From positions 124,001-188,000 of the forward strand of contig NZ_FNHL01000003.1 in assembly GCF_900103715.1 (NCBI RefSeq): DNA of 64,000 nucleotides, read 5' to 3'. This document shows positions 1-64,000 of the stretch, in pieces. The DNA comes from Halogranum gelatinilyticum (lineage in GTDB: Archaea; Halobacteriota; Halobacteria; Halobacteriales; Haloferacaceae). Under the pieces are notes generated by a model. It did not search any database. It saw only the letters and a program-made list of their open reading frames with translations, and had not been told where the DNA came from. The translations under genes were made by a program, and so were the position numbers. How positions within the stretch are numbered: position 1 is the stretch's first letter; every line of letters begins with the position of its first letter.

Positions 1-669
1 GCCGACGACGAGCGTCACGTCGGGGTTCCGGAGATGCTTCATCGCATAGAGCAGATGCGAGATACCCTTCTGGTCGGTGTGGCGGCCGACGAAGAAGAGC
101 ATATCGCCGTCGATACCCAGTTCGTCCTTCATGTCGCGGCCGGTGATGTGCGGCTCCGTGAAGCCGTTGTGGACGATTGTCGATTCACCGCCGTACTCGC
201 GGTTGAGTTTGTCCGCGAGCAGGTGGCTCACGGAGATGAGGAAGTCCGAGCGGTTGGTGACGCGCTGTTCGGTCTCGACCTCACGCTGCGGCGGGTCGAC
301 GTTACGGTCCGACGACAGTGAGTGGAACGAGGTGATCCACTCGATGTCGGCGTCGGCCTGCTGTGCGCGCGATCCCGGCCCGTAGCCGAACCAGTCGTGC
401 GTGTGGACGACGTCGAAGTCGCCCTCGTCGGCCTTCTCGGCGAAGCGCTTGCTCAGCCGCCCGATGCGGGTGATGATGTCGCCGTCACCCGTCGCGACGC
501 CCTCGATGTTCTCGCGGCCTTCCGGCGCGTACTCCGCGGGCAGAATCAGCTCCGCCTCGACGTCGTCGCGCTCTTCCATCCGGTCGAACACTTCGCCGAC
601 GTGTGTGTCCAGCCCACCCGTCACGTTCGGTGGGTATCCCCACCCGAGCATCAACACTCGTGGAACCAT
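1..669 (-). CDS. Glycosyltransferase family 4 (GT-B fold), C-terminal part outside window
   Basis: The gene starts at 669 and runs off the left edge without a stop; 223 codons are visible. The N-terminal lobe shows the Gly-rich loop of family-4 glycosyltransferases (GWGYPPNVTGG, near residue 9), followed by VVHTHDWFGYGPG, ISVSHLLADKL and VHNGF, and the start of the donor-binding lobe (FFVGRHTDQKG). This is the usual order in enzymes that transfer a sugar from a nucleotide-sugar to glycans, lipids or proteins at the inner membrane face. Donor and acceptor cannot be read from this part. A TATA-like TTTTAAATAA at about 691-702 lies 27-28 nt before the ATG, which supports this start and a leaderless transcript. 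The neighbour on the right is an unrelated histidine kinase. Confidence 0.88.
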   Translation of the reverse strand, partial: MVPRVLMLGWGYPPNVTGGLDTHVGEVFDRMEERDDVEAELILPAEYAPEGRENIEGVATGDGDIITRIGRLSKRFAEKADEGDFDVVHTHDWFGYGPGSRAQQADADIEWITSFHSLSSDRNVDPPQREVETEQRVTNRSDFLISVSHLLADKLNREYGGESTIVHNGFTEPHITGRDMKDELGIDGDMLFFVGRHTDQKGISHLLYAMKHLRNPDVTLVVG

Positions 670-789
670 CTTGGGCTACCTTGCCAGTCACATTATTTAA
701 AAGCCCGCCCCGGTGACTCCTCGCGGAGCCGACGCCGGGTCCGGTACTCGGCCTGAGCCTCGCGACGAGTCCGCATACCGCCGCGTCAC

Positions 790-2763
790 TCACTCGTTGT
801 CTTCGAACTCGACACCAGTAAACTCGAACCGTGCCCCACCCGCTTCGCTCTCGGTGATCTGGATCGCCCAGCCGTGGTCGTCGGCGATCTCGCGGACGAT
901 GGCGAGACCGAAGCCCGTTCCGTCGGATTTCGTCGTGTAGCCCGAGTCGAACACCTGCTCGCGGCTCTCCGCAGGAATCCCAGGGCCGTCGTCGGCAACG
1001 TAGAAGCCATCAGCGAAGGTCCCGACGGTGACGGTCACGTATTCACCGCCGTGCTCGACCGAGTCGCCGGATTCCGTCCGGCTGCTCGTGGAACCGTGTT
1101 CCACGCTGTTGCGCAGCAGGTTCTCCAAGAGCTGTCGAAGCCGCGTCTCGTCGGCACGTACCGTCCGGACGGTGTCGACGACGAGTGTCGCGTCGCCGGT
1201 CGCGACGCCCTGCCAACAGTCCCGGACGAGCTCGGCAAGGGCGACAGGACTGACCTCGTCGACGCCGCGGCCGACGCGTGCGAGCAGGAGCATATCCTCG
1301 ATGAGCGTCTGCATCCGGCCGTGTGCGCGTTCGACGACCGCGAGATGGTCGTTGTCGCACTCCTCGCGCCCCAATTCGAGTCGCCCCTGCGCGACGTTGA
1401 GCGGGTTCCGGAGGTCGTGAGAGACGAGCGACGCGAACTCCTCCAGCCGTTCGTTCTGTCGCTTGAGTCGCTGGTTCGCCTCCCGACGCTGGAGTTCGTA
1501 GCCGACCCAGCCGCTCATGAGGTCGACGAGCGTCACCTCCCACTCGGTGAACTGCTCAGCGTGGGTGTCGGTATCGTAGAAACAGAACGTCCCGTAGACG
1601 TCGCCGTCGACAAAGACAGGCGCGCCGAGGTAACAGCCAATCCCCCACTCGGCGTTTCCGCCCCGCTCGAGGAGTTCGGGTGCGTCCCGCTCGATGTCGC
1701 CGAGGACGAGCGTCTGCTCCGTGCTCACGGCAACCTCGCAGTTCGTCATCGACAGCGGAATCGTGTCGCCTGCCTCGAGTTGGAATTCGGCGTCGGGGGC
1801 GGCGTCAACAACTTCGAACAGATACTCGTCGCCACAGACCTTCGAGAGGGTGCCGTAGGAGACGCCGAGGACGTCCCGGCCGAGCGCGAGCAACGCCTCG
1901 ACCTGCTCGGTGAACGACTTCTCGCGTGCCGAGATGAGTTCGTACATCTCTTTGAGCACCCGTTCGCGGCCTTCGAGGAGTTCGCGCTGTCGATGCTGTT
2001 CGGTCACGTCGCGGAACTGCGAGAAGAGCGCGATGACCTCGCCGTCGTCGTCGGTGACGACACGGTTGTGCCACTCGCAGACGATGCGTTCGCCGTCCTT
2101 CCGGATGTTCTCGTTGACGCTGTGTGAGCCGCCGTCGTTGGCGACGAGCCGTTCCATGACGTCGGCGACCGCCTCCTGGTTGTCGTCCGGGACGAGCGTT
2201 CCCCACGGCTCTCCCTGCAGCTCCGCTTCGGTGTAGCCGAGGATGTCCTCGGCGGCGTCGTTTAGCCGGACGAGTCGCGCCTCCGAGTCCCACTCGATGA
2301 CGCCCAGCGAGGACTGCTCGAAGAACAGCGAGAGTCGCCGCTCGTTCGACTCGAAGCGCGCTCGCGAGCGACGGCTCTCGACGGCCGCGGCGACGCGCTC
2401 GGCGAGACGGTCGATGTCGGCGTCGGCTTTCGGGAGATAGTCCGAGACGCCTGCACGGATGGCCTCGCTGGCGACCGATTCGCTGCCAGCGTCGGTGTAG
2501 AGTACGACGGGGAGACCGTCGTGGTCCGCGTCGCCTCGGACGGCTTCGAGCAGTGCCAGTCCGTCGCTGTCGGGGAGGTCGTACTCCGAGACGAGACAGT
2601 CGACGGCCGTCTCGGAGAGCCGTCGCAGCGCGTCCCCGGCCGTCGTCGCCGTCTCGACGTCGAACCGGCCGTCGACGCGCTCCAGACCGTCCGCGACAGC
2701 ATCTGCGGACCCGTCGTCCCCGACGTAGAGGACGGCAAGCGCGTCCGCAGACGAGAGAGTCAT
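790..2763 (-). CDS. Sensor histidine kinase: receiver-like, PAS, GAF, HisKA, HATPase
   Basis: A 657-aa soluble sensor kinase. Domains in order: receiver-like (about 5-125), PAS with a C-terminal EHRQR-type linker (about 145-265), GAF (about 285-435), a dimerisation helix with the H-box SHDLRNPL (about 455-465), then an HATPase domain with N box (LLENLLRNSVEHG), G1 (VADDGPGIP) and G2 (GTGFGLAIV). No transmembrane segment is visible, so it is probably cytoplasmic. Such kinases autophosphorylate and pass phosphate to a response regulator, none of which is adjacent. The residue at the usual phospho-Asp position of the receiver is Glu (VSEYDLP, E60). An in-frame GTG at 2775 exists, but the ATG at 2763 is preferred. 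Confidence 0.9.
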   Translation of the reverse strand: MTLSSADALAVLYVGDDGSADAVADGLERVDGRFDVETATTAGDALRRLSETAVDCLVSEYDLPDSDGLALLEAVRGDADHDGLPVVLYTDAGSESVASEAIRAGVSDYLPKADADIDRLAERVAAAVESRRSRARFESNERRLSLFFEQSSLGVIEWDSEARLVRLNDAAEDILGYTEAELQGEPWGTLVPDDNQEAVADVMERLVANDGGSHSVNENIRKDGERIVCEWHNRVVTDDDGEVIALFSQFRDVTEQHRQRELLEGRERVLKEMYELISAREKSFTEQVEALLALGRDVLGVSYGTLSKVCGDEYLFEVVDAAPDAEFQLEAGDTIPLSMTNCEVAVSTEQTLVLGDIERDAPELLERGGNAEWGIGCYLGAPVFVDGDVYGTFCFYDTDTHAEQFTEWEVTLVDLMSGWVGYELQRREANQRLKRQNERLEEFASLVSHDLRNPLNVAQGRLELGREECDNDHLAVVERAHGRMQTLIEDMLLLARVGRGVDEVSPVALAELVRDCWQGVATGDATLVVDTVRTVRADETRLRQLLENLLRNSVEHGSTSSRTESGDSVEHGGEYVTVTVGTFADGFYVADDGPGIPAESREQVFDSGYTTKSDGTGFGLAIVREIADDHGWAIQITESEAGGARFEFTGVEFEDNE

Positions 2764-2898
2764 GGTTTCACCCACTTCGCGACACGAAGATAACTGTTTG
2801 GTGCGTCACCGGGTCGACACCGGCCACCGCTCGGGGCGCGACGACCGCCGCATGACCCCACCGAAAGCGGTTTTCACACCCCACGCGATTGCCCCGGT

Positions 2899-3564
2899 AT
2901 GCACGTCGTCGTCAACGCCGCCACGAGTGCCGACGGAAAGCTCTCGTCGCGGCGGCGCGAGCAGATCAAGATCAGCGGCCCGGAGGATTTCGACCGGATG
3001 GACCGCATCCGCGCCGCCGCCGACGCGGTCATGGTCGGTGTCGGCACCGTCCTCGCCGACGACCCCCATCTCGTCCTCGACGTGGAGGACCGCCGCGTCC
3101 AACGGCTCAAGAACGGCCGTCCCGGCAACCCCGCCCGCGTCGTCGCCGACTCACGCGCTCGGACGCCGACCGACGCGAGAATCCTCGACGACGAGGCCGT
3201 GACTTACCTGCTCGTCGCCGACGTCGCCCCCGACGACCGCGTCGCCGCGCTGGAAGACGCTGGCGCGGTCGTGGTTCGGGCGGGCGAGGAGCGCGTCGAC
3301 CTCGCTGCGGGCCTCGCAGAACTCGAATCGCGCGACGTGGAGCGGCTGATGGTCGAAGGCGGCGGCGAACTCATCTTCTCGCTGTTCGCGGCCGGGCTGG
3401 TCGACGAACTCTCGCTCTACGTCGGCTCGCTCGTCATCGGCGGCCGCGACGCGCCCACGCTGGCCGACGGCGAGGGGTTCGTCGACCGCGAGGAGTTCCC
3501 GCAGCTCGAACTGGACTCGGTCGAACGGCTCGACGACGGCGTCGTCCTTCACTACACGGTGTGA
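2899..3564 (+). CDS. arfC: 2,5-diamino-6-(ribosylamino)-4(3H)-pyrimidinone 5'-phosphate reductase
   Basis: 221 aa, the length of a stand-alone RibD C-terminal (dihydrofolate-reductase-like) domain. Recognisable segments are VNAATSADGKLSS at the N-terminus, DAVMVGVGTVLADDPHL around residue 50, VEGGGELIFSLF for NADPH binding and DELSLYVGSLVIGG near the C-terminus. In archaea this enzyme reduces the ribose ring of the pyrimidine intermediate with NADPH in riboflavin (and hence F420) synthesis, before deamination. No other riboflavin gene is adjacent. It stands alone between a kinase on the other strand and a thioredoxin gene. Confidence 0.9.
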   Translation: MHVVVNAATSADGKLSSRRREQIKISGPEDFDRMDRIRAAADAVMVGVGTVLADDPHLVLDVEDRRVQRLKNGRPGNPARVVADSRARTPTDARILDDEAVTYLLVADVAPDDRVAALEDAGAVVVRAGEERVDLAAGLAELESRDVERLMVEGGGELIFSLFAAGLVDELSLYVGSLVIGGRDAPTLADGEGFVDREEFPQLELDSVERLDDGVVLHYTV

Positions 3565-3630
3565 GCCGGTCGTGCACGTCGCCGACAAACCGGCTCAATA
3601 GTTAAGCCACTGCCACCAGTAGGTATCCCC

Positions 3631-3966
3631 ATGAGTACACCCGAGAGCGCAGGCAAGCCGGTACCCGTCGAGAGCGAAGACCACCTGAACGAACTCGTCG
3701 CGGACAACGACATCGTCCTCGTCGACTTCTACGCCGACTGGTGTGGGCCGTGTAAGATGATGGAGCCGACCCTCGAAGAGGTCGCCGCCGAGACCGACGC
3801 CGTCGTCGCCAAAGTCGACATCGACGAACTGCAGGAGTTCGCCAAGTCCCAGGGCATCCGCTCGGTCCCGACGCTGAAGTTCTTCGCCGACGGCGAGGAG
3901 GCCAAATCCGTCATCGGCGTACAGGACAAAGCGGACCTCGTCGACGTCATCGAACAGCTCTCCTAA
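3631..3966 (+). CDS. trxA: Thioredoxin
   Basis: 111 aa with the thioredoxin fold: VLVDFYADWCGPCKMMEP holds the redox-active WCGPC pair near residue 36, and the cis-proline loop SVPTLKFF follows at about residue 80. About twenty acidic and polar residues precede the fold, as in many haloarchaeal thioredoxins. It reduces disulfides in cytoplasmic proteins. A TATA-like ATAGTTAAG (3598-3606) about 29 nt before the ATG supports the start. A T6 run shortly after the stop probably terminates transcription. The gene appears to be monocistronic. Confidence 0.95.
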   Translation: MSTPESAGKPVPVESEDHLNELVADNDIVLVDFYADWCGPCKMMEPTLEEVAAETDAVVAKVDIDELQEFAKSQGIRSVPTLKFFADGEEAKSVIGVQDKADLVDVIEQLS

Positions 3967-3978
3967 TCGCGACTCTCG

Positions 3979-3984
3979 TTTTTT
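3979..3984 (+). terminator. T-run terminator after thioredoxin
   Basis: Six consecutive T residues 13 nt after the stop codon. Archaeal RNA polymerase ends transcription at such T-rich stretches without needing a hairpin. The assignment rests on position and base composition only. Confidence 0.55.
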
Positions 3985-4130
3985 CCACAGAACGAAACGG
4001 TCCGGACTGTGACGTCCGAAACGGCTCGGACTCACTCGGATTCCAACGTCTGCAACAGCCCTCAGCGACGACGACGCCAGCCGTTCCGACGCCAGCGACG
4101 ACGAACCGTCCCGAAGCCAGACCGCTCGTG

Positions 4131-4277
4131 CTACGCGACGCGCTTGAAGTCGACAGTGTGGTCCGAATCGGCGGTGTGTTCGTCGACGAACTCACGAGCC
4201 CGCTCTTCGGAGTCGACGAGCGATTCGGTCTGACAGTCGCGGCAGACGACGTGGAAGGTCCGGTAATGTGACGCCAT
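4131..4277 (-). CDS. Small Cys-pair protein, haloarchaeal, function unknown
   Basis: A 48-aa protein (starts MASHYRTFHVVCRDCQTE, ends in VDFKRVA) with one C-x2-C pair at residues 12-15, as in half of a zinc knuckle, followed by an acidic helix rich in Glu and Asp. Two such pairs could complete a metal site in a dimer, but that is inference. The ATG at 4277 is preferred over 4289 because a TATA-like TTACTTAA lies about 28 nt upstream of it, the usual distance for a leaderless gene. Third-position GC is high, as in its neighbours. I do not recognise a specific function. Confidence 0.6.
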   Translation of the reverse strand: MASHYRTFHVVCRDCQTESLVDSEERAREFVDEHTADSDHTVDFKRVA

Positions 4278-4392
4278 GTCACAAGCCATGCCCGGACAGG
4301 GGGTTAAGTAATCACACCATTATGCCGGTCTCACGGAGAGTAACGACACCGTACCGGCCGGCTGCCGTCTGCGTAATCGGCCGTTAGCCGGG

Positions 4393-4698
4393 TCAGAAGG
4401 GAACGTCCGAGAAGTCCTCGCCATCGTCGGACTCGTGGGCCCACATCCCCGTTCCGGCGTGGACCTCGGAGAGTTCGTCGAACTCGGCGACCATCCGGGT
4501 CTTGAGTGCCTGAATCGTCATCGGGGAGATGCCACAGCCCGAACAGGCACCGGTGAGCGAGATCCAGACCTCGCCGGTCTCCTCGTCGATGGCGTCGATG
4601 CCGGCGTCGCCGCCGTGCATCTGTATCTGCGGGAAGTTTCGCATCATGAACAGCTCGATACGTTCTTCGAGGCCCTTCTCCGGAGCTGTCGTGCTCAT
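4393..4698 (-). CDS. NifU-like C-terminal domain protein (Fe-S scaffold or carrier)
   Basis: 101 aa. The body matches the NifU C-terminal domain: an amphipathic helix, MHGGDAGIDAID, then GACSGCGISPMT with the C-x2-C pair (about residues 54-57) that binds a 4Fe-4S cluster in this family, and the helix IQALKTRM. Family members hold or pass on Fe-S clusters. It ends in an acidic tail (ESDDGEDFSDVPF). The start at 4698 is supported by a TATA-like GATATATGAC about 26 nt upstream (RNA of this strand); the longer in-frame extension to 4860 has atypical composition. It is divergent from the acyl-CoA dehydrogenase gene. Confidence 0.88.
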   Translation of the reverse strand: MSTTAPEKGLEERIELFMMRNFPQIQMHGGDAGIDAIDEETGEVWISLTGACSGCGISPMTIQALKTRMVAEFDELSEVHAGTGMWAHESDDGEDFSDVPF

Positions 4699-4870
4699 TG
4701 GTCGGGGAAGGCGGCCAGCCGATATATGACTTCGTGTCGCGAACGGTGTTGTTGGTCTCGTCGCTGTCGCCAGCAGCGGTGGACCCGACGTCGACAGCGA
4801 CGAAACCGCCACACGTCGGCGAGGAACTGCCGGTGGGTTCTTCCGAGTGTCACAAGGCATATATCACGAT

Positions 4871-4889
4871 TGAGTGTGATTAACACTCA
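4871..4889 (+). promoter_or_regulatory. 7-bp inverted repeat between TATA box and acyl-CoA dehydrogenase start
   Basis: TGAGTGT-GATTA-ACACTCA, arms of 7 bp and a 5-nt spacer, ending on the A of the ATG. A TATA-like CATATATC lies at about 4857-4865. A dyad at this position would block or shift RNA polymerase at the transcription start, so it is a candidate repressor site for fatty-acid degradation control. The regulator is not identified. Confidence 0.5.
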
Positions 4890-6043
4890 TGGACTACGCA
4901 CTCTCCGAGGAGCACCGTGCCATCAAAGAGGAGGTCCGCAAGTTCGCCGAGAACGAGGTCGCGCCCGTCGCAAGCGAGTACGACCAAGCGGAGAAGTATC
5001 CCCACGAGGTCGTCCAGAAAGCTGCCGAAATGGGGCTGACGGGCGCGCACTTCCCCGTCGAGTACGGCGGCGTCGGCTACTCGTCGCTGGAGAACGCGCT
5101 CGTCACGGAGGAACTGTTCGCCGTCGACCCCGGCGTCGGTCTCTGTATCACGAGTGCCGGCTTCGGCGCGGAGGCCATCATCGAGTTCGGCACCGAGGAG
5201 CAGAAAGAGCAGTATCTCCCGCCCATCGTCGAGGGCGAGTCCGTCATGGGTGCGGCCATCAGCGAACCGCAGGCCGGGTCGGACGTGACGTCGATTCGGA
5301 CCCGCGCGAAGAAAGACGGCGACGAGTGGGTTATCGACGGCTCGAAGATGTGGATAACCAACGGCTCCGTCGGCGACTACTTCGTCGTCATGTGCCAGAC
5401 CGACCCCGACGCCGACGACCGCTATGCGGGCTTCTCACAGATCATCGTCGAGGCCGACCGCGACGGCTTCGAGGCCGACAAGATAACGGGAAAGCTCGGC
5501 ATCCGCGCCAGCGACACCGCCGAACTCTACTTCGACGGCGTCCGCGTGCCCGAGGAGAACCTCGTCGGCACGGAGGGGATGGGCTTTCTGCAACTGATGC
5601 AGTTCTTCGACGAGACGCGCACCGCGGTCGCCGCACAGGGCGTCGGCATCGCGAAGGGTGCCTGCGAGCGCGCGCTCGACTACGCTCAGGAGCGCGAGCA
5701 GTTCGGCCGCTCTATCGGGGAGTTCCAGGCGATTCAGCACAAGCTCGCCGATATGCACATCCGTACAGAGGCCGCCCGACAGCTGACCTACAAGTCGGCG
5801 TGGAGCGTCGACAACGACGAAGGACAGCTGACGGCACTGGCGTCGATGGCCAAGGAGTTCGCCTCGCGGGTCGCCACCGACGCGGCCGACGAGGCCGTCC
5901 AGGTCTTCGGCGGCGCGGGCTACGTCAACGACCACGACGTCGAGCGGCTCTACCGCGACTCGAAGATCACGCAGATCTACGAGGGGACGTCGGAGATTCA
6001 GAAGAACATCGTCGCCCGCGAGCTGCTCGGTAAGGGCTTCTGA
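4889..6043 (+). CDS. Acyl-CoA dehydrogenase
   Basis: 384 aa, full length for the family. It catalyses FAD-dependent alpha,beta-dehydrogenation of an acyl-CoA, the first step of beta-oxidation, passing electrons to ETF. Visible signatures: [13 protein letters not shown] (flavin and substrate loop), [28 protein letters not shown], and near the C-terminus QVFGGAGYV plus IYEGTSEIQ, whose Glu is the catalytic base in most of the family. Chain-length preference cannot be read. A TATA box and an inverted repeat abut the start, so transcription looks leaderless and regulated. A second, more divergent paralogue lies at 23414-24562. Confidence 0.93.
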
Positions 6044-6087
6044 CCGGGTTGCGGGCGGCCACGGCAAGCCATCGAACCGCGGTGACA

Positions 6088-6183
6088 ACGCCGCCTCGTC
6101 GCCCCGTCGCCTCGCCGCCTCGCCGCCCCGTCACTTCGTCGCTCCACCGCCCCGTCACCAGTCGCCCGTCGCCCCGTCGCTCT
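6088..6183. repeat. C-rich imperfect tandem repeat before the SBDS gene
   Basis: The octamer core GCCCCGTC recurs four times with intervening GCCTCGCC- and ACTTCGTC-like words. It lies between the acyl-CoA dehydrogenase stop and the SBDS promoter. No gene or hairpin explains it; slippage expansion is a simple origin. Confidence 0.5.
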
Positions 6184-6258
6184 GCCATCCGACCTGCTGT
6201 CCTCGGCACGTGTCAACATCGGGGAGGGCTTTTAAGCTCGGAGGTGGTATCCCGAGAT

Positions 6259-6984
6259 ATGATTTCACTCGACGAGGCCGTGACAGCACGACTCGAATCG
6301 CACGGCGCGCGCTTCGAGGTGCTCATCGACCCCGACGCAGCGTTGGCGATGAAACGCGGCGAGTTCGACGGCGAGCTGGAGGACGTCATCGCCGCCGAGG
6401 ACGTCTTCGAGGACGCCTCCCGCGGGGACCGCCCCGCCGAGAGCGACCTGGAGAAGGTCTTCGGCACGACCGACCCGATGCAGATCATCCCCGAGGTCGT
6501 CGAACGCGGGGAGATTCAGATCACGGCCGAACAGCGTCGCGAGATGCAAGAGCAGAAGCGCAAACAGCTCATCAACAAGATCGCCCGTAACGCGGTCAAC
6601 CCGCAGATGGACGACGCCCCGCATCCGCCGGAGCGGATCGAGCGCGCGCTGGAGCAGGCGGGCTTCAAGATCGACCCGATGGAGACCGTCGAGTCGCAGG
6701 TCGACGACGCGCTGGACGCGCTGCGGCCGGTCATCCCGATCCGCTTCGCCGAGGTCACCATCGCGGTCAACCTCCCCGCCGAATACGCCGGGAGCGCGCA
6801 GGCGCGCGTCCGGACCTTCGGCGACCTGGAACGCGAGGAGTGGACGAACGACGGCGGCTGGGTCGGTGTCCTGACGTTCCCCGCGGGGATGCAGAACGAC
6901 TTCTACGACCTCGTCAACGACCTCACCAGCGGCGAGGCCGAGACGCGCATCGTCAAGGACAAAGACGAACTCAACACGCGGTAA
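6259..6984 (+). CDS. sdo1: Ribosome maturation protein SBDS (Sdo1)
   Basis: 241 aa, the normal archaeal length. The N-terminal FYSH domain runs from [20 protein letters not shown] through [25 protein letters not shown]. The central helical domain carries the conserved [17 protein letters not shown] and [18 protein letters not shown]. The C-terminal ferredoxin-like domain holds [17 protein letters not shown]. Archaeal SBDS binds the large ribosomal subunit and takes part in release of aIF6. The start at 6259 is chosen because the conserved N-terminus begins there and a TATA-like CTTTTAAG lies about 27 nt upstream. Upstream in-frame codons read through the C-rich repeat and are not protein-like. 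Confidence 0.95.
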
Positions 6985-7119
6985 CGCGGTCGGGACGTCA
7001 TTTTCGTGTGGCTGCGTTGCTACCGACAGTGCCATGGACGAGCGACGCGGTCGCTGGCAGAGATGGAAAACGGCCGTCGAATCTCACGACTGAGCCGGTC
7101 GGTTGAGAGAGAAGAAAAT

Positions 7120-7404
7120 CTACTGAATGTGGCCTTCGCGGCGGAGCTGGTCGGCGTCCTGGTCGGTGTAGCGCCATTCGATGTTGGCCTTCTCGTCCTG
7201 CCAGGACCACGGTTCGCAGATGACGACGTCGTCCTCGTTAATCCACGTCCGGTACTTCATGCGGCCGGGGATGCGGCCGAGTCGTTCTTTGCCGTCTGCA
7301 CAGCGGAGACGGACGTGGTTGCCACCGAGTCGTTCTGTGACCACGGCGAACACTTCGTCTTTGTTGGGCATCCGAAGGTTACGGCGCCCGGATTCTTCGC
7401 TCAT
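7120..7404 (-). CDS. eif1a: Translation initiation factor aIF-1A
   Basis: 94 aa, one OB-fold domain with short tails. [39 protein letters not shown] and [15 protein letters not shown] are signature blocks of eIF1A/IF1-type factors, which bind the A site of the small subunit and promote scanning and initiator tRNA placement. A TATA-like GATTTAACC sits about 26 nt before the start. The gene is monocistronic, with about 135-150 bp of empty sequence on each side. Confidence 0.96.
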
Positions 7405-7552
7405 AATATAGCTGGGACACGCAAACGGTTAAATCATTGGAGATGCGCGCTATCGTATACCACGGGGTCCCGGCAAACGAGGGGAGTGAAACGGACGAGA
7501 ATCGGTCGGAAGAGAAGAGCCGTACGACCGTCGGAGACCGCCTGAGAGCGCG

Positions 7553-7888
7553 TTATCCCTTCTTGAAGCCGAGGAAGAAGCCAGCGGCGAACCCGCCGGA
7601 GATCGAGAGCGTCGAGAGGATCGTCATGACCCAGTCCGGCGGCGCGCCGGTCGCGGCGTCCTGACTGGTCTCGACGAGGCCCGCAGTGAGCCTGTCCCAG
7701 TCGACGGTGAGGATTTCGCGCGATTCGAGGAACTTGAACAGCGCGAGCTCGATACCGACGAGGATCGCGATGATCTTGGCCACCTTCTTGGCGGCGAATC
7801 CGATGATGCCACCGATGATCGCTCCGGAGCCGGCTTCGATGCCGAGCTGCTGGAAGTCGATGGCGATGGGGAGACCAGATTGCAGCAT
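7553..7888 (-). CDS. FUN14 family membrane protein
   Basis: 111 aa. It shows the FUN14 pattern: GAIIGGIIGFAAKKVAKIIAILVGIELALFKFLE-type first membrane segments (about residues 15-48), a polar middle with WDRLTAGLVE, and a last segment VMTILSTLSISGGFAAGFFLGFKKG. Archaeal FUN14 proteins are inner-membrane proteins of unknown role; the eukaryotic relatives are mitochondrial outer-membrane mitophagy receptors. The start at 7888 is supported by a TATA-like CTTAACC about 26 nt upstream. The in-frame extension to 8038 is not membrane-like and was dropped. Confidence 0.85.
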   Translation of the reverse strand: MLQSGLPIAIDFQQLGIEAGSGAIIGGIIGFAAKKVAKIIAILVGIELALFKFLESREILTVDWDRLTAGLVETSQDAATGAPPDWVMTILSTLSISGGFAAGFFLGFKKG

Positions 7889-8063
7889 AGTCACAAATCC
7901 GTCACTCTCGGTTAAGACCTTTGTGCCCGACCGTCGGACACACGTCAGCCGCGCCGACAGGTCGGATGGAGTGAGTGGTTCCTCGTCGCCGGGGAGGTTC
8001 GGGAGACTGACCGGCCGCGTGTCGCCGGGAAGCTTCAAGAGTACCCGTCGCCTACCCGCGACT

Positions 8064-8108
8064 ATGGAGCAGTCGGAAGAACGTGAGGTGAAGAACCCCC
8101 ACCCCTGA
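8064..8108 (+). CDS. Possible 14-codon leader ORF before DUF2209 gene
   Basis: ATG at 8064, TGA at 8106-8108, one base before the GTG start at 8110. The frame of the downstream gene is closed by a stop at 8089-8091, so the short frame is not an N-terminal extension. It contains a GAGGTG word at 8084-8089. Its placement fits translational coupling, but no protein homology can be judged at this size. Confidence 0.3.
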   Translation: MEQSEEREVKNPHP

Positions 8109-8109
8109 G

Positions 8110-8475
8110 GTGGTCGGCGTCGACATCAGCGGTCGCCACGAGGAGGCTGGCGAGTATCTGATGGTCGCCGCCGCGGTCCACGCGGTCGTCGACTCGACGC
8201 GCATCCGCAGCGTCGAGGGGATGGGCTTTGCGACCAGCCGCGCCCAGCCGACGCTGGACGCGACGCTCGCCGTCGTCGCCGAGGCCGTCGCCGAGTTGCC
8301 GAACACGCCTGACGGGCCGGTCGTCTCCGAGCGCGGCGAGTTCTACGAGGAGCCTGCCGAACGTGTCGAGTTGGAGTTTCGGCCACCGTTCAAGTACATC
8401 GAGAGCATAGCCGAACGCGAAACAGTGCAAGCCGCCCACTACGCCGCCTACGCCGCCCGAGAGCTACTGTTATGA
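8110..8475 (+). CDS. DUF2209 family protein
   Basis: 121 aa, GTG start. The N-terminus VGVDISGRHEE followed by YLMVAAAVHAVVD is the archaeal DUF2209 signature; the pattern resembles an RNase H-like strand-turn with an acidic residue, but activity is not established. The last residues overlap the ATG of hflX by 4 bp (ATGA), so the two form an operon and may act together. The GTG is the only possible start after an in-frame stop at 8089-8091. Confidence 0.75.
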   Translation: MVGVDISGRHEEAGEYLMVAAAVHAVVDSTRIRSVEGMGFATSRAQPTLDATLAVVAEAVAELPNTPDGPVVSERGEFYEEPAERVELEFRPPFKYIESIAERETVQAAHYAAYAARELLL

Positions 8476-9773
8476 CAGGGACGAAAGCCGTCGTCGCCAA
8501 ACGCGTCGACACCGGAAGTGCCGATTTGGAAGAGATCACCGACCTCGCCCGCTCTGCGGGCTACGACGTCGTCGGCTCGCTCACGCAGACGCGTGAGGAG
8601 GACGCCGCCTACGGCTTCGGAAAGGGGAAGGTCGACGAGTTGGCCGCAGTCGTCAGAGAGACGGATGCGGACGTCGTCGTCGTCGACAACCGACTCGGGC
8701 CGTATCAGACCTACAACATCGGCCAGAAACTGCCCGAGGGCGTCGAGGTCGTCGACCGATTCACGCTCATCCTCGACATCTTCGGCCAGCGGGCACACAC
8801 GCGAAAGGCGCAGCTCCAGGTCGAACTCGCCGAGTTGCGGTACGAACTCCCCCGCGCCGCCGCCAAGGCCAGCCTCGCCAAGCGCGACGAGCGGCCGGGG
8901 TTCATGGGACTCGGCGAGTACGACGAGAGCCGCGAGCGCGACATCAAGTCCCAGATCGCCAACATCAAGCAGGAACTCGACGCCATCGCCGACAAGGAGG
9001 AGACCCGCCGCGCCGAGCGTCGGGAGTCGGGCTTCGACCTCGTCGCGCTGGCGGGCTACACCAACGCGGGCAAGTCGACGCTGATGCGCCGGCTGGCCGA
9101 GGACCTCGACGTCGACGAGAACGAGGACCTCCATCCGGACCTCCAGACGACCGCCGAGTCGCAGGACGAGCTGTTCACGACGCTCGGAACGACCACCCGC
9201 CGCGCCGACACCGGGATGCGGAACGTCCTCCTGACAGACACGGTCGGGTTCGTCTCGAACCTGCCGCACTGGCTGGTCGAGTCGTTCCAGTCGACGCTCG
9301 ACTCGGTCTATCGTGCAGACCTCGTGCTCCTCGTTGTCGACGCCAGCGAGCCCGTCGAGGAGATGCGCGAGAAGCTCGTCACCTGCCACGACACGCTCTA
9401 CGAGCGCAACGAGGCACCCATCGTCACCGTCCTCAACAAGGCCGACAAGGTCGACCCCGAGGAACTCGAAGAGAAGAAGCAGGCACTCACCGCGCTCGCG
9501 CCGAACCCCGTCGTCGTCTCGGGGCTGACCGGCGAGAACGTCGCGGAACTCTGCGAACGCATCGAGGCCGACCTCCCCGAGTGGCACGACGAGCGGCTGA
9601 TGCTCCCGATGACCGACGACACGATGAGCGTCGTCTCGTGGATTCACGACCACGGCCACGTCGACGCCGAAGAGTACACCGACGACAACGTCATGCTGGA
9701 GTTCAAAGCACGCCCCGAAATCATCGAGAAGGCACGCTCGAAGGCGGCGGACCTGTCGGTCGCGGCGAACTGA
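8472..9773 (+). CDS. hflX: GTPase HflX
   Basis: 433 aa. The HflX N-terminal domain (about 1-185) includes YGFGKGKVDELA, RLGPYQTYNIGQ and DRFTLILDIFGQRAHT, followed by a coiled helical linker. The G domain has G1 GYTNAGKST (about 194-202), G3 DTVGFVSNLP, G4 NKAD and a short C-terminal domain. HflX proteins bind the large ribosomal subunit and, in bacteria, split stalled or heat-damaged ribosomes. The start overlaps the DUF2209 stop. Confidence 0.95.
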   Translation: MTGTKAVVAKRVDTGSADLEEITDLARSAGYDVVGSLTQTREEDAAYGFGKGKVDELAAVVRETDADVVVVDNRLGPYQTYNIGQKLPEGVEVVDRFTLILDIFGQRAHTRKAQLQVELAELRYELPRAAAKASLAKRDERPGFMGLGEYDESRERDIKSQIANIKQELDAIADKEETRRAERRESGFDLVALAGYTNAGKSTLMRRLAEDLDVDENEDLHPDLQTTAESQDELFTTLGTTTRRADTGMRNVLLTDTVGFVSNLPHWLVESFQSTLDSVYRADLVLLVVDASEPVEEMREKLVTCHDTLYERNEAPIVTVLNKADKVDPEELEEKKQALTALAPNPVVVSGLTGENVAELCERIEADLPEWHDERLMLPMTDDTMSVVSWIHDHGHVDAEEYTDDNVMLEFKARPEIIEKARSKAADLSVAAN

Positions 9774-9865
9774 CGGCCGAGTCTTCGCTCTCTCTATCTC
9801 TCACCGCCGGATTCCGCACACCCCCGAGACATATTTATGCATATTCAGATAGAACAGAAATTCGA

Positions 9866-10336
9866 ATGACGATGGGAGGGACACCCGAGCTGTTCTGGGA
9901 GGAGGGCGACAGTCTGGCGGGGACGACCGAGGCACTGGCTCCCGAGAGGCGGGTCGTCGCCGACGCCGACGGCGTCGACACGTGGCTCGAGGAGAAGGTC
10001 GGCGACAGCCTCCGAACCGTCGGTCTCTACGACGGAACGACGCTCGAACTGCTGTTCGTCCGGCCGGACGTCGTGACCACGTACGACGAGGGTGACTTCG
10101 AAGACATCGCTCGTGAGATGGGCTTCGCGTCCGCGCTCACCGACAAGCACAAAGAGCGGGTCTACGAGGTCGGCGACCTCGACCACGTCGTCCGCGGGTT
10201 CGAGGAGGCGACGATGGTGCGCATCCCGATCGACGAGCACCGAGGCGTCTTCTTCTCGTTCGACGCGAGCGAGGAGGTCGAACTACCGACGCTCGTCGAA
10301 GAGCTTCAGTCGGCCGTCGACCCCGAGTTCCGATAA
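9866..10336 (+). CDS. Haloarchaeal protein of unknown function (DUF7522-like)
   Basis: 156 aa, acidic and soluble, with no signal peptide or membrane segment. Readable segments are RTVGLYDGTTLELLFVRPDV, DFEDIAREMGF and VVRGFEEATMVRIPIDEHRG. They resemble small haloarchaeal proteins of the DUF7522 type, but I assign that only by pattern. The ATG at 9866 is chosen because a TATA-like ACATATTTATGC lies about 28-33 nt upstream; the longer in-frame extension into hflX is a shadow. It ends one base from the convergent moaC stop. Confidence 0.7.
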   Translation: MTMGGTPELFWEEGDSLAGTTEALAPERRVVADADGVDTWLEEKVGDSLRTVGLYDGTTLELLFVRPDVVTTYDEGDFEDIAREMGFASALTDKHKERVYEVGDLDHVVRGFEEATMVRIPIDEHRGVFFSFDASEEVELPTLVEELQSAVDPEFR

Positions 10337-10337
10337 C

Positions 10338-10862
10338 CTACTTGACCGCGCGCTTCTCCTTCGACAGCACCTCGACGTCCGTAATTCGAGTGCCCGGATA
10401 CTGCCCCTCGCTGTCCTTCTCGGCGGCCTTCACCATGTCCCAGACGACGTTGAGTCCCGTCGTCACGCCCTCCAACGCTTCCATCTCGACGCCCGTCTTG
10501 CCCGTCGTCTCGACGGCGACTTCGAGGACGACGCGGTCCTCGTGGACCGTGAAGTCGGTGTCGACGTTCGTGATGGGAATCTGGTGGCACATCGGAATCG
10601 TCTCCCAGGTGTGCTTGACGGCCTGAATCGCACCGATGCGGGCCGTCGCGAGGACGTCGCCCTTCGCGATGCCGTCGTCGTGAATCGCCGCGACCGTCGA
10701 CGGCTGGAGATGGATGACACCGCGGGCGACCGCCCGGCGGGCCGTGTCGGGTTTCGCGCCGACGTCGACCATCTGGACGTTGCCCTCCGTGTCGGTGTGG
10801 GTGAGGTCGTCGCCAGTGTCTCCCTGTTTCGTCGGCGTCGGGTCGTCCGAGGGGTCACTCAT
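10338..10862 (-). CDS. moaC: Cyclic pyranopterin monophosphate synthase MoaC
   Basis: 174 aa. MVDVGAKPDTARRAVARG, the KHTWETIPMCHQIPI active-site block, VETTGKTGVEMEALEGVT and NVVWDMVKAAEKD are all MoaC hallmarks; His, Cys and Lys residues there form the pocket that converts the MoaA product to cyclic pyranopterin monophosphate in molybdopterin synthesis. An acidic, Asp-rich 25-residue N-terminal stretch is a haloarchaeal addition. Its start overlaps the stop of nnr by 8 bp, so the two are co-transcribed. Confidence 0.95.
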   Translation of the reverse strand: MSDPSDDPTPTKQGDTGDDLTHTDTEGNVQMVDVGAKPDTARRAVARGVIHLQPSTVAAIHDDGIAKGDVLATARIGAIQAVKHTWETIPMCHQIPITNVDTDFTVHEDRVVLEVAVETTGKTGVEMEALEGVTTGLNVVWDMVKAAEKDSEGQYPGTRITDVEVLSKEKRAVK

Positions 10863-12294
10863 CGTCGTCACCCCACAGTGCCAGCGGCAGTTCGTCCACG
10901 AGGTCCGTCGCCACCAGCCCGTAGCCCTGTCTGTCGACCACGCGGTCCCCCGCACGGCCGTTGACGTAGGCCGCGATGGCCGCGGCGTCGACGAGCGGCT
11001 GTGTGCAGGCCAGCGCGCCCGTCGCGCCCGCCAGCACGTCGCCCGTCCCGCCGACAGTCATACCGGGGTTGCCCGTCCGGCCGATGCGGGTCGTCTCGCC
11101 GTCCGAGACGATGTCGTAGGCACCCTTCACGAGCAGCGTGTGGCCGACCTCGGCGGCGAACTCGGTCACCAGCCCTTCGCGTTCGCGCCAGTCGTCGCTC
11201 GTCTCCCCGCCCATCTTCCGCAACTCGCCCTGATGTGGCGTACAGAGCAGGTCGGCGTCCGTCTCGACCTCGGGGACGACCTGGAGCGCGTCGGCGTCGA
11301 CGACGGCGGTGCCCGAAAAGCCAGCCAGGAAGTTCGAGACAGCTGTGAGCGTCGCCTGCGCGTCGCCGAGACCGGGACCGAGGACCGTCACGTCGTGCTC
11401 CGCAGCGAGCGACTGGACGTGGTCGACGGCCTCGGGAGTGAACCGCTCGCCCTCGAAGGGTCGGACGATGAGGTTCTCCGAGTAACCCTGGATCTCGTCG
11501 GCCACGTTGTTCGGGCAGGCAACCCGCACGAGGTCGGCACCGGCCCGGAGCGCGGCCTGTGCGGCCAACGCAGGCGCGCCGGTGTACGGCCCGCCACCGA
11601 CGACGAGCACCTCGCCGTGGTCGCCCTTGTGGCTCGCGGACTTCCGGGTGAGTCGGGTCAGGTCGCCGGGACCGACGAAGGTCTCGGCGGCCGCGGGGAT
11701 GCCGATGTCGGCGACGGTCACCTCGGTCTTCAAACTCTCCAGACCGGGCTTCATGTCGTGGAAGGTCACGACGTGGTCCGCCTCGACTGCGCCCGCAGCG
11801 GCCTCGCCGGTGTTCGCGTCGACGCCGGAGGGGACGTCGACGGCGACGACGAGGGCGTCAGAGTCGTTGATGGCGCGGGCCGCAGTCGCTTCGGGTTCTC
11901 GGAGCGACCCGGTGATACCCGTCCCGAGCATCGCGTCGACGACGACGTCGGGGTCGTCGAGCGCGAGGTCCGCCGAGTCGCGGACGACCTGTGTCTCGAA
12001 CTCGGCGTCCTGCAGGGCATCCCAGTTCTCGCGGGCGATGTCGGTCGTGATGGTTTCAGCGCGGCCGAGCAGATGAACCGTCACGTCGTAGTCCTTCAGG
12101 AAGCGGGCCGCGACGAGGGCGTCGCCGCCGTTGTTGCCGCGGCCACAGACGAGGGCGACCTGCGCGCCCTCCTCTGAGGCCTCGCGGACGGCGCGGGCGA
12201 CGGCGTTGCCGCTGGACTCCATCAGCTGTTTCTGTGGGACCCCCAGTGCCGCCGCGTTGCGGTCGACGACGGCCATGCGTTCGGCGGTTATCAT
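10855..12294 (-). CDS. nnr: Bifunctional NAD(P)H-hydrate epimerase / dehydratase Nnr
   Basis: 479 aa. The N-terminal epimerase (YjeF_N, about 1-205) carries QLMESSGNAVA, VCGRGNNGGDAL and AMLGTGITG. The C-terminal ADP- or ATP-dependent dehydratase (carbohydrate kinase fold, about 210-475) carries HKGDHGEVLVVGGG, LGPGLGDA, CTPHQGE and NPGMTVGGTGDVLAG, with the catalytic Asp in the last motif. The enzyme repairs hydrated NADH and NADPH. It is upstream of and overlapping with moaC. Confidence 0.94.
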   Translation of the reverse strand: MITAERMAVVDRNAAALGVPQKQLMESSGNAVARAVREASEEGAQVALVCGRGNNGGDALVAARFLKDYDVTVHLLGRAETITTDIARENWDALQDAEFETQVVRDSADLALDDPDVVVDAMLGTGITGSLREPEATAARAINDSDALVVAVDVPSGVDANTGEAAAGAVEADHVVTFHDMKPGLESLKTEVTVADIGIPAAAETFVGPGDLTRLTRKSASHKGDHGEVLVVGGGPYTGAPALAAQAALRAGADLVRVACPNNVADEIQGYSENLIVRPFEGERFTPEAVDHVQSLAAEHDVTVLGPGLGDAQATLTAVSNFLAGFSGTAVVDADALQVVPEVETDADLLCTPHQGELRKMGGETSDDWREREGLVTEFAAEVGHTLLVKGAYDIVSDGETTRIGRTGNPGMTVGGTGDVLAGATGALACTQPLVDAAAIAAYVNGRAGDRVVDRQGYGLVATDLVDELPLALWGDDDE

Positions 12295-12345
12295 GGCTCG
12301 CGCTTCGCTCGGGGCGGTGTTAAGATGTGGGTGTCCGAGAGTGAA

Positions 12346-12804
12346 TCAGTTGCCCGCGGCCGACTCCTGATGTCCGCTCGTCTTCCCCGCGAGCCAGTTG
12401 CCGACCAGCGCGCCGACGATGCCCGAGAGACCGACGAGCGTGGTCGCAAGGAGGACGTAGCCGAGCAGCATCAGCCCCTGAAGAACGGTGAACCACGCCG
12501 GTTGGTTCAGGCCGACGATGTAGCCGAGCGGTTCGGCGACCTGCAGGAGTACCGGCAGCGAGCCGACGAGACCGACACGGAAGCCGACCTGCGTGGGCGT
12601 CTCCGGGCGGCCGTGAAAGAGGTAGCCGCCGACGAAGCCCGCGAGGACGACGAGAGTGAAGTCCAGATTTCCCGAGGCCATCTGCCAGTAGTCGAGTCCG
12701 ACAACGATGGCAGTGAGACCGCCAGCGACGACGGCGAACCGCCAGTAGGTGGCGGTCAGGAAGTCACGGAGCGCTCGGAGCGGACGAAGTGGATGGAGGG
12801 CCAT
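12346..12804 (-). CDS. Haloarchaeal four-helix membrane protein (DUF5518-like)
   Basis: 152 aa with four predicted membrane helices (about 18-38, 45-65, 75-95, 112-140), the second containing TLVVLAGFVGGYLFHGRP and the last LSGIVGALVGNWL. The Gly-rich paired helices resemble DUF5518-type haloarchaeal proteins of unknown role. The start at 12804 has a TATA-like TTATGTTATTTC about 25 nt upstream. It is divergent from the ArsR-type regulator gene. Confidence 0.75.
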   Translation of the reverse strand: MALHPLRPLRALRDFLTATYWRFAVVAGGLTAIVVGLDYWQMASGNLDFTLVVLAGFVGGYLFHGRPETPTQVGFRVGLVGSLPVLLQVAEPLGYIVGLNQPAWFTVLQGLMLLGYVLLATTLVGLSGIVGALVGNWLAGKTSGHQESAAGN

Positions 12805-12947
12805 GCTGACTTGTTCACAACGAAATAACATAAGCACGCCGCTCACGCTGGACCCAGCCGACGAGTCGTGTCAGTCAGAATGTAAACGCAACGAGGTGTG
12901 TTAACTGATTCCGAACCGTTTAGTTGGTGGAACTGCAATCAGAAGTA

Positions 12948-13556
12948 ATGTCCGGACTCCTACCGTCCGAACCGCCCGAGGGGGAGGACCACGACGACGA
13001 GGGTGACCTCCGCGTCCTCTGGCTCGACGACGAGGAGTCTGACGAACTCATCAGTTCGCTCTCGTCGGAGACGGCCCGCTCGATTCTGACCGCCCTCTAT
13101 GACGCCCCCGAGACGGCCTCGGAACTCTCCGAGCGCGTCGACACCTCCATCCAGAACGTCCGCCACCATCTGACACGACTCCAAGACGCCGGCCTCGTCG
13201 AGGTGAAAGACATCCGCTACTCGGTCAAGGGCCGGGAGATGAACGTCTACGGGCCCGTCGACGACTCGCTCGTCGTCTGCGTCGGCAGCGCGGACGACCG
13301 CTCGTCCTTCCTCGACTCGCTCAAACGACTCGTCGGCACTGTCGCCGTCCTCGGCGTCCTCAGTCTGCTCGTCCAGTTCGCGTTCGGCGCGGGCGTCGTC
13401 GACCTCGGCGGGCCGGCCGGTGGTCCCCGTGTCGGCGACAGTCTCGGTGGCGCGGCCGGACCAGTCCTCGGCCTCCTCCCGCCGGGCGTCGCCTTCCTCG
13501 CGGGCGGGCTGCTCGTCCTCGCGCTCGTCGCCGGGTGGGAATACCGGCGGAGGTAA
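12948..13556 (+). CDS. ArsR-type winged-helix regulator with C-terminal membrane anchor
   Basis: 202 aa. After an acidic N-terminus, a winged-helix domain spans about 35-110 (ISSLSSETARSILTALYDAPETASELS, SIQNVRHHLTRLQDAGLVEV shortened here in parts). Two hydrophobic segments follow (about 130-150 and 178-198), so the DNA-binding domain is probably tethered to the membrane. The start at 12948 has a TATA-like TTTAGTT about 27 nt upstream. The subtilisin-like gene begins 40 bp downstream in the same direction, so a regulatory pair is likely. Confidence 0.85.
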   Translation: MSGLLPSEPPEGEDHDDEGDLRVLWLDDEESDELISSLSSETARSILTALYDAPETASELSERVDTSIQNVRHHLTRLQDAGLVEVKDIRYSVKGREMNVYGPVDDSLVVCVGSADDRSSFLDSLKRLVGTVAVLGVLSLLVQFAFGAGVVDLGGPAGGPRVGDSLGGAAGPVLGLLPPGVAFLAGGLLVLALVAGWEYRRR

Positions 13557-13560
13557 CCCA

Positions 13561-13599
13561 ATGAAACGGAGTCGGTCTCGCGGGAGGTGGGAGCCGTGA
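13561..13599 (+). CDS. Possible 12-codon leader ORF overlapping the subtilase start (GTGA)
   Basis: ATG at 13561, five bases after the regulator stop; it ends with TGA at 13597-13599 inside the GTGA at the subtilase start (13596). Within it lies GGAGGTG (13583-13589), a strong Shine-Dalgarno word 6 nt before the GTG. The encoded peptide is Arg-rich. It may only be a spacer carrying the ribosome-binding site. Confidence 0.3.
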   Translation: MKRSRSRGRWEP

Positions 13600-15182
13600 G
13601 CCGCCGTCGGATAGCCCTGCAGCTCTTCGTGACGCTCCTCCTCGTCTCGGCGGCCGGGCTGCCCGCAGTCACGTCCACTGCGGTCGGTGGGGGGAGTGAG
13701 ACGGGCGGCTTCGCCGACGGCCACTGGCGACTCTTCACCGAGGCGGCTGGGAGCGAGGAGAGCGAGGAGAGCGAGGGGAGCGAAGCTGGGACTGCGGCAC
13801 CCACGGCGACTCAGACCGACCCCGCCGAAGAGCATCCGTGGCTGACACTCCACCAGACTCGGTCCCAACCGACCGACGGCGTCCAGGCCATCCGCGCCGA
13901 CGAACTCCACGAGCAGGGCGTCACTGGCGAGGACGTCCGCGTCGGCGTCGTCGGCAGCACGTTCGCCGCCGACCACGAGGCCATCGCGGGGCACGTCGCC
14001 GACCACTACAGCGTCGAGCGGCCGCCGGTCCGGCCGCGGAGCGAGACGGGCCACGACACCGCCGTCGCCGAGGTCGTCACGCGGACCGCACCGGGTGCGG
14101 ACCTCTATCTCGCCGAGGTGGGGACGAGTCCGACCGGTGACTCCTACGCCGACGCCGTCTCGTGGCTCGTCGCCAACGACGTCGACGTCGTCGTCGACGC
14201 CGGGAGCTACTTCTCGACGGCGGACGGCGACACGGACCGCATCGCCGCCGTCGCCGAGAACGCCTCCGACGACGGGGTGGTCTTCGTCACCTCCGCGGGC
14301 AACTACGGCGACCGCCACTGGCGCGGCGTCGACGACGGCGAGGGCTGGGTCGAGTTCGCCCCGGACTCGGAGGCCAACCCCCTCGCCGACGGCACCGCCA
14401 CGAGCGGCCGAGTCTCGCTGCGGCTCTCGTGGAACACCTCGGCCGACTACGACCTCTATCTCTACCGCAAGGGGACGGCGCGTGACCCGGTCGTCGCCAA
14501 ATCGGTGACGCGGCAGAACGGGACGAACGCCACGGCGACGGAGACCATCAACGCCGTCGTCCCGAAGGGCGTCTACTACGTCGGCATCTACGCTCACGAC
14601 GCGGGCGGGACGGCCGACGCTGACGGCGCGAACCGTACGAGTCACACGAACGCTACGAGTCCCGCGAACCACACGACCCCCACGACCAGTCGGCTCCGGC
14701 TGTTCTCGACGACGACGTCGCTGACGCACACGACGTCGGGCAGCATGGTCGCGCCCGCGACGAGCGGCTCGGTCATCGCCGTCGGAGCCATCGACGTCCG
14801 GAGCGGCCAGCTCCGCGACTACAGCTCCCACGGCACCGACGAGTTCGACGTCGACGTCGGCGCGCCGGACGGGGTGGGAACGCGCGTCACCGGGACGTTC
14901 TACGGGACCTCCGCGGCCGCGCCGTACGTCGCAGGCACGGCGGCACTCGTCGAGTCCTCCTACGACGGGCTGTCGCCGCGCGAGGTCGAGCAGTTGCTCG
15001 AACGGACGGCGGACGGCGAAAGTCGGCGACTCGACGCGGTCGACGCCGTCGAGGCGGCTGCCGCGGTTCGGCGTGCGAACGTCGACGGCCACGACGGCCA
15101 CGAGGTCGACAGCGTCGGCGGCGTCGACGACATCGATGACTTCGACGATATCGACGACACGGCCGAGGGAAACGGCCCATGA
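13596..15182 (+). CDS. Secreted subtilisin-like (S8) protein lacking the usual catalytic Asp
   Basis: 528 aa. A Sec-type signal (RRRIALQLFVTLLLVSAAGLPAV) leads the chain, then a Glu/Ser-rich spacer. The S8 fold is recognisable: the His motif is GHDTAVAEVV (H153), the oxyanion Asn is in VTSAGNYG (N236), and the Ser motif is GTFYGTSAAAPYVAG (S439). At the place of the catalytic Asp motif the sequence reads RVGVVGSTF, with Gly-Ser and no Asp. A beta-rich insert (about 260-345) and an Asn/Thr-rich segment lie between N236 and S439. The tail is very Asp-rich. The GTG at 13596 is chosen because of the GGAGGTG 6 nt upstream. It is probably co-transcribed with the regulator before it. Confidence 0.82.
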   Translation: MSRRRIALQLFVTLLLVSAAGLPAVTSTAVGGGSETGGFADGHWRLFTEAAGSEESEESEGSEAGTAAPTATQTDPAEEHPWLTLHQTRSQPTDGVQAIRADELHEQGVTGEDVRVGVVGSTFAADHEAIAGHVADHYSVERPPVRPRSETGHDTAVAEVVTRTAPGADLYLAEVGTSPTGDSYADAVSWLVANDVDVVVDAGSYFSTADGDTDRIAAVAENASDDGVVFVTSAGNYGDRHWRGVDDGEGWVEFAPDSEANPLADGTATSGRVSLRLSWNTSADYDLYLYRKGTARDPVVAKSVTRQNGTNATATETINAVVPKGVYYVGIYAHDAGGTADADGANRTSHTNATSPANHTTPTTSRLRLFSTTTSLTHTTSGSMVAPATSGSVIAVGAIDVRSGQLRDYSSHGTDEFDVDVGAPDGVGTRVTGTFYGTSAAAPYVAGTAALVESSYDGLSPREVEQLLERTADGESRRLDAVDAVEAAAAVRRANVDGHDGHEVDSVGGVDDIDDFDDIDDTAEGNGP

Positions 15183-15229
15183 CAATCCTCGCCGCACAGT
15201 TGAATACGCACGCGACCGAGAGAGACGAC

Positions 15230-15265
15230 ATGGGAGCCGACCGACCCGTCCGGAGCCGTCAGTGA
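15230..15265 (+). CDS. Possible 11-codon leader ORF overlapping the next start (GTGA)
   Basis: ATG at 15230 with a TATA-like TTGAATACG about 27 nt upstream, so a leaderless transcript could begin at this ATG. The TGA (15263-15265) lies in the GTGA of the next start at 15262. A GGAG word sits 6 nt before that GTG. Confidence 0.35.
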   Translation: MGADRPVRSRQ

Positions 15266-15669
15266 CGCCTGCCTCCGAGAGGCGGCGTCGAAGCGGTCCG
15301 CGCGCGGAGCCGCGGATTCGAGAGTACTGGAGTTGGATCGCCGTCGCGCTGTTCTTGCTCGTGACGGTCGACCTCCTGACGTCGCTCTATGCGGCCGCCG
15401 CCGTCGGCGTCGGTGCCGAGAGCAATCCGCTGATGCGGTGGCTCCTCGGACAGTCGGTTCCGGTCGTCGTCGGCGTCAACGTCCTCGCGGTCGTCCTCGT
15501 CGCAGTGGCCTTCGCCGGAGTGATGCGGATGCTCCGGGTGACGCCCGCGCCGTACGACCGCTACTTCGCGTTCGGGATCGAACTCTGGCTCGGTCTGCTG
15601 CTCGCCGCCGGGCTGTTCGTCTTCGCGAACAATCTCTCGGTCGTCGTCCTCGGCGACAGTCTGCTGTGA
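15262..15669 (+). CDS. Small integral membrane protein, function unknown
   Basis: 135 aa, GTG start. An Arg-rich N-terminus (about 20 residues) is followed by three or four membrane helices (about 22-42, 57-82, 103-130). The helix pair around DLLTSLYAAAAVGVGAESNP and the following LMRWLLGQSVPVVVGVN recalls the small DUF5658-like membrane proteins, but I would not insist. The alternative is a longer frame from further upstream, which is not protein-like. It lies between the subtilase and the helicase on the same strand. Confidence 0.65.
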   Translation: MTPASERRRRSGPRAEPRIREYWSWIAVALFLLVTVDLLTSLYAAAAVGVGAESNPLMRWLLGQSVPVVVGVNVLAVVLVAVAFAGVMRMLRVTPAPYDRYFAFGIELWLGLLLAAGLFVFANNLSVVVLGDSLL

Positions 15670-15795
15670 GTTTCGTCGTCGCCAGCAGGCCGCCCCCATC
15701 GACGGGCCGACCTCGCCGACAAGCCGCCCTCGCTGACGACACCCCAGCCGAACCCTTTTGTCTGAGAAGGCGACCACGCTCCGATACAGCTAACC

Positions 15796-15822
15796 ATGAC
15801 GGACAGTGAGGAAGCGACGTGA
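15796..15822 (+). CDS. Possible 8-codon leader ORF overlapping the helicase start (GTGA)
   Basis: ATG at 15796; TGA (15820-15822) overlaps the GTG at 15819. A GAGG word lies 7 nt before the GTG. Same layout as at 13561, 15230 and 45300. Confidence 0.3.
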   Translation: MTDSEEAT

Positions 15823-18218
15823 CCTGGGAGTCGGTGTTCGGCCACGCGGAGCCGTATCCAGAACAGGCGGCAGGCATCGAGACGGCCATCGAGACCGCAG
15901 ACGACGGCGGCTTCGTCGTCCTCGAAGGTGCCTGTGGGACTGGCAAGACCATGCTCGCGCTGACGGCGGGCATCGACCGCGTGCGCGACCCCGACTCCGA
16001 CTACGAACGCGTGGTCGTCCTCACGAGCGTCAAACAGCAGCTCCGACAGTTCGAGGACGACCTCCGCACCATCAACGACAACCTCCCCGACGACTGGCGA
16101 CCCGTCTCCGGGCTGACGCTCGTCGGCAAGGCGGACGTCTGTCCGTACAGCCGCGAGCGCGTCGCTGGCATCGACGAGAAGAACGTCTACGACCGCTGTG
16201 AGGGACTCCGCGAGCGGACGCGAAACCTCGTCGGCGACGGCGGCGACACCACCGCCGCGAGCCTCGTCTCGCAGGCCCGGAGTGCCCAGACCGGACTCGC
16301 CGACTCAAGCTCCAGCGGTCCCGACTATCTCGAGACCGCGGGCGACCCGACGCCCTACTTGCCAGAAATGCCCGAGTACGGCGACACCGAGTTCTGCCCG
16401 TTCTACGCGCAGTTCCTCGACGACCTGCCGGAGGACGGCGACCCCATCGAGGCCGTCCCGTTCGACTTCGACAGTCAGGGCCTCATCGAACCCGACGACC
16501 TCGTCTCGCTCTCCGCTGGCTTCGGCACCTGTCCCCACTCGATGATGGGCGCGGTGCTTTCCCACGTCGAGGTCGTCGTCGGCAACTACTACCACGCCTT
16601 CGACCCGACGACGGCGTCGACGTTCACCGGCGCGCTGCTCGACGACTCGACGTTCCTTGTCTGCGACGAGGCGCATATGCTCGAACCGCGCGTCCGCGAC
16701 CTCGTCAGCGACGCCGTCGGTGACGTGAGCCTCCGCGACGCCGAATCGGAGCTGACGCGCGTCATCCAGCCCGTCGAGTTCGAGGACGACGGCGCGAAGT
16801 CGACCGGCGCGCAGACGATGGACGCCCAACTCGTCCGCGCCGAACTCGAGGAGTCAGACGTCACGCTCAGCGAGTTGAAGGAACTCCGGTCGTTCGTCCG
16901 CGACCTCCGCGAGGAACTCGACCGGCGCGTCACGGCCCACCTCGACCACGTCCAACCCGACTGGCGGGCCGATTTGACCCAACTGGACGACCACGAACTT
17001 CCCCTCCGGGACCCCGAGGTCCCCGCGACCGACGAGATCACCGAGTGGGCAGGAGAGGAGGGCTACGACGGCGGCGTCTGGGCGCGCGCCGAGATCATCG
17101 GTTCGACCGTCGCCCGCATCCTCAACTCCGCCGAGGAGGAGGACAAGAAACGGGTGACGCCCGGTGTCGGCCGCGTTCTCGGCGAGTGGTACCGCCAGGA
17201 CCACGAGCGCTACTTCCGCGAAATCGAGTTAGAGAGAACGTGGGACGAGACGCAGCCACCGGACTCGTGGCGACGCGCCTACAACGCCCGGCTCGCGCTG
17301 CACAACTGCGTCCCGAGCGACGCCATCGGCGACCGGCTCGCCGAGTTCGGCGGCGGCGTCCTGATGAGCGCGACGCTCGAACCGCTCGACGTCTTCCGTC
17401 GCGTCTCGGGACTCGATTACTTGGAGGAAGAAGGCCGCCCCGTCGTCGAACGGACCTTCGGTCTTGGCTTCCCCGAGGAGAACCGTGCGAGCTTCGCGGT
17501 CGACGCGCCGAAGTTCACCTACGGCAACCGCGGGTCGCCGGGCGAGGACAACGAGACGCGCCGCGTCTACGCCGACTCGGTCGCGGAAGTCGCCCGACGC
17601 CCCGGCAACGTGCTCGTCGGGATGCCGAGCTACGGCGAGGCCGAGTGGATCGCGAGCGTCCTCCGCGAGCGACTGGACAAGCCTGTCCTCGTCGACGAGT
17701 CGAGTGACGACGTCGCCACCGAGTCGCTGAAGACGGACTTCTTCGGCGGGCAGGACAAGGTGCTCGTGACCAGTCTGCGAGGGACGCTCACCGAGGGCGT
17801 CGACTACCGCGGCGACCGCCTGTCGGCCGCCGTCGTCTGCGGCGTCCCCATCATCAACACGGCCAGTCCCCGAACCAAAGCGCTCGTGACGGCCTACGAC
17901 CGGGAGTTCGGCAGCGACGGGAGCGCGGCGGGTCGTGGTACTGGCGGCGGCGGTGGCGGCGGTGGAAGCCGAAGCGGCTTCGAGACCGCCCTGACTGTCC
18001 CGGCGGTCCGCAAGGCGCGGCAGGCCATCGGCCGCGTCATCCGCGGAAGCGACGAGGTCGGCGTCCGCGTCTTCGTCGACGGCCGCTACGCTCGCGAGTC
18101 GTGGAACAGCGTCCGCGAGTATCTGCCCGAAGAAGAGCGCGAGGAGTTCCGTCCGGTGAGTCCCGATATGCTGTCGTTCGCGCTCGACCGTTTCTGGGAC
18201 GGCGAGGCGAGTCTCTAA
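15819..18218 (+). CDS. XPD/Rad3-family ATP-dependent DNA helicase
   Basis: 799 aa, GTG start. Superfamily 2 motifs: Walker A GACGTGKT (37-44), Walker B VCDEAH (about 281-286) and motif VI QAIGRVIRG near residue 737. Between motifs I and II are the Cys residues expected for the XPD 4Fe-4S domain (DVCPYS, DRCEG, EFCPFY, TCPHS). The strand-separating Arch region is helical and acidic. A poly-Gly loop (about 708-716) separates the last two motifs. Such enzymes are 5'-3' helicases in repair (XPD, DinG relatives). It is convergent with the antiporter gene and shares its terminator. Confidence 0.9.
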   Translation: MTWESVFGHAEPYPEQAAGIETAIETADDGGFVVLEGACGTGKTMLALTAGIDRVRDPDSDYERVVVLTSVKQQLRQFEDDLRTINDNLPDDWRPVSGLTLVGKADVCPYSRERVAGIDEKNVYDRCEGLRERTRNLVGDGGDTTAASLVSQARSAQTGLADSSSSGPDYLETAGDPTPYLPEMPEYGDTEFCPFYAQFLDDLPEDGDPIEAVPFDFDSQGLIEPDDLVSLSAGFGTCPHSMMGAVLSHVEVVVGNYYHAFDPTTASTFTGALLDDSTFLVCDEAHMLEPRVRDLVSDAVGDVSLRDAESELTRVIQPVEFEDDGAKSTGAQTMDAQLVRAELEESDVTLSELKELRSFVRDLREELDRRVTAHLDHVQPDWRADLTQLDDHELPLRDPEVPATDEITEWAGEEGYDGGVWARAEIIGSTVARILNSAEEEDKKRVTPGVGRVLGEWYRQDHERYFREIELERTWDETQPPDSWRRAYNARLALHNCVPSDAIGDRLAEFGGGVLMSATLEPLDVFRRVSGLDYLEEEGRPVVERTFGLGFPEENRASFAVDAPKFTYGNRGSPGEDNETRRVYADSVAEVARRPGNVLVGMPSYGEAEWIASVLRERLDKPVLVDESSDDVATESLKTDFFGGQDKVLVTSLRGTLTEGVDYRGDRLSAAVVCGVPIINTASPRTKALVTAYDREFGSDGSAAGRGTGGGGGGGGSRSGFETALTVPAVRKARQAIGRVIRGSDEVGVRVFVDGRYARESWNSVREYLPEEEREEFRPVSPDMLSFALDRFWDGEASL

Positions 18219-18228
18219 GTCACACCGA

Positions 18229-18250
18229 CTGAGTCGACGAGTCGACTCAG
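18229..18250. terminator. Palindromic hairpin between convergent genes
   Basis: CTGAGTCGAC-GA-GTCGACTCAG, a perfect 10-bp dyad in the 28-bp gap between the helicase stop and the antiporter stop (it covers the latter's TGA). It would form a hairpin in both transcripts, so a bidirectional terminator or 3'-end stabiliser is likely. Confidence 0.6.
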
Positions 18251-19284
18251 GGCAGGAGGAAGTAGAAGAAGACGAGGTAGCCGCCGACGAGGACGCCGCC
18301 GTCGAGCCGGGAGATGTCGCGGTTGTTGAGCATGATGGCGATGATGCCGAAGGTGAAGACGATGAGCACCGGGAAGTCGAAGCTGAGCGTGTCCGTGGGG
18401 ACGTTGAGCGGGACCATCAGCGCGAGCACGCCGAGGACAGCGAGGATGTTGTAGATGTTGGAGCCGACGACGTTGCCGATGGAGAGTTCTTCCTCACCGC
18501 GAGCCGCGCTGACGACGGAGGCCGCCAGTTCCGGCAGCGACGTCCCGAACGCGAGCACCGTGAGACCGACGAAGCGCGGCCCGAAGCCGAGTGCTTCGAG
18601 CGCGCCCTGGCCGCCCTGGATGAGCCAGCGCGAGCCGAGCAGGAGCAACAGGAGGCCGCCACCGAGCTTCGCGAAGTCCATCAGCTTGGGGTCGACGTCC
18701 TCGTCGAGGTCGACCTCGTCGGACTCGACTTCACCCTCGGTCTGCTGCATCCGGTAGAACAGATAGCCCGTGAACGCCGCGAGCAGCAGGAGAAACACCC
18801 CACCGTCGAAGCGACCGAGAGTACCGTCGAGTCCCAGACCGACGAGGAGCACCGCCGCGAGCACCATGAAGGGCACGTGCTCGCGGAAGACGTCCTCGTT
18901 GACAGAGAGCGGCCGGATGAGCGCGGCGATGCCGAGCACGAGACCGATGTTGGCGATGTTGGAACCGATGATGGCTCCCAGCCCGAGGCTCGTCGAGTAG
19001 TCGAGTCCCGAGAGGATGGCGACGAACAGTTCGGGCGTCGTCGTCGCGAAGGCGACGACGGTGACGCCGACGATCGCGGCCTTGAGTCCGAAGCCGAGCG
19101 CGAGGCGGGCGGCACCGTCGACGAGGAGTTCGGCACCGAGATACAAGAGGAGAATGCCCACGACGAGATAGAGCGTGTTCGTCGAGAGCAGCACGTCGGC
19201 TGCCGAGACTCCCCCGCCGGTCTGGAGTACCACCGGTGTGTCAGGAGATAACAGATAGCTCGATAAGTCGGCCGAACGGAACAT
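18247..19284 (-). CDS. Calcium/sodium antiporter (CaCA superfamily, YrbG-like)
   Basis: 345 aa with about ten membrane helices in two homologous halves. The two alpha-repeat signatures are visible: VVAFATTTPELFVAI...GAIIGSNIANIG in the first half and VLAFGTSLPELAASV...GNVVGSNIYNI in the second. A cytoplasmic acidic loop (VESDEVDLDEDVD) separates the halves. These proteins exchange Ca2+ or another cation for Na+. The start at 19284 is preferred over 19341 and 19332 because a TATA-like GATTTATC lies 27 nt upstream. Confidence 0.92.
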   Translation of the reverse strand: MFRSADLSSYLLSPDTPVVLQTGGGVSAADVLLSTNTLYLVVGILLLYLGAELLVDGAARLALGFGLKAAIVGVTVVAFATTTPELFVAILSGLDYSTSLGLGAIIGSNIANIGLVLGIAALIRPLSVNEDVFREHVPFMVLAAVLLVGLGLDGTLGRFDGGVFLLLLAAFTGYLFYRMQQTEGEVESDEVDLDEDVDPKLMDFAKLGGGLLLLLLGSRWLIQGGQGALEALGFGPRFVGLTVLAFGTSLPELAASVVSAARGEEELSIGNVVGSNIYNILAVLGVLALMVPLNVPTDTLSFDFPVLIVFTFGIIAIMLNNRDISRLDGGVLVGGYLVFFYFLLP

Positions 19285-19444
19285 TACCGGTCGGTAGCCG
19301 ACAACGAGTGATAAATCCGCCGAGTCAGCCATCAGGAACAATAATTATGAATCTGAGAGAATCAACAGTCCAGAGGAGTCAGTAGCGCGGAGGGAGCTTC
19401 GGGCGCGCGGTGCGTCGGTGGCGGTGCGTGAGAGGGGTCGTGGG

Positions 19445-19630
19445 TCAGTTCTCGGTCCACTCGGCCTTGCAGTCGTCGTCACAGAAATGCCGGTGCTGGA
19501 CGATACCGTCCTCGACAGACGTGAGCACGCGGTGTGTGGGCGATTGGATGATCAGTTCGCCGCAGGTCGCACACTCGGGTGCGTTGCTCTCGTCTACGTC
19601 CTCACCGAGGTCAGAGGTGGGGTCAACCAT
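19445..19630 (-). CDS. Small zinc-finger-like protein (DUF7576-like)
   Basis: 61 aa. ECATCGELIIQSP gives a first C-x2-C, and HRHFCDDDCKAEW gives H-x2-C-x3-C, together a likely zinc site. The layout matches small haloarchaeal treble-clef-like proteins (DUF7576 type) of unknown function. The start is at the ATG at 19630; a longer frame to 19663 exists but the acidic N-terminus fits the shorter one. Confidence 0.7.
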   Translation of the reverse strand: MVDPTSDLGEDVDESNAPECATCGELIIQSPTHRVLTSVEDGIVQHRHFCDDDCKAEWTEN

Positions 19631-19776
19631 GTTCCGGAAGAGTCGTCGCTGGCGGCACTTCAATCCGACTGCGACGGCAGTTTCGGCCGAAGGGAGAGCC
19701 TGCCGACCGCTACGTTCGGCTATGGAGTCCTCTTAGCGGGGTTTATGTGGCCGCCGCGGGTTTTCTCACCCGAGTC

Positions 19777-19995
19777 ATGTCAGGCGTCGACACGGAGTTC
19801 GAGGCGGTGGACCGTCGGAGAGACACGGATACGCGGACGGGACGCGACTTCGACCTCCACAGTGTCGTCGTCAGCGACGGAAACGGTCCCGACGAGTGTA
19901 CCATCTTTCCGCGACAACGCGGCCACCTGGACAGAACCACGGTCTGGCTCTCGGCGAACTTCGACTGCTTCGTCGACCTCGCCGACGCCTGCTAG
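19777..19995 (+). CDS. DUF7511-like small haloarchaeal protein
   Basis: 72 aa. The core GPDECTIFPRQ followed by TTVWLSANFDCFVDLADA resembles the DUF7511 domain of haloarchaea, a short beta-rich unit of unknown role. Its stop shares the CTAG tetranucleotide with the stop of the convergent DUF1059 gene (19992). An opposite-strand frame of similar length (19780-20052) was rejected because its composition is Arg-rich and it overlaps the DUF1059 gene. Confidence 0.6.
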   Translation: MSGVDTEFEAVDRRRDTDTRTGRDFDLHSVVVSDGNGPDECTIFPRQRGHLDRTTVWLSANFDCFVDLADAC

Positions 19996-20150
19996 CCGGA
20001 GATCATCTCGCGGAGGTCCTCGGGGTCGACGGCGACGCCGTGGTCGTCCCACATATGTTCGAGCATGACGGCGACGAGCTGTTCGTCGTCCTCCGACGTG
20101 ACCTCGTAGGGACAGCCCGGCCGACAGACGAGCTTCCGGCTCCAGCCCAT
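19992..20150 (-). CDS. DUF1059 domain protein
   Basis: 52 aa. KLVCRPGCPYEVTSEDDEQLVAVMLEHMWDDHG shows the DUF1059 pattern: a Cys pair (C-x3-C) in a strand-turn, then a helix ending in H-x4-H. The spacing could bind a metal. Function unknown. The ATG at 20150 begins right before the conserved block; the in-frame extension to 20264 is not conserved-looking. Confidence 0.8.
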   Translation of the reverse strand: MGWSRKLVCRPGCPYEVTSEDDEQLVAVMLEHMWDDHGVAVDPEDLREMISG

Positions 20151-20248
20151 GGGTTGTGCGTCGTGAGGAGTCGGTGAGTGGTACGTGTTTCTCGGGGTTT
20201 CGAGACGGTTTCGTTCGTTGAGGGGACGATTACCAGCCGTTCGTCCGC

Positions 20249-22027
20249 CTATTCTCCGTCCCACTGCGCATCTGACAACGTCCGCTGGACGGCCTCCTCG
20301 CCGACGGCGGCCGCCAGTGCCTCGAAGCCCTGTCGCTCGGCGCGGTCGCGGGCGTTGGCGACGAGTCGGGAGACGATGAACTCCGGGGTGGACTTGCCGA
20401 CGGTGCCGAACCGCGGCTGGTAATCCACCTGTAGCGCGAGGTCCTGGGTCAGCCCCTCGGCGAAGATGCCGTCGATGCGCGCCTGCGATGGCAGCGGACT
20501 CAGCTCGTCCGCGAGATGCGTCACGTAGACGCCGAGCGCGCCGCGGTCGACGGTCAGTTGGACCAGTCCGTTGAGCAGGTCGGCCGCTCTGCCGGGTTCG
20601 GTGATGGCTTCGAACTCGTCGACGAGCATCAGTGCCCGCCCGTCGTCGGTCAGCGGCGGGACGATGGATTTCAGCGTCGACTCGAGGACGCCCGCGTTGA
20701 AACTGGCGTGTCGTCGGTGGAAGACGACCGTGTCGAACGCGCCGATCTCCGCGGCCTCCGCGGGCACGGGCAGTCCCATCGCGGTGAGCAGGACGACCTG
20801 ACAGAGCGTCTCGAGCAGGGTCGTCTTCCCGCCGGAGTTCGCCCCCGTGAGGACCGTCACGCGGTCGCCGGAGGGGGGTGTGATGTCGCCCGCCGCGCCG
20901 TTGCCTGCGCGGTCGACGCCAGCGTTGCCAGCGAGGGCGTGTTCGCCGACGCCGTAGGTGACGGGTTGGACGTCGCCCGAGAGGAGCAGGTTCCGCGCGC
21001 CAGTCACGGCGAGACCGTCGTCGACGAGGGTCGGCCGCCGGAGGTCGTGCGCCTCGGCGAACCGCGCCAGCGACAGGGCGAAGCCGATGTCGTCGACGGC
21101 GGCGACCGCGGCGTCGACGTCGTCGCGGGCGGTCTCTACCGCCTCTCGAATCTCCGCCTCGACCGTCTCCTCGCGGTCTGCGACCTGTTCCTCCAAGTCC
21201 GCCGCCAGCGCGCGCAGCGTCGTACTCACGAAGTCCGCGGCGTCGACGGGGTCGTCGGCGGCGGCGCGTTGGACGTCGCTCCGCGTCAGGTCGGTCTCGC
21301 GGGTGACGTACTCGACGACGGCGTGTTCGAAGTCGTCGAGCGTGCGGACGCCCGAATCGCGGACGGTGTCGAGCACGTCGAAGGCGTCGTTGGCGAGGGA
21401 TTTCGCCGCCTCGTGCTGGCGACGCAGGCGGTCGAGTTCGTCGTCCGCGCCGTCGACGACGCGGCCCTCGGAGACGTAGCCGAGCGCGCCCGCCGCCTCA
21501 CGGAGCGCGTCGGGGTCGACGTCGTCGAGTGCGGCGAAGGTCTCGCCGCGGAGTCCGGCCTCGCGGAGCGCGAGCGCGGTCTCGACGGCCGCGCGTTCGG
21601 TCCCGCCACGCTCGTCGTAGCGGGCGAAGGCGTCGAGGACAGCGTCTCTGTCGGCCTCGTCGAGCGAGTCCCACGCCTCGCGGGCGGCGAGTACGCTGTC
21701 GAGGCGGTCGGTGATGGCCTCGCGGTCGGTCAGCGGCGTCAGGACGCGAATCCGGTCGGCAGCGTGTTCGGTGACAGCGTACTCACCGGCCAGCGAGAGC
21801 AGTTCGTCGTAGACGTTTCGGGCGTCCGAGGTGCCGAGCATCGACATCCCCGCGTCGCCGTTGGCCCGCCGGAGGATGCGCGTGGCTCGGCCGCGGGTGA
21901 TGCCGGCGTCGGCGAGCGCGCGGAGGTCCGCCGACTCGATGGCGTCGATGGCGGCCTCGGTCCCGAGCGCGTCGGTGAGCCGTGTCTTCGTCTTCGGTCC
22001 GACTCCCCAGTAGTCCTCCAGTCGCAT
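20249..22027 (-). CDS. MutS-related ATPase with N-terminal helix-hairpin-helix (MutS5-like)
   Basis: 592 aa. The first about 55 residues form a helix-hairpin-helix unit (YWGVGPKTKTRLTDALG, DAGITRGRATRIL). A long helical core region with many Asp and Arg residues follows (about 70-340), then the MutS ATPase with Walker A VLTGANSGGKTTLLE (about 394-408), Walker B ALMLVDEFEAITEPG and the C-terminal dimer helices. There is no N-terminal mismatch-reading domain. This places it with the short MutS5/MutS2-like archaeal proteins rather than repair MutS. No Smr domain is visible at the C-terminus. Confidence 0.87.
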   Translation of the reverse strand: MRLEDYWGVGPKTKTRLTDALGTEAAIDAIESADLRALADAGITRGRATRILRRANGDAGMSMLGTSDARNVYDELLSLAGEYAVTEHAADRIRVLTPLTDREAITDRLDSVLAAREAWDSLDEADRDAVLDAFARYDERGGTERAAVETALALREAGLRGETFAALDDVDPDALREAAGALGYVSEGRVVDGADDELDRLRRQHEAAKSLANDAFDVLDTVRDSGVRTLDDFEHAVVEYVTRETDLTRSDVQRAAADDPVDAADFVSTTLRALAADLEEQVADREETVEAEIREAVETARDDVDAAVAAVDDIGFALSLARFAEAHDLRRPTLVDDGLAVTGARNLLLSGDVQPVTYGVGEHALAGNAGVDRAGNGAAGDITPPSGDRVTVLTGANSGGKTTLLETLCQVVLLTAMGLPVPAEAAEIGAFDTVVFHRRHASFNAGVLESTLKSIVPPLTDDGRALMLVDEFEAITEPGRAADLLNGLVQLTVDRGALGVYVTHLADELSPLPSQARIDGIFAEGLTQDLALQVDYQPRFGTVGKSTPEFIVSRLVANARDRAERQGFEALAAAVGEEAVQRTLSDAQWDGE

Positions 22028-22124
22028 ACCTGGTGTGGTATGGCCGCTGGCTTAGTGGTTACCTGTCGCTCGTCGTGAACGGACTCGGCGCACGGGTTCC
22101 GGTACCTCGCGCGAAGCGTGTCGC

Positions 22125-22361
22125 TTACTGGGCGGGGACCGTCTCGGCCCGCCGCGCGCAGTCTGCAAGAAGTCGTGTGAGGGTCTGTACCGCTTCCTCG
22201 TGGCGGTCTCTCGACTCTCGGAGTGTCATCGGCGTCACGCCGAGGGCGGTGTAGGGTTCGAAGTCCGCCGACGTTGCGACTCCACGCGCGATGAACCGCT
22301 CTGCGATCTGCGCGAGGAGCGTGTGGAGGTGAATCAGTTCGTTCTTCTTCACAGGATACAC
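22125..22361 (-). CDS. UPF0058 family protein
   Basis: 78 aa. MYPVKKNELIHLHTLLAQI is the UPF0058 N-terminus, and the rest is an all-helical pattern ending RLLADCARRAE. The family is archaeal, small and of unknown function; a paired His motif (H11, H13) could bind metal. A TATA-like TCATTTAGG lies about 20-27 nt upstream. Confidence 0.82.
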   Translation of the reverse strand: MYPVKKNELIHLHTLLAQIAERFIARGVATSADFEPYTALGVTPMTLRESRDRHEEAVQTLTRLLADCARRAETVPAQ

Positions 22362-22476
22362 TAACGTGCTCAGACGGCCTAAATGACGCGGTAAGAACCG
22401 TTTCGAAGGAATTTGCGAATCTGACTGTCCGGAAATAAAGGGCGAACTAGCTGGAGATTTATCCGGGATATCGGCC

Positions 22477-22540
22477 GCTCGGCCATCTCATATCTGCCCA
22501 ACTGCTCGGCCGTGTCATATCAGCCCAGCCGCTCGGCCAG
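22477..22540. repeat. 27-bp degenerate tandem repeat of the MBL gene's 3' end
   Basis: Units begin at 22477, 22504 and 22531, each opening with GCTCGGCC. The first two are full (27 bp, about 21 matches). The second contains the real stop codon of the MBL gene (22520-22522) and the third starts in its coding end. Read on the minus strand, the last codons (AERLG-stop) are repeated as degenerate copies beyond the stop. Confidence 0.7.
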
Positions 22541-23320
22541 TGTCTCGAAGCGGTCGAGGTCGTGGCCGTAGAGGACGGCGGCGTCGTGACGACGTTCGAG
22601 TTCCTTCAACGTCTGGAGGCTCTCGAACCAGTCGCGCTCGCTCCAGAGCAAGCCGGGACCGAGCGGGGCCTCGTCTGCCCAGTTGGCGTCGACGTAACAC
22701 TCGTCGCCCGCGATGAGCAGCGTCTCGTCACCGAGGTCGAGTTTCGCGCCCATGACGCCGGGCGTGTGCCCCGGCAGGTGGAGGAGTTCGAAACCGTCGA
22801 AGAGCGTGTGACGGTGGCGGTGGACGATCTCCCAGTTGAGGTCGTGGTCGAAGTCGCTCGCGAGATAGGCGATAGACCCCTCGGTCGTCTTCGCGCTGTA
22901 GTAGGCGAACTTCAGCTCCTCCTCGTGGACGTAAATCGGGACGTCAGTCCCGGCGAACTCGGAGAGGCCGCCCGCGTGGTCCAGATGGAGATGGCTCATG
23001 ACGACCGCGTCGATGTCGTCGAGAGCGTAGCCCGCCGCGTCGAGGTCGTCCGCGAGGCGGTGGTCGGCGGCGTCGACGTGCTCGAAGGCGTTGTAGAGCG
23101 GCGCGGGCCAGTACCCGTCGCCGGCGTCGGGGTGCGAGCCGGTATCCCAGAGCACCGTCGTCTCGGGACCGTCGACGACGGCGTTCCAGACGACGAACTC
23201 GGCCATCTCGTGGGTCGGGTTCGGGGTCTCGGCGTCGGCCATGGCGTAGCCGTCGACGACGTAGTTCGTGTCGGCGTAGACGCGGCCGCGGTCGACGGGC
23301 GTGACTGACAGGTCGGACAT
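22520..23320 (-). CDS. MBL-fold metallo-hydrolase (lactonase-like)
   Basis: 266 aa. The metal motif HxHxDH is present as SHLHLDHAGG (about residues 118-123), with further ligands in LLHLPGHTPGV (His), IAGDECY (Asp) and VLYGHD (His). The overall order and length resemble N-acyl-homoserine lactonase (AttM/AiiA-type) sequences, but the substrate cannot be told from sequence. It is cytoplasmic, with no signal peptide. Its 3' end lies in a short tandem repeat. Confidence 0.87.
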   Translation of the reverse strand: MSDLSVTPVDRGRVYADTNYVVDGYAMADAETPNPTHEMAEFVVWNAVVDGPETTVLWDTGSHPDAGDGYWPAPLYNAFEHVDAADHRLADDLDAAGYALDDIDAVVMSHLHLDHAGGLSEFAGTDVPIYVHEEELKFAYYSAKTTEGSIAYLASDFDHDLNWEIVHRHRHTLFDGFELLHLPGHTPGVMGAKLDLGDETLLIAGDECYVDANWADEAPLGPGLLWSERDWFESLQTLKELERRHDAAVLYGHDLDRFETLAERLG

Positions 23321-23394
23321 AACGGTGGTTAGGGTGCCGCGAGAATAACTGTTGGCTCGGTGAGAGGCCGAGGCGTGGTCGGGCGGGGTGCGAA

Positions 23395-23430
23395 CTTACT
23401 GCCGCTGGCGGCCTTACTGCCGCTGGCGGT
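23395..23430. repeat. 18-bp tandem duplication of the acyl-CoA dehydrogenase 3' end
   Basis: Two adjacent copies (23395-23412, 23413-23430) match at 17 of 18 positions. On the minus strand the last codons RQRQ plus stop are repeated just after the real stop. Confidence 0.85.
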
Positions 23431-24562
23431 AGATGAGGTTGCGCTGGACCGCGTTGGCACCCTCGTAGATGACCGGGATGCGGACGTCGCGGTAGACGCG
23501 AGCGATGCGCCGGTCCGTCAGGTTCGAGCGGCCGCCGTGGAGCTGCATCCCGCGCTCGGCACAGAAGACGGAGGCCTCGGTCGAACGGCACTTACAGAGC
23601 GCGGCCCAGTAGCCCGCGTTGTCGTGGTTCTTCACCTTCTCGGCGGCGCGCCAGTTGAGCGAGCGGGCCGACTCGAACTCCAAGAGCATGTCGGCGAGGT
23701 CGTGCTGGACGGCCTGGAACTCCGAGATGTTGCGGCCGAAGGCGTTGCGGTCGTGGACGAAGTCCCACGCCTCCTCGATGGCGGCGGCGGCCATCCCGAG
23801 ACCGTGGCCGCCGACGACGACGCGGCCGTGGTTGAAGAAGTCCGCGAGCATGTAGAAGCCGCCACCGGCGGTGCCGACGAGGTTCTCTTCCGGAATGGTG
23901 CAGTCGTCGAAGACGATGTGGGCCTGCTTCGACGCGCGCATCCCCATCTTCTCCGGGATGTGTTCGGCCTCGTAGCCCTCGGTGTCGGTCTCGACGATGA
24001 ACATCGAGTAGTTCGAGTAGCGGTCCTCGGCGTCGCCCGTCTTCGCGTAGACGGTCAGCCAGTCGGCCTCGACGCCGTTGCCGATCCAGTACTTCTCGCC
24101 GTTGAGCACCCAGCCGTCGTCGGTCTTCTCGGCCGTCGTGGTCATGCCGGCGAGGTCCGACCCGGTCTCGGGTTCCGAGACGGCGAGGCCCGAAATCTGG
24201 TCGTTCTCCGCGACGGGGCGGAGATACTCCTCTTTCTGCTCCTCGGAGCCGTACTGTTCGACGATCTCACAGCCGAAACTCGCGAGCTGGAGCGTCAGCG
24301 CGATGCCGGCGTCGGCCTTGTAGAACTCCTCGGCGATGGCGAGTATCTGTTCGAGGTCGTAGCCGGAACCGCCGTACTCCTCGGCGATGTCCTGGGCGAC
24401 GAGTCCGGCGTCCATCCCGGCTTCGAGGATCTCCCACGGATACTCACCCGTACGGTAATACTCCTCAGCGTTCGGCTCGATGTACTCTTCGGCGAACTCG
24501 CGGGCCTGCTGCTTGACCTCGCGGGCGTGTTCGGGGACGATGGAGTCGTCGAGAAGGTCCAT
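23414..24562 (-). CDS. Acyl-CoA dehydrogenase (second paralogue)
   Basis: 382 aa, full length. Flavin-binding and substrate loops VSEPETGSDLAGM and WVLNGEKYWIGNG are present, with RVVVGGHGLGMAAAA, MQLHGGRSNL and IYEGANAVQRNL near the end; the Glu in IYEG is the expected catalytic base. It differs clearly from the 4889-6043 enzyme, so it probably acts on a different acyl-CoA. The ATG at 24562 is supported by a TATA-like TATTAAATC about 27 nt upstream and by the conserved DLLDDSIVPEHAREV block starting there. Confidence 0.93.
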   Translation of the reverse strand: MDLLDDSIVPEHAREVKQQAREFAEEYIEPNAEEYYRTGEYPWEILEAGMDAGLVAQDIAEEYGGSGYDLEQILAIAEEFYKADAGIALTLQLASFGCEIVEQYGSEEQKEEYLRPVAENDQISGLAVSEPETGSDLAGMTTTAEKTDDGWVLNGEKYWIGNGVEADWLTVYAKTGDAEDRYSNYSMFIVETDTEGYEAEHIPEKMGMRASKQAHIVFDDCTIPEENLVGTAGGGFYMLADFFNHGRVVVGGHGLGMAAAAIEEAWDFVHDRNAFGRNISEFQAVQHDLADMLLEFESARSLNWRAAEKVKNHDNAGYWAALCKCRSTEASVFCAERGMQLHGGRSNLTDRRIARVYRDVRIPVIYEGANAVQRNLIYRQRQ

Positions 24563-24566
24563 GCAG

Positions 24567-24581
24567 GTGGGTAGAACCCAC
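24567..24581 (-). promoter_or_regulatory. 6-bp inverted repeat between TATA box and start of second acyl-CoA dehydrogenase
   Basis: GTGGGT-AGA-ACCCAC, arms of 6 bp and a 3-nt spacer, between the TATA-like box (24586-24592) and the ATG (24562). The position equals that of the dyad before the other acyl-CoA dehydrogenase, although the sequence differs. Candidate repressor site. Confidence 0.45.
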
Positions 24582-24722
24582 ATGATTTAATACCAAGTGA
24601 AATTCGATGTCCACTGAAACAAGTTTATTGTTTTCTGCAGTGCCGACACGAAGCTGTCGGTCCGCAGTCCGGCAACGAGAGTCGCCGAGTCCCACGTGTT
24701 TTTGTCGGTGTGACTGAACAGT

Positions 24723-24730
24723 GGAGGTGA
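24723..24730 (+). promoter_or_regulatory. Perfect Shine-Dalgarno of trkH
   Basis: GGAGGTGA, fully complementary to the haloarchaeal 16S rRNA 3' end, 10 nt before the ATG at 24741. Most genes here are leaderless, so this marks a leadered transcript and fixes the start. Confidence 0.75.
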
Positions 24731-24740
24731 GAACTACCAC

Positions 24741-26237
24741 ATGAGGACCCGAGTCGACTGGCGAGTGAGCGTCGGGTTGGTCGGGACGGTCCTGAAGTGG
24801 CTGTGGGTCCCGCTCGTCCTTCCGCTCGCACTGGCACTCTACGACGGGACACCACTACGGCCGTTCGCGCTCACGATGGCCGGAACCCTCGCGCTCGGGT
24901 TCGGGTTGGAGCGGGTGACGACGAGCCGCGACCTCCGCGAGCGGGAGGCGTTCTTGATGGTCGCGCTGACCTGGCTCGGCGTCGCGTTCGTCGGTGCCGT
25001 CCCGTTCGTCCTCGCCGGAAACGGCACCATCGCCGACCCGACCAACGCGCTGTTCGAGGCGATGAGCGGCATCACGACGACGGGCGCGACGGTCGTCGTC
25101 GACTTCGAGGCGCACTCGCGGGCGATGTTCCTGTGGCGAGCGATACTGCAGTGGCTCGGCGGTCTCGGCATCCTTGTGCTGGCGACGGCCGTGCTCTCAC
25201 AGCTCGGCGTCGGTGGCGCGCAGCTCATGGAGACCGAATCCCAGACTCGCGACGTCAACAAGCTCACCCCGCGTATCTCGGAGACTGCGGGGCTGCTCTG
25301 GCGGGTCTATCTCGGCCTGACGGCGTTGCAGGTGGCCGTCCTGATGGCCCTGCATCTCGTCGGACTCGCACCCGAGATGACGCTCTACGACGCGGTCGCC
25401 CACGCGTTCACGACGGTTTCGACCAGCGGCTTCTCGCCACGGGCGGAGAGCATCGCCGCGTTCTCGCCCGCGGTCCAGTGGGCGATCATCCCCTTCATGA
25501 TCATCGGCGCGACGAACTTCATCCTCATCTACGTCGTCCTCCGCGGCAACGTCGGCCGCCTGCGCGAGAGCGACGAGTTCCGCTTCTACATCTCGCTTTT
25601 GGGGCTGTTTACCATCGGCGTCGCGGGCGTGCTCGTCCTCGAAGGCGGACCCTACTCGAATCCCGAAGAGGTCCTCCGCCACGCGCTCTTTCAGGTCGTT
25701 TCCATCGTGACGACGACGGGCTACGCGAGCACGAACTTCGACCTCTGGTCGTCGGGCGCGAAACATCTGCTGTTCGTCTGTATGTTCGTCGGCGGGATGG
25801 CCGGCAGTACGACCTGTTCCATCAAGACGGTGCGCTGGCTGGTCGTGGTCAAAGCGTTCCGCCGGGACCTGTTCGTCGCCTCGAATCCCAGCGTCGTCCG
25901 ACCGGTTCGGCTGAGCGGCAGCGTCGTCGACGAGGATACCATCCGAGACATCTACGCCTACACGCTCGTCAGCCTGCTCGTCTTCATCGTCGCGACGGTG
26001 ATCGTCGCGGTCAACGCCTCGCGGAGTCGCGTCGACGTCACCGAGTTCGAGGCGATGGGGGCGGCGGCCTCGACGTTCTTCAACGTCGGCCCGGCGTTCG
26101 GTATCGCGGGACCGTTCGCGAGTTACGAGCCCTTCTCGCGGACGACGACGCTGCTCATGACCTTCCTGATGTGGCTCGGCAGGATCGAGATCATCCCCGT
26201 GCTGGTCATCTTGACGCCCTCGTACTGGCGGTCGTAA
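24741..26237 (+). CDS. trkH: TrkH-family potassium uptake protein
   Basis: 498 aa integral membrane protein with four M1-P-M2 units. The four filter loops are visible: MSGITTTGATV (about residue 110), FTTVSTSGFSP (about 228), SIVTTTGYAST (about 326) and FFNVGPAFGIAG (about 450). TrkH pores carry K+ and usually need a TrkA-type cytoplasmic regulator, which is not in this window. K+ uptake is central for the salt-in strategy of haloarchaea. The neighbours are metabolic genes. Confidence 0.95.
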   Translation: MRTRVDWRVSVGLVGTVLKWLWVPLVLPLALALYDGTPLRPFALTMAGTLALGFGLERVTTSRDLREREAFLMVALTWLGVAFVGAVPFVLAGNGTIADPTNALFEAMSGITTTGATVVVDFEAHSRAMFLWRAILQWLGGLGILVLATAVLSQLGVGGAQLMETESQTRDVNKLTPRISETAGLLWRVYLGLTALQVAVLMALHLVGLAPEMTLYDAVAHAFTTVSTSGFSPRAESIAAFSPAVQWAIIPFMIIGATNFILIYVVLRGNVGRLRESDEFRFYISLLGLFTIGVAGVLVLEGGPYSNPEEVLRHALFQVVSIVTTTGYASTNFDLWSSGAKHLLFVCMFVGGMAGSTTCSIKTVRWLVVVKAFRRDLFVASNPSVVRPVRLSGSVVDEDTIRDIYAYTLVSLLVFIVATVIVAVNASRSRVDVTEFEAMGAAASTFFNVGPAFGIAGPFASYEPFSRTTTLLMTFLMWLGRIEIIPVLVILTPSYWRS

Positions 26238-26268
26238 AAGAGAGAGTTGCGACGACCGAACTGACGGT

Positions 26269-27948
26269 TCAGTCCTGCCCAGGCGCGGCGTCGTCGGGCG
26301 TCTTCCCCGAGACCAGCGATTCGTCGTCGTACTCGTCACGCAGCACCTTCTTGTCGAATTTCCCGGTCGCCGTCTTCGGCACCTCGTCGATGAAGACGAC
26401 CTCGTCCGGTGCCCACCACTTCGGGAACTCGTCTTTGACCATCGCCTGCAGGTCGGCCTTCAGGGCCGCCTCGTCGGCTCCCTGCTTCGGCACGACGAAC
26501 GCCACGGGCCGCTCCTGCCACCGCTCGTGCGGCACGCCGATGACGGTCGCCTCGGCGACGTCGTCGTGGGCCATGAGCGTGTTCTCCAGTTCGACGGAGG
26601 AGATCCACTCGCCGCCGCTCTTGATGACGTCCTTCGCGCGGTCGACGAGTTCCATGTAGCCGTCGGGGTCGATGGTGACCACGTCGCCCGTCTTGAGCCA
26701 CTTTCCGTCCGGCGCGTCCACGAAGTCCTCCTCGTTGGCGTCGGGCCGTTTGAAGTACTCCGTGACGACCCACGGACCACGGACCCACAGCTCGCCGAAG
26801 TCCTCGCCGTTTTCCGGTACTTCGTTGCCGTCGTCGTCGACGACGCGGTACTCCAGCCCGGGGACGAACAGGCCCTGCTTGGCCCGCTTCTCGTACTGCT
26901 CCTCCTTCGGCCAGTCCTGCATCTCGGGTTTGAGATGCGAGACGGTGCCGACGGGCGACATCTCCGACATCCCCCACGCGTGGAGCACGTCGACGTCGTA
27001 CTCCTCGTCGAAGCGGCGGATGACCGACGGCGGGGCCGCGCTGCCGCCGATGACGATGCGCTCCAAGGAGGAGAGGTCCGCGTCGTGCTCGTCGAGATAG
27101 TCGAGCAGGCCGAGCCAGACCGTCGGGACGCCCGCGGTCATGGTCACGCCCTCCTCCTCGATGAGCTTCGCGAGGTCCTCCGGCGTCGGCGACGGGCCGG
27201 GGTAGACGTGTTTCGCGCCCGCCGCGGTCGTCGTGAACGGCAGTCCCCAGGCGTTGACGTGGAACATCGGGACCACCGGCATCACCACGTCGGACGCGCC
27301 GATGTCGAGACCCGTCTGCGGCAAGGAGGCCATCGTGTGCGCCCAGAGCATTTGCTGGGTGTACTCGACGCCCTTCGGCTTGCCCGTGGTGCCGGAGGTG
27401 TAACACATCCCGGCTGGCTGTTCTTCGCTCACTGCGGGCCAGTCGTACTCAGTGTCGTGGCCGCCGACGAAGGAGTCGTAGTCGACGATGTCGAGGGAGG
27501 TGTCGGGAACCTCGCTGCCGACGACGACGAACTGGTCGACGGAGGCGAACGCCTCCTCGCCGCCCTCGGCGGTGACCGCCGCCTCCAGCTTCGGGAGGAG
27601 CGACGGGTCGACGAGGACCACCGAGTCGTTCGCGTTCTCGACGATGTACTGGATGTGGTGGTCGGGAAGGAGGGGGTTGATGGTGTGGAGCTGCGCACCC
27701 ATGCTCGGCGCGGCGAAGTAGGTCTCGAAGTGCCAGTGGTGGTTCCACGAGAACGTCGCGACCCGGTCGCCCTCGCCGACGCCAGCCGCGGCGAGCGCGT
27801 TCGCGAGCTGTCCCACACGCTCCTCGTACTCGCTGTAGGTGAACCGTTGCATCCCCTCGTGGGTCCGCGAGACGATCTCCTGGTCGGGGAACAGTCGACT
27901 CGCCCGCCACAAGAACGGCCGCAGAGTCTGGTCAGTCGTGCCTGCCAT
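26269..27948 (-). CDS. Fatty acyl-CoA synthetase (AMP-forming)
   Basis: 559 aa. AMP-binding motifs: GMCYTSGTTGKPKGVEYT (P-loop, about 183-200), VLHAWGMSEMSPVG, and WLKTGDVVTIDPDGY with the hinge RAKDVIKSGGEWIS. The A10 motif VPKTATGKFDKK retains the catalytic Lys. Fits medium/long-chain acyl-CoA ligases that activate fatty acids with ATP and CoA before beta-oxidation, matching the acyl-CoA dehydrogenase gene nearby. It lies 35 bp upstream of the menE stop on the same strand. Confidence 0.92.
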   Translation of the reverse strand: MAGTTDQTLRPFLWRASRLFPDQEIVSRTHEGMQRFTYSEYEERVGQLANALAAAGVGEGDRVATFSWNHHWHFETYFAAPSMGAQLHTINPLLPDHHIQYIVENANDSVVLVDPSLLPKLEAAVTAEGGEEAFASVDQFVVVGSEVPDTSLDIVDYDSFVGGHDTEYDWPAVSEEQPAGMCYTSGTTGKPKGVEYTQQMLWAHTMASLPQTGLDIGASDVVMPVVPMFHVNAWGLPFTTTAAGAKHVYPGPSPTPEDLAKLIEEEGVTMTAGVPTVWLGLLDYLDEHDADLSSLERIVIGGSAAPPSVIRRFDEEYDVDVLHAWGMSEMSPVGTVSHLKPEMQDWPKEEQYEKRAKQGLFVPGLEYRVVDDDGNEVPENGEDFGELWVRGPWVVTEYFKRPDANEEDFVDAPDGKWLKTGDVVTIDPDGYMELVDRAKDVIKSGGEWISSVELENTLMAHDDVAEATVIGVPHERWQERPVAFVVPKQGADEAALKADLQAMVKDEFPKWWAPDEVVFIDEVPKTATGKFDKKVLRDEYDDESLVSGKTPDDAAPGQD

Positions 27949-27982
27949 ACCCTGACAAGCGGCCGGTCCCTAATGATTGTTC

Positions 27983-29641
27983 CTACAAAGCGTCGTCGTC
28001 GCCGTCCCGGCTAGCGGTCTCGTCTCGCGATTCCCGCTCGTCCGTCTCGCCCGCCGCCTTCGGGCTGGCGTCGCCCGCCGCCGTCTCCTCGGCGTCGGCG
28101 ACGTCGACACGGTCTGGCGCGGTCAGAATCTCGCGCACCGCCGCCCGCTCGACCGTCCCAGAGGCAGTCCGGGGTAACTCGTCCGTGAAGTCGACGAGCC
28201 GGGGGAGCTTGTAGCCGGCCAGCCGCTCGCGACAGTGCTCCTCCACCTCCTCGGCCGTCAGTTCGTCGTCGCGGGCGACGACCAGTGCGGCCACTTTCTC
28301 GCCCCACTCCTCGTCGGGCAGTCCGACGACGGCGGCGTCCTCGATACCGGGATGTTCGCGAAGGACGGCGACGACCTCGCCGGGGTCGACGTTCTCGCCG
28401 CCGGTGATGATGCGGTCGTCCTTCCGGTTTCTGACGTACAGCCGACCGGCCTCATCGCGGTAGCCCACGTCGCCAGTGTGGAGACCGAGCTGCGAAAACG
28501 CCGCCTCGGTCGCCTCCGGGTTGTGGTAGTAGCCCGGCGTGACCGTCGGTCCCGAGACGACGAACTCGCCGAGTTCGCCCTGGTCGACCGGCTCGCCGTC
28601 CTCGTCGACGACGGTCACGTCGGTCCCGAACAGTGGTTGGCCGACGGTCCCGAGCTGTTCGACCGCCTCCTGCGTGCGGGCGGTCGAAATCTGCGAGGCC
28701 GTCTCGGTCATGCCGTAGGTCGGACAGACCGGGACGTGGTAGTCCCGACAGCGCTCGACGAGGCTGTCCGGGGCGGGCGCGCCCCCGAGGAGGACGAACC
28801 GCAGCGAGTCCGCGAGCGTCCCGCGGCTGTCGAGCATCCGCTTGAGCATCGTCGGCACGAGCGAGACGCCCGTCACGTCGTAGCTGTCGACGTCGTCGGC
28901 GGTCGGTCCCGGCTCGAACTCACCGCGGAGCACCACCGTGGACCCGTAGAGCGTCGACCGGTAGAGGGGTGCAAGCCCGCCCATGTGGTAGAGCGACAGC
29001 GGAACGAGCCAGCGGTCCTCGGGGAGGATGCCGAGCCGGAACGCGCTGGCGACGGCACTCGAATAGATGTTGCCGTAGGTCAGCGTGACGGCCTTCGGGT
29101 CGCCGGTCGTCCCCGACGTGAACAGTAAGAGGAGCCGGTCGTCGTCGGCCCAGTCGGCGCGGTCGAACGGCTCGCTGCTCGCCGCCGACAGCGGCTCGAC
29201 GTGTTCCCACTGTGGTTCGTCGAGCGAGACGAGGGGGACCGACTCGGCCGCGTCGGTGGCCTCGACGGCGAGCTGTTCGGTCGCCTCGCCGCAGACGACG
29301 GCGGTCACGTCGGCCAGCTCGACCTGGTCGTCGAGTTCCCGCGGCGTCAGCCGCGTGTTCAGCGGGACGAGCGTCGCCCCGAGCCGCATCGCCGCGTGGA
29401 CGACCCGGACGGCTTCGACCCGTGTCGACAGCAGCATCCCGAGATGGTCGTCGGGACCGATGCCGAGTCCCGCGAGGCGGCCCGCGAGGTCGTCGACGGC
29501 GTCGTCGAGGGCGGCGTAAGTCCACTCGTCGCCCGTCTCGGCCCAGACGAGCGCGGTCGCGTCGGGCGTGGCCCGAGCGCGGTGGGCGAGCCAGTCGTTC
29601 ATCGTCCGCACGTCGGCCTGTGGGGTCAACTGTCTTTGCAT
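27983..29641 (-). CDS. menE: o-Succinylbenzoate-CoA ligase MenE
   Basis: 552 aa. ANL-superfamily motifs: LLLFTSGTTGDPKAVTLT (about 178-195), CPTYGMTETASQIST, LGLHTGDVGYRDEAG and RKDDRIITGGENVDPGEV. In the menaquinone pathway MenE adenylates o-succinylbenzoate and joins it to CoA. The assignment rests on the motifs plus menD, menB, menA and menC within 12 kb. At the A10 position, where a catalytic Lys is usual (PRTxxGK), the sequence is PRTASGTVER with Thr at residue 496. The C-terminus is long, acidic and Ser/Glu-rich. Alternative start ATG at 29602. Confidence 0.88.
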   Translation of the reverse strand: MQRQLTPQADVRTMNDWLAHRARATPDATALVWAETGDEWTYAALDDAVDDLAGRLAGLGIGPDDHLGMLLSTRVEAVRVVHAAMRLGATLVPLNTRLTPRELDDQVELADVTAVVCGEATEQLAVEATDAAESVPLVSLDEPQWEHVEPLSAASSEPFDRADWADDDRLLLLFTSGTTGDPKAVTLTYGNIYSSAVASAFRLGILPEDRWLVPLSLYHMGGLAPLYRSTLYGSTVVLRGEFEPGPTADDVDSYDVTGVSLVPTMLKRMLDSRGTLADSLRFVLLGGAPAPDSLVERCRDYHVPVCPTYGMTETASQISTARTQEAVEQLGTVGQPLFGTDVTVVDEDGEPVDQGELGEFVVSGPTVTPGYYHNPEATEAAFSQLGLHTGDVGYRDEAGRLYVRNRKDDRIITGGENVDPGEVVAVLREHPGIEDAAVVGLPDEEWGEKVAALVVARDDELTAEEVEEHCRERLAGYKLPRLVDFTDELPRTASGTVERAAVREILTAPDRVDVADAEETAAGDASPKAAGETDERESRDETASRDGDDDAL

Positions 29642-29680
29642 CGGTAGCTTCTTTCAGTCGCCTGCCGCAGGGAGCGACAG

Positions 29681-31069
29681 ATGGCGCTCTCTCGGCTCCG
29701 CTCGGTTCTCGACTCGCGTCGCCCCCTCCGTATCGCCTTCGTTCTCGTGGTGCTCGTCGCGGTCGGCCTGCTCGCCGTCTCGTACGTCACCGCGCCGCCG
29801 ACGTTCCCCGAACGCGTCGAGCGTGGTGGGACAATCGCCGAACCGGCCAACGGCACCACCGTCGTCGCCACGCAGGGTCTCGGCCGCGAGGGCTGGCACC
29901 AGGCGTTCGTCGGCGACAGCCCCGGCGAACTCGTCGCCGTCGCCCCCGACGGCTCCGTCGCCTACTACGACGACACCTACCAAGCGTACTGGGACGTCGA
30001 CCCCGTGGAGGGGACCGAATCGACCGTCGAATACGTCGCCGCCGAGTATCTCTCGGCCGAGCAGTGCGACGCCGCGACCGACTGCTACCGCAATACGGTC
30101 CTCCGGACGAACGTCTCGACGGGCGAGACGCGGGAGGTCTACGGCTACGTCGTCCGCAACGAACCCTCCATCCGCTGGCACGACGTCGACCGCGTCGACG
30201 AGACGCACCTCGCCGTCGCCGACATCTCCGAGGACCGTGCGTTCGTCGTCGACACCGAGACGGGCATCGTCGAGTGGCAGTGGGACGCTCAGTCGGACCT
30301 CCCGCTCGACTCGGGTGGCGAGTATCCGACCGACTGGACCCACATCAACGACGTGGAAATCCTTGACGACGGCCGCTTCATGCTCAGCCTCCGCAATCAG
30401 GACCGCGTGGTCTTCGTCGACCCCGAAACAGGTGTTCAAGAGGACTGGACGCTCGGCGAGGAGGACAACTACGACATCCTCTACGAGCAGCACAACCCCG
30501 ACTACCTCCCCGAATCGCAGGGCGGCCCGGCCGTCCTCGTCGCCGACTCCCACAACAACCGCGTCGTCGAGTACCAGCGCGTCGACGGCGAGTGGGAGCA
30601 GACCTGGCAGTACGGCGACGCGGTCCTCCAGTGGCCCCGCGACGGCGACCGCCTGCCGAACGGCCACACGCTCGTCACGGACTCCAACGGCGACCGGGTC
30701 ATCGAGGTCGACGAGTCCGGCGACGTCGTCTGGAAACTGACCGTCAACCTCCCCTACGAGGCCGAACGCCTCGGCACGGGCGACGAGTCGACCGGCGGCC
30801 CGAGCGCGGCCAGCGCGGACCTCCAGTCCCACGAGGCGGGCGACGGCGGCGGTGGCGGCCTGTCGCTTCGCGCCATCGCCTACGCCATCGTCCCCGGCGA
30901 GATCATCCTCGGACTCGGCTTCGTCCTGCCGGGCTGGATGGGCTTCCGCGAGGCACTCGTTGTCGGCGGGCTGGTGGCCACGCTCGGCCTGTGGGCCGTG
31001 CTCGAACTCTACTGGGCACCGTGGTCCGTGAGCCTCCACAAGCCGGTGCGGTTCCGCCGAAAAGAGTAG
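29681..31069 (+). CDS. Arylsulfotransferase-family-like membrane protein (beta-propeller)
   Basis: 462 aa. One membrane helix near the N-terminus (about 18-38), an extracellular-looking beta-propeller (about 60-370) with repeated aspartate-rich blades (WHDVDRVDETHLAVADIS, HINDVEILDDGRFMLSL, VADSHNNRVVEY, DSNGDRVIEVD), and two or three helices at the C-terminus (about 395-450). The family resembles bacterial arylsulfate sulfotransferases, but in haloarchaea the activity is untested. It faces menE across a divergent 39-bp gap. No substrate can be named. Confidence 0.78.
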   Translation: MALSRLRSVLDSRRPLRIAFVLVVLVAVGLLAVSYVTAPPTFPERVERGGTIAEPANGTTVVATQGLGREGWHQAFVGDSPGELVAVAPDGSVAYYDDTYQAYWDVDPVEGTESTVEYVAAEYLSAEQCDAATDCYRNTVLRTNVSTGETREVYGYVVRNEPSIRWHDVDRVDETHLAVADISEDRAFVVDTETGIVEWQWDAQSDLPLDSGGEYPTDWTHINDVEILDDGRFMLSLRNQDRVVFVDPETGVQEDWTLGEEDNYDILYEQHNPDYLPESQGGPAVLVADSHNNRVVEYQRVDGEWEQTWQYGDAVLQWPRDGDRLPNGHTLVTDSNGDRVIEVDESGDVVWKLTVNLPYEAERLGTGDESTGGPSAASADLQSHEAGDGGGGGLSLRAIAYAIVPGEIILGLGFVLPGWMGFREALVVGGLVATLGLWAVLELYWAPWSVSLHKPVRFRRKE

Positions 31070-31074
31070 TCGAC

Positions 31075-33225
31075 TCAGTTCTTCGTGTTCTTGCCTTTGC
31101 CGCCAGCCGAACAGCCCGGCCGCCCCGGACCGCCGCGGGTGCGTTTGTAGGTCGTCTCGCCGTCGTAGCTGCCGAACAGCCGGAACCAGTCGTCGACGTT
31201 CCCGGTGACGGGGACGTCCGGGTCGTCGTCGAGATTGCTTTCGGTGTCGACGACGCGGCCCGAGTCGAGTCGGAGGTCCGAACAGAGCGCGTCGGCGACG
31301 GCGTCGAGGTTGTCGCGGGCGGCGGGCGGGACGTCGCCGCCGAGGAGGACCACGGCACCGCCGTCGGCGACGAACGCCCGCAGTGCTTCGAGTTCGGCGT
31401 CGGAGAACGCCGAGACGGGCGCGGTGACGAGCAACGCGCGACCGCGGTCGAGGTTCTCGCGGGTGATGGTGTTGACCCCCTCGAAGCCGACCCCGACGCC
31501 TTCGAGATACCGCTGGTAGTAGGCGGCGTCCTCGGCGGAGAGCGCGTAGCCGACGCCGAACTGGCCGTGGCCGCCGTCGATGAGCACGTCGCCCTCGCGG
31601 TCGGAGAGTCGGTCGACGAGATGCGTCAGGAAGACGAAGTTGCCGTAGTCGGCCGTCGAGACCGGGTAGCCCTCGGCCTCCTCGTAGCTCTCGTCGACGA
31701 GCGGCGCGCCGACCATGGCGACGCGGGCGTGGCCGTCGATGCCGACGAGCGGAATCTCGTCCGACTCGTGTGCGGCCGACCCACCCTCGACCGTCGCCGA
31801 CGATTCGGCGGAGACCGGGGCGCGTCGTGGGTCGAGCGCGCCCGCGCTGGTGCGGACGGCCGCCGCGTTCGGGAAGAACAACGAGTCGACCGGGTCGTTT
31901 CGGATCGTCGTCGAGTTCTCCGGGTCGCTCGCGGTCCAGACGTTGCGTCCGGCCTCGCGGGCGGCGAGTTCGGCGTCGAAGAAGTCGTCGTGCATCGCGA
32001 AACTCGAATCGTAGAGGCGGGCGTGACCCGCTTCGACGGCGCGGCGGTTGTAGAGCGTGTCGCGCTCGCCGGTGCCGTCGGCGTCGTAGCTGATGTAGCC
32101 GAGCAGTCGGTTGAACGCGTCGCGGACGGGTTCGTTGGTGTCGAAGCCGAGGTCGATGGTGGCGTCTTCGAGTTCACCCTGTGCGAACTCGGTCGCCGAG
32201 AGCCCGGCCTCGCCGAGATAGTCGTAGGACTCGATGCCCTCCCACTCCTCGGCGCGCTCGGCGAAGCGGTTCTGCGGCGTCTCGGGCGTGTCGATGCCGA
32301 GGACGCGAACCGTCTCCTCGCGGCCGTTGTCGAACTGCACGTCGACGGTGTCGCCGTCGGTGACGGAGACGACGTCGACCGTGTAGGTCTCCTCGGCGTC
32401 GAGTTCGAAGCCGAGACCGGGCCGGTCGGCGAAGTACGGGAAGGCCGTGTTGAAGTTCGACGTGAGCGGGATGAAGTCGGGACCGACGTTGTTGTCGGGG
32501 TCGAGCACCTGGTCGTCGTTGAAGCGGAACGCGAGGTCGAGCGCGTCGGCGATGGCGTTGAGATTGGCCGTCGCGTCGAAGTTCCGGAAGTCCGACTGGT
32601 CGAAGAGCAACAGCGCGCCGCCGTCGGCGACGAACGCTTGGAGGGCCGAGCGTTCGGACTGCGAGAAGGCCGAGGCGGGTGAGGTGACGATGGCGGCTGA
32701 GGCGTCCGGCAGTTCGGCGGCGAGGTCGTCGGTGCCGACGACGTCGTAGCCGTTGGCTTCGGTGTAGCCGATGAACTGCTCGAAGCGCGAGGGGTCGTAG
32801 AACTGGTCGTGGCCGGTGTCGAAGGCGACGGTCCCACTACCTGCCTCGGCGTCCAGCACGTTCAGGACGAACTCCTCGTTGCCGCGGACGAAGTTCGCGT
32901 CGTTCTGCGCGATGGGCGCGCCGAAGCCGACGACCGCGTCGTCGACGGCGACGAGCGGAATCGGCGTCGAGTCGGGGTAGGAGACGGCGTCGCCGTCGCC
33001 GTCCTCGTCGACGTTGAACGCGCTCGCTTCGGCCCAGACGGCGACGTGGCTGTCGTCGGTGAGCGGGGTACGGTCCGGAGCGAGGAGGCTGGCGGTGGAG
33101 TCGAACTCGATGGCGGGGATGCGGTCGGCCGCGGCGAGCGCGCGGCGTGTGGCGTGGCCGGTGCCGAGTACCGAGGTCGCCGCGGTGGCGACACCGACGG
33201 TTCGGAGGAAGCTGCGTCGTCGCAT
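31075..33225 (-). CDS. Tat-exported protein: DUF4350-like, staphylococcal-nuclease-like, DUF4350-like
   Basis: 716 aa. A twin-arginine signal (MRRRSFLRTVGVATAATSV) leads. Two similar DUF4350/GATase-like halves (about 85-250 and 510-690; both contain 'ALRAFVADGGA'-type and 'FDTGHDQF / IDGGHGQFG' segments) surround a nuclease domain (about 285-440). The nuclease shows SVTDGDTVDV, VRVLGIDTPET and NRLLGYISYDADG, so the key Arg, Asp, Thr and Glu positions of staphylococcal nuclease are kept. It is probably secreted or surface-bound and could degrade extracellular nucleic acids. The sandwich order is unusual. Confidence 0.82.
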   Translation of the reverse strand: MRRRSFLRTVGVATAATSVLGTGHATRRALAAADRIPAIEFDSTASLLAPDRTPLTDDSHVAVWAEASAFNVDEDGDGDAVSYPDSTPIPLVAVDDAVVGFGAPIAQNDANFVRGNEEFVLNVLDAEAGSGTVAFDTGHDQFYDPSRFEQFIGYTEANGYDVVGTDDLAAELPDASAAIVTSPASAFSQSERSALQAFVADGGALLLFDQSDFRNFDATANLNAIADALDLAFRFNDDQVLDPDNNVGPDFIPLTSNFNTAFPYFADRPGLGFELDAEETYTVDVVSVTDGDTVDVQFDNGREETVRVLGIDTPETPQNRFAERAEEWEGIESYDYLGEAGLSATEFAQGELEDATIDLGFDTNEPVRDAFNRLLGYISYDADGTGERDTLYNRRAVEAGHARLYDSSFAMHDDFFDAELAAREAGRNVWTASDPENSTTIRNDPVDSLFFPNAAAVRTSAGALDPRRAPVSAESSATVEGGSAAHESDEIPLVGIDGHARVAMVGAPLVDESYEEAEGYPVSTADYGNFVFLTHLVDRLSDREGDVLIDGGHGQFGVGYALSAEDAAYYQRYLEGVGVGFEGVNTITRENLDRGRALLVTAPVSAFSDAELEALRAFVADGGAVVLLGGDVPPAARDNLDAVADALCSDLRLDSGRVVDTESNLDDDPDVPVTGNVDDWFRLFGSYDGETTYKRTRGGPGRPGCSAGGKGKNTKN

Positions 33226-33318
33226 GGCTGTCTCTGCCGACCGACCGCGGTTAAGTGTTAGTATTCGATAACTACTTCGGTAACGATAAACTGCAGAGTG
33301 GTCTGGAGTGACTCGGAC

Positions 33319-33702
33319 TCAGTGCTGAACGAACTCGACGAGGACGCCGCCGGTCGACTTGGGATGCAAAAACGCGACCTGGTGTCCCCACGCGCCCGGC
33401 CGAGGTTCCTCGTCGATGAGTTCGACGCCGTACTCTCGCGCCGTCGCGAGTGCCGCCTGGATGTCGTCGGTGGCGAGCGCGAGATGGTGGATGCCCGGCC
33501 CGCGCTTGTCGAGATAGCGGCCGATGGCACCGTCATCGTGGGGCTCCAAGAGTTCGAAGTAGCCGTCGTCGAGTTCGAGGAAGACGACGGTCATGCCGTC
33601 GAACCGTTCCTCGTGGGCGACGGGCGCGTCGAAGAGATCCGAGAAGAGGTCGGCGAGCGATTCGGCGTCGTCGGTCGCGATACCGGCGTGGTCGAACTGC
33701 AT
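33319..33702 (-). CDS. mce: Methylmalonyl-CoA epimerase
   Basis: 127 aa, the usual size of this glyoxalase-fold enzyme. FDHAGIATDDAESL (first metal His), VVFLELDDGYFELLEP, GPGIHHLALATDDI (second His) and FLHPKSTGGVLVEFVQ (final Glu) match the family's metal sites. It interconverts (S)- and (R)-methylmalonyl-CoA for propionyl-CoA use. The start at 33702 has a TATA-like CGTTTATACG about 26 nt upstream; the frame to 33843 is not conserved. Confidence 0.93.
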   Translation of the reverse strand: MQFDHAGIATDDAESLADLFSDLFDAPVAHEERFDGMTVVFLELDDGYFELLEPHDDGAIGRYLDKRGPGIHHLALATDDIQAALATAREYGVELIDEEPRPGAWGHQVAFLHPKSTGGVLVEFVQH

Positions 33703-33842
33703 GGCCGAGGTGACGCGGGTGAGTCGTATAAACGTGCTCGACGGCCGTGGCGCTAGCCGACGAGGAGTCGGAGAACAACCGAGCGTCACCGCGACGAGCC
33801 GAACCCACAGGAGTATTCTTCCACCACGTCCAACGGCCACCA

Positions 33843-35600
33843 ATGAGCGCGCCGAACCGTAACGTCCTGTGGGCCCGCACCTTCGTCGACGAGTTGGCGG
33901 AGGCGGGCGTCTCGGCCGTCTGTATCACGCCGGGGAGTCGCTCGACGCCGCTGACGACGGCGTTCGACGAACACGACGACATCCACGTCTTCTCGCATCT
34001 CGACGAACGCGCCTCGGCCTTCTTCGCGTTGGGCCGCGCCCGTCGGACGGGCGAGGTGACGCCGCTGGTCTGCACGTCGGGGACGGCCGCGGCGAACTTC
34101 CATCCCGCGGTCATCGAGGCGTTCCAGTCGCGCGTCCCGCTCCTACTCCTCACGGCCGACCGGCCGCCGGAGCTTCGGGACTCTGGAGCGAACCAGACAA
34201 TCGACCAAGAGAAGCTCTACGGCGATTCGGTCAGGTGGTACAAGGATATGCCCGAGCCGGAGGCGACGGACAGAAAGCTGCGGATGCTGCGGACGACGGC
34301 CACCCGCGCGCTGTCGGAGGCGACGGGCACGCCCTCGGGACCGGTCCATCTCAACTTCCCGTTCCGCAAGCCGCTGGAGCCGACGCCCGTCGCGGACGAC
34401 GTCCCCGCGGACCTCGACACCGAGGCCGCCCTCGGCCGCGAGGAGGGTGGCGCGTACGTCGACACCACCGCGGGCGTCCCCGAACTCGACGACGACCAAC
34501 TCAGGCAACTGGCACAGGACCTCGAAGTCGAACGCGGCCTCATCGTCGCCGGACCCGCCGACGCGCCCGGCGTCGACCACGAGGCCGTCGCCGCTCTCGC
34601 GCACGCGACGGACTTCCCCGTCGTCGCCGACCCGCTCTCTGGCCTGCGCTTCGGCGGCCACACCCGCGTGACGACGGTCCTCGGCGGCTACGACGCCTAT
34701 CTCGACGAGCAGGTGACGGAAGACTGGCCGGACCCCAAAATCGTCTTCCGGTTCGGCGCGTCGCCGACGTCGAAACCCCTCAGAAAGTATCTCGCCCGAA
34801 CCGACGCCCGACAGCTCGTCGTCGACCCGGCGGGCGAGTGGCGCGAGGCCGAGTACGCCGCGACCGACCTCGTCGTCGCCGACCCCAGCCAACTCGCGTG
34901 GCGGCTCTCACAGATCGTCCGCGCCCCCCGCGACCCCTCGTGGACCGAACGCTGGAAAGCAGCCGAGGAGACCCATTGGTCGGCCGTCGACAGCGCGGTC
35001 GACGACGGCGAGACTTTCGAGGGGCGGATTCTGGCCGACGTCGCCGACGTCGCGCCCGAACCCTCGACGGTCTTCGTCTCCAACAGTATGCCCGTCCGCG
35101 ACATAGACCGCTTCGGCCGTCCCGCGGCACGGAACCTAACGGTCCTCGGCAACCGCGGCGCGAGCGGCATCGACGGCATCACGTCGACGGCACTCGGCGC
35201 GGGCAGCGCGACGACGGACGACCTGACGCTCGTCACGGGCGACATCGCCTACTACCACGACCTCTCCGGCCTACTGGCGGTCGGCCGCTGCGACGTCGAT
35301 GCGACTATCGTCGTCGTCAACAACGACGGTGGCGGCATCTTCCATATGCTGCCCATCGAGGACTACGACCCGCCCTTCACGGGCCAGTTCAAGACGCCGC
35401 ACGGGCTGGACTTCGAGTCGACGGGCGACCTCTTCGGCATGGAATTTGCCCGCGTCGACGTCGACGGCTTCCGCGAGACCTACGCCGAGGCCGTGACGAC
35501 GCCGAGAACGCACGTCATCGAGGTCGAGACGGACGCCGAGTCGAGCCACCGGGTGCGCGAGTCGCTACAGGAGCAGGTCGTCGACGCGCTGAGCGAGTAA
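33843..35600 (+). CDS. menD: SEPHCHC synthase MenD
   Basis: 585 aa, the family's usual length. A ThDP-dependent enzyme: CITPGSRSTPLTTAF at the N-terminus, LDERASAFFALG with the catalytic Glu region, LLLTADRPPELRDSGANQTIDQ, and the ThDP block GDIAYYHDLSGLLA followed by NNDGGGIFHMLP. It joins 2-oxoglutarate to isochorismate in menaquinone synthesis. The ATG at 33843 is supported by a TATA-like GAGTATTC about 27 nt upstream. Isochorismate synthase (menF) is not in this window. Confidence 0.95.
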   Translation: MSAPNRNVLWARTFVDELAEAGVSAVCITPGSRSTPLTTAFDEHDDIHVFSHLDERASAFFALGRARRTGEVTPLVCTSGTAAANFHPAVIEAFQSRVPLLLLTADRPPELRDSGANQTIDQEKLYGDSVRWYKDMPEPEATDRKLRMLRTTATRALSEATGTPSGPVHLNFPFRKPLEPTPVADDVPADLDTEAALGREEGGAYVDTTAGVPELDDDQLRQLAQDLEVERGLIVAGPADAPGVDHEAVAALAHATDFPVVADPLSGLRFGGHTRVTTVLGGYDAYLDEQVTEDWPDPKIVFRFGASPTSKPLRKYLARTDARQLVVDPAGEWREAEYAATDLVVADPSQLAWRLSQIVRAPRDPSWTERWKAAEETHWSAVDSAVDDGETFEGRILADVADVAPEPSTVFVSNSMPVRDIDRFGRPAARNLTVLGNRGASGIDGITSTALGAGSATTDDLTLVTGDIAYYHDLSGLLAVGRCDVDATIVVVNNDGGGIFHMLPIEDYDPPFTGQFKTPHGLDFESTGDLFGMEFARVDVDGFRETYAEAVTTPRTHVIEVETDAESSHRVRESLQEQVVDALSE

Positions 35601-35689
35601 CGCTCCGGCCCGTCGACCCATCGACGACACCAACGAGAAGACTGTCGGCCGTCGAACAGCTTTTCACGCCGCTGTCCGAGACTTCGGCC

Positions 35690-36187
35690 ATGTCCTCCAT
35701 CGACTGGAAAATCCCGACCGGGCTCGCGGTCCTTCTCGTCCTCGCGTACGCCGTCCTCATCGCTGGCAACATCCTGCTTGGGGTCGTCGGTGCGACGCTC
35801 GTCTTCCTCGTCGGCTGGCTGCTCGGCCACGCCGGGAAGTCGGACGCGATTCCCACGCTCGGCCGCCGCCGGGAGGCTGTCGCAAGCGTCGTGACGCTCG
35901 TCGCCTTGGCCTACGGCGTCGTCTTCGGGCAGACCATCTGGGTCGGCGTCTTCGTCGGCGTCCTCGCGTTCGGCGTCGCCTTCCTCCACGCGGCGATTGC
36001 ACAGTCGAGCTACTCACCCTCGCTCAGTCGCAACCGCAAAATCGCCGTCTCGGTGCTCTCGCTTCTCGTCATGGCCTACGCGTTGCTCATCGTCGGCCAA
36101 CTCCTGATCGGTCTCATCGCGGTCAGTCTCCTCTGGCTGGCCGCGTGGCTGACGAGTCCCGGTGGCCCGCTCGTGGCCGCAAACTAG
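35690..36187 (+). CDS. Multi-helix membrane protein, function unknown
   Basis: 165 aa with six predicted membrane helices in three pairs; the repeating pattern LAYAVLIAGNILLGVVGA, ALAYGVVFGQTIWVGVFVG and MAYALLIVGQLLIGLIAV suggests an internal threefold duplication. No charged catalytic motif. The ATG follows a TATA-like CTTTTCACG by about 30 nt. It sits between menD and menB in the same direction, but nothing in it links it to quinones. Confidence 0.78.
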   Translation: MSSIDWKIPTGLAVLLVLAYAVLIAGNILLGVVGATLVFLVGWLLGHAGKSDAIPTLGRRREAVASVVTLVALAYGVVFGQTIWVGVFVGVLAFGVAFLHAAIAQSSYSPSLSRNRKIAVSVLSLLVMAYALLIVGQLLIGLIAVSLLWLAAWLTSPGGPLVAAN

Positions 36188-36269
36188 CCGTCGCTGGCGA
36201 CGACCGAGAGACGAGTGAGGCGCAGGCGACGAACGAGCGTTTAATACCGAGACGGCACAAGGCCCTGCC

Positions 36270-36752
36270 ATGCCGCCGAACCGCGGAACCGACCTGTCGA
36301 CCGAGCAGCGACAGCTCCGGCCGCGCGAGGAGAACGACGCGCTCGGAACGTGGCTCGAACATCTCTTCGACGCCGCCTCGGAGGTGTTCGTCTTCACCGC
36401 CCCGGTCCTCGCCGTGGTGATGCTCGCCGGCGACGCCGAACTGACGTTCGTCGCCGTCGCGGCACTGGTGACGATGGTACTCGGCGTCGGTCTCCAGCGA
36501 CAGCGGCCCCTCGGCCCGCCGTGGCCGAAGGTGACGCCGCTCTTGGGACTGCTTCGGCTCGTCGTCTACAACGTCGCATTCGCCGCCACCCTCTGGATTA
36601 GCGAAGTGGCGTTCACCGAGCCGGTCGTCGATATCTCGTGGGCGAGCGGCCCGCTCGTCGCCCCGAGTCTCGTCGCCGTCGTCCTGCTGGCCGCCCTCGT
36701 CGTCGCCTTCCCGTATCTGACCGTCGCGCTGGGGCTGCACGGGACGGAGTGA
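36270..36752 (+). CDS. Membrane protein, function unknown
   Basis: 160 aa. A polar acidic N-terminal 30 residues, then four helices (about 35-55, 58-75, 95-115, 130-152). LGLLRLVVYNVAFAATLWISEVAFTEP is a characteristic segment without a known family that I recognise. The start at 36270 has a TATA-like GTTTAATACC about 27 nt upstream. It is transcribed towards menB. Confidence 0.75.
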   Translation: MPPNRGTDLSTEQRQLRPREENDALGTWLEHLFDAASEVFVFTAPVLAVVMLAGDAELTFVAVAALVTMVLGVGLQRQRPLGPPWPKVTPLLGLLRLVVYNVAFAATLWISEVAFTEPVVDISWASGPLVAPSLVAVVLLAALVVAFPYLTVALGLHGTE

Positions 36753-36804
36753 CCGGAACGCCCCGACGGGAATCTTTTTGCGCGCTCCGACCCCGCCTTG
36801 GAGC

Positions 36805-37719
36805 ATGGTTTCGGACATCTTCGACCCCGACCGTTGGGAGACGGTCGACGGGTTCGACTTCGACGACCTCACCTACCACCGCGGCGTCGACGTCCCCGCC
36901 GTCCGCATCGCGTTCGACCGCCCCGAGCTGCGCAACGCGTTCCGCCCCGGCACGGTCGACGAACTCTACACCGCCCTCGACCACGCCCGCAAACAGGCCA
37001 ACGTCGGCTGCGTGCTCCTGACCGGCAACGGTCCCTCGCCGAAAGACGGCGGCTGGGCCTTCTGCTCGGGCGGCGACCAGTCCGTCCGCGGCGGCTCGGG
37101 CTACGAGTACCGCGACGACGACGAGGCTGGCGTCGACGACGACCCCGCGGTTCGGGAGGCCAAGGCCGGCCGCCTACACATCCTCGAAGTCCAGCGGCTG
37201 ATTCGCTTCATGCCGAAACCCGTCGTCGCCGTCGTCCCCGGCTGGGCCGTCGGCGGCGGCCACTCGCTACACGTCGTCTGCGACCTCACGCTCGCCTCCG
37301 AGGAGCACGCGAAGTTCCTCCAGACCGACCCCGACGTGGCCTCCTTCGACGGCGGCTTCGGCTCTGCCTATCTGGCCCGCCAGATCGGCCAGAAGAAAGC
37401 CAGAGAAGTCTTCTTCCGTGGCAAGACCTACTCGGCCGAAGAGGCGGTCGACATGGGGATGGCCAACGAGGCGATTCCGCACGAAGAGTTAGAAGACGTC
37501 GCGCTGGAGTGGGCCGACGAGATGACCAAGAAGTCGCCGATGGCGATGCGGATGCTCAAGTTCGCCTTCAACTCCATCGACGACGGGATGGTCGGCCAGC
37601 AGGTGTTCGCCGGCGAGGCGACGCGACTCGGCTACATGACCGAGGAAGCGCAGGAGGGCCGCGACGCGTTCTTGGAGAAGCGCGAACCCGAGTTCAGAGA
37701 GTTCCCTTGGCACTACTAA
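36805..37719 (+). CDS. menB: 1,4-Dihydroxy-2-naphthoyl-CoA synthase MenB
   Basis: 304 aa, crotonase fold. FDRPELRNAFRPGTVDEL, GWAFCSGGDQSVRG (oxyanion hole and substrate loop), VAVVPGWAVGGGHSLHVVCDLTLAS, and the C-terminal block YMTEEAQEGRDAFLEKREPEF match MenB. It closes the second ring of the naphthoquinone from o-succinylbenzoyl-CoA. The N-terminus is about twenty residues longer than the crotonase core. A TATA-like TCTTTTTGC lies about 29 nt upstream. Followed by a hairpin-rich region. Confidence 0.94.
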   Translation: MVSDIFDPDRWETVDGFDFDDLTYHRGVDVPAVRIAFDRPELRNAFRPGTVDELYTALDHARKQANVGCVLLTGNGPSPKDGGWAFCSGGDQSVRGGSGYEYRDDDEAGVDDDPAVREAKAGRLHILEVQRLIRFMPKPVVAVVPGWAVGGGHSLHVVCDLTLASEEHAKFLQTDPDVASFDGGFGSAYLARQIGQKKAREVFFRGKTYSAEEAVDMGMANEAIPHEELEDVALEWADEMTKKSPMAMRMLKFAFNSIDDGMVGQQVFAGEATRLGYMTEEAQEGRDAFLEKREPEFREFPWHY

Positions 37720-37741
37720 CCGACGACCTTTTTCTGAGATA

Positions 37742-37889
37742 GCGGACGGCAAGCCGTCCGCGCTTCTCAAAAATCTCCGATTTTTGGAGACGTCGGGTGT
37801 CCTCGCGTGCCTGCGGCACGCTGCGGGCACCGCTCCTTGAAAAACGTCGATGAAAAAGACCGCTCCGCGCCTCGCTACGCTCGGCGCGG
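37742..37889. repeat. Mosaic of four short hairpins after menB
   Basis: Dyads at 37742-37761 (9-bp arms GCGGACGGC), 37768-37786 (8-bp arms, CAAAAATC-TCC-GATTTTTG), 37805-37821 (7-bp arms, 3-nt loop) and 37865-37889 (7-bp arms CCGCGCC, 11-nt loop). The stretch fills most of the 202-bp gap up to the next gene (37922) and contains no plausible coding frame. The second hairpin matches one in the dehydratase tail region at 58805-58823. Confidence 0.75.
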
Positions 37890-37921
37890 TACAGCGCGCT
37901 GGAGGGTTTACCGCAGACCGC

Positions 37922-38125
37922 TCACTTCTTCGGTCGCTTGAATACGAGGCCGCTGGTCCGGGTCTGTACGCCCGAACCCAGTTTCGTGTGTGAGCCGACC
38001 AGCGACTCCACTAACTCCCATCCCTGCTCGCCGAGTCGGTTCAGCGTCTCCTCGGAGGCCTCCTCGCCGTCGCCGATGAACCCGCCGTCTTCGAGTTCGA
38101 CGATTTTGTATTCCCACTGTTGCAT
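37922..38125 (-). CDS. DUF4177 domain protein
   Basis: 67 aa. WEYKIVELEDG... and LNRLGEQGWELVESL are the DUF4177 core (strand, helix, strand), a small soluble fold of unknown function. The start at 38125 begins exactly at the core. The very long opposite-strand frame that contains it continues across menA and is a shadow outside this gene. Confidence 0.85.
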   Translation of the reverse strand: MQQWEYKIVELEDGGFIGDGEEASEETLNRLGEQGWELVESLVGSHTKLGSGVQTRTSGLVFKRPKK

Positions 38126-38239
38126 ACGACAGTGGTCAGACGGTTGTCGTGTATGTCTTGTGGCGGTCGCGTGCCGACGCGACACCGACGGCAGCCGAGA
38201 ACCGAACCTTGACACCGAAGCCGCTCTGACTCGTAGGTA

Positions 38240-39175
38240 ATGAGTACGCAGGACATCTCCCGGACGAAGGCGTGGGTGATGGCCGCCCGGCCGCAGACGT
38301 TGCCAGCGGCCGCCGCGCCCGTCCTCGTCGGCGTCGGGCTGGCACTCCACGACGGCGTGTTCGCCGCGCTCCCGGCACTGGCGGCGTTCGTCGGCGCGGC
38401 GTTGATTCAGGTCGGGACGAACTTCGCGAACGACTACTACGACGCCGTACAGGGCGCAGACACCGAGGACCGACAGGGCTTCACCCGCGTCACCTCCTCG
38501 GGCCTCATCGACGCGAGCGAGGTCAAACGCGCGATGTATCTGACGTTCCTCGCGGCCATCGTCGTCGGGAGCTATCTGGTCTACGTCGGCGGCGTTCCCA
38601 TCCTCGTCATCGGCCTGCTCTCCGTCGCCAGCGGCATCGCCTACACCGGCGGCCCGTATCCGCTCGGCTACCACGGCCTCGGCGACGTCTTCGTCTTCCT
38701 CTTCTTCGGCGTCATCGCCGTGACGGGGACGTTCTACGTGCAGGCCGCGTCGGTGCTGGCCGCGCCGTTCCCCGTGGGCATCCCGCCGGGCACCCTGCCG
38801 CTCGCTGCGGTCGTCGCCAGCCTCCCCGTCGCCGCCATCTCGACGGACATCCTCGTCGTCAACAACGTCCGCGACAAGGAGGAAGACACGAAGACGGGCA
38901 AACGGACCCTCGCGGTTCGCTTCGGCTACGGCTTCAGCCGCGTCCAGTTCGTCGGTCTCCTGCTTCTCGCGTACGCCGTCCCGCTGTACTTCTGGGCCGG
39001 CGGCCAGTTCGACTGGACGGTCCTCCTCCCGTTGCTCTCGCTTCCGCTCGCGGGACAGGTAACGAAGACCATGTTGACCCGGACCGACGGCGAGGCACTG
39101 AACCCCGCACTCGAACGGACCGGCCAGCTGCTCGCCCTCTACGCACTGCTCTTCGCAGTGGGGATGGCACTCTGA
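38240..39175 (+). CDS. menA: 1,4-Dihydroxy-2-naphthoate polyprenyltransferase MenA
   Basis: 311 aa, UbiA-type membrane prenyltransferase with about nine helices. The first Asp motif is [18 protein letters not shown] (about residues 71-88) and the second is [23 protein letters not shown] (about 206-228). [13 protein letters not shown] opens the chain. It attaches the isoprenoid tail to dihydroxynaphthoate and releases CO2, giving demethylmenaquinone. It is followed by menC after 9 bp, so the two form an operon. Confidence 0.94.
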
Positions 39176-39184
39176 GATGATACC

Positions 39185-40273
39185 ATGACAGATTTCACAC
39201 TCCGCGAGTTCGCACTCGACCTCGAGACGCCGCTCGGCACAGCGAAGGAAACGATCACCGAACGCCGCGGCGTCCTCGTCGGCGTCGACCGCTACGGGCC
39301 GGACGGGACCCGGATTCGGGGCATCGGCGAGGCCGCCCCGCTCACGCCGTGGACCGAGTCCTACGACGAATGTATCTCGTCGCTTCGGGGGTTGACCGCG
39401 GAGAGTGGTGAGGAAGACCAATCAGTCGACGGCGACGGCGGCCTCCTCGACGGTCTCGGCCCGGCCGCCCGCCACGGCGTCACTCTCGCGGCGGCCGACG
39501 CGACGGCGCGGACGAAAGGCGTCTCGCTGGCCGAGCATCTCACCTCGGCGGCCGCGACCGACGGTGTGGCCGAGACGGTCCCGGTCAACGGAACCGTCGG
39601 CGACGGCTCCGTCGAAGAGACGGTCGACGCCGCGGAGACTGCCGTCGCCGACGGCTTCGACTGCCTGAAGCTGAAGGTCGGCGCGCGCGACCTCGAGACG
39701 GACCTCGAGCGACTGCGCGCGGTCCGCGACGCCGTCGGCGACGACGTGACGCTCCGAGCCGACGTGAACGGCGCGTGGTCTCGTGCGGAAGCGAACCGCG
39801 CGGTCGGCGTCCTCGCCGAGTTGGACTTCGCCTACGTCGAACAGCCGCTCGCGGCCGACGACCTCGCGGGGCACAGCGACCTCCGCGGCCGCGGCGTCGA
39901 CATCGCGCTCGACGAGTCGGTCAACGGCGCGGACGGACTGTCCCGCGGGGTCGCCGCCTACGCCGACGTCGTCGTCCTCAAACCGATGGCGCAGGGCGGC
40001 CCGCGGGCGACGGTCTCGGTGGGCCGGCACGTCCGCTCGCAGGGCGTCACGCCCGTCGTCACCACGACCATCGACGCCGTCGTCGCCCGGACCGCCGCGG
40101 TCCACGTCGCCGCGGCGATCCCCGAGATACCGGCCTGCGGGCTGGCGACAGGAGACTACTTGAGCGACGACGTCGCGGCCGACCCCTGTCCCGTCGTCGA
40201 CGGCGCGGTGGCAGTTCCCGAGGGACCGGGGCTGGCCGGCGACGCCTTCGACGAGCTGCTCGACGTGGAGTGA
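39185..40273 (+). CDS. menC: o-Succinylbenzoate synthase MenC (enolase superfamily)
   Basis: 362 aa. Enolase-superfamily catalytic residues are present: KLKVG (second Lys of K-x-K as base), LRADVNGAW (Asp ligand), EQPLAADD (Glu), IALDESV (Asp) and VLKPMAQGG (Lys). It dehydrates SHCHC to o-succinylbenzoate. Assignment as MenC rather than a dipeptide epimerase rests on the menA neighbour and the other men genes. Spacing to menA is 9 bp. Confidence 0.93.
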   Translation: MTDFTLREFALDLETPLGTAKETITERRGVLVGVDRYGPDGTRIRGIGEAAPLTPWTESYDECISSLRGLTAESGEEDQSVDGDGGLLDGLGPAARHGVTLAAADATARTKGVSLAEHLTSAAATDGVAETVPVNGTVGDGSVEETVDAAETAVADGFDCLKLKVGARDLETDLERLRAVRDAVGDDVTLRADVNGAWSRAEANRAVGVLAELDFAYVEQPLAADDLAGHSDLRGRGVDIALDESVNGADGLSRGVAAYADVVVLKPMAQGGPRATVSVGRHVRSQGVTPVVTTTIDAVVARTAAVHVAAAIPEIPACGLATGDYLSDDVAADPCPVVDGAVAVPEGPGLAGDAFDELLDVE

Positions 40274-40377
40274 GCGATTCGCGGGAGCGAGACCCGACGA
40301 CGAGGGTGAGACCAGCGAGCCGTCACACGGATTGCGCGTCTCGCCGCGTTTATCAGCCTCCCGCGCGGAGTCCGTGC

Positions 40378-41634
40378 ATGGAGCGGTACGACCTTCTCTA
40401 TCGACTGTACGACGAGTTCGACACCGACACGCTTCGGGAGTATCAGGACTTCGTCGACGTCTTTCCCCCTGTGGATTCGCGCGTCGCCCTCGACCACTGG
40501 CAGGAGGCGAGCGACGAACTCGAACGCCGAAAGGACGAGATTCGCGACGGCTTCGCGACCGGCGGCACCTTCGCCGAGGTCGCCGCCCGCGCCACGCGCG
40601 AACAGGCGTTCGCCGCACAGGACCTCTACTCGAAGTACGGCCGCGCGGTCAACGCCCTCGTCCTCGACGTCGACGAGACCCTGCGCTCTGCGGGGAAGAC
40701 GGACAACGAAATTCCGCGCGACACGCTACACGTCCTGACGGAGTTCCACGAGCGCGGCGTCCCCATCGTCATCTGTACCGGCCAGACCCTGGAGAACGTC
40801 AAGGGCTTCGCCATCCAGGGACTCGGCAACGAACTCGTCCACTCGGGCGACGTGAGTATCGTCTACGAGGCCGGCACGGGCGTCTTCACGCCGGGCCATG
40901 GCTCGCAGACAAAACAGTTGCTCTACGAAGACCTCGACGAGGAGATCCGCGCCGTCTTCGACGAGATCCGCTCGCGTGTGCTGCCCGACGCCCCCGCCGA
41001 CCTCCGCCGCGGCGTCCACCTGCAGGGCAACGAGTTCAACATCACCCTGAAGCCCAACTTCGACATCGGCTCCTCGAAGGCCGAGACGGTCATCGACGAG
41101 GGGCTGGTCTACCTCATCGACCTCCTGGCGGAGGCAATCGCCGGCGTGGAGGAAGCGAACGGTGACGTCGACGTCGACGACGCCCGCGAGTGGGCACGTG
41201 CCTACTACGCCGACGCCGACCCGGAGATCCGCGAGGTGCTGGAGTCCGAGGGGGAGGTCTCGGGGGCCGCGGTCGACGACGTCCCCGAGTCGGTTCGGGA
41301 TCTCTTCGAGCGCATCGACGTCGCCTACTACCACGCCGACGCGGCCGAGATCGGCTCGCTCGAACTCAACAAGGTCGCTGGCGTCGAGGCGGCCCTGGAC
41401 GTTCTCGACATCGACGACCCCTTCGTGACGGTCATGGGCGACAGTAAGTCCGACCTGCGCGTGATGCAGTGGGTCGAGGAGAACGACTACGGTATCGGTG
41501 CCGCCCCCGACCACGCCTCGCGGGACGTGCTCGACCACGTGATGAACACGGACGAACTGGTCTTCGACCGCGGGAAGTCCGCGGAGATGCTCCGGACGGT
41601 CTACGTTCTCAATCTGCTGGCAAAGCTCGGATAG
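40378..41634 (+). CDS. HAD-superfamily phosphatase (Cof-like), substrate unknown
   Basis: 418 aa. An N-terminal helical extension of about 85 residues precedes the HAD motif I LVLDVDETLRS (nucleophile Asp and Asp+2), then motif II ICTGQT, motif III region and motif IV VTVMGDSKSDLRV. The large middle part (about 165-330) is a cap domain (C2 type). Overall this resembles Cof/trehalose-phosphatase-like HADs in haloarchaea; the substrate is unknown. The start at 40378 has a TATA-like GTTTATC about 28 nt upstream. Confidence 0.88.
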   Translation: MERYDLLYRLYDEFDTDTLREYQDFVDVFPPVDSRVALDHWQEASDELERRKDEIRDGFATGGTFAEVAARATREQAFAAQDLYSKYGRAVNALVLDVDETLRSAGKTDNEIPRDTLHVLTEFHERGVPIVICTGQTLENVKGFAIQGLGNELVHSGDVSIVYEAGTGVFTPGHGSQTKQLLYEDLDEEIRAVFDEIRSRVLPDAPADLRRGVHLQGNEFNITLKPNFDIGSSKAETVIDEGLVYLIDLLAEAIAGVEEANGDVDVDDAREWARAYYADADPEIREVLESEGEVSGAAVDDVPESVRDLFERIDVAYYHADAAEIGSLELNKVAGVEAALDVLDIDDPFVTVMGDSKSDLRVMQWVEENDYGIGAAPDHASRDVLDHVMNTDELVFDRGKSAEMLRTVYVLNLLAKLG

Positions 41635-41769
41635 GCGGCCGCGAGCCCGTCGTTGGAATCTCACTGCGCCGCGCTAGTCGTGACGGTTGCGTGTCGCGAT
41701 AACACACAGCACGGTTATGTTCTTCCCACGCGTACTACTGGTAACGATACGGGGGAGGGGAGGACTCAG

Positions 41770-42234
41770 ATGACCACATCACCATACACCGAGCACGTTC
41801 TCGACCGCGTCACCGGCTGGCCGGGCGTCACCCTCGCCGCCTGTCCCGACGGCGGAATCGAACTCTACGTCGCCGACGGTCTCGTCGGCCACGTCTACGA
41901 TACCGGCCTCGTCGATCTCGCGTTCAGCCGCGGGGTCCGCGACCAACTCCTGACCGAGGGTCGCGCCGACCGTCACCACCGCGACCCGGACTCGGGGTGG
42001 GTCTCGGCGTGGCTCCGCGCACCCGAAGACGTCCGCGACGTCTACTGGCTGCTCCGACTCGCCTACGTCTGTCAGCTCTACGGTCTCCCGCCCGAACGGG
42101 TACGCACGGTCGCGCCCGACGTCGACCTCACGCCGGAGATCGAGCGGCTCGGTCTCTCGACCCCGCTCCGACTGCTCGTGACGCGGCCGGGTCCGGCCGC
42201 CGAGGAGTCGCTGGACGCCGCGCAGTCGGCCTGA
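41770..42234 (+). CDS. Luciferase-domain (DUF5519) protein
   Basis: 154 aa. DRVTGWPGVTLAACPDGG, LVDLAFSRGVRDQLLTEGRADRH, DSGWVSAWLRAPEDV and VYWLLRLAYVCQL form the DUF5519 ('luciferase domain') pattern, a small alpha/beta fold of unknown function that is widespread in bacteria and archaea. A GGGGAGG word is 6-10 nt before the ATG, suggesting a leadered mRNA. Adjacent downstream is the first of two paralogous membrane proteins. Confidence 0.83.
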   Translation: MTTSPYTEHVLDRVTGWPGVTLAACPDGGIELYVADGLVGHVYDTGLVDLAFSRGVRDQLLTEGRADRHHRDPDSGWVSAWLRAPEDVRDVYWLLRLAYVCQLYGLPPERVRTVAPDVDLTPEIERLGLSTPLRLLVTRPGPAAEESLDAAQSA

Positions 42235-42286
42235 CGGCGACAGGGGACCCACAGACTCATTATGGCTGCCATCTCAGAGACCGGTC

Positions 42287-42640
42287 GTGACTCACAGGTG
42301 GCTCTCGCTGTCGGAAACGCCGTTCGACAGGGACGAGTTCGTCGCGCTCTGGATTCTCGCGACGACCACGTACGGCGTCGGCGACACGGTGACCACCATC
42401 GCACTCATCTACTTCGTCCCGGCCATCTCCGAGGGCAACGCCGTCGTCTCGGCCGCCGTGGACGCCTTCGGACAGGCCGGTCTCGTCGGCCTGAAACTGA
42501 CCGCCTTCTTCGTCTGTCTCGTCGTCAGCCTCGACGCCGCTCACGACGGCAGTAGACGCTGGTACTACCTGCCACCCGTCGTACTGACGCTCCTCGGGGC
42601 GTTCGTGACGGTCTACAACGTCCGGCTGCTGTTGGGCTGA
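42287..42640 (+). CDS. Small membrane protein, paralogue of the one at 52155
   Basis: 117 aa, GTG start that corresponds exactly to the ATG of the paralogue. A TATA-like CATTATG lies about 30 nt upstream. Four helices: about 17-45 (LATTTYGVGDTVTTIALIYFV), 50-68, 70-88 and 93-115. The first two helices carry the longest identical blocks. About three quarters of residues are identical to the product of 52155-52508. I recognise no named family. It flanks the SipW-type locus on the left as its twin lies inside on the right. Confidence 0.8.
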   Translation: MTHRWLSLSETPFDRDEFVALWILATTTYGVGDTVTTIALIYFVPAISEGNAVVSAAVDAFGQAGLVGLKLTAFFVCLVVSLDAAHDGSRRWYYLPPVVLTLLGAFVTVYNVRLLLG

Positions 42641-42747
42641 GCCGACGTCGCTCCCTTCTCCATGGATTGAATAAGAGAGTAGAGCGGTGCACCTGGAACA
42701 GGATAAAAGGAAACGTGAATTCTACAGGAGCCGAGCAGCCGATGCCG

Positions 42748-43341
42748 TTAGCCGCTATTCGGTTCCGGTGTCGCCGTCGGTTCTGGCGTGGCCGTCGGTT
42801 CGGGCGTCGCCGTTGCCTCTGGCGTTGCCGTCGACTCTGGTGTCGTGGTCGACTCCGGCGTGGCCTTCGGTTCTGGCGTAGCCGTCGCCTCAGGCGTCGT
42901 GGTCGTCGGTTCCGGGGTCGCCGTCGTCTCGGGCGTCGTCGTCGATTCTGGTGTCGTGGTGGTTGATTCCGGCGTCGTCGTCGCCTCTGGCGTTGCTGTC
43001 GACTCTGGCGTCGCCGTCGCCTCAGGCGTCGTGGTCGTTGGTTCCGGCGTCGCCGTCGACTCGGACGGAGACGACTCGTTCTTCGCGTCCTGAGTCGGCT
43101 CGCCGTCGGAGTCTGTCGGCCCGTCGGGTGACTCGTCCGCCGAACTCGGCGCGGGACCACCCGCCGACGAGGCCGCCAGTCCGCTGGCAGTCGACGGGGC
43201 GTCGTTGCCCGCGACGGTCAACGAGACCTCGGCCGTCTCCACGTCGAAGAGCGCGGCGGCGGTGAACCCCCCCGATAGCGTCGTGAAGAACACGAGACCG
43301 ACCAGTGCCAGCGACGACAGTCGCCGGTCAGGCGTCCGCAT
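42748..43341 (-). CDS. Exported SipW-type protein with Thr/Pro/Glu repeat stalk
   Basis: 197 aa. A hydrophobic signal (LSSLALVGLVFFTTLSGGFTAAALF) leads into DVETAEVSLTVAGNDAP, the SipW/TasA-type cleavage-and-strand pattern; unlike its relatives it lacks a clean twin-arginine start (DRRLSSL). From about residue 85 it is a low-complexity stalk of five- and six-residue units (TPEAT, TPEST, TPEPT), typical of O-glycosylated cell-surface spacers, ending NSG. The start overlaps the signal peptidase stop by 14 bp and has GGAGGAGG upstream, so it is translationally coupled and probably that peptidase's substrate. Confidence 0.78.
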   Translation of the reverse strand: MRTPDRRLSSLALVGLVFFTTLSGGFTAAALFDVETAEVSLTVAGNDAPSTASGLAASSAGGPAPSSADESPDGPTDSDGEPTQDAKNESSPSESTATPEPTTTTPEATATPESTATPEATTTPESTTTTPESTTTPETTATPEPTTTTPEATATPEPKATPESTTTPESTATPEATATPEPTATPEPTATPEPNSG

Positions 43342-44365
43342 CGTCCTCCTCCCAGAAGTCCTCGGTGTCGGCGACGTGCGCGACGTCCGCAGACTCGGCT
43401 GGGTCGGTCCCGCCGTCGGTGAGACCCTGGCCGCCCCCCGACGGCTCGGGTGGGGTCTCTCTCGTCGACGACGTCGGCTCGGTACTCCCGGCCGGCCCGG
43501 CCGCGTAGTAGAGTCCACAGAGCAGGAGTGTCGACGCGCCGGTCCCGGCGACGACGGCGACGGACCAGCCCTCGGTCAGCTGGGTCGCGACCCAGACGCT
43601 GTACGCGGTAAAGGCCGCGAGCGCGACGATGGCGAGCCGGATGTCCGTCCGCGAGATGCTGTATCCCGAGGCGACTTCGTCCGCTTCGTCGGAGACGGTC
43701 GAGGGAGCACTCGGTGCCGCCACCGGGTCGGCGGCCGTGTCGTCCGCGTCGGACGCGACAGCGAGCGTGACGTCGGTCTGCGCAGTGTGCTCGGTGTGTT
43801 CCGTGTGCTCGGCGACGGGCGTCTCCGCACCGTCGGCGTCACCGGCCGCCTCGTCACCGGACGACCGGCCGCGGACGCTCGTGGCGACGAGCCAGACCTC
43901 GTTCAGGACGAACAGCGCGATGGGTGCGACGACGAGCGCGGCGAAGCCCGCGTCGGTGTTGACGAACTGGACCGCGTAGCCGATGTACGGGATGGTCAGC
44001 ATCACGCGGCCGACGAGCCGGTCCGGCGTCACCGGCTGGGGGTCGGGGTCCTCGTTGTTGTCGCCTTTCGTCCAGTAGCGGACGCCGTCTGCGGTCTCTT
44101 CGACCTCGGTGACGCGGTGGGTCGTCGGCACCGACTCGCCGCCGCGCGTGAACGTGATGACGTCGCCGCTGACGACGGCCGCGGGTGCGACCGACTCGAC
44201 GACGACGGCGTCGCCGGGGTTGATGTTCGGCTGCATACTGCCCGTCAGGACGACGTAACTCTGCTCGCCGCCGACGACCTCTGGTACGCCGTAGACGACG
44301 AACGGGGAGACCGCGGCGACGAGGATGAGCAACCCGAGGATCCGTGCGAGACGTCCGGTGTTCAT
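43328..44365 (-). CDS. Signal peptidase I, ER/archaeal type (SipW-like), long C-terminus
   Basis: 345 aa. One helix (about 6-28), then the S26 motifs SYVVLTGSMQPNINPGD (catalytic S43), GDVITFTRG, TTHRVTEVE (H83 in place of the bacterial Lys) and YWTKGDNNEDPDP (D102). The catalytic domain ends with a helix about 150-165. The remaining half is an acidic, Ala/Thr-rich linker and two helices (about 252-290). The Ser-His-Asp set is typical of SipW and Sec11. It overlaps its neighbours on both sides (ATGA with the 85-aa frame, 14 bp with the stalk protein), so it lies inside an operon of secreted proteins. Confidence 0.92.
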   Translation of the reverse strand: MNTGRLARILGLLILVAAVSPFVVYGVPEVVGGEQSYVVLTGSMQPNINPGDAVVVESVAPAAVVSGDVITFTRGGESVPTTHRVTEVEETADGVRYWTKGDNNEDPDPQPVTPDRLVGRVMLTIPYIGYAVQFVNTDAGFAALVVAPIALFVLNEVWLVATSVRGRSSGDEAAGDADGAETPVAEHTEHTEHTAQTDVTLAVASDADDTAADPVAAPSAPSTVSDEADEVASGYSISRTDIRLAIVALAAFTAYSVWVATQLTEGWSVAVVAGTGASTLLLCGLYYAAGPAGSTEPTSSTRETPPEPSGGGQGLTDGGTDPAESADVAHVADTEDFWEEDDADA

Positions 44366-44619
44366 CGCGACACCTCGTCGCTCTCGCTGTTGTCTCGGAC
44401 GTCTCGGACATCTCGTTCGTCTTGTTCGTCTCGCTCGTCTCGGGAGGTTCGGGCGTTTCGGTGGCGACAGCCGTCGGTGTGATGGCGAGTCCGAGACAGA
44501 CCGGGGCGGTGCGGACAGCGACACAGTGTCGCCGAGTCGTCGTCCGCGGAGCGGTGTCTCGCGTGGCTGCGGCGGTCGCTCGGGTCGCGGTTCGGGGTCG
44601 GGGGAAGGGTTCGGGTCAT
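44362..44619 (-). CDS. Possible 85-aa Arg/Asp-rich protein in the signal peptidase operon
   Basis: ATG at 44619, one base after the stop of the SipW-type gene upstream; its TGA overlaps the signal peptidase ATG (ATGA). It contains TLCRCPHRPG and HHTDGCRH (three Cys and several His, possibly a metal site) and ends with a repeat of RDE/RDV units. Third codon positions are GC-rich though less than in neighbours. GAGGTG near its end acts as Shine-Dalgarno for the peptidase. It could be real or only a coupling frame; I recognise no family. Confidence 0.45.
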   Translation of the reverse strand: MTRTLPPTPNRDPSDRRSHARHRSADDDSATLCRCPHRPGLSRTRHHTDGCRHRNARTSRDERDEQDERDVRDVRDNSESDEVSR

Positions 44620-44620
44620 G

Positions 44621-45205
44621 TTACTCACACTGTGATGCTTGGAAGTGGACCGCGATTTCGGGTGACTCGCCCGCGTGGCCGTCGTCGGTGACGCGGAGCG
44701 CGAGCTCCAGCGCGACGACCTCGTCGGCTCGACAGCCGCTCCAGAGCGGGAGCGTGCCGACCTCGGCGAGGGCCGTCCAGTCGCTCGCGGCGGCGACCGT
44801 CGAGTCGCCGACCGACGACGGCTCGACGCGGAGGTCGATGTCGTCCGCAATCGGGCCTTTCGGTGCGTCGAGCGTCAGCGTCCCCGCGGCGGGGATGTCG
44901 GGGACGGCGAGGGCGACGGTCACGCTCCGAACGTCGCCAGTGCCCAGCTCACCCACGTCGAGCGCGAGCGGCCCGTCGGTGAACGACGACGGGAAGGAGC
45001 CGGACTGTTCGGGGACGGCCGTCCCGTCGGCAGAGAGCGCGAACCGGAGGTCGAACTGGCCGGAGGCGAGCGTCACTGGCAGACGTTCGCTGTCGAACAG
45101 CGTGCCGTACGCGCCAGCACCGCCGCCGAGACCGAGACAGCCGACCGCGCCGAGACCGGCGAGAAGCCGTCGGCGTGAAAGCCCGTCGGCGGAACCGTCA
45201 GTCAC
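44621..45205 (-). CDS. Secreted SipW/TasA-type protein 1
   Basis: 194 aa, GTG start. LSRRRLLAGLGAVG is a twin-arginine-like start followed by a Gly-rich hydrophobic stretch and GAYGTLFDSERLPVTLASGQFDL, the SipW-type signal plus first strand of the mature domain. A beta-rich mature part follows, ending in EIAVHFQASQCE. It is shorter than its relatives and lacks the NE-Q-x-D tail motif. GGAGG lies 6 nt before the GTG, and a 32-codon ATG frame precedes and overlaps it (GTGA). It is the first sizable gene of the operon that contains the signal peptidase. Confidence 0.78.
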   Translation of the reverse strand: MTDGSADGLSRRRLLAGLGAVGCLGLGGGAGAYGTLFDSERLPVTLASGQFDLRFALSADGTAVPEQSGSFPSSFTDGPLALDVGELGTGDVRSVTVALAVPDIPAAGTLTLDAPKGPIADDIDLRVEPSSVGDSTVAAASDWTALAEVGTLPLWSGCRADEVVALELALRVTDDGHAGESPEIAVHFQASQCE

Positions 45206-45300
45206 GGCTGTCCTCCGCCGTCGGGGCCGTCGCGTCCGCCGTGTGGGGCGTCGCTCGGCCCGTTGCGTCCACCGTTCGAAGCCACGCTCTCCGTCTCCAT
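45202..45300 (-). CDS. Possible 32-codon leader ORF before SipW-type protein 1 (GTGA overlap)
   Basis: ATG at 45300, stop 45204-45202 inside the GTGA of the next start. The peptide is Gly/Asp/Pro-rich. A TATA-like GATTAGTTATC lies 27-30 nt upstream of this ATG, which points to a leaderless transcript beginning at or next to the mini-frame rather than at the GTG. This is the clearest of the leader frames in the window. Confidence 0.45.
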   Translation of the reverse strand: METESVASNGGRNGPSDAPHGGRDGPDGGGQP

Positions 45301-45376
45301 CGGTTCACTCCACCACTGGAACGGGGATAACTAATCGCGCGTTCACAGCGCGCAATCGGCCAATGTATCGGCGCAA

Positions 45377-46138
45377 TCATGCGTTGTCCTCCGCCAGACA
45401 CTCCTCGGCGAAGACATCGAGACTGAACGTCGCACTGTCACCCTGTACGACGTTGCCCACGTCCTCGTCGATAGCCCAGGTCATCGTCAGCGGGATCGTC
45501 GTGCCCGCTTCGAGACACGGCTGGCCGTCGCCTGCGTCCGGCGCGAGCGCGACGCCGTCGGCGAGGGCGGCGGCAACTTCTGCGAGCGTCCCCTCCGCGT
45601 CGGGGGCGACGAGCGGTTCTGTGAGGTCGTGGATGCCGTTCTGCCCGCCGGCGGCGTCGACACCGAGGATACCGGTGTCGTATCGGAGGGATACGTCGAT
45701 GGACTCGGCGAGTTCGCCGTCGTCCGGCGTGTCGTCGCCGGCGGTCACTTCGGGTTCCGTCCGGCCGTTCTCGGCGGTGTCGGTCAGGTCGAGCGCGAGC
45801 GAGAGCCGAGCGGTCCTCGCGGTGTCGCCGACCAGTTCGGCGAGCACCGTGAGCGACCCGTGGTCCCCCGGCAGGGCATTGTCGAGCGCGACGACCGGGC
45901 CGTCGGTCGCGTCGCCGGTCGTCTCGGTCGTCTCGGCTCTGACAGCGCCGTTGTAGGTCTCGCGCCAGCCGACCCGGAGGTCGAGGCCGCCGTCGACCTG
46001 GTGGGTCTGCTGGCTCGTGAGTTCGACCGGCTCGAAGCCGAAGGTCGCTCGGCCGACGGCCGTCCCGCCGTACAAGAGGCTGAAGCCGCCGAGTCCGGCC
46101 AGGAGCTGTCGACGGGAGGGGGTGATGTCGTGGGTCAT
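45377..46138 (-). CDS. Secreted SipW/TasA-type protein 2
   Basis: 253 aa. PSRRQLLAGLGGFSLLYGG is twin-arginine-like, followed by the mature beta-domain (QVDGGLDLRVGWRE, DNALPGDHGSLTVLAEL, ALDLTDTAENGRTEPEV) and the shared tail TWAIDEDVGNVVQGDSATFSLDVF with EEC. The signal segment lacks the YF-x-D motif of the others. The start at 46138 is preceded by a T-arm-like RNA element. It is the last gene of the minus-strand series 50989-45377. Confidence 0.83.
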   Translation of the reverse strand: MTHDITPSRRQLLAGLGGFSLLYGGTAVGRATFGFEPVELTSQQTHQVDGGLDLRVGWRETYNGAVRAETTETTGDATDGPVVALDNALPGDHGSLTVLAELVGDTARTARLSLALDLTDTAENGRTEPEVTAGDDTPDDGELAESIDVSLRYDTGILGVDAAGGQNGIHDLTEPLVAPDAEGTLAEVAAALADGVALAPDAGDGQPCLEAGTTIPLTMTWAIDEDVGNVVQGDSATFSLDVFAEECLAEDNA

Positions 46139-46155
46139 GGCGTTCCCGTGTGGGA

Positions 46156-46218
46156 AACCTGCTGGCGGAGTCGAACCGCCGTGGCGACGGGAGCGTCGCC
46201 GGGACACCGGTGCAGGTC
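46156..46218 (-). other. tRNA T-arm/acceptor-like structure in gap, copy 1
   Basis: Minus-strand RNA order: acceptor-like 5' strand GACCUGC (46218-46212), a 7-bp hairpin GGCGACG/CGUCGCC with 4-nt loop (46200-46183), a T-arm-like hairpin GGCGG-UUCGACU-CCGCC (46180-46164), one A, then acceptor-like 3' strand GCAGGUU (46162-46156). The acceptor stem has six Watson-Crick pairs and one G-U. It lies 18 nt before the ATG at 46138. Confidence 0.55.
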
Positions 46219-46245
46219 GGATTCTGCTGGTCGTGCGGGCGGACG

Positions 46246-47604
46246 CTACCGAATCCCTCCGAATCCGCCGCTGCTTCCTCCACTGCCACTGTTGCCGTTG
46301 TTCCCACCGTTGCCGCTGTTTCCGCTGTTACCTCCATTGCTATCGTTGCCGCCGTTTCCACCATTTCCACCGCTTCCACCACTGCCTCCGTTGCCGCCGT
46401 TGCCGCTGTTCCCGCTGTTTCCACCATTGCTGCCACTGCCGCCGTCCCCGCTATCGTCGCTGTCTTCGGAATCGTCAGGGACGAAATCGCCGTTGTAGTT
46501 GTACTTCGCGTACTGGAACAGACCGCTGTTGCCGAGCGGCGCGTTCTCACTCTGGCCGTCAGCGACGGGGTCACACTCGTCGAAGACGACGGTGCCCGCG
46601 GTCGCTGGCGGCGAGAGGTCGACCGTCTGCCAGCACTGCGCGCCCTTGACGACGATGCGGTCGACCGGGTCGTCGCTCGCCCAGTCAAAGCCGATGGGTT
46701 CGTTCTCTTCCTTGTACTGGACGTTGCTGAACGCGACGTCACCCGACAGCTCCTCGTCGGTGCCGAAGGCGACGAAGCTGATGGCGGGGGCGTCGTGCTC
46801 CTCTGGCGGTTCGTCCGGCGGCTCCTCGGTGTCACCGCCGCCCGCGCAGGGCGACCGGGTGCCGTCGTTGTGGCGACACTGGAACGCCGAGAACGCGACG
46901 TCGACGCCGACGGTGTCGGTCTGGACCTCGTTACCCGTCTCGAAGGGGAGTTCCCAGTCGAGACAGAGCGCGGGGTTGACGACGCCGTCGGGAGCCTCGT
47001 AGTCCGACCCAGCGTAGCAGACCTGCTCGCCCGCGACGGCGGTCTCGTCGCCGGTGCCGTCGAGCGGCAGGCCGCCAGCGATAGCGTCGAGCACGTCCGC
47101 GAGCGACCCCGAGGCGATGGTCGCGAGGAGTTCGCCGTCCGCGTCGCAGTAGCCGAGCGTCGCCTGCAACGCGTCGGCGAGTTCGCCGGTCTCCGTGGAG
47201 TCGTCGGCGGCGTGGTTCAGCTCCGGTTCGGGCTGGCCGTTCTCGTCGTTCGCGGTGAGCCGGGTGCAGAGCCAGAGATACGCCGGGTTGCCCGTGAGGT
47301 CGAGGTCGAAGCGGAGCCGACCCGAGTCGCCCGGCTTCACGTCGGTCAGTTCGAGCGCGACCGCGGTGGACCCGTCGGCGACGCCCTCGACCACGACGGG
47401 CGTCTCGCCTGCTCCGTCGTAGACCGACCGGACGGCGACAGCGAGGTCCAGACGGCCGCCAACGAGCGTGTTGTCGGTGAACTCCTCGCGGTCCGAGAGG
47501 AGGGCAGTCGTGGCGAAGCCCGTCGCAGAGGAGGCCGTGCCGACGGTGGCCAGCCCGGCCAAGAGCCGTCGGCGCGAGAGTCCGAACGTGTCGTCTGTCT
47601 TCAT
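46246..47604 (-). CDS. Secreted SipW/TasA-type protein 3 with Gly/Asn/Ser-rich tail
   Basis: 452 aa. GLSRRRLLAGLATVG twin-arginine start, SipW-type segment TTALLSDREEFTDNTLVGG, then the TasA/camelysin-like domain with LTDVKPGDSGRLRFDLDLTGNPAYLW, LTANDENGQPEPE and the tail WELPFETGNEVQTDTVGVDVAF followed by QCRHNDGT. A second beta-rich domain (about 285-385) follows, then a low-complexity tail of Gly, Asn and Ser (about 385-452). The tail could form an extended or adhesive segment. Cys residues (Q-C-R, C-Y, C-D) might form disulfides. A T-arm-like element precedes the start. Confidence 0.85.
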   Translation of the reverse strand: MKTDDTFGLSRRRLLAGLATVGTASSATGFATTALLSDREEFTDNTLVGGRLDLAVAVRSVYDGAGETPVVVEGVADGSTAVALELTDVKPGDSGRLRFDLDLTGNPAYLWLCTRLTANDENGQPEPELNHAADDSTETGELADALQATLGYCDADGELLATIASGSLADVLDAIAGGLPLDGTGDETAVAGEQVCYAGSDYEAPDGVVNPALCLDWELPFETGNEVQTDTVGVDVAFSAFQCRHNDGTRSPCAGGGDTEEPPDEPPEEHDAPAISFVAFGTDEELSGDVAFSNVQYKEENEPIGFDWASDDPVDRIVVKGAQCWQTVDLSPPATAGTVVFDECDPVADGQSENAPLGNSGLFQYAKYNYNGDFVPDDSEDSDDSGDGGSGSNGGNSGNSGNGGNGGSGGSGGNGGNGGNDSNGGNSGNSGNGGNNGNSGSGGSSGGFGGIR

Positions 47605-47610
47605 GTGAGG

Positions 47611-47651
47611 CCCACTGGTGGAGTCGAACCACCACGGAACACCGGTGTGGG
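47611..47651 (-). other. tRNA T-arm/acceptor-like structure in gap, copy 2
   Basis: Minus-strand RNA: CCCAC (47651-47647), a spacer that includes the word shared with copy 1, GGUGG-UUCGACU-CCACC (47633-47617), one A, then GUGGG (47615-47611). The T-arm stem differs from copies 1 and 3 by a compensating C-to-U and G-to-A change. The acceptor-like stem is 5 bp and unrelated in sequence to copies 1 and 3. It lies 7 nt before the ATG at 47604. Confidence 0.55.
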
Positions 47652-47696
47652 GGGAATGCGAAGCGTCACCGCCGAGAGGTGAGAGGGACGAAGTGG

Positions 47697-49538
47697 TTAG
47701 TCGGCCTGCAGTGGGTTCTCGTTGGTCTCGTTGTGGCGACACTGGACCGCGCCGAACCGCAGCCCGAAGGTCAGCTCGTCGGTCTGTGCGAGGTTGAGCG
47801 TCTCGTAGTCGATGTCGCCGTAGCGCGCCGACACCTGGTCCGCGAAGGTCGCCTCGTCCTCGTCGTCCGGCGTCTGCCACGGCAGCGTCGAGAACTCGGC
47901 GGGCGTCTTCGGGAGATACCACTCGATACCGAGACAGTAGACGCCGGGGTCGACACAGGTCGCGTCGGCCGGGTCGGGAATCTCGAACGGCTCCGCCCGC
48001 GGGTCGAACGGCTGGCCGCCTTCGAGCAGGTCGATGAGACCGGCGAACGAGCCACGGTAGAAGGGGCTCTCCGCGCCGCCGGAGATGCTGGCAGCGACGT
48101 CGGTGTAAGCGGCCTCCAGGTTCGTCCCCGACACCGACAGCGACTCGACGTCGTAGAACGACGACCCGTCACTGCCAGTCGCAATCGTGTTGAGCAGCGC
48201 GTCCTCGGCGTTGGGACCGATGGCGATGGAACTGATCTGCTGACCGACGGTCTTGGCGTCGGTCGCCTCCTGAACCGCGTTGCCGGGGTCCTGGTCGTCG
48301 CCGCCGTCCGACAGCAGGACGATGGCTTGGTTGGCCGCCGGGTCGGACACGTTCGAGAGGAGGTCGCTGGCTGCACTGATGCCCGCGCTGATGAACGTCC
48401 CCGTCTTGCCCGCGCTGCCCTCGGAGGCGGCGATCTCCTCGCGGAGGTCGTCGAGCGTGTCGTTGACGAGCGCGGAGTCGTCGGAGTCGACGAGTGCCAC
48501 GTCGCGCACGGCATCTCGGGGGTTGCCGTTCAGGTCGATGTCCTGGCCCTCGGTCGTCCCGTAGAAGACGACACCGATGCGGACGTCGGCGTTCGGCAGC
48601 AAGGCGTTGAGCTGCGTGACGAACTCCTTCGTCGCCTCCTCGACGACGTCGATGCGGTAGAGGTCGTTGTCGTTGTCCTTGTCGACGCCGCGGAGGGCGT
48701 TGCCGTTCGCGGCCTGCGTGCCGTCGAAGTCGACTTCGCCGCCGCGGTTCGGGTAGAGCATCGACCCCGAGACGTCGATGGCGAGGACGATGTCGGCCTC
48801 GCTCGTCTCGGCGTCCAGGCGGTTGTTGCAGTTGGTGTCGTACCACGCCTCGACCCACATGAGGTCGTCGAGGTCGCCGTCGGCGGTGCCGTCTGAATCG
48901 TCGTAGGTGCCGTCCGCCGCGTCTTCCGGCTCGACGATGCCCTCGTCGCTGTCGACCTCGGCCATCCCCTCGAACCAGAGATACGCCGGGTTACCGCAGT
49001 GGTGGAGGCTGATGGTCATCTCGCCGGAGTCGCCGGGCTTGACGTCCGGAAGGTCGAACATCGTGGCCTCGAAGCCGTCGACGAGCCCAGCGAATCCCAG
49101 GTCGTCGCTGTCGATCGGCTCGTACATCCCGTCGCAGTCGACGCCCTTCGTCACGTCGCCCCAGTCGTTCTCCGAGTAGACCTGACCCTGTGCGCCAGGG
49201 TTGCCGGTCGTCTCGTATCGTAAGTCAGGAATCTGGCTGAGGACGTACATCGGCTCGTCGGTGTCGGGGACGCGATCGACCGACGCCGGCGAGTCGTAGT
49301 TGATACCGGTGTTGCCGTTCGACATCGAGTCGAAGGCGACCTCGGGACCGGTCGTGTACGTCGAGCGGTAGTCGAGTCGGAGGTTCAACTCGCCAGCCGT
49401 GAGGCTGTTGCCCTCGAAGGACTCGGTGTCGTTGAAGTAGGCGGTCGTGCCGAGACCCGCGCCGGCCGAGGCGACACCGACGGTGCCGAGGCCAGCCAGG
49501 AGGGTTCGTCGTGAGATGTTGAGTCTGTCGTCGGTCAT
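47697..49538 (-). CDS. Secreted SipW/TasA-type protein with inserted von Willebrand A domain
   Basis: 613 aa. ISRRTLLAGLGTVG twin-arginine start, SipW-type segment YFNDTESFEGNSLTAGELNL, and the TasA-like first half with DVKPGDSGEMTISLHHCGNPAYLW. A VWA domain (about 248-465) is inserted: IVLAIDVSGSM gives MIDAS D255-S257-S259, the Thr is in KTGTFISAG, and the Asp is in IVLLSDGGDD. The chain then returns to the TasA-like tail (CLGIEWYLPKTP... FGLRFGAVQCRHN). VWA domains bind ligands through a metal ion, so a tip or adhesin role is plausible. It is flanked by related genes in one series. Confidence 0.88.
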   Translation of the reverse strand: MTDDRLNISRRTLLAGLGTVGVASAGAGLGTTAYFNDTESFEGNSLTAGELNLRLDYRSTYTTGPEVAFDSMSNGNTGINYDSPASVDRVPDTDEPMYVLSQIPDLRYETTGNPGAQGQVYSENDWGDVTKGVDCDGMYEPIDSDDLGFAGLVDGFEATMFDLPDVKPGDSGEMTISLHHCGNPAYLWFEGMAEVDSDEGIVEPEDAADGTYDDSDGTADGDLDDLMWVEAWYDTNCNNRLDAETSEADIVLAIDVSGSMLYPNRGGEVDFDGTQAANGNALRGVDKDNDNDLYRIDVVEEATKEFVTQLNALLPNADVRIGVVFYGTTEGQDIDLNGNPRDAVRDVALVDSDDSALVNDTLDDLREEIAASEGSAGKTGTFISAGISAASDLLSNVSDPAANQAIVLLSDGGDDQDPGNAVQEATDAKTVGQQISSIAIGPNAEDALLNTIATGSDGSSFYDVESLSVSGTNLEAAYTDVAASISGGAESPFYRGSFAGLIDLLEGGQPFDPRAEPFEIPDPADATCVDPGVYCLGIEWYLPKTPAEFSTLPWQTPDDEDEATFADQVSARYGDIDYETLNLAQTDELTFGLRFGAVQCRHNETNENPLQAD

Positions 49539-49557
49539 GGTACTGTCCCTCTCGGGA

Positions 49558-49598
49558 ATCCCACCGGCGGAGTCGAACCGCCGTGCTCCAAATGGGAT
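49558..49598 (-). other. tRNA T-arm/acceptor-like structure in gap, copy 3
   Basis: Minus-strand RNA: AUCCCA (49598-49593), a 10-nt spacer, GGCGG-UUCGACU-CCGCC (49582-49566; extends to 6 bp with C-G), GG, then UGGGAU (49563-49558). The T-arm equals copy 1. The 6-bp acceptor-like stem has its own sequence. It lies 19 nt before the ATG at 49538. Confidence 0.55.
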
Positions 49599-49615
49599 AG
49601 TTACTGCAGAGAAAA

Positions 49616-50989
49616 CTACGGACTATACGTCGTGACGATGTAGTTACCGCTACCCGTGGAGTTGGTCCCCGGGTAGATCGGGTTCGTTGCTGGGTCGTCA
49701 GCGTTGATCACTGCGCGACTGTCAGGGTAATTGAACGCATCTACCTGAACGCGGTAGTTGTCGCCCGGGTTGGGCATTGCACTGTTGTCTACAGCGACCC
49801 ACAGGACGTTTCCAGAGTGACTCGCAAACAGGATTGGGTTCGACACGTCACTCGGGTTCTGGAACATCCCCGTCTGATCTTTCTCCCAGACTGGGTTTCC
49901 ACCGCTGGTGATGACTTCTGAGTATCCCGTGTCGGTTCCAGACGGGAGTTGACTGTGCCCCGGTTGCCAGATAACCTGCCAGTCAGCAGTCCCATCGTCG
50001 TCGCTGTCGACGGCGAGGATATTGTTCATGTAGTCAAAGCTGTCAGCAACGTCGGTGATCTTGAACAACGTCTGAGACGTCCCGTACGCGACGTCAAGCG
50101 TCAGGTGACCAGACTCATCAGCCGCGTAGTTACTGTCAGCGTCATACTGCCCCGAGACGAAACTGTCATCGACGAAGGGGTTCGCCGTTCCGTCGTTGTG
50201 CCGTGACTGCACGGCGTAGAAGGTCAGGTCGAACTCGACGGAGTCGGTCTGGACCTCGTTGCCGACCTCGGTCGGCAGTTCCCACGCAAACGCGAGACAC
50301 TTACCCGAGAAGTCCTGTTCGGGGGTGCCCGGGAACGGCTCTCGATCCGCCGTACTGGAGTCGTTGTCTAGTGGAATGCCAGCTTGAAGCGCTGCAAGCA
50401 CCTCGCGGAGGCTGCCCTCGAAGACGAGTTCCGCGTCACCCGCCACTGGGATCGACTCGTTCTCGCTCGGACGGCCCTGGTCGCCCGGGACGTAGCCGTC
50501 GTCGACGCAGTAGAGAACGGCTTCGATGGCGTCGGCGAGTTCGCCCTCGCCATCGATGGGCGAAGAGGACTCGGTGGTGTTGTTCGGGTCGGCGTCCGCT
50601 TCGGGTTCGTTGACGGTGTTCTCGTCGTTCGCGGTGAGTTCGCCACCCGCCCAGATGTAGCCGGGGTTGTCCACGAGCGAGAAGCAGAACGTCCCGTAGC
50701 TGTAGTCGCCGGGCTTCACGTCGGTCAGCTGCTGGCTGACCCCGTTCTCGCCGTTGATGACGACGGGTCCGAAGGTCTCGCCGCCGCCGTTGGCTTCTGC
50801 TTGGTACTCGTAGACCGTCGCCTGCACTGCGAGGTCGAGCGAGCCGGCGGTCAGCGTGTTGTCGGTGAACGATTCGGTGTCGTTGAAGTACGCGGTCGTA
50901 CCGATTCCAGCACCCGCAGACGCGAGGCCGATGGTTCCGAGACCGGCCAGGACGTTGCGGCGCGAGAGGTTGAGTTTCTTGTCTGCCAT
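49616..50989 (-). CDS. Secreted SipW/TasA-type protein 4
   Basis: 457 aa. NLSRRNVLAGLGTIG twin-arginine start, SipW-type segment YFNDTESFTDNTLTAGSLDL, TasA-like domain with LTDVKPGDYSYGTFCFSL, NPGYIWAGGELTANDEN and the tail WELPTEVGNEVQTDSVEFDLTFYAVQSRHND. A C-terminal beta-rich domain (about 275-457) with Thr/Ser/Asn and Asp-rich strands follows. It heads the minus-strand series that continues with the VWA protein. Its promoter has a TATA-like CTAATACCG about 50-60 nt before the ATG, so a leader of about 30 nt is expected. GC is lower than in most of the window. Confidence 0.85.
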   Translation of the reverse strand: MADKKLNLSRRNVLAGLGTIGLASAGAGIGTTAYFNDTESFTDNTLTAGSLDLAVQATVYEYQAEANGGGETFGPVVINGENGVSQQLTDVKPGDYSYGTFCFSLVDNPGYIWAGGELTANDENTVNEPEADADPNNTTESSSPIDGEGELADAIEAVLYCVDDGYVPGDQGRPSENESIPVAGDAELVFEGSLREVLAALQAGIPLDNDSSTADREPFPGTPEQDFSGKCLAFAWELPTEVGNEVQTDSVEFDLTFYAVQSRHNDGTANPFVDDSFVSGQYDADSNYAADESGHLTLDVAYGTSQTLFKITDVADSFDYMNNILAVDSDDDGTADWQVIWQPGHSQLPSGTDTGYSEVITSGGNPVWEKDQTGMFQNPSDVSNPILFASHSGNVLWVAVDNSAMPNPGDNYRVQVDAFNYPDSRAVINADDPATNPIYPGTNSTGSGNYIVTTYSP

Positions 50990-51189
50990 TGGTGGGTGTC
51001 GCCCGGCGGGGATCCCGCTGAGCACTGTCAGAACCCTGGATTAGTACGGTATTAGGTAATAACCGAATTGACAGGTCGAACGGCGGACTTGACTCACCGC
51101 AACGGCTGGCCTCGCTCGCTCAACCGGCCACTGAGTCCGACGAACGACGAGTTTCCAGGCAACAATCGCTGGTTGTTCACCTCGAAACG

Positions 51190-51214
51190 GGCCGTTGTGA
51201 GAGCGACAACGGCC
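51190..51214. promoter_or_regulatory. 9-bp inverted repeat, candidate operator
   Basis: Perfect arms GGCCGTTGT and ACAACGGCC with a 7-nt spacer, about 80-100 bp from the plus-strand TATA box and about 140 bp from the minus-strand one. A smaller dyad with the same spacer length lies at 51161-51177. Candidate binding site for one of the two winged-helix proteins of the locus. Confidence 0.45.
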
Positions 51215-51294
51215 AGTTGCTCGCACACGACTGTCGGCTGAAATACCCGTATTCGGCGGTTTGAGTGGTATAACCACGCAATCAGCGGATGTAT

Positions 51295-51310
51295 AAGGGG
51301 GTATAGTACC
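51295..51310 (+). promoter_or_regulatory. Shared promoter motif, copy A
   Basis: AAGGGGGTATAGTACC directly after a TATA-like box (51291-51296), in the zone just upstream of the expected transcription start for the regulator gene at 51381. It equals copy B (55281-55296, minus strand) at 14 of 16 positions. Expected leader about 60 nt, unusual here. Confidence 0.55.
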
Positions 51311-51380
51311 CAGTGGTGACTACGGCGCGACCCCATCGCCGCCAACTCGCGACGACGCGCGCCACAGGAGAGACCCACTC

Positions 51381-51911
51381 ATGCAGTTGTTCACCCAGTC
51401 CGGCCTGCTCGAAACCGAGATTCACGACATCCTGCGGAACGACCGCCGCCGCGCGGTGCTCAAGCATCTCAGACAGACGACCAGCGACGTTACCCTGCGC
51501 GACCTTGCGGAGGGTATCGCCGAGATCGAAACCGGCGAGTCGCCGCCGCCCAAGAACATCCGCGAGTCGGTCTACAACTCACTGCACCAGACGCACCTCC
51601 CGAAGCTGGACGAACGCGGCGTCATCAGCTACGACAAGAACCGCAAGACCATCGCGCTCGAAGAGCGCGCTCGCGCGGTCAACATCTACATGGAGGTCGT
51701 CACGAAGTACGGCATCACCTGGGCGGACTACTACCGAGGGATCGCGACGCTGTCGCTGCTGACGGTGCTGGCCGTCACCATCGGCGTCCCCGGTCTCTCC
51801 GAGGCGGGCACACTTCTCGTGACGAGCGGCTTCCTGCTCGTCGTCGCGCTCTCGACGCTCTACCAACTGTGGACCCAACGGTGGCTGTATCTGCGGCAGC
51901 TTGTCGGGTAA
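51381..51911 (+). CDS. Winged-helix regulator with two C-terminal membrane helices (DUF7344-like)
   Basis: 176 aa. The N-terminal half matches DUF7344-type haloarchaeal HTH proteins: EIHDILRNDRRRAVLKHLR, LRDLAEGIAEIETGE, SVYNSLHQTHLPKLDERGVISYD. Two hydrophobic helices follow (about 117-137 and 140-160), so DNA binding may be tethered to the membrane. CAGGAGAG lies 8-15 nt before the ATG. It lies between the two blocks of secreted proteins and shares a promoter motif with one of them, making it a candidate regulator of the locus. Confidence 0.85.
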   Translation: MQLFTQSGLLETEIHDILRNDRRRAVLKHLRQTTSDVTLRDLAEGIAEIETGESPPPKNIRESVYNSLHQTHLPKLDERGVISYDKNRKTIALEERARAVNIYMEVVTKYGITWADYYRGIATLSLLTVLAVTIGVPGLSEAGTLLVTSGFLLVVALSTLYQLWTQRWLYLRQLVG

Positions 51912-52154
51912 GTCTCGGTCAGTACCGGAGGTAATGGTCCACTTTGTCGGACGAACGGCACCTTTTCGCGGCGCGAATTCGCGCTTTTTCGTCAGTTTCG
52001 TGGCTCCGCTCAGCGACAGCCTTGGCATCCGGACCCTACCGAACCGAAGGCTCGCTGTTTCGACTGTACTGGCCAGTTCATCACCACAGGAACCCGGCTC
52101 GGATATGTCGGCAGAACATAAGCTATCATTGTTGTCGAGTTGTTCGAATAACGT

Positions 52155-52508
52155 ATGTCCGACACGTGGCTCTCTCTGAGAGAGACGCCTTTCGACGACG
52201 AGGAGTTCGTCACGCTGTGGGTTCTCGCGACGACCACGTACGGCGTCGGCGACATCGTGACGACCATCGCACTCATCTACTTCAGTCCGACCGTCACCGA
52301 GGGGAACGTCGTCGTCGCGACTGCCGTCGGCGCGTTTGGACAGGCAGGCCTCGTCGGACTGAAACTCGGTGCCTTCCTGATTTGTCTCGTGGTGAGCGTC
52401 GACGCCGCCCACGACGGGAGCAGGAGTTGGTACTACCTGCCACCGGTTGGGCTGACGCTTCTCGGGACAACCGTGACGGTATACAACATCCAGTTGATGC
52501 TGATGTGA
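52155..52508 (+). CDS. Small membrane protein, paralogue of the one at 42287
   Basis: 117 aa, four predicted helices. Same length as, and about three quarters identical to, the product of 42287-42640; LATTTYGVGD and TTIALIYF blocks are shared. ATG start with a TATA-like ACATAAGC about 27 nt upstream. Function unknown. The pair marks the left and inner right sides of the main secreted-protein block. Confidence 0.82.
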   Translation: MSDTWLSLRETPFDDEEFVTLWVLATTTYGVGDIVTTIALIYFSPTVTEGNVVVATAVGAFGQAGLVGLKLGAFLICLVVSVDAAHDGSRSWYYLPPVGLTLLGTTVTVYNIQLMLM

Positions 52509-52531
52509 GAGAGATATCGGCGGCGGAGTAA

Positions 52532-53707
52532 CTACGCTGTCCGCAGTCCGAGCGTCACGTCGAACGAGACCTGGTCGCTCTGTATCTCGTTCCCGACATC
52601 GGCCGGAAGTCGCCACTCGACGACGAGATGTGCGTGCTCGCCAGCCTCGAGGCCGACCGAACCCAACGGATCGCCCGTCGCAAGCGTCGACAGCGACACG
52701 TAGTTCGGCCCCGACAGGAGGCCGTTCCCGGAGCCAACGAGATACGACCGGCTTCCGTCGCCTCGGACGAGCGCGACTCTGAGTTCGAGTGCATCTGCGA
52801 GTTCGCCGACATCGGGACTCGCGTCGACCGCTCGCTCGGGTTCGATGAGGCCGTTCTCGGCGTTGACCAGGTTCGAGACGGTGATTGAGAGGGTCGCGTC
52901 GTCGGTGCCGTCGTTACTGACCGTCACGGCGGAGTCACCTGCCGATCCGGGGGCGGCACCCTCGACTGCCAACAGTGGTGTCTCGGCAGCACCGCCGACG
53001 TCGAGCGCGACCGCCGTTTCGGCCGTGTTCGTCACGTCGAACTCGTACGGTTCGACGACGGCGACGCGGTCGAGTTCATCGTCGCCATCGTAGAGGACGG
53101 CCGTGACCGAGACGTAGCCGCGACGGGTCCGAGTCGAAGCGTCGGCGGGATTGGCGAATCCGGGCGTCGTGGCTTCCGTGTAGAACAACCGCGTCGAATC
53201 GAACGCCTGACTGAGAGAGAGTGAACGGTCGTTACTCGCTTCGACGGTCGTACGCCTCCGTTCGGTCCACTCCTCGTTCGGTGTCCACGTGTGGGCGACG
53301 AGCGTGACTCGGTCGGCAGGGACATCCCACTCGACGGAGCCGCTGAGTTCCCCAGCCAGCGGGGGGACAATACCCTCGGCGTTGGTCACGTCGTCGGGGT
53401 CGGTGGGTGTGAAGGCGACGTCGAGGCAGCCGCAGTTTGGTTCGGTAGTGGTTGCTGCGTTCTCGGGTTGAGAGGCTTCGTCAGCATTGTTATGGCTCTG
53501 GCTTCGGGTTGGCGTTGATGTAGTTGATGATGGCTCTGGAGCGTGTGGTGTCTCATTGGCCCCAGTTGAAATGTGTTCTTGGCTAACAGGAACAGTGCCT
53601 CCGAACAACCCTACCCCAGTCGCTGCGATGGTTACGAAGAGTGCAACGCATATGATACTGATTTTTCGAATAGTAATCCAATTGTCTATTGATTCACTGT
53701 CAATCAT
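52532..53707 (-). CDS. Exported protein sharing the C-terminal tail motif of the SipW set
   Basis: 391 aa. One hydrophobic helix near the N-terminus (ISIICVALFVTIAATGVGLFGG, about 15-36) without twin Arg, then a Ser/Thr/Pro/Asn linker, a Cys pair (NCGCL), and beta-rich domains. The C-terminus WRLPADVGNEIQSDQVSFDVTL matches the shared tail of the TasA-type proteins, and ITVSNLVNAENGLIEPE resembles their 'ANDEN...EPE' block. It is the last gene of the three-gene minus series from 55212 with a 27-bp spacer; its own TATA-like TTTTATGA may add transcription. Confidence 0.75.
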   Translation of the reverse strand: MIDSESIDNWITIRKISIICVALFVTIAATGVGLFGGTVPVSQEHISTGANETPHAPEPSSTTSTPTRSQSHNNADEASQPENAATTTEPNCGCLDVAFTPTDPDDVTNAEGIVPPLAGELSGSVEWDVPADRVTLVAHTWTPNEEWTERRRTTVEASNDRSLSLSQAFDSTRLFYTEATTPGFANPADASTRTRRGYVSVTAVLYDGDDELDRVAVVEPYEFDVTNTAETAVALDVGGAAETPLLAVEGAAPGSAGDSAVTVSNDGTDDATLSITVSNLVNAENGLIEPERAVDASPDVGELADALELRVALVRGDGSRSYLVGSGNGLLSGPNYVSLSTLATGDPLGSVGLEAGEHAHLVVEWRLPADVGNEIQSDQVSFDVTLGLRTA

Positions 53708-53734
53708 AAAAGAACAAACGGGGTTTGAAGCGGT

Positions 53735-54478
53735 CTACTGGCCAGCCTGCTTCAGAGCGAACGTGATATCCGTCCGCAAGACGTCACCTTGATAGTCGTT
53801 TGGGATGTTCTCGTTCATCTTCAGATCGATGTTGAAGATAGTCTCCTCGGGCGAATCTGGGGGTGTATGCCCCAACTTCGGTGGATCGAATTCGTCTAAG
53901 ACCGCTTCGTTGGTATCTGGTGCAGCCAAATCTGCGAGGGACACAAAATCGTCTGGTGCAGTCGCATCCTTCTGGATGGTGTTTCCGTTGTGTGACTCGT
54001 CAGGTTGACTGTCGGTGACCAGATTCACAATATCTCCATCTGTTGTGGTGTAGGTGAGTGACTTCACCTCAATCCACTTCGCCATGTTACCTCCTGGATT
54101 AGTGTCTGCATCAGGACCACTGTCTCCAGGGGTATCTGGCGTTCCATCATTATTTTCGTCGATATCTCCGTCTCTGTCTTCGTAAGTGGTATTGCTGAAG
54201 TCGATTTCGAGGTGATCCAGTCTCCTCGTCCCCGTATTGAACAGGGCTAACTCGAGAGCGTAGGGATTCTCAGTGGTCTCACCCGGTTTCCAGTCGTACG
54301 AGTAGGAGGTACCGAACGTACCATCATGCATCCCTAAGTCAACTGTGCCGGCTTTGATTTGGTTATCTACAGAACTCTCTGAGTCAGTGAAGTACGCGAA
54401 CGTACCAGCACCAGTTCCTGCACTGACCGCGCCGGTCGCTCCAAGAGCACTCAACAATCGCCGACGCGTAAGTTCCAT
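53735..54478 (-). CDS. Secreted SipW/TasA-type protein 5
   Basis: 247 aa. LTRRRLLSALGATG twin-arginine start and the SipW-type segment GTFAYFTDSESSVDNQIKAGTVDLG. The mature part has the TasA-like first strands, an Asp/Asn-rich loop (about 108-130) and the tail DYQGDVLRTDITFALK. GC is clearly lower than in the housekeeping genes (many A/T third positions), which suggests different codon history. It follows secreted protein 6 by 17 bp and is co-transcribed. Confidence 0.85.
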   Translation of the reverse strand: MELTRRRLLSALGATGAVSAGTGAGTFAYFTDSESSVDNQIKAGTVDLGMHDGTFGTSYSYDWKPGETTENPYALELALFNTGTRRLDHLEIDFSNTTYEDRDGDIDENNDGTPDTPGDSGPDADTNPGGNMAKWIEVKSLTYTTTDGDIVNLVTDSQPDESHNGNTIQKDATAPDDFVSLADLAAPDTNEAVLDEFDPPKLGHTPPDSPEETIFNIDLKMNENIPNDYQGDVLRTDITFALKQAGQ

Positions 54479-54495
54479 TGACTGAACCCTCCTAT

Positions 54496-55212
54496 TTAGG
54501 CCTGAGTCGGGGAAGTGGTGTTGTCAGCAGACTGCGTGACGGTGAAGGCAACCTCAAAGTCAACCCCGTCTCCTTGTGCTTCGTTGCCAACGTCAGCAGC
54601 AAGTTTGACCTCTAAGTCGAGGGTGATTGTATCATCAGTATTTAAGGTAGCGTAACCCTTGACCGTTTCCATCGCGTCGTTGAGTTCGCTCAGGTCAACG
54701 TACGTTTCACCATCTCTAGCTTCTTCCGCGTCCGCATCATCGGTCGCATTAATATTCCCCTTGATCGGTGAAGATGGGGAATCATCCGCTAGGAGGTCGT
54801 CCGTTTCCTTAGTCCCCCCTCTGTCATGAGTAATCGATGCTGACACGACCTCTACCCTGTCTGCAAACTCATCTGCAGAAAGGTCACTACCATTGGTAGC
54901 TGCCTCTGATTCACTCGGCTCACTGAGAGCCGTATCGATGTCAAGACTGACACCATCGATACTCCCATCGTACGTCACAGAGACAGTCTTTGATTCGGCC
55001 GATCCACCTGGTTTCAGATTTTCAATATTTGCAGAGAAACCGCTCGGGCTATTAAGGTCAACCGTCCCTGCTGAAATATTGTTCCCCGAGCTCGTCTCGT
55101 TGTCACTGAAGTACGCCATCGTCCCTGCGCCCGTGGCTGCGCCAGCGGCGCCGATCGTTGCGAGTCCGCCCAGTACCTTGCGTCGCGTGAGTTCGACTCT
55201 CTTGTCAGACAT
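54496..55212 (-). CDS. Secreted SipW/TasA-type protein 6
   Basis: 238 aa. LTRRKVLGGLATIG twin-arginine start, SipW-type segment GTMAYFSDNETSSGNNISAGTVDL, a TasA-like domain (FSANIENLKPGGSAESKTVSV) and the tail AADVGNEAQGDGVDFEVAF. The size and order resemble TasA/CalY and archaeal bundling-pilus subunits, so this is a candidate main subunit. A leader of about 60 nt with GAGGT 11 nt before the ATG and a hairpin (GTGGG-N6-CCCAC) precedes it. Low GC as in the downstream gene. First gene of a three-gene operon with the shared 16-bp promoter motif. Confidence 0.86.
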   Translation of the reverse strand: MSDKRVELTRRKVLGGLATIGAAGAATGAGTMAYFSDNETSSGNNISAGTVDLNSPSGFSANIENLKPGGSAESKTVSVTYDGSIDGVSLDIDTALSEPSESEAATNGSDLSADEFADRVEVVSASITHDRGGTKETDDLLADDSPSSPIKGNINATDDADAEEARDGETYVDLSELNDAMETVKGYATLNTDDTITLDLEVKLAADVGNEAQGDGVDFEVAFTVTQSADNTTSPTQA

Positions 55213-55280
55213 TGGGTTGTCTTACCTCGTTCACGTGTGCATCCGTGGGGTCGCTCCCACCTAGCACGCAGTTGCTCCAA

Positions 55281-55296
55281 GGCACCATACCCCCTT
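55281..55296 (-). promoter_or_regulatory. Shared promoter motif, copy B
   Basis: On the minus strand AAGGGGGTATGGTGCC, directly after a TATA-like TATACAAAA, before the operon starting with secreted protein 6 (ATG 55212). Matches copy A at 51295-51310 in 14 of 16 bases, with both differences G-to-A transitions. Confidence 0.55.
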
Positions 55297-55337
55297 TTGT
55301 ATATGCCGATTGACGTGATGACAAACCCGGGCAGACC

Positions 55338-55399
55338 AGAGACAAACCGCGGTTGAACGTCTCTCGGAGGGAGTCAGAAACCCCTCTAATCACCGATTA
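55338..55399. promoter_or_regulatory. Dyads in the divergent gap before the second regulator
   Basis: AGAGAC...GTCTCT arms enclose the palindrome AACCGCGGTT (55338-55364), and TAATC-ACC-GATTA lies at 55387-55399. They sit between the promoters of the secreted protein 6 operon (left) and the regulator at 55487 (right; TATA-like region near 55455-55465). Candidate operators; no regulator is proven. Confidence 0.35.
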
Positions 55400-55486
55400 A
55401 AGACCGTCGAACGCTGTTTTCGGCCGACACCGTGGACCCTAAACAGCCAATTAGATAAGGTGTAATCTATCAAGAATTTCTATAGA

Positions 55487-56074
55487 ATGAGCATGAAGCA
55501 GGTCGGGGCGGATACCGAGACGCTTCCACGGGAGGTCGTCTTCGATATGCTGAGTAGTCAGCGACGACGACACACGCTGCACTACCTCTTACAGCACGAC
55601 CGACCCGTCGAACTTCGCGAGCTGTCGCGGCAGGTGGCAGCGTGGGAGAACGGCATCGAGCCCGTCGAGGTCACGTCCGACCAGCGGAAGAACGTCTACA
55701 CCGCGCTCAGGCAGGCACACCTCCCGCGGATGGACCGAGCGGGAATCGTCGACTTCGACCCGAACCGCGCGGAGATTGAACTCCGCGAGGAGGCAAGTGA
55801 TCTGCAGTTGTACCTCGAAGTCATTCCGGGGAACGACATCCCGTGGAGCGACTACTATCTCGGTCTGAGCGTCTTCTCGGGATTGCTCATTGGTGCCGCG
55901 GAGTTCGGTGTCTTCCCGTTCGGTGAAATTCAAGTCGTAGCCTGGACGGGACTCGTCGTCTTCCTTTTCTTCGCGTCTGCGGCCACGCACGCGTACATGA
56001 ACCGGCAGATGCGTCTGGGGCAAGAAGGCCCACCACCGGGCTACGAACAGGAACTCCAACAGGAGGACGAGTGA
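55487..56074 (+). CDS. Second winged-helix regulator with membrane helices (DUF7344-like)
   Basis: 195 aa. LPREVVFDMLSSQRRRHTLHYLL, ELRELSRQVAAWENG, VYTALRQAHLPRMDRAGIVDFD align with the regulator at 51381. Two helices follow (about 125-142 and 148-168) and then a charged tail (EQELQQEDE). The start may be ATG 55487 or ATG 55493. The ATG of the signal peptidase follows the stop by one base, so regulator, peptidase and exported protein form one operon. Confidence 0.85.
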   Translation: MSMKQVGADTETLPREVVFDMLSSQRRRHTLHYLLQHDRPVELRELSRQVAAWENGIEPVEVTSDQRKNVYTALRQAHLPRMDRAGIVDFDPNRAEIELREEASDLQLYLEVIPGNDIPWSDYYLGLSVFSGLLIGAAEFGVFPFGEIQVVAWTGLVVFLFFASAATHAYMNRQMRLGQEGPPPGYEQELQQEDE

Positions 56075-56075
56075 G

Positions 56076-56642
56076 ATGGACCGGTCGAAACTCCTCAACA
56101 CTGCTGGTCTGGTGCTCCTGGCCGTCCTCGTGGTGCCGTTCGTCGTCTTCGCCGTCCCGCAGGTCGTCGGTGCCGAACACAGTTTCGTCGTCGTCTCGTC
56201 CAGTATGGCTCCGGCGTTCCACGCCGGGTCTGCCGTCGTCGTCAACGACGTCGATCCGACGAGCGTCGACGAAGGGGACGTCATCACGTTCGAAGCACCG
56301 GGTGAGAACTTCGGTGGCGAGGGTGATGTCGACCGCGTGACCCACCGCGTCGTCGACGTTGTCGAGGAGGAAGACGGCCTCTACTTCCAGACCAAGGGTG
56401 ATGCCAACGAGGAGGTGGACCAACAACTCGTGCCAGCCGAGAACCTGATCGGTCGGGTGTTCTTCGCGATTCCGCTCATCGGCTGGGTACTCGACTTTGG
56501 CGGGTCGCAAACTGGACTGCTCGCTCTGGTCGTCGTCCCGTCGGCGCTTCTCGTCGTGGGTGAGGTCTGGGATCTGTATCAGGCGGCGACCACGGGTGAA
56601 GAGGACAAGAACCAGCCGTCGGTCACAGTCGAGGACGACTGA
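56076..56642 (+). CDS. Signal peptidase I, ER/archaeal type (SipW-like)
   Basis: 188 aa. N-terminal helix (about 8-28), SFVVVSSSMAPAFHAGS (catalytic S43), GDVITFEAPG, DRVTHRVVDV (H90) and FQTKGDANEEVD (D109), then a C-terminal helix (about 140-165) and a charged tail. Same Ser-His-Asp set as the peptidase at 43328 but without the long C-terminal extension. Probably processes SipW-type signals of the locus. Its TGA overlaps the ATG of the next gene (TGATG). Confidence 0.92.
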   Translation: MDRSKLLNTAGLVLLAVLVVPFVVFAVPQVVGAEHSFVVVSSSMAPAFHAGSAVVVNDVDPTSVDEGDVITFEAPGENFGGEGDVDRVTHRVVDVVEEEDGLYFQTKGDANEEVDQQLVPAENLIGRVFFAIPLIGWVLDFGGSQTGLLALVVVPSALLVVGEVWDLYQAATTGEEDKNQPSVTVEDD

Positions 56643-57364
56643 TGCGCGTGACGAGGCAACGACTAGCGGCATTGTACGCCGTTGTCGGTCTCGTGATGGC
56701 CAGTCTCGGTGGTGGCGTCTACACCCACGCGGCATTCAGCGACTCAGAAACGTCCGAGGTGACGATTCAGGCAGCGAGTGACTTCACCGTCACTGCTGGA
56801 AACTTCGACGCCGATCCGGGACATATCAGTCGTTCATCGAACGGTGGTACATTCCACGTCCACTTCGACATCGACGAACCAGGACAGGTGGACACGGACC
56901 GCTTCACACTCCGTATTGTCGAGACCGGAGGAACCCTCGACGCAACACGCGCATCCTGCAAAGAGAAGAGAGGGGGAGTGAACTGTCGCATCAAGTTCGA
57001 GCGCGACGAGTTGGTGACGCAGACTGACAGTGCTGGCACGTATGACCTCGTGCTTTCGGGGTGGTGGGACCGAGGGCGGGACTTCGAGTTGACCGGGACG
57101 GTCGAAATTACGCAGAGCGAAGAGCGGTGTACCAACACTGCCGGAAACACCGACTGCGACTCCACGACAGAACAGTCTACGGATAACGATGATCGTTGCA
57201 CGAGTGTGACAGGCAATTCCGGCTGTGAATCGACCCCGACGCAGTCCGCTGGGAACCAACAGACCTGCACGAGCAGTTCGACGAACTCGGGTTGTGAATC
57301 GACGACGACCCAAATCCTCGGGGGTTCGACCACGTTATCGATGGCAGCCTCTACTCGTGGATAA
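56642..57364 (+). CDS. Exported SipW-type protein with Cys-repeat tail
   Basis: 240 aa. TRQRLAALYAVVGLVMASLGGGVYTHAAFSDSETSEVTIQAAS is a SipW-type signal without twin Arg. A compact beta domain with two Cys (about 45-160) follows, and then a tail of 23-residue units, each with a C-x8-C pair (162-184, 185-207, 208-224). Ser, Thr and Asn are abundant between them. The start overlaps the signal peptidase stop, so it is likely a dedicated partner of that peptidase, as the stalk protein is for the other. Confidence 0.82.
   Translation: MRVTRQRLAALYAVVGLVMASLGGGVYTHAAFSDSETSEVTIQAASDFTVTAGNFDADPGHISRSSNGGTFHVHFDIDEPGQVDTDRFTLRIVETGGTLDATRASCKEKRGGVNCRIKFERDELVTQTDSAGTYDLVLSGWWDRGRDFELTGTVEITQSEERCTNTAGNTDCDSTTEQSTDNDDRCTSVTGNSGCESTPTQSAGNQQTCTSSSTNSGCESTTTQILGGSTTLSMAASTRG
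57125..57313 (+). repeat. 69-bp coding tandem repeat (Cys units)
   Basis: Two full 69-bp units and a partial third encode the 23-aa Cys repeats. DNA similarity is lower than protein similarity, so the repeats are old or under selection. Confidence 0.8.
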
Positions 57365-57472
57365 CAACAAGAGTATTGGTCGTCGCCAACGGTTTCAGCA
57401 GTCAACCATACATCTTTCTCACCTGAGTGTGAGCCTGAGCCGTCCACGGTCACCGTCACCGCTCTCCAAAGT

Positions 57473-57492
57473 TTTACTTACTATCGAGTAAA
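57473..57492 (+). promoter_or_regulatory. Inverted repeat at dehydratase promoter
   Basis: TTTACT-N8-AGTAAA overlapping the TATA-like TTTTACTTAC, about 10-30 nt before the ATG at 57502. Candidate operator for a sugar-catabolic regulator; the regulator is not known from the window. Confidence 0.4.
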
Positions 57493-57501
57493 GGACCACC
57501 T

Positions 57502-58740
57502 ATGAGCAAAGACTACGCGGAGCTCCACGACCCGAACGCGGAGTACACGATGCGAGAGCTCTCGTCGGAGACGATGGGAGTGACAGCGAAGCGCGGCGGC
57601 GGCCGCGACGTCGAGATTACGGACATCCAGACGACGATGGTCGACGGCAACTTCCCGTGGACCCTCGTCCGCATCTACACCGACGCCGGCATCGTCGGCA
57701 CCGGTGAGGCCTACTGGGGCGCGGGCGTCCCGGAACTCATCCAGCGGATGAAGCCGTTCCTCGTCGGCGAGAACCCGCTCGACATCGACCGTCTGTTCGA
57801 GCATCTCGTCCAGAAGATGTCCGGTGAGGGTTCCGTCGAGGGTGTCACCGTCACCGCCATCTCGGGCATCGAGGTCGCGCTGCACGACGTCGCGGGCAAG
57901 ATTCTCGACGTCCCGGCCTACCAGCTGCTCGGCGGCAAGTACCGCGACAAGGTCCGCGTCTACTGTGACTGCCACACCGAGGAGGAGGCCGACCCGGACG
58001 CCTGTGCCGACGAGGCAGAGCGCGTCGTCGAGGAACTCGGCTACGACGCCCTGAAGTTCGACCTCGACGTCCCCTCGGGCCTGGAGAAGGACCGCGCGAA
58101 CCGCCATCTCCGTCCCGGCGAGATCCGTCACAAGGCCGAGATCGTCGAGAAGGTCACCGAGCGCGTGAAGGACCGCGCCGACGTCGCCTTCGACTGTCAC
58201 TGGACGTTCTCGGGCGGCTCGGCGAAGCGTCTCGCCTCGGCCATCGAGGAGTACGACGTCTGGTGGCTCGAGGACCCCGTCCCGCCGGAGAACCTGGAGG
58301 TGCAGGAAGAGGTCACGAAGTCGACGACGACGCCCATCACCGTGGGCGAGAACCGCTACCGCGTCACCGAGGAACGCCGTCTCATCGAGAACCAGGCGGT
58401 CGACATCATCGCGCCCGACCTGCCGAAGGTCGGCGGAATGCGCGAGACGCAGAAGATCGCGGACGTCGCGAACCAGTACTACATCCCGGTCGCGATGCAC
58501 AACGTCTCCTCGCCGATCGCGACGATGGCGAGTGCCCACGTCGGCACGTCCATCCCGAACTCGCTGGCCGTCGAATACCACAGCTACGAACTCGGCTGGT
58601 GGGAGGACCTGGTCGAGGAGGACGTCATCGAGGACGGCTACATCACCATCCCGGAGGAGCCGGGTCTCGGCCTGACGCTCGACATGGACACCGTCGAGGA
58701 GCACATGGTCGACGGCGAGACGCTGTTCGACGAGGCGTAA
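57502..58740 (+). CDS. Sugar-acid dehydratase (gluconate/xylonate type, enolase superfamily)
   Basis: 412 aa. EITDIQTTMVDGNFPWTLVRI, GTGEAYWG, VTAISGIEVALHDVAGK, KFDLDVPSG, VAFDCHWTF, WLEDPVPPEN, TVGEN and the C-terminal VAMHNVSSPIATMA (catalytic His) follow the mandelate-racemase subgroup order with Asp, Glu, Glu metal ligands. Haloarchaeal relatives act in the semi-phosphorylative Entner-Doudoroff or pentose oxidation pathways, so substrate may be D-gluconate, D-galactonate or D-xylonate. Which one cannot be decided. The 3' end is repeated downstream. Confidence 0.88.
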   Translation: MSKDYAELHDPNAEYTMRELSSETMGVTAKRGGGRDVEITDIQTTMVDGNFPWTLVRIYTDAGIVGTGEAYWGAGVPELIQRMKPFLVGENPLDIDRLFEHLVQKMSGEGSVEGVTVTAISGIEVALHDVAGKILDVPAYQLLGGKYRDKVRVYCDCHTEEEADPDACADEAERVVEELGYDALKFDLDVPSGLEKDRANRHLRPGEIRHKAEIVEKVTERVKDRADVAFDCHWTFSGGSAKRLASAIEEYDVWWLEDPVPPENLEVQEEVTKSTTTPITVGENRYRVTEERRLIENQAVDIIAPDLPKVGGMRETQKIADVANQYYIPVAMHNVSSPIATMASAHVGTSIPNSLAVEYHSYELGWWEDLVEEDVIEDGYITIPEEPGLGLTLDMDTVEEHMVDGETLFDEA

Positions 58741-58897
58741 GCCGACGTCGAACTTGCTGAGCTTCGCTCAGCAGTGTTCGACGAAGCCTAAGCGTCGTCG
58801 TGAAGGAAAATCTCTGATTTTCCGTGTTCGACGAGGAGTGAAACGACTCGTCGAGCCAGCAGCACGAAGTGTTGCGCTGTTCGACGAAGCGTAAGCC
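58724..58897. repeat. About 50-bp repeats of the dehydratase 3' end separated by hairpins
   Basis: The word TGTTCGACGARGCSTAAGC (last codons LFDEA plus stop) occurs at 58724, 58775, 58825 (degenerate) and 58878. Before copies 2, 3 and 4 lie hairpins of different sequence with 3-nt loops: 58755-58773 (8-bp arms TGCTGAGC), 58805-58823 (8-bp arms GGAAAATC) and 58859-58875 (7 bp, one G-U). Only the first copy is in frame with the gene. Confidence 0.8.
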
Positions 58898-59008
58898 GAA
58901 GCCGAACTGACGACCTGCAGTTTTCTTTCGTTCATTAGCTGCGCACCAGCGACGCGGACTTCCGCCACACCGAGACTTTTGCCCACCGAGTACGTTGTGC
59001 GGTACCAT

Positions 59009-59968
59009 ATGTCGAACGAAGACTACACCGTCGACTACGACTTGAGCGACGACGCCGAGAACATCCACAGCGTCTGGGACAACAGCCTCGACCCGTTGGT
59101 GACGGTCGAGCCAGGCGAGGTCGTCCGGTTCGAGTGTCGCGACGCGCTCGACGGACAGGTCGGCCCGGACTCGACGGCCGAAGACCTCGCGAACGCCACC
59201 TTCGACCCGGTCCACCCGCTGACTGGTCCCGTCGCCGTCGAGGGTGCCGAGCCGGGCGACGTCCTCGAAGTCGAACTGCTCGACTTCGAGCACAAGGGCT
59301 GGGGATTCACGGGCTACATGCCCGGCGAGATGGGACTCGGTCTGCTGCCCGAGGACTTCGAGGAGGCAGGACTCCACATCTGGGAACTCGACGACGAGGT
59401 GGCACACTTCGTGAACGGCATCGAGGTCCCGCTCGATATGTTCCCCGGCATCGTCGGCGTCGCCCCCGGCGAGGACGGCGAACACGACACGCTCCCGCCG
59501 CGCAACACCGGCGGCAACATGGACGTCAAGCACATGACGAAGGGGTCGACGGTCTATCTCCCGGTCGAGGTCGAGGGCGCGCTGTTCTCGACGGCCGACT
59601 GCCACGCCGCACAGGGTGACGGCGAGGTCTGCGTGACGGGTATCGAGTCGCCGATGTTCGTCACGGCCCGCTTCAACGTCCGGAAGGATATGGACATCCA
59701 ACAGCCCCAGCTGCAGACGACGGGACCGTTCACGCCGACCGGCCAGGACGAGCCGATGTACGCGACGACCGGCATCGCCGACGACCTGATGGAGGCGACG
59801 AAGAAGGCGGTCCGACACATGATCGACCATCTCGAAGCCGAGCGTGGGCTGACGCGCGGGGAGGCGTACATCCTCTGCTCTGCGGCAGTCGACCTGAAGG
59901 TCAGCGAGGTCGTCGACGCGCCCAACTGGATCGTCACGGCCTACGTGCCGGACAGCATCTTCCCCTGA
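59009..59968 (+). CDS. Acetamidase/formamidase family protein
   Basis: 319 aa. VWDNSLDPLVTVEPGEVVRFEC, DPVHPLTGPVAVEGAEPGDVLEVELLD, NTGGNMDVKHMTKGSTVYLPV, DCHAAQGDGEVCVTGIE and YILCSAAVDLKVSEVVD are signatures of the family, whose Zn-dependent members hydrolyse small amides. Substrate not determined. The ATG at 59009 is chosen; ten more in-frame residues upstream start at a non-conserved position. A TATA-like ACTTTTGC lies about 30 nt upstream. Confidence 0.9.
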   Translation: MSNEDYTVDYDLSDDAENIHSVWDNSLDPLVTVEPGEVVRFECRDALDGQVGPDSTAEDLANATFDPVHPLTGPVAVEGAEPGDVLEVELLDFEHKGWGFTGYMPGEMGLGLLPEDFEEAGLHIWELDDEVAHFVNGIEVPLDMFPGIVGVAPGEDGEHDTLPPRNTGGNMDVKHMTKGSTVYLPVEVEGALFSTADCHAAQGDGEVCVTGIESPMFVTARFNVRKDMDIQQPQLQTTGPFTPTGQDEPMYATTGIADDLMEATKKAVRHMIDHLEAERGLTRGEAYILCSAAVDLKVSEVVDAPNWIVTAYVPDSIFP

Positions 59969-59985
59969 GCAGGCGGCCGCGACGC

Positions 59986-60525
59986 TCAGTGCGAGGGACC
60001 CGACTCGGACTGTCTCCGGAGCCGGTCCGCAATCGACCGTCCCACGTCCCGCGGCGCGTCTTCGACGATTTCGATCTCGTCGCCGACGTGGAGTTCTCCC
60101 CCGGTTACGACGTCGGCACAGATACCACCGCGGCGTTCCTTCAGCGCGCGCATCACGTTCTCCTCGTCGGCGACCTTCTCGACGTGGGCACAGGGTGGCC
60201 GCGGGCGGGTTCCCCGGAACTCGACGTCGCCGACGCGGAACGTTGTCTCAAGCAGGTCGTGGAGGTCGACGCCGCGGGTGACGACGTTTCTCCTGTGGCG
60301 ACCGTCCGAGAGGTCGATGCCGAACTCCTCGCGTATCGTCTCGATTGCCTCGCCCTCGATGAACGTCACCTCGCAGACGTCGAACGGCGAGTAGTACCCC
60401 TTGCCAGTCAGATAGCGGTCGCCGGTCAGGCCGCCCTCGACGGCCTCGACGGATTCGAGCTGCTCCATCGGCGCGGAGTCTTCGGGGGCGACGAAGATGG
60501 TCTCGACGCGGGGAGTCCGGTTCAT
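59986..60525 (-). CDS. MOSC domain protein
   Basis: 179 aa. VEAVEGGLTGDRYLTGKGYYSPF, LSDGRHRRNVVTRGVDLHDLLE, FRVGDVEFRGTRPRPPCAHVEKV (Cys in the usual place) and GICADVVTGGELHVGDEIEI match MOSC domains, which bind molybdenum cofactor or sulfur. A stand-alone bacterial-type example (YiiM-like) of unknown substrate. No membrane segments. A molybdopterin gene (moaC) is elsewhere in the window, not adjacent. Confidence 0.88.
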   Translation of the reverse strand: MNRTPRVETIFVAPEDSAPMEQLESVEAVEGGLTGDRYLTGKGYYSPFDVCEVTFIEGEAIETIREEFGIDLSDGRHRRNVVTRGVDLHDLLETTFRVGDVEFRGTRPRPPCAHVEKVADEENVMRALKERRGGICADVVTGGELHVGDEIEIVEDAPRDVGRSIADRLRRQSESGPSH

Positions 60526-60574
60526 GGCTGAGGTTGGGACGGGGGCGAGAAAGCGGTTCGTGTGGTATCGTGGC

Positions 60575-61210
60575 TCAGCAGACGGGCTTGGGGTCCAGTC
60601 CCATCCCGCGCAGCGAGTCGGCGTAGTCGTCGTACGCGAGTTGGATGACGTACTCGGCGACCATCTGGGCGCGTTGCCAGTCCTCGTCGGTCTCACACAG
60701 GTCGTCGAGCAGGCCGAGCCCGAGTTCGACCTCCTCCTGCGTCTCACGTTTGAGGTCACGGAAGAGGTCGGCACGCCGCTCGTCGGCCTCGTTGACGAAG
60801 AAACTGACAATCTGGGTGTGCGCACGGATGCTGACCAGTCCGCGGGCGACCAGTCCGGCGGCGAGGCGTTCGACGGTGTCCTCGCGGCCGCGGAGGTAGG
60901 TGTGCATCGCGCCGCCGTCGACCGGGTCGAAATCCGGGTCACTGAGTTCGGCGACGACGCGGTCGTAGTGCTCGTCCTCCTGGTCGGCGACGTGTTCGAA
61001 GGTCGCTTTCGCCTCGTCGTCCGACTCCGTGTCGGCCCACTCGTGGAACGTCGTCCGGGCGGCGTGTTCGCTGTTGGCGGCGACGCGGAGCACGACCGGC
61101 GTCTCCAGTTCGGCGTCGGTCAGCGCGACGAGGAGGTTGTTCGAACCGAGCCGCGAGAGCTGGGTCGCTTTCGACTGCTCCAACGTCGCCTGGAAGGCTT
61201 CGGCGTCCAT
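60575..61210 (-). CDS. Ferritin-like/rubrerythrin-type protein
   Basis: 211 aa, all helical. ANSEHAARTTFHEWADTE and EHVADQEDEHYDRVVAEL give an E-x2-H type pair in two helices; the remainder (RAHTQIVSFFVNEADERRADLFRDL, ETQEEVELGLGLLDDL) resembles rubrerythrin-like four-helix bundles but lacks the C-terminal rubredoxin domain. It may bind a di-iron centre for peroxide or oxygen handling. The start at 61210 begins the acidic helix; frames further upstream overlap the next gene. Confidence 0.75.
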   Translation of the reverse strand: MDAEAFQATLEQSKATQLSRLGSNNLLVALTDAELETPVVLRVAANSEHAARTTFHEWADTESDDEAKATFEHVADQEDEHYDRVVAELSDPDFDPVDGGAMHTYLRGREDTVERLAAGLVARGLVSIRAHTQIVSFFVNEADERRADLFRDLKRETQEEVELGLGLLDDLCETDEDWQRAQMVAEYVIQLAYDDYADSLRGMGLDPKPVC

Positions 61211-61333
61211 AGCCCACACCACGGGCGCGACGGCTTTCAAGTTTCGCGCGGCCGAGGCGTCACACGGCTGAGGAGGGCGACCGACGAGCCCGGCCGCCCC
61301 CGAGTTTTTACCCGAGAGCGACGTACCGGTTCT

Positions 61334-62503
61334 ATGACCGACGACCCCGACACCGGGCGGGAGGCAGGCTCTCTTTCGGCCGACGCCCTCCGCGACCGAC
61401 TCCGCCGTGGCGACGCCGTCACCGTCCTCGACGTCCGCGACCGCGACGAGTTCGAGGCGTGGCACATCGACGGCGAGAGCGTCCACGCGACACAGATTCC
61501 ACACAACAAGTTCCTCGTCGCGCGGGTCCGCGGCGGCGTGGAAGAACTCGTCGCCGACCTCGCCGAACCTGTGCTCGTCGTCTGTGGCGAGGGGAAGGCG
61601 AGCGCCGACGTGGCCGACCTCCTCGCGGACAACGGTATCGAGGCGTTGAACCTCGACGGCGGGATGGAGGGCTGGGCGCGCGTCTACGAGTCTGTCGAGA
61701 TTCCGCACGACGAGGCGACCGTCCGCCAGTATCTCCGTCCCTCCAGCGGCTGTGTCGCCATCCTCGTTGTCGCGGGCGACGAGGCCGTCGTCGTCGACCC
61801 CCTGCGGGCCTTCACCGACCGCTACGTCGCCGACGCGGCCGAGTTGGGTGCGGAAATCACGTACGCCGTCGACACGCACGTCCACGCCGACCACGTCTCG
61901 GGCGTCCGCGACGTCGCCCGCGAGACGGGTGCGGAAATCGTGTTACCCAGGGGGGCCGAGAATCGTGGCCTCGCGTTCGACGCCACGCTCGTCGGCGACG
62001 GCGACACGCTCGGCGTCGGCGAGGTGGAACTGACTGCCGTCTCCCTGCCCGGCCACACGACAGAGATGACGGGCTTCCGGGTCGGCGACCTGCTCCTCGC
62101 GGGCGACAGCGTCTTCCTCGACAGCGTCGCCCGGCCGGACCTCGAAGTCGGCGACGACGGCGCGAGCGAGATGGCGCGGACGCTCTACGGGACGCTCCAC
62201 GAGCGGCTGTTCGCGTTCCCCGCCGAGACGCGCGTCGTTCCGGGACACGTCGGCGACCGGACGAAGCCCGACGACGCGGGACGGTACGTCGCGACGCTGG
62301 GCGACCTCCGCGACCGACTCGACGTTCTCACGCTGGACGAAGACGCCTTCGTCGAGCGGATTCTCGAAAATATGCCCCCACAGCCAGCGAACTACGAGAC
62401 CATCATCGAGACGAACCTCGGCCGCCGCGAGACCGACGACGCGGAGGCGTTCGAACTCGAACTCGGCCCGAACAACTGCGCGGCGACGGGAACGGCTGAC
62501 TGA
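61334..62503 (+). CDS. Rhodanese-MBL fusion protein (sulfur metabolism)
   Basis: 389 aa. N-terminal rhodanese domain (about 15-110) with VLDVRDRDEFEAWHIDGE and the active loop VVCGEGKASADVA (Cys present). C-terminal MBL domain (about 125-380) has THVHADHVSG (HxHxDH), SLPGHTTEMTG, LLAGDSVFLD and VVPGHVGD. Persulfide dioxygenase/sulfurtransferase fusions are known, usually with MBL first; here the order is reversed. Likely role in handling persulfide or thiosulfate. A TATA-like GTTTTTACC lies about 28 nt upstream. Confidence 0.88.
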   Translation: MTDDPDTGREAGSLSADALRDRLRRGDAVTVLDVRDRDEFEAWHIDGESVHATQIPHNKFLVARVRGGVEELVADLAEPVLVVCGEGKASADVADLLADNGIEALNLDGGMEGWARVYESVEIPHDEATVRQYLRPSSGCVAILVVAGDEAVVVDPLRAFTDRYVADAAELGAEITYAVDTHVHADHVSGVRDVARETGAEIVLPRGAENRGLAFDATLVGDGDTLGVGEVELTAVSLPGHTTEMTGFRVGDLLLAGDSVFLDSVARPDLEVGDDGASEMARTLYGTLHERLFAFPAETRVVPGHVGDRTKPDDAGRYVATLGDLRDRLDVLTLDEDAFVERILENMPPQPANYETIIETNLGRRETDDAEAFELELGPNNCAATGTAD

Positions 62504-62507
62504 GTCC

Positions 62508-62960
62508 TTATACCACGAACTGTCCTTCGAACCGCTCTTGGGCGAGTTCGTACGCCTCGTCGACGAGCGCGGAGAGGCTGTCGACCGTCGCCTCCGAAGG
62601 TCTGAGGACGCAGACCCACGAGGCCCAGGCGTACGTCGGATGCGGGAGCAGGCTGTCGAGGAGATCGTAGTCGTGGCCGGTCTCACAGAGCTCGCCAGCG
62701 GCGGGGCGTGGCGGCTGCTCGCCGAACAGCGAGCGGTACGTCTCGGGGCGAATCTCGAAGTTCACACGGTAGATGCCGTCGCGGTCCAGCTCGGAGGCGG
62801 AGTCGGTCCCGCTGTCGTAGTCCTTGACGGTCAGAAAGTAGGTGCCACGGGCGAGTTTGTTGTCGGGGTTGTAGAACAGCCCCTGTTCGCCCCACGCCGA
62901 GGTCATCACGACGTTGTCGTACTTGTCGAGCGTCGTCGTGAGCAGCCTGTCGGCGTTCAT
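62508..62960 (-). CDS. DUF6194-like protein
   Basis: 150 aa. LDKYDNVVMTSAWGEQGLFYNPDNKLARGTYFLTVKDYD, IYRVNFEIRPETYRSLFG and HPTYAWASWVCVLRPSEATVDSL match the DUF6194 pattern (Trp- and Tyr-rich, small alpha/beta). Function unknown. It is cytoplasmic and ends 4 bp from the rhodanese-MBL stop on the other strand. Confidence 0.75.
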   Translation of the reverse strand: MNADRLLTTTLDKYDNVVMTSAWGEQGLFYNPDNKLARGTYFLTVKDYDSGTDSASELDRDGIYRVNFEIRPETYRSLFGEQPPRPAAGELCETGHDYDLLDSLLPHPTYAWASWVCVLRPSEATVDSLSALVDEAYELAQERFEGQFVV

Positions 62961-63007
62961 AGCATCGTATGGGGGCGGGCGGGCAAAGGGGTTTCTGCGA
63001 TGCGGAT

Positions 63008-63334
63008 TCAGTCGTCGTCGGCCGCGGGAGCCTCGGTCGCGGCGTCGTTCTCGATGCTCGGGGGATACTTCCCGCGGTCGAGTTTCAGGTCCGACTGCGG
63101 TCGGGCCATGCAGGTCAGTGCGTACGCCTCGCGCTCCTCGTCGGTGAAGCCGCGCGCGGCCGGCTGGGTGACCTCGCCTTCGATGATCTCGGCCGAACAC
63201 GCCAGACACATCCCGACGCGACAGGAGTACTCCTGCGCGATTCCCTCCTCTATGCAGGCCTTCAGGATGGTCTGCTTGTCGGACACCTGGATGGTCTCAC
63301 CGGTGCCGACGAACTCGACGGTGTACTCGGTCAT
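63008..63334 (-). CDS. 2Fe-2S ferredoxin
   Basis: 108 aa. QEYSCRVGMCLACSAEIIEG gives the plant-type C-x4-C-x2-C and ALTCMARP the fourth Cys. VQVS-like strands precede it. Compared with the long halophilic ferredoxin, it lacks the acidic insertion and has an acidic Ala/Asp tail. It carries electrons in the cytoplasm. TATA-like CATAAAGAG about 30 nt upstream of the ATG at 63334. The gap to the next gene contains a second promoter on the other strand. Confidence 0.93.
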   Translation of the reverse strand: MTEYTVEFVGTGETIQVSDKQTILKACIEEGIAQEYSCRVGMCLACSAEIIEGEVTQPAARGFTDEEREAYALTCMARPQSDLKLDRGKYPPSIENDAATEAPAADDD

Positions 63335-63445
63335 ACCCGCGGCTACGGATGACCCCGGCAAAACTCTTTATGCGCAATTCTGTCGGCGGGCCGTGGTCGG
63401 TACGGCAGCAAAACCCTGACATAGCCACTCGCCCAACGCTCCGGT

Positions 63446-63904
63446 ATGTCAAACTGGACCGACAGCATCGTCGGCGACCGCATGACGGTCGACCGCGAGT
63501 TCAACGACCGCATCCAATCCTCGGAGTTCACCGGCCAGGAGTGGGGGCTCATCATGACGGCGACGGAGTTCGAGATCGAGAACGCCGACGACCCCGAGGC
63601 GGCCCGCATCGTCTCCGACACGGAGAAACTGCCGCAGATCATGCCCGAGTTGGAGAACATCCGCTCGCAGATGGGCGCGATGGGTGGCGCGACCGGCGGG
63701 TCGTCCGGTGGAAGCAGCGGCGGTGGCGGGCTCTTCGGCTCCATCAAGAAGGCCTTCGGTCTCGGTGGCGGCGGCTCGGGCGGCGGCGACGACGAACGGC
63801 TCCGCGCGGCCGAACGGCTCACACAGGAGTACGCCGACGAACTGCAACAACATCTCGAAACGAAAGGCAAGTGGGAGCAGGTCCGGATCGCGTACCAGGA
63901 GTAG
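63446..63904 (+). CDS. DUF5799-like haloarchaeal protein
   Basis: 152 aa. MTVDREFNDRIQSSEFTGQEWGLIMTATEFEIENADD and KLPQIMPELENIRSQMG form a conserved-looking helical N-terminal domain. A Gly/Ser linker (about 80-112, with a GLFGSIKKAFGLG amphipathic helix) joins it to a helical C-terminus (RLTQEYADELQQHLETKGKWEQVRIAYQ). Function unknown; similar haloarchaeal proteins are annotated DUF5799. Confidence 0.8.
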   Translation: MSNWTDSIVGDRMTVDREFNDRIQSSEFTGQEWGLIMTATEFEIENADDPEAARIVSDTEKLPQIMPELENIRSQMGAMGGATGGSSGGSSGGGGLFGSIKKAFGLGGGGSGGGDDERLRAAERLTQEYADELQQHLETKGKWEQVRIAYQE

Positions 63905-63974
63905 GTCGCGGCCGCGAGGCAGTGGAGTCGGGCCCATCGACTGACGGGCTAGCAGCGGACCGTGAGGTGATCGG

Positions 63975-64000
63975 TCAGATCTCGTCGCCGGTGCGGAACA
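63975..64000 (-). CDS. 3' end of a gene that continues beyond the window
   Basis: A minus-strand frame enters from the right edge and ends FRTGDEI with a TGA at 63977-63975. Only eight complete codons (stop included) are visible, and the identity cannot be determined. The alternative is that this is non-coding. Confidence 0.3.

Follow-up and report, generated by a model that had tools for sequence, protein, structure and literature searches.

Two adjacent modules for putative TasA-type donor-strand fibres in the haloarchaeon Halogranum gelatinilyticum

Bacillus biofilms are scaffolded by TasA-type fibres, and archaeal relatives of these fibres are known from hyperthermophiles. A group of genes for putative exported proteins and signal peptidases in a 64,000-nucleotide stretch of the H. 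gelatinilyticum genome (the window) raises the question of whether haloarchaea also encode such a fibre and by which route its subunits would leave the cell. The region from 42287 to 57364 contains 16 genes. Two of them encode ER/archaeal-type signal peptidases and two encode DUF7344 helix-turn-helix (HTH) proteins, while eight of the gene products have a TasA-like domain (Table 1). The ORFs named in an earlier sequence-only reading were all present at the coordinates claimed, but what had been taken for a single locus is made up of two adjacent modules: type 1 (N; M, L and K; J; plus O and P) and type 2 (I; H, G, F, E, D, C and B). In either module the gene for an ER-type signal peptidase is followed by that for a short partner (B or P), and the set is completed by a TasA-like protein that lacks the cleavage junction (E or K) and by a DUF7344 gene in divergent orientation. 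A search of the literature on SipW or TasA in haloarchaea returned nothing relevant.

Table 1 Genes of the island, with positions in the window, predicted features and supporting matches
Gene	Position	Strand	Assignment	Evidence
A	42287..42640	+	tm117, 117-aa membrane protein	duplicate of J; family closes type-1 module
B	42748..43341	-	putative type-2 strand-donor/stalk protein: Sec-type signal, ALFDVETAEVSLTVA strand, Thr/Pro/Ser/Glu-rich disordered tail	
C	43328..44365	-	type-2 ER/archaeal-type signal peptidase, long C-terminal extension	TIGR02228 3e-30; catalytic motifs
D	44621..45205	-	putative Tat-signal TasA-like subunit, just before signal peptidase	BLAST to L, G, H, F; position conserved
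E	45377..46138	-	putative Tat-signal TasA-like protein, no SipW-type site	alignment A3; hhalign to subunit sets
F	46246..47604	-	putative Tat-signal TasA-like subunit, Gly/Asn/Ser-rich C-terminal tail	41.6% identity to H, 286 columns
G	47697..49538	-	putative Tat-signal TasA-like subunit, VWA inserted (residues 249-468)	VWA 2.9e-9
H	49616..50989	-	putative Tat-signal TasA-like subunit, first type-2 operon gene, extra domain after residue 272	TIGR04088 9.6e-7; alignment A2
I	51381..51911	+	DUF7344 winged-helix protein, C-terminal hydrophobic segments, divergent from H	PF24035 1.4e-30
J	52155..52508	+	tm117 paralogue of A, convergent with K	
K	52532..53707	-	membrane-anchored TasA-like domain, no Tat motif, no SipW site	
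L	53735..54478	-	putative Tat-signal TasA-like subunit, type 1	PF12389 8e-9; TIGR04088 1.8e-8
M	54496..55212	-	putative Tat-signal TasA-like subunit, type 1	PF12389 1.5e-11 (residues 11-229); TasA HMM 5.2e-8; A1 profile; Foldseek 8aur
N	55487..56074	+	DUF7344 protein, C-terminal hydrophobic segments, divergent from M	PF24035 5.4e-30
O	56076..56642	+	type-1 ER/archaeal-type signal peptidase	PF10502 2.2e-5; TIGR02228 4.9e-30 in genome scan
P	56642..57364	+	putative type-1 strand-donor protein: hydrophobic signal, AAFSDSETSEVTIQA strand, Cys/Asn/Thr repeats	TIGR04088 2.8e-5

At the sequence level, a Tat signal is combined with a TasA-like domain in D-H, L and M, most of which also have a SipW-type junction. 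The twin arginine (RR) described for these seven ORFs (45205, 46138, 47604, 49538, 50989, 54478 and 55212) was found in all of them in a [SLT]xRRxxL-type context, but the strict YFxD segment is present in only four (49538, 50989, 54478 and 55212); 47604 and 45205 have the variants ALLSD and TLFDS, and 46138 (E) has none. The 19-bit cut-off of TIGR04088, the SipW-type signal/cleavage domain, was exceeded by G, H, L, M and P; D, E, F, K and B were not reported. The VWA domain predicted earlier as an adhesin is present, but as an insertion within subunit G: in BLAST, residues 74-152 and 166-253 of F correspond to residues 151-233 and 496-610 of G.

M, probably the major type-1 subunit, matched PF12389 above its cut-off but reached only 32.6 bits against the TasA equivalog NF046066 (cut-off 450); it is, on these scores, a relative of the TasA family and not a TasA orthologue. 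Searched against the PDB, the A1 subunit profile matched TasA (5of1, E 9.3e-11) and the TasA fibre (8aur, 2.3e-10), followed in third place by a weak match to AbpX (E 0.009). The homology to TasA spans the mature protein from the donor-strand region at its N-terminus to the C-terminal NEVQGD motif (QGDS strand), and conservation is highest in the donor-strand segment and in the C-terminal strand. The link to TasA rests on profiles, since M alone was not significant as a single-sequence query of the PDB; type-2 profiles gave no direct TasA match there. Subunits of both types and the E and K proteins are mutually homologous (hhalign 97.5-99.8%), as determined with non-overlapping mature-domain alignments after a comparison of A2 with A1 had been dropped as circular because of shared rows. 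With the predicted model of M, Foldseek returned the TasA fibre 8aur as top match (E 9.5e-6, probability 1.00) and as the only PDB hit below 1e-3, at a modest TM-score of 0.38 and with a pLDDT of 73.7 that is low in the N-terminal 40 residues. The TasA-like mature domain anticipated earlier was thus recovered by profile and, for M, by predicted fold.

Two of the TasA-like proteins differ from the subunits in their N-termini. Contrary to its earlier description as a SipW-type exported protein, E (46138) is without a SipW-type site; exactly one such protein is encoded in 54 of the 87 type-2 clusters and two in none. K (53707) does have the tail motif ascribed to it, but it probably serves as an acceptor fixed in the membrane and not as a further subunit for export: a helix (residues 7-29) is followed by a disordered linker, a beta-sandwich (~90-230) and the TasA-like domain (~235-391), which is predicted to sit on an uncleaved anchor and to lack a donor strand. 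The best Foldseek hits of the K model were generic tandem beta-sandwiches, with the TasA fibre in 42nd place. Profile searches with K and E expanded to all TasA-domain proteins, so that genes found in this way are labelled "TasA domain" and the classes were split by N-terminal features; the roles of E and K we infer from the motifs absent from them.

That both signal peptidases are of the ER type was borne out by TIGR02228 scores of 105.2 bits for C and 105.6 bits for O (cut-off 51.85) and by their active-site residues, as each has the Ser together with the ER-type THRV histidine; the active-site His motif is present in 111 of 112 cluster peptidases. Against the SipW equivalog NF046067, C reached 101.8 bits (cut-off 190), and we regard it, by sequence, as a SipW relative and not as SipW itself. 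Identity of C or O with the known Sec11 enzymes of H. volcanii is not favoured; cluster peptidases score ~105-114 bits, with much weaker hits elsewhere in each genome.

B (43341) and P (56642) indeed lie directly behind the peptidases, and their description as exported proteins can be refined, as they look like TapA-style strand donors with tails. They match each other in BLAST over residues 1-79. Among 79 genes behind signal peptidases, only eight products have an RR, the hydrophobicity of the h-region is 2.48 and 89% of the tail residues are of low complexity; in 61 cases the peptidase and partner ORFs overlap by 1 or 4 nt. The TapA HMM (TIGR04087) matched P weakly (E = 0.006, 16.1 bits, far below the cut-off of 80) and did not match B. 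The product of the gene following the peptidase usually begins with a Sec signal and a donor-strand-like segment and ends in a disordered tail, and it may work like a minimal TapA, a likeness of function only; P possibly carries a small folded domain.

Across many genera of haloarchaea the two modules recur with their genes in almost the same order, in ~110 distinct signal-peptidase clusters, a count from a sample with related species and hence not of independent events. When 50 haloarchaeal loci were chosen solely for their TIGR04088 match, a peptidase of this kind lay within ~10 kb in 44 and a DUF7344 gene in 40, compared with a chance expectation per random 20 kb of ~0.04 and ~0.07 (7 and 13 copies in the 3.77 Mb of H. 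gelatinilyticum). In this genome, three places account for 11 of the 12 TIGR04088 hits and for all five TIGR02228 peptidases above the cut-off. The synteny looked for by the sequence-only reading is strong across haloarchaea. The SipW-type signal domain was found in 26 of 46 sampled genera, including species of Haloferax and Haloarcula, in which genetics is established. Orphan copies exist as well (e.g. G000:C2:879858). The two predicted HTH proteins (51381 and 55487) both match DUF7344, and in 36 of the 50 loci a DUF7344 gene directly adjoins, and diverges from, a TasA-domain gene; I is presumed to regulate the type-2 operon and N the type-1 operon.

Taken together, the island probably encodes two multi-subunit donor-strand fibre systems of the TasA/camelysin kind, with subunits exported by Tat and Sec-exported partners that would start and anchor the fibre. 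Each subunit would reach its fold in the cytoplasm, as a self-complemented monomer, before it crosses the membrane by Tat. Cleavage by C or O immediately ahead of the (Y/F/L)(F/L)xD segment would free the N-terminal strand for insertion into the next subunit, as in TasA. B or P would give the first strand in the manner of TapA, its tail serving as a stalk, and K, held permanently in the membrane by its anchor, would offer an acceptor groove and so tether the fibre to the cell; G would display a VWA adhesin on the type-2 fibre, and I and N would regulate their modules. This model is supported by the TasA homology from mature N-terminus to QGDS strand with the TasA fibre as only PDB fold hit of M below 1e-3, by the mutual homology of the type-1, type-2, E and K domains and the gene order kept in the clusters, and by the RR signals of the subunits next to Sec-type, strand-like partners; it is weakened by the modest TM-score, the weak TapA match of P, the low rank of the TasA fibre for K and the type-2 profiles without TasA.

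Instead of polymerising, the proteins could be monomers at the membrane or S-layer that share a TasA-like domain, with the peptidases as dedicated processing enzymes. These genes are not known to produce a filament, many of the subunits are long (median of the sampled subunits 455 aa) and carry further domains, inserted or appended, such as VWA, unlike the compact TasA, and the orphan copies would fit as well. We nevertheless consider monomers unlikely, given that the parts best conserved with respect to TasA are the C-terminal strand and the donor-strand segment, and that clusters have several subunits and dedicated strand-only partners. A donor-strand appendage that resembles cannulae or the Sulfolobus thread more than TasA fibres, as a tubule or a covalently crosslinked thread, is very improbable: threads are likewise donor-strand fibres (PMC11607397) and CanA was among the Foldseek hits (9dlo, E 0.12), but TasA was the only significant match in sequence and fold, and the third match by sequence was an archaeal bundling protein.

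Their export signals separate the haloarchaeal subunits from their relatives. An RR is present in 397 of 403 of them, a count to be read with the preference of the gene caller for start codons that keep an RR, within the consensus [ST]RRxphiL and before an h-region of low hydrophobicity (1.57); in relatives from other parts of the phylum, whose operons are of the same type, an RR occurs in 1 of 21 and the h-region is of the Sec type (2.45). In Bacillus, TasA uses Sec. The subunits of haloarchaea are, by their signals, probably exported by Tat; that the RR is only a charged n-region of Sec substrates, as the Sec-type signals of the relatives might suggest, is hardly credible in view of its invariance in 42/42, 23/23 and 31/31 aligned sequences, of a sequence context and a weakly hydrophobic h-region that are absent from the Sec-type partners in the same operons, and of the use of Tat for most of the secretome in haloarchaea (PMC9263693). 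More tentatively, and with slightly more doubt than confidence, we propose for the fibre model that subunits were rerouted from Sec to Tat in haloarchaea as folded, self-complemented monomers while B/P, whose strand would open the first subunit, and the acceptor K use Sec, so that assembly would start only where the two routes meet. If true, this would be an usher-free start of strand exchange and the first donor-strand fibre made from Tat substrates; TasA-type fibre subunits with a signal for export in the folded state are a combination we could not find described.

Like tapA-sipW-tasA of Bacillus subtilis, the island combines a TasA-like mature domain, a donor-strand start, a C-terminal NxxQGxS strand and a SipW-type peptidase with a small partner encoded beside the peptidase in an overlapping or abutting ORF (PMC10151520). 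It differs in the twin-arginine signals, in several different subunits per operon, one with an inserted VWA, in the predicted membrane-anchored acceptor K, in partners mostly disordered past the first strand and in a DUF7344 gene where Bacillus has SinR control. TapA itself shares with B and P the place beside the peptidase, the SipW-type cleavage (predicted for B/P) and a donor-like first strand, but has a complete V-set Ig domain (PMC10151520), whereas most B/P-type proteins have no folded domain. The archaeal bundling pili (AbpA/AbpX) are described as TasA-related donor-strand fibres (PMC9674648, PMC10903470); the present system matches AbpX weakly in sequence and differs in Tat signals, VWA subunit and operon structure. 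Operons of other members of the same phylum (L196-L205) likewise combine up to four TasA-like subunits, a peptidase and a short strand-type partner; their subunits have Sec-type signals, and no DUF7344, VWA or E-type gene was seen in them. The haloarchaeal version is widespread, multi-component and present in genetically tractable genera, which makes testable whether a donor-strand fibre can form from already folded exported subunits and what triggers strand exchange. It also suggests likely roles for DUF7344 and for proteins labelled only as SipW-dependent or hypothetical.

A search with M of a plasmid collection gave no match. The small membrane proteins A and J share 75.9% amino acid identity, and homologues of A adjoin K in type-1 modules.

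The island comprises 16 genes, lettered A to P; the coordinates listed in the sequence-only reading, which proposed SipW/TasA-type export of a donor-strand-type filament or surface matrix, were all correct. Both ER/archaeal-type signal peptidases are present (C and O), and the two HTH proteins seen before are the DUF7344 proteins I and N. The RRxxL signal was confirmed in the seven subunit-like proteins (D–H, L and M), but the strict YFxD segment, thought to follow it in most, is found in only four of the seven; F and D have looser versions (ALLSD and TLFDS, respectively) and E has none. The 117-aa membrane proteins A and J (tm117) are duplicates with 76% identity.

Gene calling in other haloarchaeal loci revealed two recurring layouts, in line with the expected synteny. 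In type 1 (here J–N with O and P), a DUF7344 gene is divergent from one to three subunit genes, followed by genes for a signal peptidase, a partner protein P and the membrane-anchored protein K, and a convergent tm117 gene closes the module. In type 2 (B–I), the DUF7344 gene is divergent from a run of subunit genes, usually including one ~570-aa VWA carrier, followed by E, a D-type subunit, a signal peptidase and the partner B. Exactly one E-type gene was found in 54 of 87 type-2 clusters and two in none; a VWA subunit was detected by motif in 53 of the 87. Named examples of the modules come from Haloferax, Haloarcula, Halorubrum, Halobellus, Halorientalis and Natronorubrum, and 53 of 116 haloarchaeal genomes (26 of 46 genera) have the TIGR04088 signal domain. 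In many type-2 loci a gene for a ~270–310-aa membrane protein, with the motif YTGENRCxPCT in those read, adjoins the DUF7344 gene, and a second DUF7344 gene often comes after it. Further loci were found in the genome of the window.

Positions of the island, its parts and related loci (G000, genome of the window; L-numbers, sampled loci)
Feature	Sequence	Position
Genes A to P	window	42287-57364
Gene flanking type-1 module	window	40378
Enolase-family gene flanking type-1 module	window	57502
H, further domain past the TasA tail motif (residues ~273-457)	window	49616-50170
M and L (GC3 0.53 and 0.56)	window	53735-55212
Second type-2 cluster: six G-related subunits, E-type gene, signal peptidase, DUF7344 (L047)	G000:C2	62001-81000
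Small cluster: one subunit, two adjacent signal peptidases, B-type partner, DUF7344 (L048)	G000:C1	982001-996000
Orphan SipW-type subunit gene, no signal peptidase nearby (L049)	G000:C2	879858
~270-310-aa membrane protein gene	L060	11049-11870
~270-310-aa membrane protein gene	L047	16261-17097
Haloferax K with N-terminal extension (also in other loci)	L054	4844-6724

M matched camelysin (PF12389) over residues 11–229 (1.5e-11) and the TasA model (5.2e-8). A PDB search with a profile of 42 relatives retrieved the TasA crystal form (9.3e-11), the TasA fibre (2.3e-10) and, third, AbpX (0.009); the TasA alignment spans the mature F-x-D/donor-strand segment, then AGTLDL, to the C-terminal NEVQGDSVEIDLTFELEQ, which aligns with NKYQGNSIKLQFSFEATQ of TasA. 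The AlphaFold2 model of M from the same alignment (pLDDT 73.7, pTM 0.67, first 40 residues unordered) bore out the supposed TasA-like fold: the best Foldseek match was the TasA fibre (9.5e-6), the sole PDB match below 1e-3, with a modest TM-score. Type-2 profiles did not reach TasA in the PDB. Since type-1 subunits, type-2 subunits, E and K proved mutually homologous (97.5–99.8% probability) when their mature domains were compared as alignments that have no rows in common, type 2 is taken as TasA-like by transitivity.

F residues 74–152 and 166–253 match G residues 151–233 and 496–610 by BLAST, on either side of the VWA domain (249–468), so VWA is an insertion inside the TasA-like domain of G. 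This would place an adhesin on the fibre with subunit polymerisation unaltered. The further domain of H had no Pfam match.

RR was present, as part of an [ST]RRx(V/L)L motif, in 397 of 403 haloarchaeal subunits, a count favoured by start-codon choice in gene calling; in alignments RR is invariant (42/42, 23/23 and 31/31 sequences). Their h-region is weakly hydrophobic (mean 1.57, Kyte-Doolittle scale over 16 residues), whereas the value is 2.45 (Mann-Whitney p 4.5e-14) in 21 homologous subunits of non-haloarchaeal members of the phylum, whose operons also encode a signal peptidase and, in most cases, short partners. RR was present in 1/21 of these, and this single case (MDRRILAAVLVIG) lacks Tat context. 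The partners behind the peptidase in haloarchaeal operons have RR in 8/79 and an h-region of 2.48. Given these differences, the subunits and E look Tat-exported and the partners and K Sec-exported. Tat carries most of the haloarchaeal secretome (PMC9263693); no description of Tat use for a donor-strand fibre was found in the literature searched. Sec-type TasA-like subunit pairs or triplets were also seen beyond haloarchaea, in Bacterium BMS3Abin01 (L193), there with a signal peptidase, and in a Euryarchaeota MAG (L153).

In 61 of ~118 cases the signal peptidase gene and the partner gene behind it share 4 or 1 nt. The partner begins with a hydrophobic signal, which leads into a SipW-like junction (VALLSDSET, LAVFSDEVT, AAFSDSETS) and an alternating strand of about 12 residues; in the tail that follows, T, P, S, E, D, G, N, A and Q make up 89% of the residues. 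In Bacillus, TapA nucleates fibres, and its N-terminus, only part of which is required, resembles the TasA donor strand (PMC9674648; PMC10151520). By analogy, B and P look like TapA cut down to its essential N-terminal part; because P matched the TapA model with only 16 bits, this likeness concerns how the partners may work, not family membership.

In K, one TM close to the N-terminus is joined by a disordered linker to a TasA-like domain; cleavage site and donor strand are both absent. In Haloferax an extra domain of ~150 residues precedes the TM, which suggests a signal-anchor topology. The K model (pLDDT 79.9) matched many beta-sandwich pairs, the TasA fibre ranking 42nd (1.6e-4). We infer that K serves as an anchored acceptor. 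In E the Tat signal is preserved, but a YTxYTYA-like sequence stands in place of the SipW junction; E may be a terminal subunit or one retained in the membrane.

The island is a genuine and conserved system with homology to TasA/SipW; new relative to TasA/SipW would be Tat routing, several subunits, the VWA insertion, an anchored acceptor and minimal strand donors. Given the composition, gene order, homology and signal types observed, a mechanism may be sketched: Tat would export the subunits as self-complemented monomers, C or O would cleave them at the predicted sites and B or P would start strand exchange. K, perhaps also E, would anchor the putative fibre, G would display VWA on it, and I and N, as putative regulators, would control the modules.

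The genes flanking the type-1 module are neighbours found in other genomes, as in locus L057, and the entire type-2 module lies between A and J, which are each other's closest relatives. Type 2 was probably inserted beside type 1, with tm117 duplicated in the process. In the H. gelatinilyticum genome O and P are relocated behind N. M and L may be recently replaced alleles; their GC3 is lower than that of the genes on either side (~0.9) and than the mean of TasA-domain genes in type-1 loci elsewhere (0.81).

Follow-up and report, generated by a model that had tools for sequence, protein, structure and literature searches.

The window, the 64,000-nucleotide stretch of Halogranum gelatinilyticum DNA analysed here, contains two genes for SipW-type signal peptidases, both overlapped at the 3′ end by a partner gene, together with seven proteins bearing a twin-arginine (RR) motif. 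The features of the locus are listed below; proteins are named by the first coordinate of their line, except for the sipW-coupled partners, which are called 43341 and 56642.

42748–43341, minus strand: sipW-coupled partner 43341, 197 aa, its start overlapping the sipW end by 14 bases; hydrophobic signal lacking a Tat motif, followed by a Thr/Pro/Glu repeat tail
43328–44365, minus strand: SipW-type signal peptidase I, second copy, 345 aa (TGSMQP, TTHRV); TIGR02228 107.2 bits at G000:C3:167898-168329
44621–45205, minus strand: RR protein, 194 aa, GTG start; SRRRLL and degenerate segment GAYGTLFDSE; hhalign against profile A1 95.4%, E 2e-8; own signal model E 2e-4
45377–46138, minus strand: RR protein, 253 aa; SRRQLL, SipW segment unrecognisable; hhalign against A1 97.7%, E 3e-12; own signal model unmatched
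46246–47604, minus strand: RR subunit, 452 aa; SRRRLL and degenerate segment ATTALLSD; hhalign against A1 99.2%, E 2e-19; own signal model E 1e-9
47697–49538, minus strand: long RR subunit with VWA domain (PF00092, 37.8 bits), 613 aa; SRRTLL and GLGTTA-YFND; TIGR04088 31.6 bits
49616–50989, minus strand: long RR subunit, 457 aa; SRRNVL and GIGTTA-YFND; TIGR04088 28.8 bits; hhalign against A1 99.6%, E 2e-24; PF12389 21.7 bits
51381–51911, plus strand: DUF7344 protein, divergent from 49616; PF24035 105.9 bits
52532–53707, minus strand: eighth TasA-domain protein, 391 aa, without twin arginine or SipW segment; hhalign against A1 97.6%, E 3e-12, residues 245–389; TIGR04088 unmatched
53735–54478, minus strand: TasA/camelysin-like subunit, 247 aa; TRRRLL and GAGTFA-YFTD; PF12389 36.0 bits; TIGR04088 34.3 bits
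54496–55212, minus strand: TasA/camelysin-like subunit, 238 aa; TRRKVL and GAGTMA-YFSD; PF12389 44.9 bits; TIGR04088 32.0 bits; AlphaFold model best matching TasA
55487–56074, plus strand: DUF7344 protein immediately upstream of sipW; PF24035 104.0 bits
56076–56642, plus strand: SipW-type signal peptidase I, 188 aa (SSSMAP, THRV); TIGR02228 105.7 bits
56642–57364, plus strand: sipW-coupled partner 56642, 240 aa; RQR signal and AAFSD segment followed by Cys/Ser/Thr-rich repeats; TIGR04088 24.1 bits

Both peptidases exceeded the cut-off (51.85 bits) of TIGR02228, the archaeal signal peptidase I model. The copy at 43328–44365 scored 15.9 bits against Pfam S26, below the cut-off of 22.9, and the Bacillus SipW equivalog NF046067 gave 107.2 bits for a window peptidase, below its curated cut-off of 190. 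Besides the window copies, a profile search of the genome with the archaeal signal peptidase model returned two more matches, both weaker. The same genome has three TatC-like matches, and a search of plasmid records with 54496 gave none. The eighth TasA-domain protein lies inside the interval 44621–55212 covered by the initial annotation and had been overlooked there.

The TasA/camelysin model PF12389 (cut-off 22.5 bits) was passed by 54496 and 53735, while 49616 and 47697 (14.9 bits) fell below the cut-off and the three other RR proteins were unmatched. Profile A1 matched TasA in the PDB (5of1, E 2.8e-8, positions 40–193 of 196; 8aur, E 3.7e-8), with similarity extending beyond the signal; F-S-D pairs with TasA F-N-D in this alignment, and the SipW ‘cleavage segment’ falls where the TasA donor strand begins. 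The AlphaFold model of 54496 matched 8aur in Foldseek (E 6.6e-6, TM only 0.39) and 5of2 by VIA (Z 8.4, 138 residues aligned, rmsd 3.5); its pLDDT averages 76 and stays below 50 over most of the signal, on which the model is therefore uninformative. The 613-residue member 47697 had no PDB sequence match. Judged by sequence profiles and this predicted structure, the window subunits are TasA/camelysin relatives.

The Tat consensus is S/T-R-R-x-φ-L. The initial annotation had read [ST]-R-R-x-[LV]-L in all seven RR proteins, and we found it in each of them, in every case as a Tat-type pattern ahead of an uncharged h-region. None of the window proteins passed the curated Tat-signal model TIGR01409 (best, 54496 with 15.3 bits; cut-off 16.7), which weighs against Tat signals here, although the cut-off is that of a model rather than a test of Tat use. 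The coupled partners had been described as having no clean twin arginine, and this is indeed the case: 56642 has RQR, and the RR of 43341 (PDRRLSSLA) stands outside the motif context. The further claim, that most of the seven carry a YFND/YFTD/YFSD segment, stood in part. The exact segment is present in four (47697, 49616, 53735 and 54496), which are also the ones that passed TIGR04088 (cut-off 19 bits), as did partner 56642; 44621, 45377 and 46246 were unmatched. Our own 35-position signal model, from the building of which the n-region was excluded, added 46246 and, weakly, 44621, so that ‘most’ means four to six of seven. Protein 45377 has no such segment, and at least one protein with the Tat motif may thus lie outside the SipW substrates. 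Partner 43341 did not match the 35-position model, the sole signal model applied to it.

Across haloarchaea, the motif was found to follow position relative to sipW. In the first sample, the Tat motif is present in 93 of 93 SipW-type signals from genes other than those coupled 3′ of sipW, with 91 of these signals showing the strict form ([ST]RRx[φ][LF]), and all eight RR-less signals (of 101) sit 3′ of a sipW gene. The 93 of 101 compare with a mean of 6.1 and a maximum of 14 in 2000 n-region shuffles, which disregard sequence kinship. For a hold-out of 40 further haloarchaeal genomes outside the phylum sample, with loci centred on good TIGR04088 matches rather than drawn at random, the uncoupled signals had the loose motif in 97 of 100 cases and the strict one in 92; L160 is an uncoupled hold-out signal without RR. 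By comparison, genes overlapping the sipW 3′ end had the strict motif in 0/50 and a looser RR in 5/50 (L099, L125, L132, L146 and L150). These 50 are 52 rows minus the artefacts L099|1099 (a weak false sipW match with a loose RR) and L141|2669 (a fragment of the same sipW); nine more sipW rows had no coupled ORF under the rule used. All of these counts come from related sequences and are not independent events. At L129 a partner-like gene overlaps the sipW start rather than its end, and at L124 one lies ∼1.1 kb upstream of sipW. The suggestion that subunits may leave through Tat and coupled partners through Sec, originally drawn from this one locus, thus held as a sequence-level prediction in the hold-out and the coupled genes.

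The RR proteins could instead be Tat substrates that the sipW product does not cut, being either signal-anchored or cleaved by a general Sec11-type peptidase, with the SipW-type peptidase serving the Sec partner only. The translational coupling of sipW to the RR-less partner rather than to RR genes would fit this, as would the two additional signal peptidase matches in the genome and the loss of the segment in 45377. However, the TasA-homologous SipW-type segment is kept in the four subunits that match TIGR04088, and RR genes cluster near sipW in most loci examined (sipW match in 35 of 40 hold-out loci), which makes such an arrangement unlikely. We favor a single SipW-type peptidase acting on subunits and partner alike.

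Another possibility is that the RR pair is merely the haloarchaeal form of a Lys-rich n-region, arising by Lys-to-Arg drift in these GC-rich, lysine-poor halophiles, and that the subunits still use Sec. Bacillus-type homologues do have lysines (KKK) at the place homologous to RR, and 7 of 30 signals in an actinobacterial control (30 of 40 matches) have the loose RR motif, which was therefore dropped as a cross-group discriminator in favor of the strict form. Yet none of these seven has S/T before RR, and the strict motif was found in 0 of the 30. Among 191 RR signals, lysine is the residue most often found at +2 (90), whereas the RR pair is kept through six Arg codons and both leucine at +4 (188) and S/T before RR (184) are nearly fixed, which argues that RR conservation does not reflect composition. 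The coupled partners of the same genomes, 50 of 50 without the strict motif, likewise speak against drift, which we regard as decidedly improbable. RR and L14 do not vary across a 12-member family whose sequences share 31–47% identity with the first one. SipW-type signals from non-haloarchaeal members of the same phylum had the loose motif in 1/39 cases and the strict one in 0/39, and TatC is encoded in 13 of these 17 genomes. None of the non-haloarchaeal comparison rows had the motif, among 66 properly read of 69 (L168, L174 and L207 left out).

Tat-exported subunits and a Sec-exported partner would also agree with the cargo. The hydrophobic fraction of the mature part is 0.277 for RR members (n = 92) versus 0.091 for sipW-coupled partners (n = 47), these being the 92 of 93 subunits and 47 of 50 partners that were long enough. 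Partner 43341 has zero hydrophobic residues (ILVFMWYC) beyond position 55, and only the first 60 residues of 56642 align with the subunit profile. By composition, by which alone disorder was judged, the RR mature domains look fold-like and the partners mostly disordered. Tat proofreading is expected to refuse mostly disordered proteins, so the contrast in foldedness would explain the Tat/Sec split. The 16-residue maximum of the h-region averages 1.56 for RR members versus 2.56 for partners; since Bacillus-type KK homologues are similar to the former (mean 1.67), low hydrophobicity was set aside as stand-alone proof of Tat use. Position-specific conservation, the KK-bearing bacterial homologues, h-region hydrophobicity and cargo foldedness all back the proposed split. 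That the partner also exits by Tat, hitch-hiking on a bound RR subunit, is conceivable given the donor-strand-like segment common to both and the Tat export of heterodimers with a single signal described in PMC10924467, but very improbable for a protein that has its own strongly hydrophobic signal and looks mostly disordered.

From the computed motif with its conservation, the split by sipW adjacency, the homology to TasA and the contrast in foldedness, we infer export through Tat and Sec, cleavage by SipW, nucleation and polymerisation as follows. The locus would comprise two TasA-like surface-fibre modules, in each of which a SipW-type peptidase gene, with the partner gene running into its 3′ end, is accompanied by RR subunits and a DUF7344 protein. 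In the saline cytoplasm the subunits would form a β-sandwich whose core is independent of their own N-terminal strand, be recognised by Tat through S/T-R-R-x-φ-L and pass through the membrane already folded. The partner, with its stronger hydrophobic signal lacking the motif, would take Sec because its mostly disordered mature part is expected to fail Tat proofreading. Both signals appear to end in the same SipW-type segment; outside, the peptidase would cut ahead of Y/A-F-x-D and free the N-terminal strand, the donor strand in TasA. The freed strand of the partner may then start or anchor the fibre, like that of TapA, with subunits adding by donor-strand exchange. To this reading, folded protomers via Tat, a disordered nucleator or anchor via Sec and one SipW-type peptidase freeing both donor strands, we assign a probability of roughly 70%. 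In TasA the donor strand comprises residues 28–38 and the monomer complements itself with residues 48–61, as outlined in PMC9674648, which would make folded export possible. The wider proposal, that haloarchaea evolved a two-route line for one fibre in which self-complemented protomers and a disordered nucleator or anchor are primed by the same peptidase and cytoplasmic folding of the cargo dictates the route, seems to us evenly poised. If true, this would be a donor-strand fibre made of folded, Tat-exported subunits. Two proteins of the same operon would then offer a natural paired comparison, with a common cleavage segment and opposite export signals that track cargo foldedness, and two questions could be tested in one tractable group: whether Tat signals are cut by an ER-type archaeal signal peptidase, and whether subunits of donor-strand fibres can be exported in a folded state.

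The initial annotation had cautioned that SipW is generally discussed with Sec, a fair concern, as cleavage of Tat signals by archaeal signal peptidase I ‘remains to be demonstrated’ according to the statement in a 2015 review (PMC4343526). Among the papers searched, none joined SipW, haloarchaea and Tat; the related ones were all bacterial by title. The closest parallel is tapA-sipW-tasA of Bacillus subtilis, described in PMC10151520 and PMC9674648 as combining a TasA-type subunit and a SipW-type peptidase with another protein bearing a SipW signal, which is encoded by a gene overlapping sipW and has only the N-terminal strand in common with the subunit. Its subunit signals are of the KK type, whereas those of haloarchaea are S/T-RR, and the TasA signal is noted in PMC10269814 to jam Sec in E. 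coli. Unlike TapA, the haloarchaeal partner is encoded 3′ of sipW and consists largely of a low-complexity tail; 56642 was rejected as TapA itself (TIGR04087 16.1 bits, cut-off 80), and we claim only that it may work like TapA. The Bacillus cereus sipW-calY1-bc_1280-calY2 operon likewise has sipW first and several camelysin-type subunits, but its description in PMC10151520, as far as the passages concerned go, includes neither twin arginines nor a Tat/Sec split. Haloarchaea are predicted to depend on Tat more than other archaea (PMC12186497), although that account of the Tat secretome, in its relevant passages, does not cover TasA-like fibres, SipW-type peptidases or a split within one operon. 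Archaeal donor-strand fibres are also formed by the bundling pili (AbpA) of Pyrobaculum and the threads of Sulfolobus, the latter differing in being described as Sec-exported in the account given in PMC9715654, and profile A1 matched AbpX (9sj2) weakly, with an E of 0.31.

The SipW/TasA gene cluster spans 42.3–57.4 kb of the window, in a genome of 3.77 Mb, and has the following features:

42.3–57.4 kb: two SipW-type signal peptidase genes, each with a partner gene overlapping its 3′ end
42.3–57.4 kb: seven genes with twin-arginine (RR) starts
42.3–57.4 kb: two DUF7344 genes
47697–49538, minus strand: RR subunit with a von Willebrand factor A domain
52532–53707, minus strand: eighth TasA-domain gene; TasA-like domain C-terminal, N-terminus plainly hydrophobic, without RR or SipW segment
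42287–42640 and 52155–52508, both plus strand: a hydrophobic protein of 117 residues, in two copies that flank or interrupt the cluster

The von Willebrand factor A-bearing subunit may be an adhesin on the fibre, and the 52532–53707 protein is possibly a Sec-exported or anchored variant. A Pfam search gave no match for either 117-residue copy.

Proteins 54496 and 53735 scored above the cut-off of the Pfam camelysin model. A 12-sequence profile found B. subtilis TasA in the PDB across nearly its entire mature length, aligning the haloarchaeal F-S-D with the F-N-D of TasA at the N-terminus of the fibre structure. For 54496, the AlphaFold model (mean pLDDT 76, pTM 0.68) likewise had TasA as its top match in both structure comparisons, with model residues 52–231 covered in the crystal forms. 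With a low Foldseek TM-score of 0.39 and a VIA Z that exceeded unrelated rows only modestly (8.4), the structural evidence for TasA identity weighs less than the sequence evidence. Profile comparison assigned four of the five remaining RR proteins to the TasA/camelysin family, and the 613-residue one was placed solely by its SipW segment (TIGR04088). The [ST]RRx[LV]L start that the initial annotation had seen in all seven proteins was borne out (7/7); the YFxD segment, which it had seen in most, was exact in four of the seven, and these four exceeded the TIGR04088 cut-off.

The TIGR04088 model spans the h-region and cleavage segment and excludes the n-region, so signals were sampled irrespective of RR. 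Among 294 genomes of the phylum, 41 had a match, and all 140 matches were read (101 from 24 haloarchaeal genomes, 39 from 17 others). The Tat motif was present in 93 of the 101 haloarchaeal signals (shuffles: mean 6.1, maximum 14), and all eight motif-less signals sat directly 3′ of sipW. Non-haloarchaeal signals had the loose motif in 1/39 and the strict one ([ST]RRx[phi][LF]) in 0/39; 13 of these 17 genomes encode TatC. In a scan of an 84,980-species collection the nearest named relatives were haloarchaea, e.g. Haloarcula and Halorhabdus, and the motif occurred in 10/10 haloarchaeal loci versus 0/69 others (66 of the 69 read properly). Bacillus-type sequences had KK at the place homologous to RR, and TatC was found in nine of ten tested bacterial genomes of this set. 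An actinobacterial control gave the loose motif in 7/30 rows, none of the seven with S or T preceding RR.

We then applied the rule that RR is present except directly 3′ of sipW to a hold-out of 40 loci from 40 haloarchaeal genomes absent from the first sample, using a separate signal model blind to the n-region. Uncoupled signals carried the loose motif in 97/100 and the strict in 92/100, sipW-coupled signals in 1/9 and 0/9, respectively. The three uncoupled exceptions were loci L160, L124 and L129, the latter two with partner-like genes near or overlapping sipW.

The RR pair is invariant in a family whose members are 31–47% identical to the window protein. For a set of 191 RR signals the pair was itself selected (191/191) and +3 and +4 were restricted to small residue sets, all other positions being unselected. 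Position −1 was S in 128, T in 56, N in 6 and G in 1, Lys occurred at +2 in 90 and Leu at +4 in 188, and all six Arg codons were used at both arginines. Simple Lys-to-Arg drift is disfavoured, since it would not spare the neighbouring Lys at +2.

Among 61 haloarchaeal sipW rows, 52 had an ORF that overlaps or abuts sipW and encodes a hydrophobic segment at its N-terminus; removal of two artefacts left 50. These ORFs mostly start 4 bases ahead of the sipW end and carry the strict motif in 0/50 and the loose in 5/50. Their best 16-residue hydrophobicity (2.56) was close to that of non-haloarchaeal SipW signals (2.50), versus 1.56 for RR members. Hydrophobic residues made up on average 9% of the mature part of partners (<20% in 38/47; 0% and 21% for the two in the window) and 28% in RR members (<20% in 0/92); thus, as far as composition tells, signal type tracks the foldedness of the cargo. 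Beyond residue 60, 36 of the 50 partners consist of >70% S/T/P/E/D/G/N. Haloarchaeal sipW-coupled genes form a large class, combining a SipW-type or plain signal with a long acidic or Ser/Thr/Pro/Glu-rich tail. A third partner in this genome, adjoining sipW at C2:62.8–64.1 kb, is built likewise: it lacks RR and has a tail of Thr/Glu/Pro repeats. In partner 56642, the match to the subunit profile is confined to residues 1–60; it thereby resembles TapA, whose relation to TasA is likewise restricted to the N-terminal part according to PMC9674648. In a profile search, 56642 scored below the cut-off of the TapA model.

These data led us to infer export by Tat and by Sec, cleavage, and nucleation as follows. 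Tat would not accept a disordered protein as folded, and a disordered partner would therefore be exported by Sec. The RR subunits would be exported folded by Tat, with the future donor strand attached to the signal, and SipW cleavage outside the cell would release that strand. The TasA monomer is stabilized by a second strand, residues 48–61, filling its groove (PMC9674648); because the monomer is self-filled in this way, a Tat substrate could fold with its future donor strand still joined to the signal. In E. coli, the TasA signal blocks Sec because LepB is unable to cut it (PMC10269814), in keeping with a requirement for a specialised peptidase where aromatic residues follow the cleavage site. 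Why haloarchaea use Tat so widely is generally explained by cytoplasmic folding at high salt (PMC12186497). The individual parts, TasA-like fibres, a SipW-type peptidase and Tat, are of known kinds; the literature searched, which covered few subscription papers, yielded no case of these parts combined and divided according to gene position and to the foldedness of the cargo.

G+C content dips to 0.543 at 54001–56000, compared with ∼0.66 across most of the window, in a region that holds the genes most similar to TasA and was possibly acquired recently. Further SipW-type clusters with RR subunits lie elsewhere in the genome (C2:62.8–77 kb, C1:986–989 kb and C2:880 kb), and one further SipW-type cluster (L017) has two tandem sipW genes. 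Finally, 45377–46138 and a locus at C2:64049–64963 (L272) represent a sub-class of sipW-proximal RR proteins that has retained the Tat motif and lost the SipW segment.
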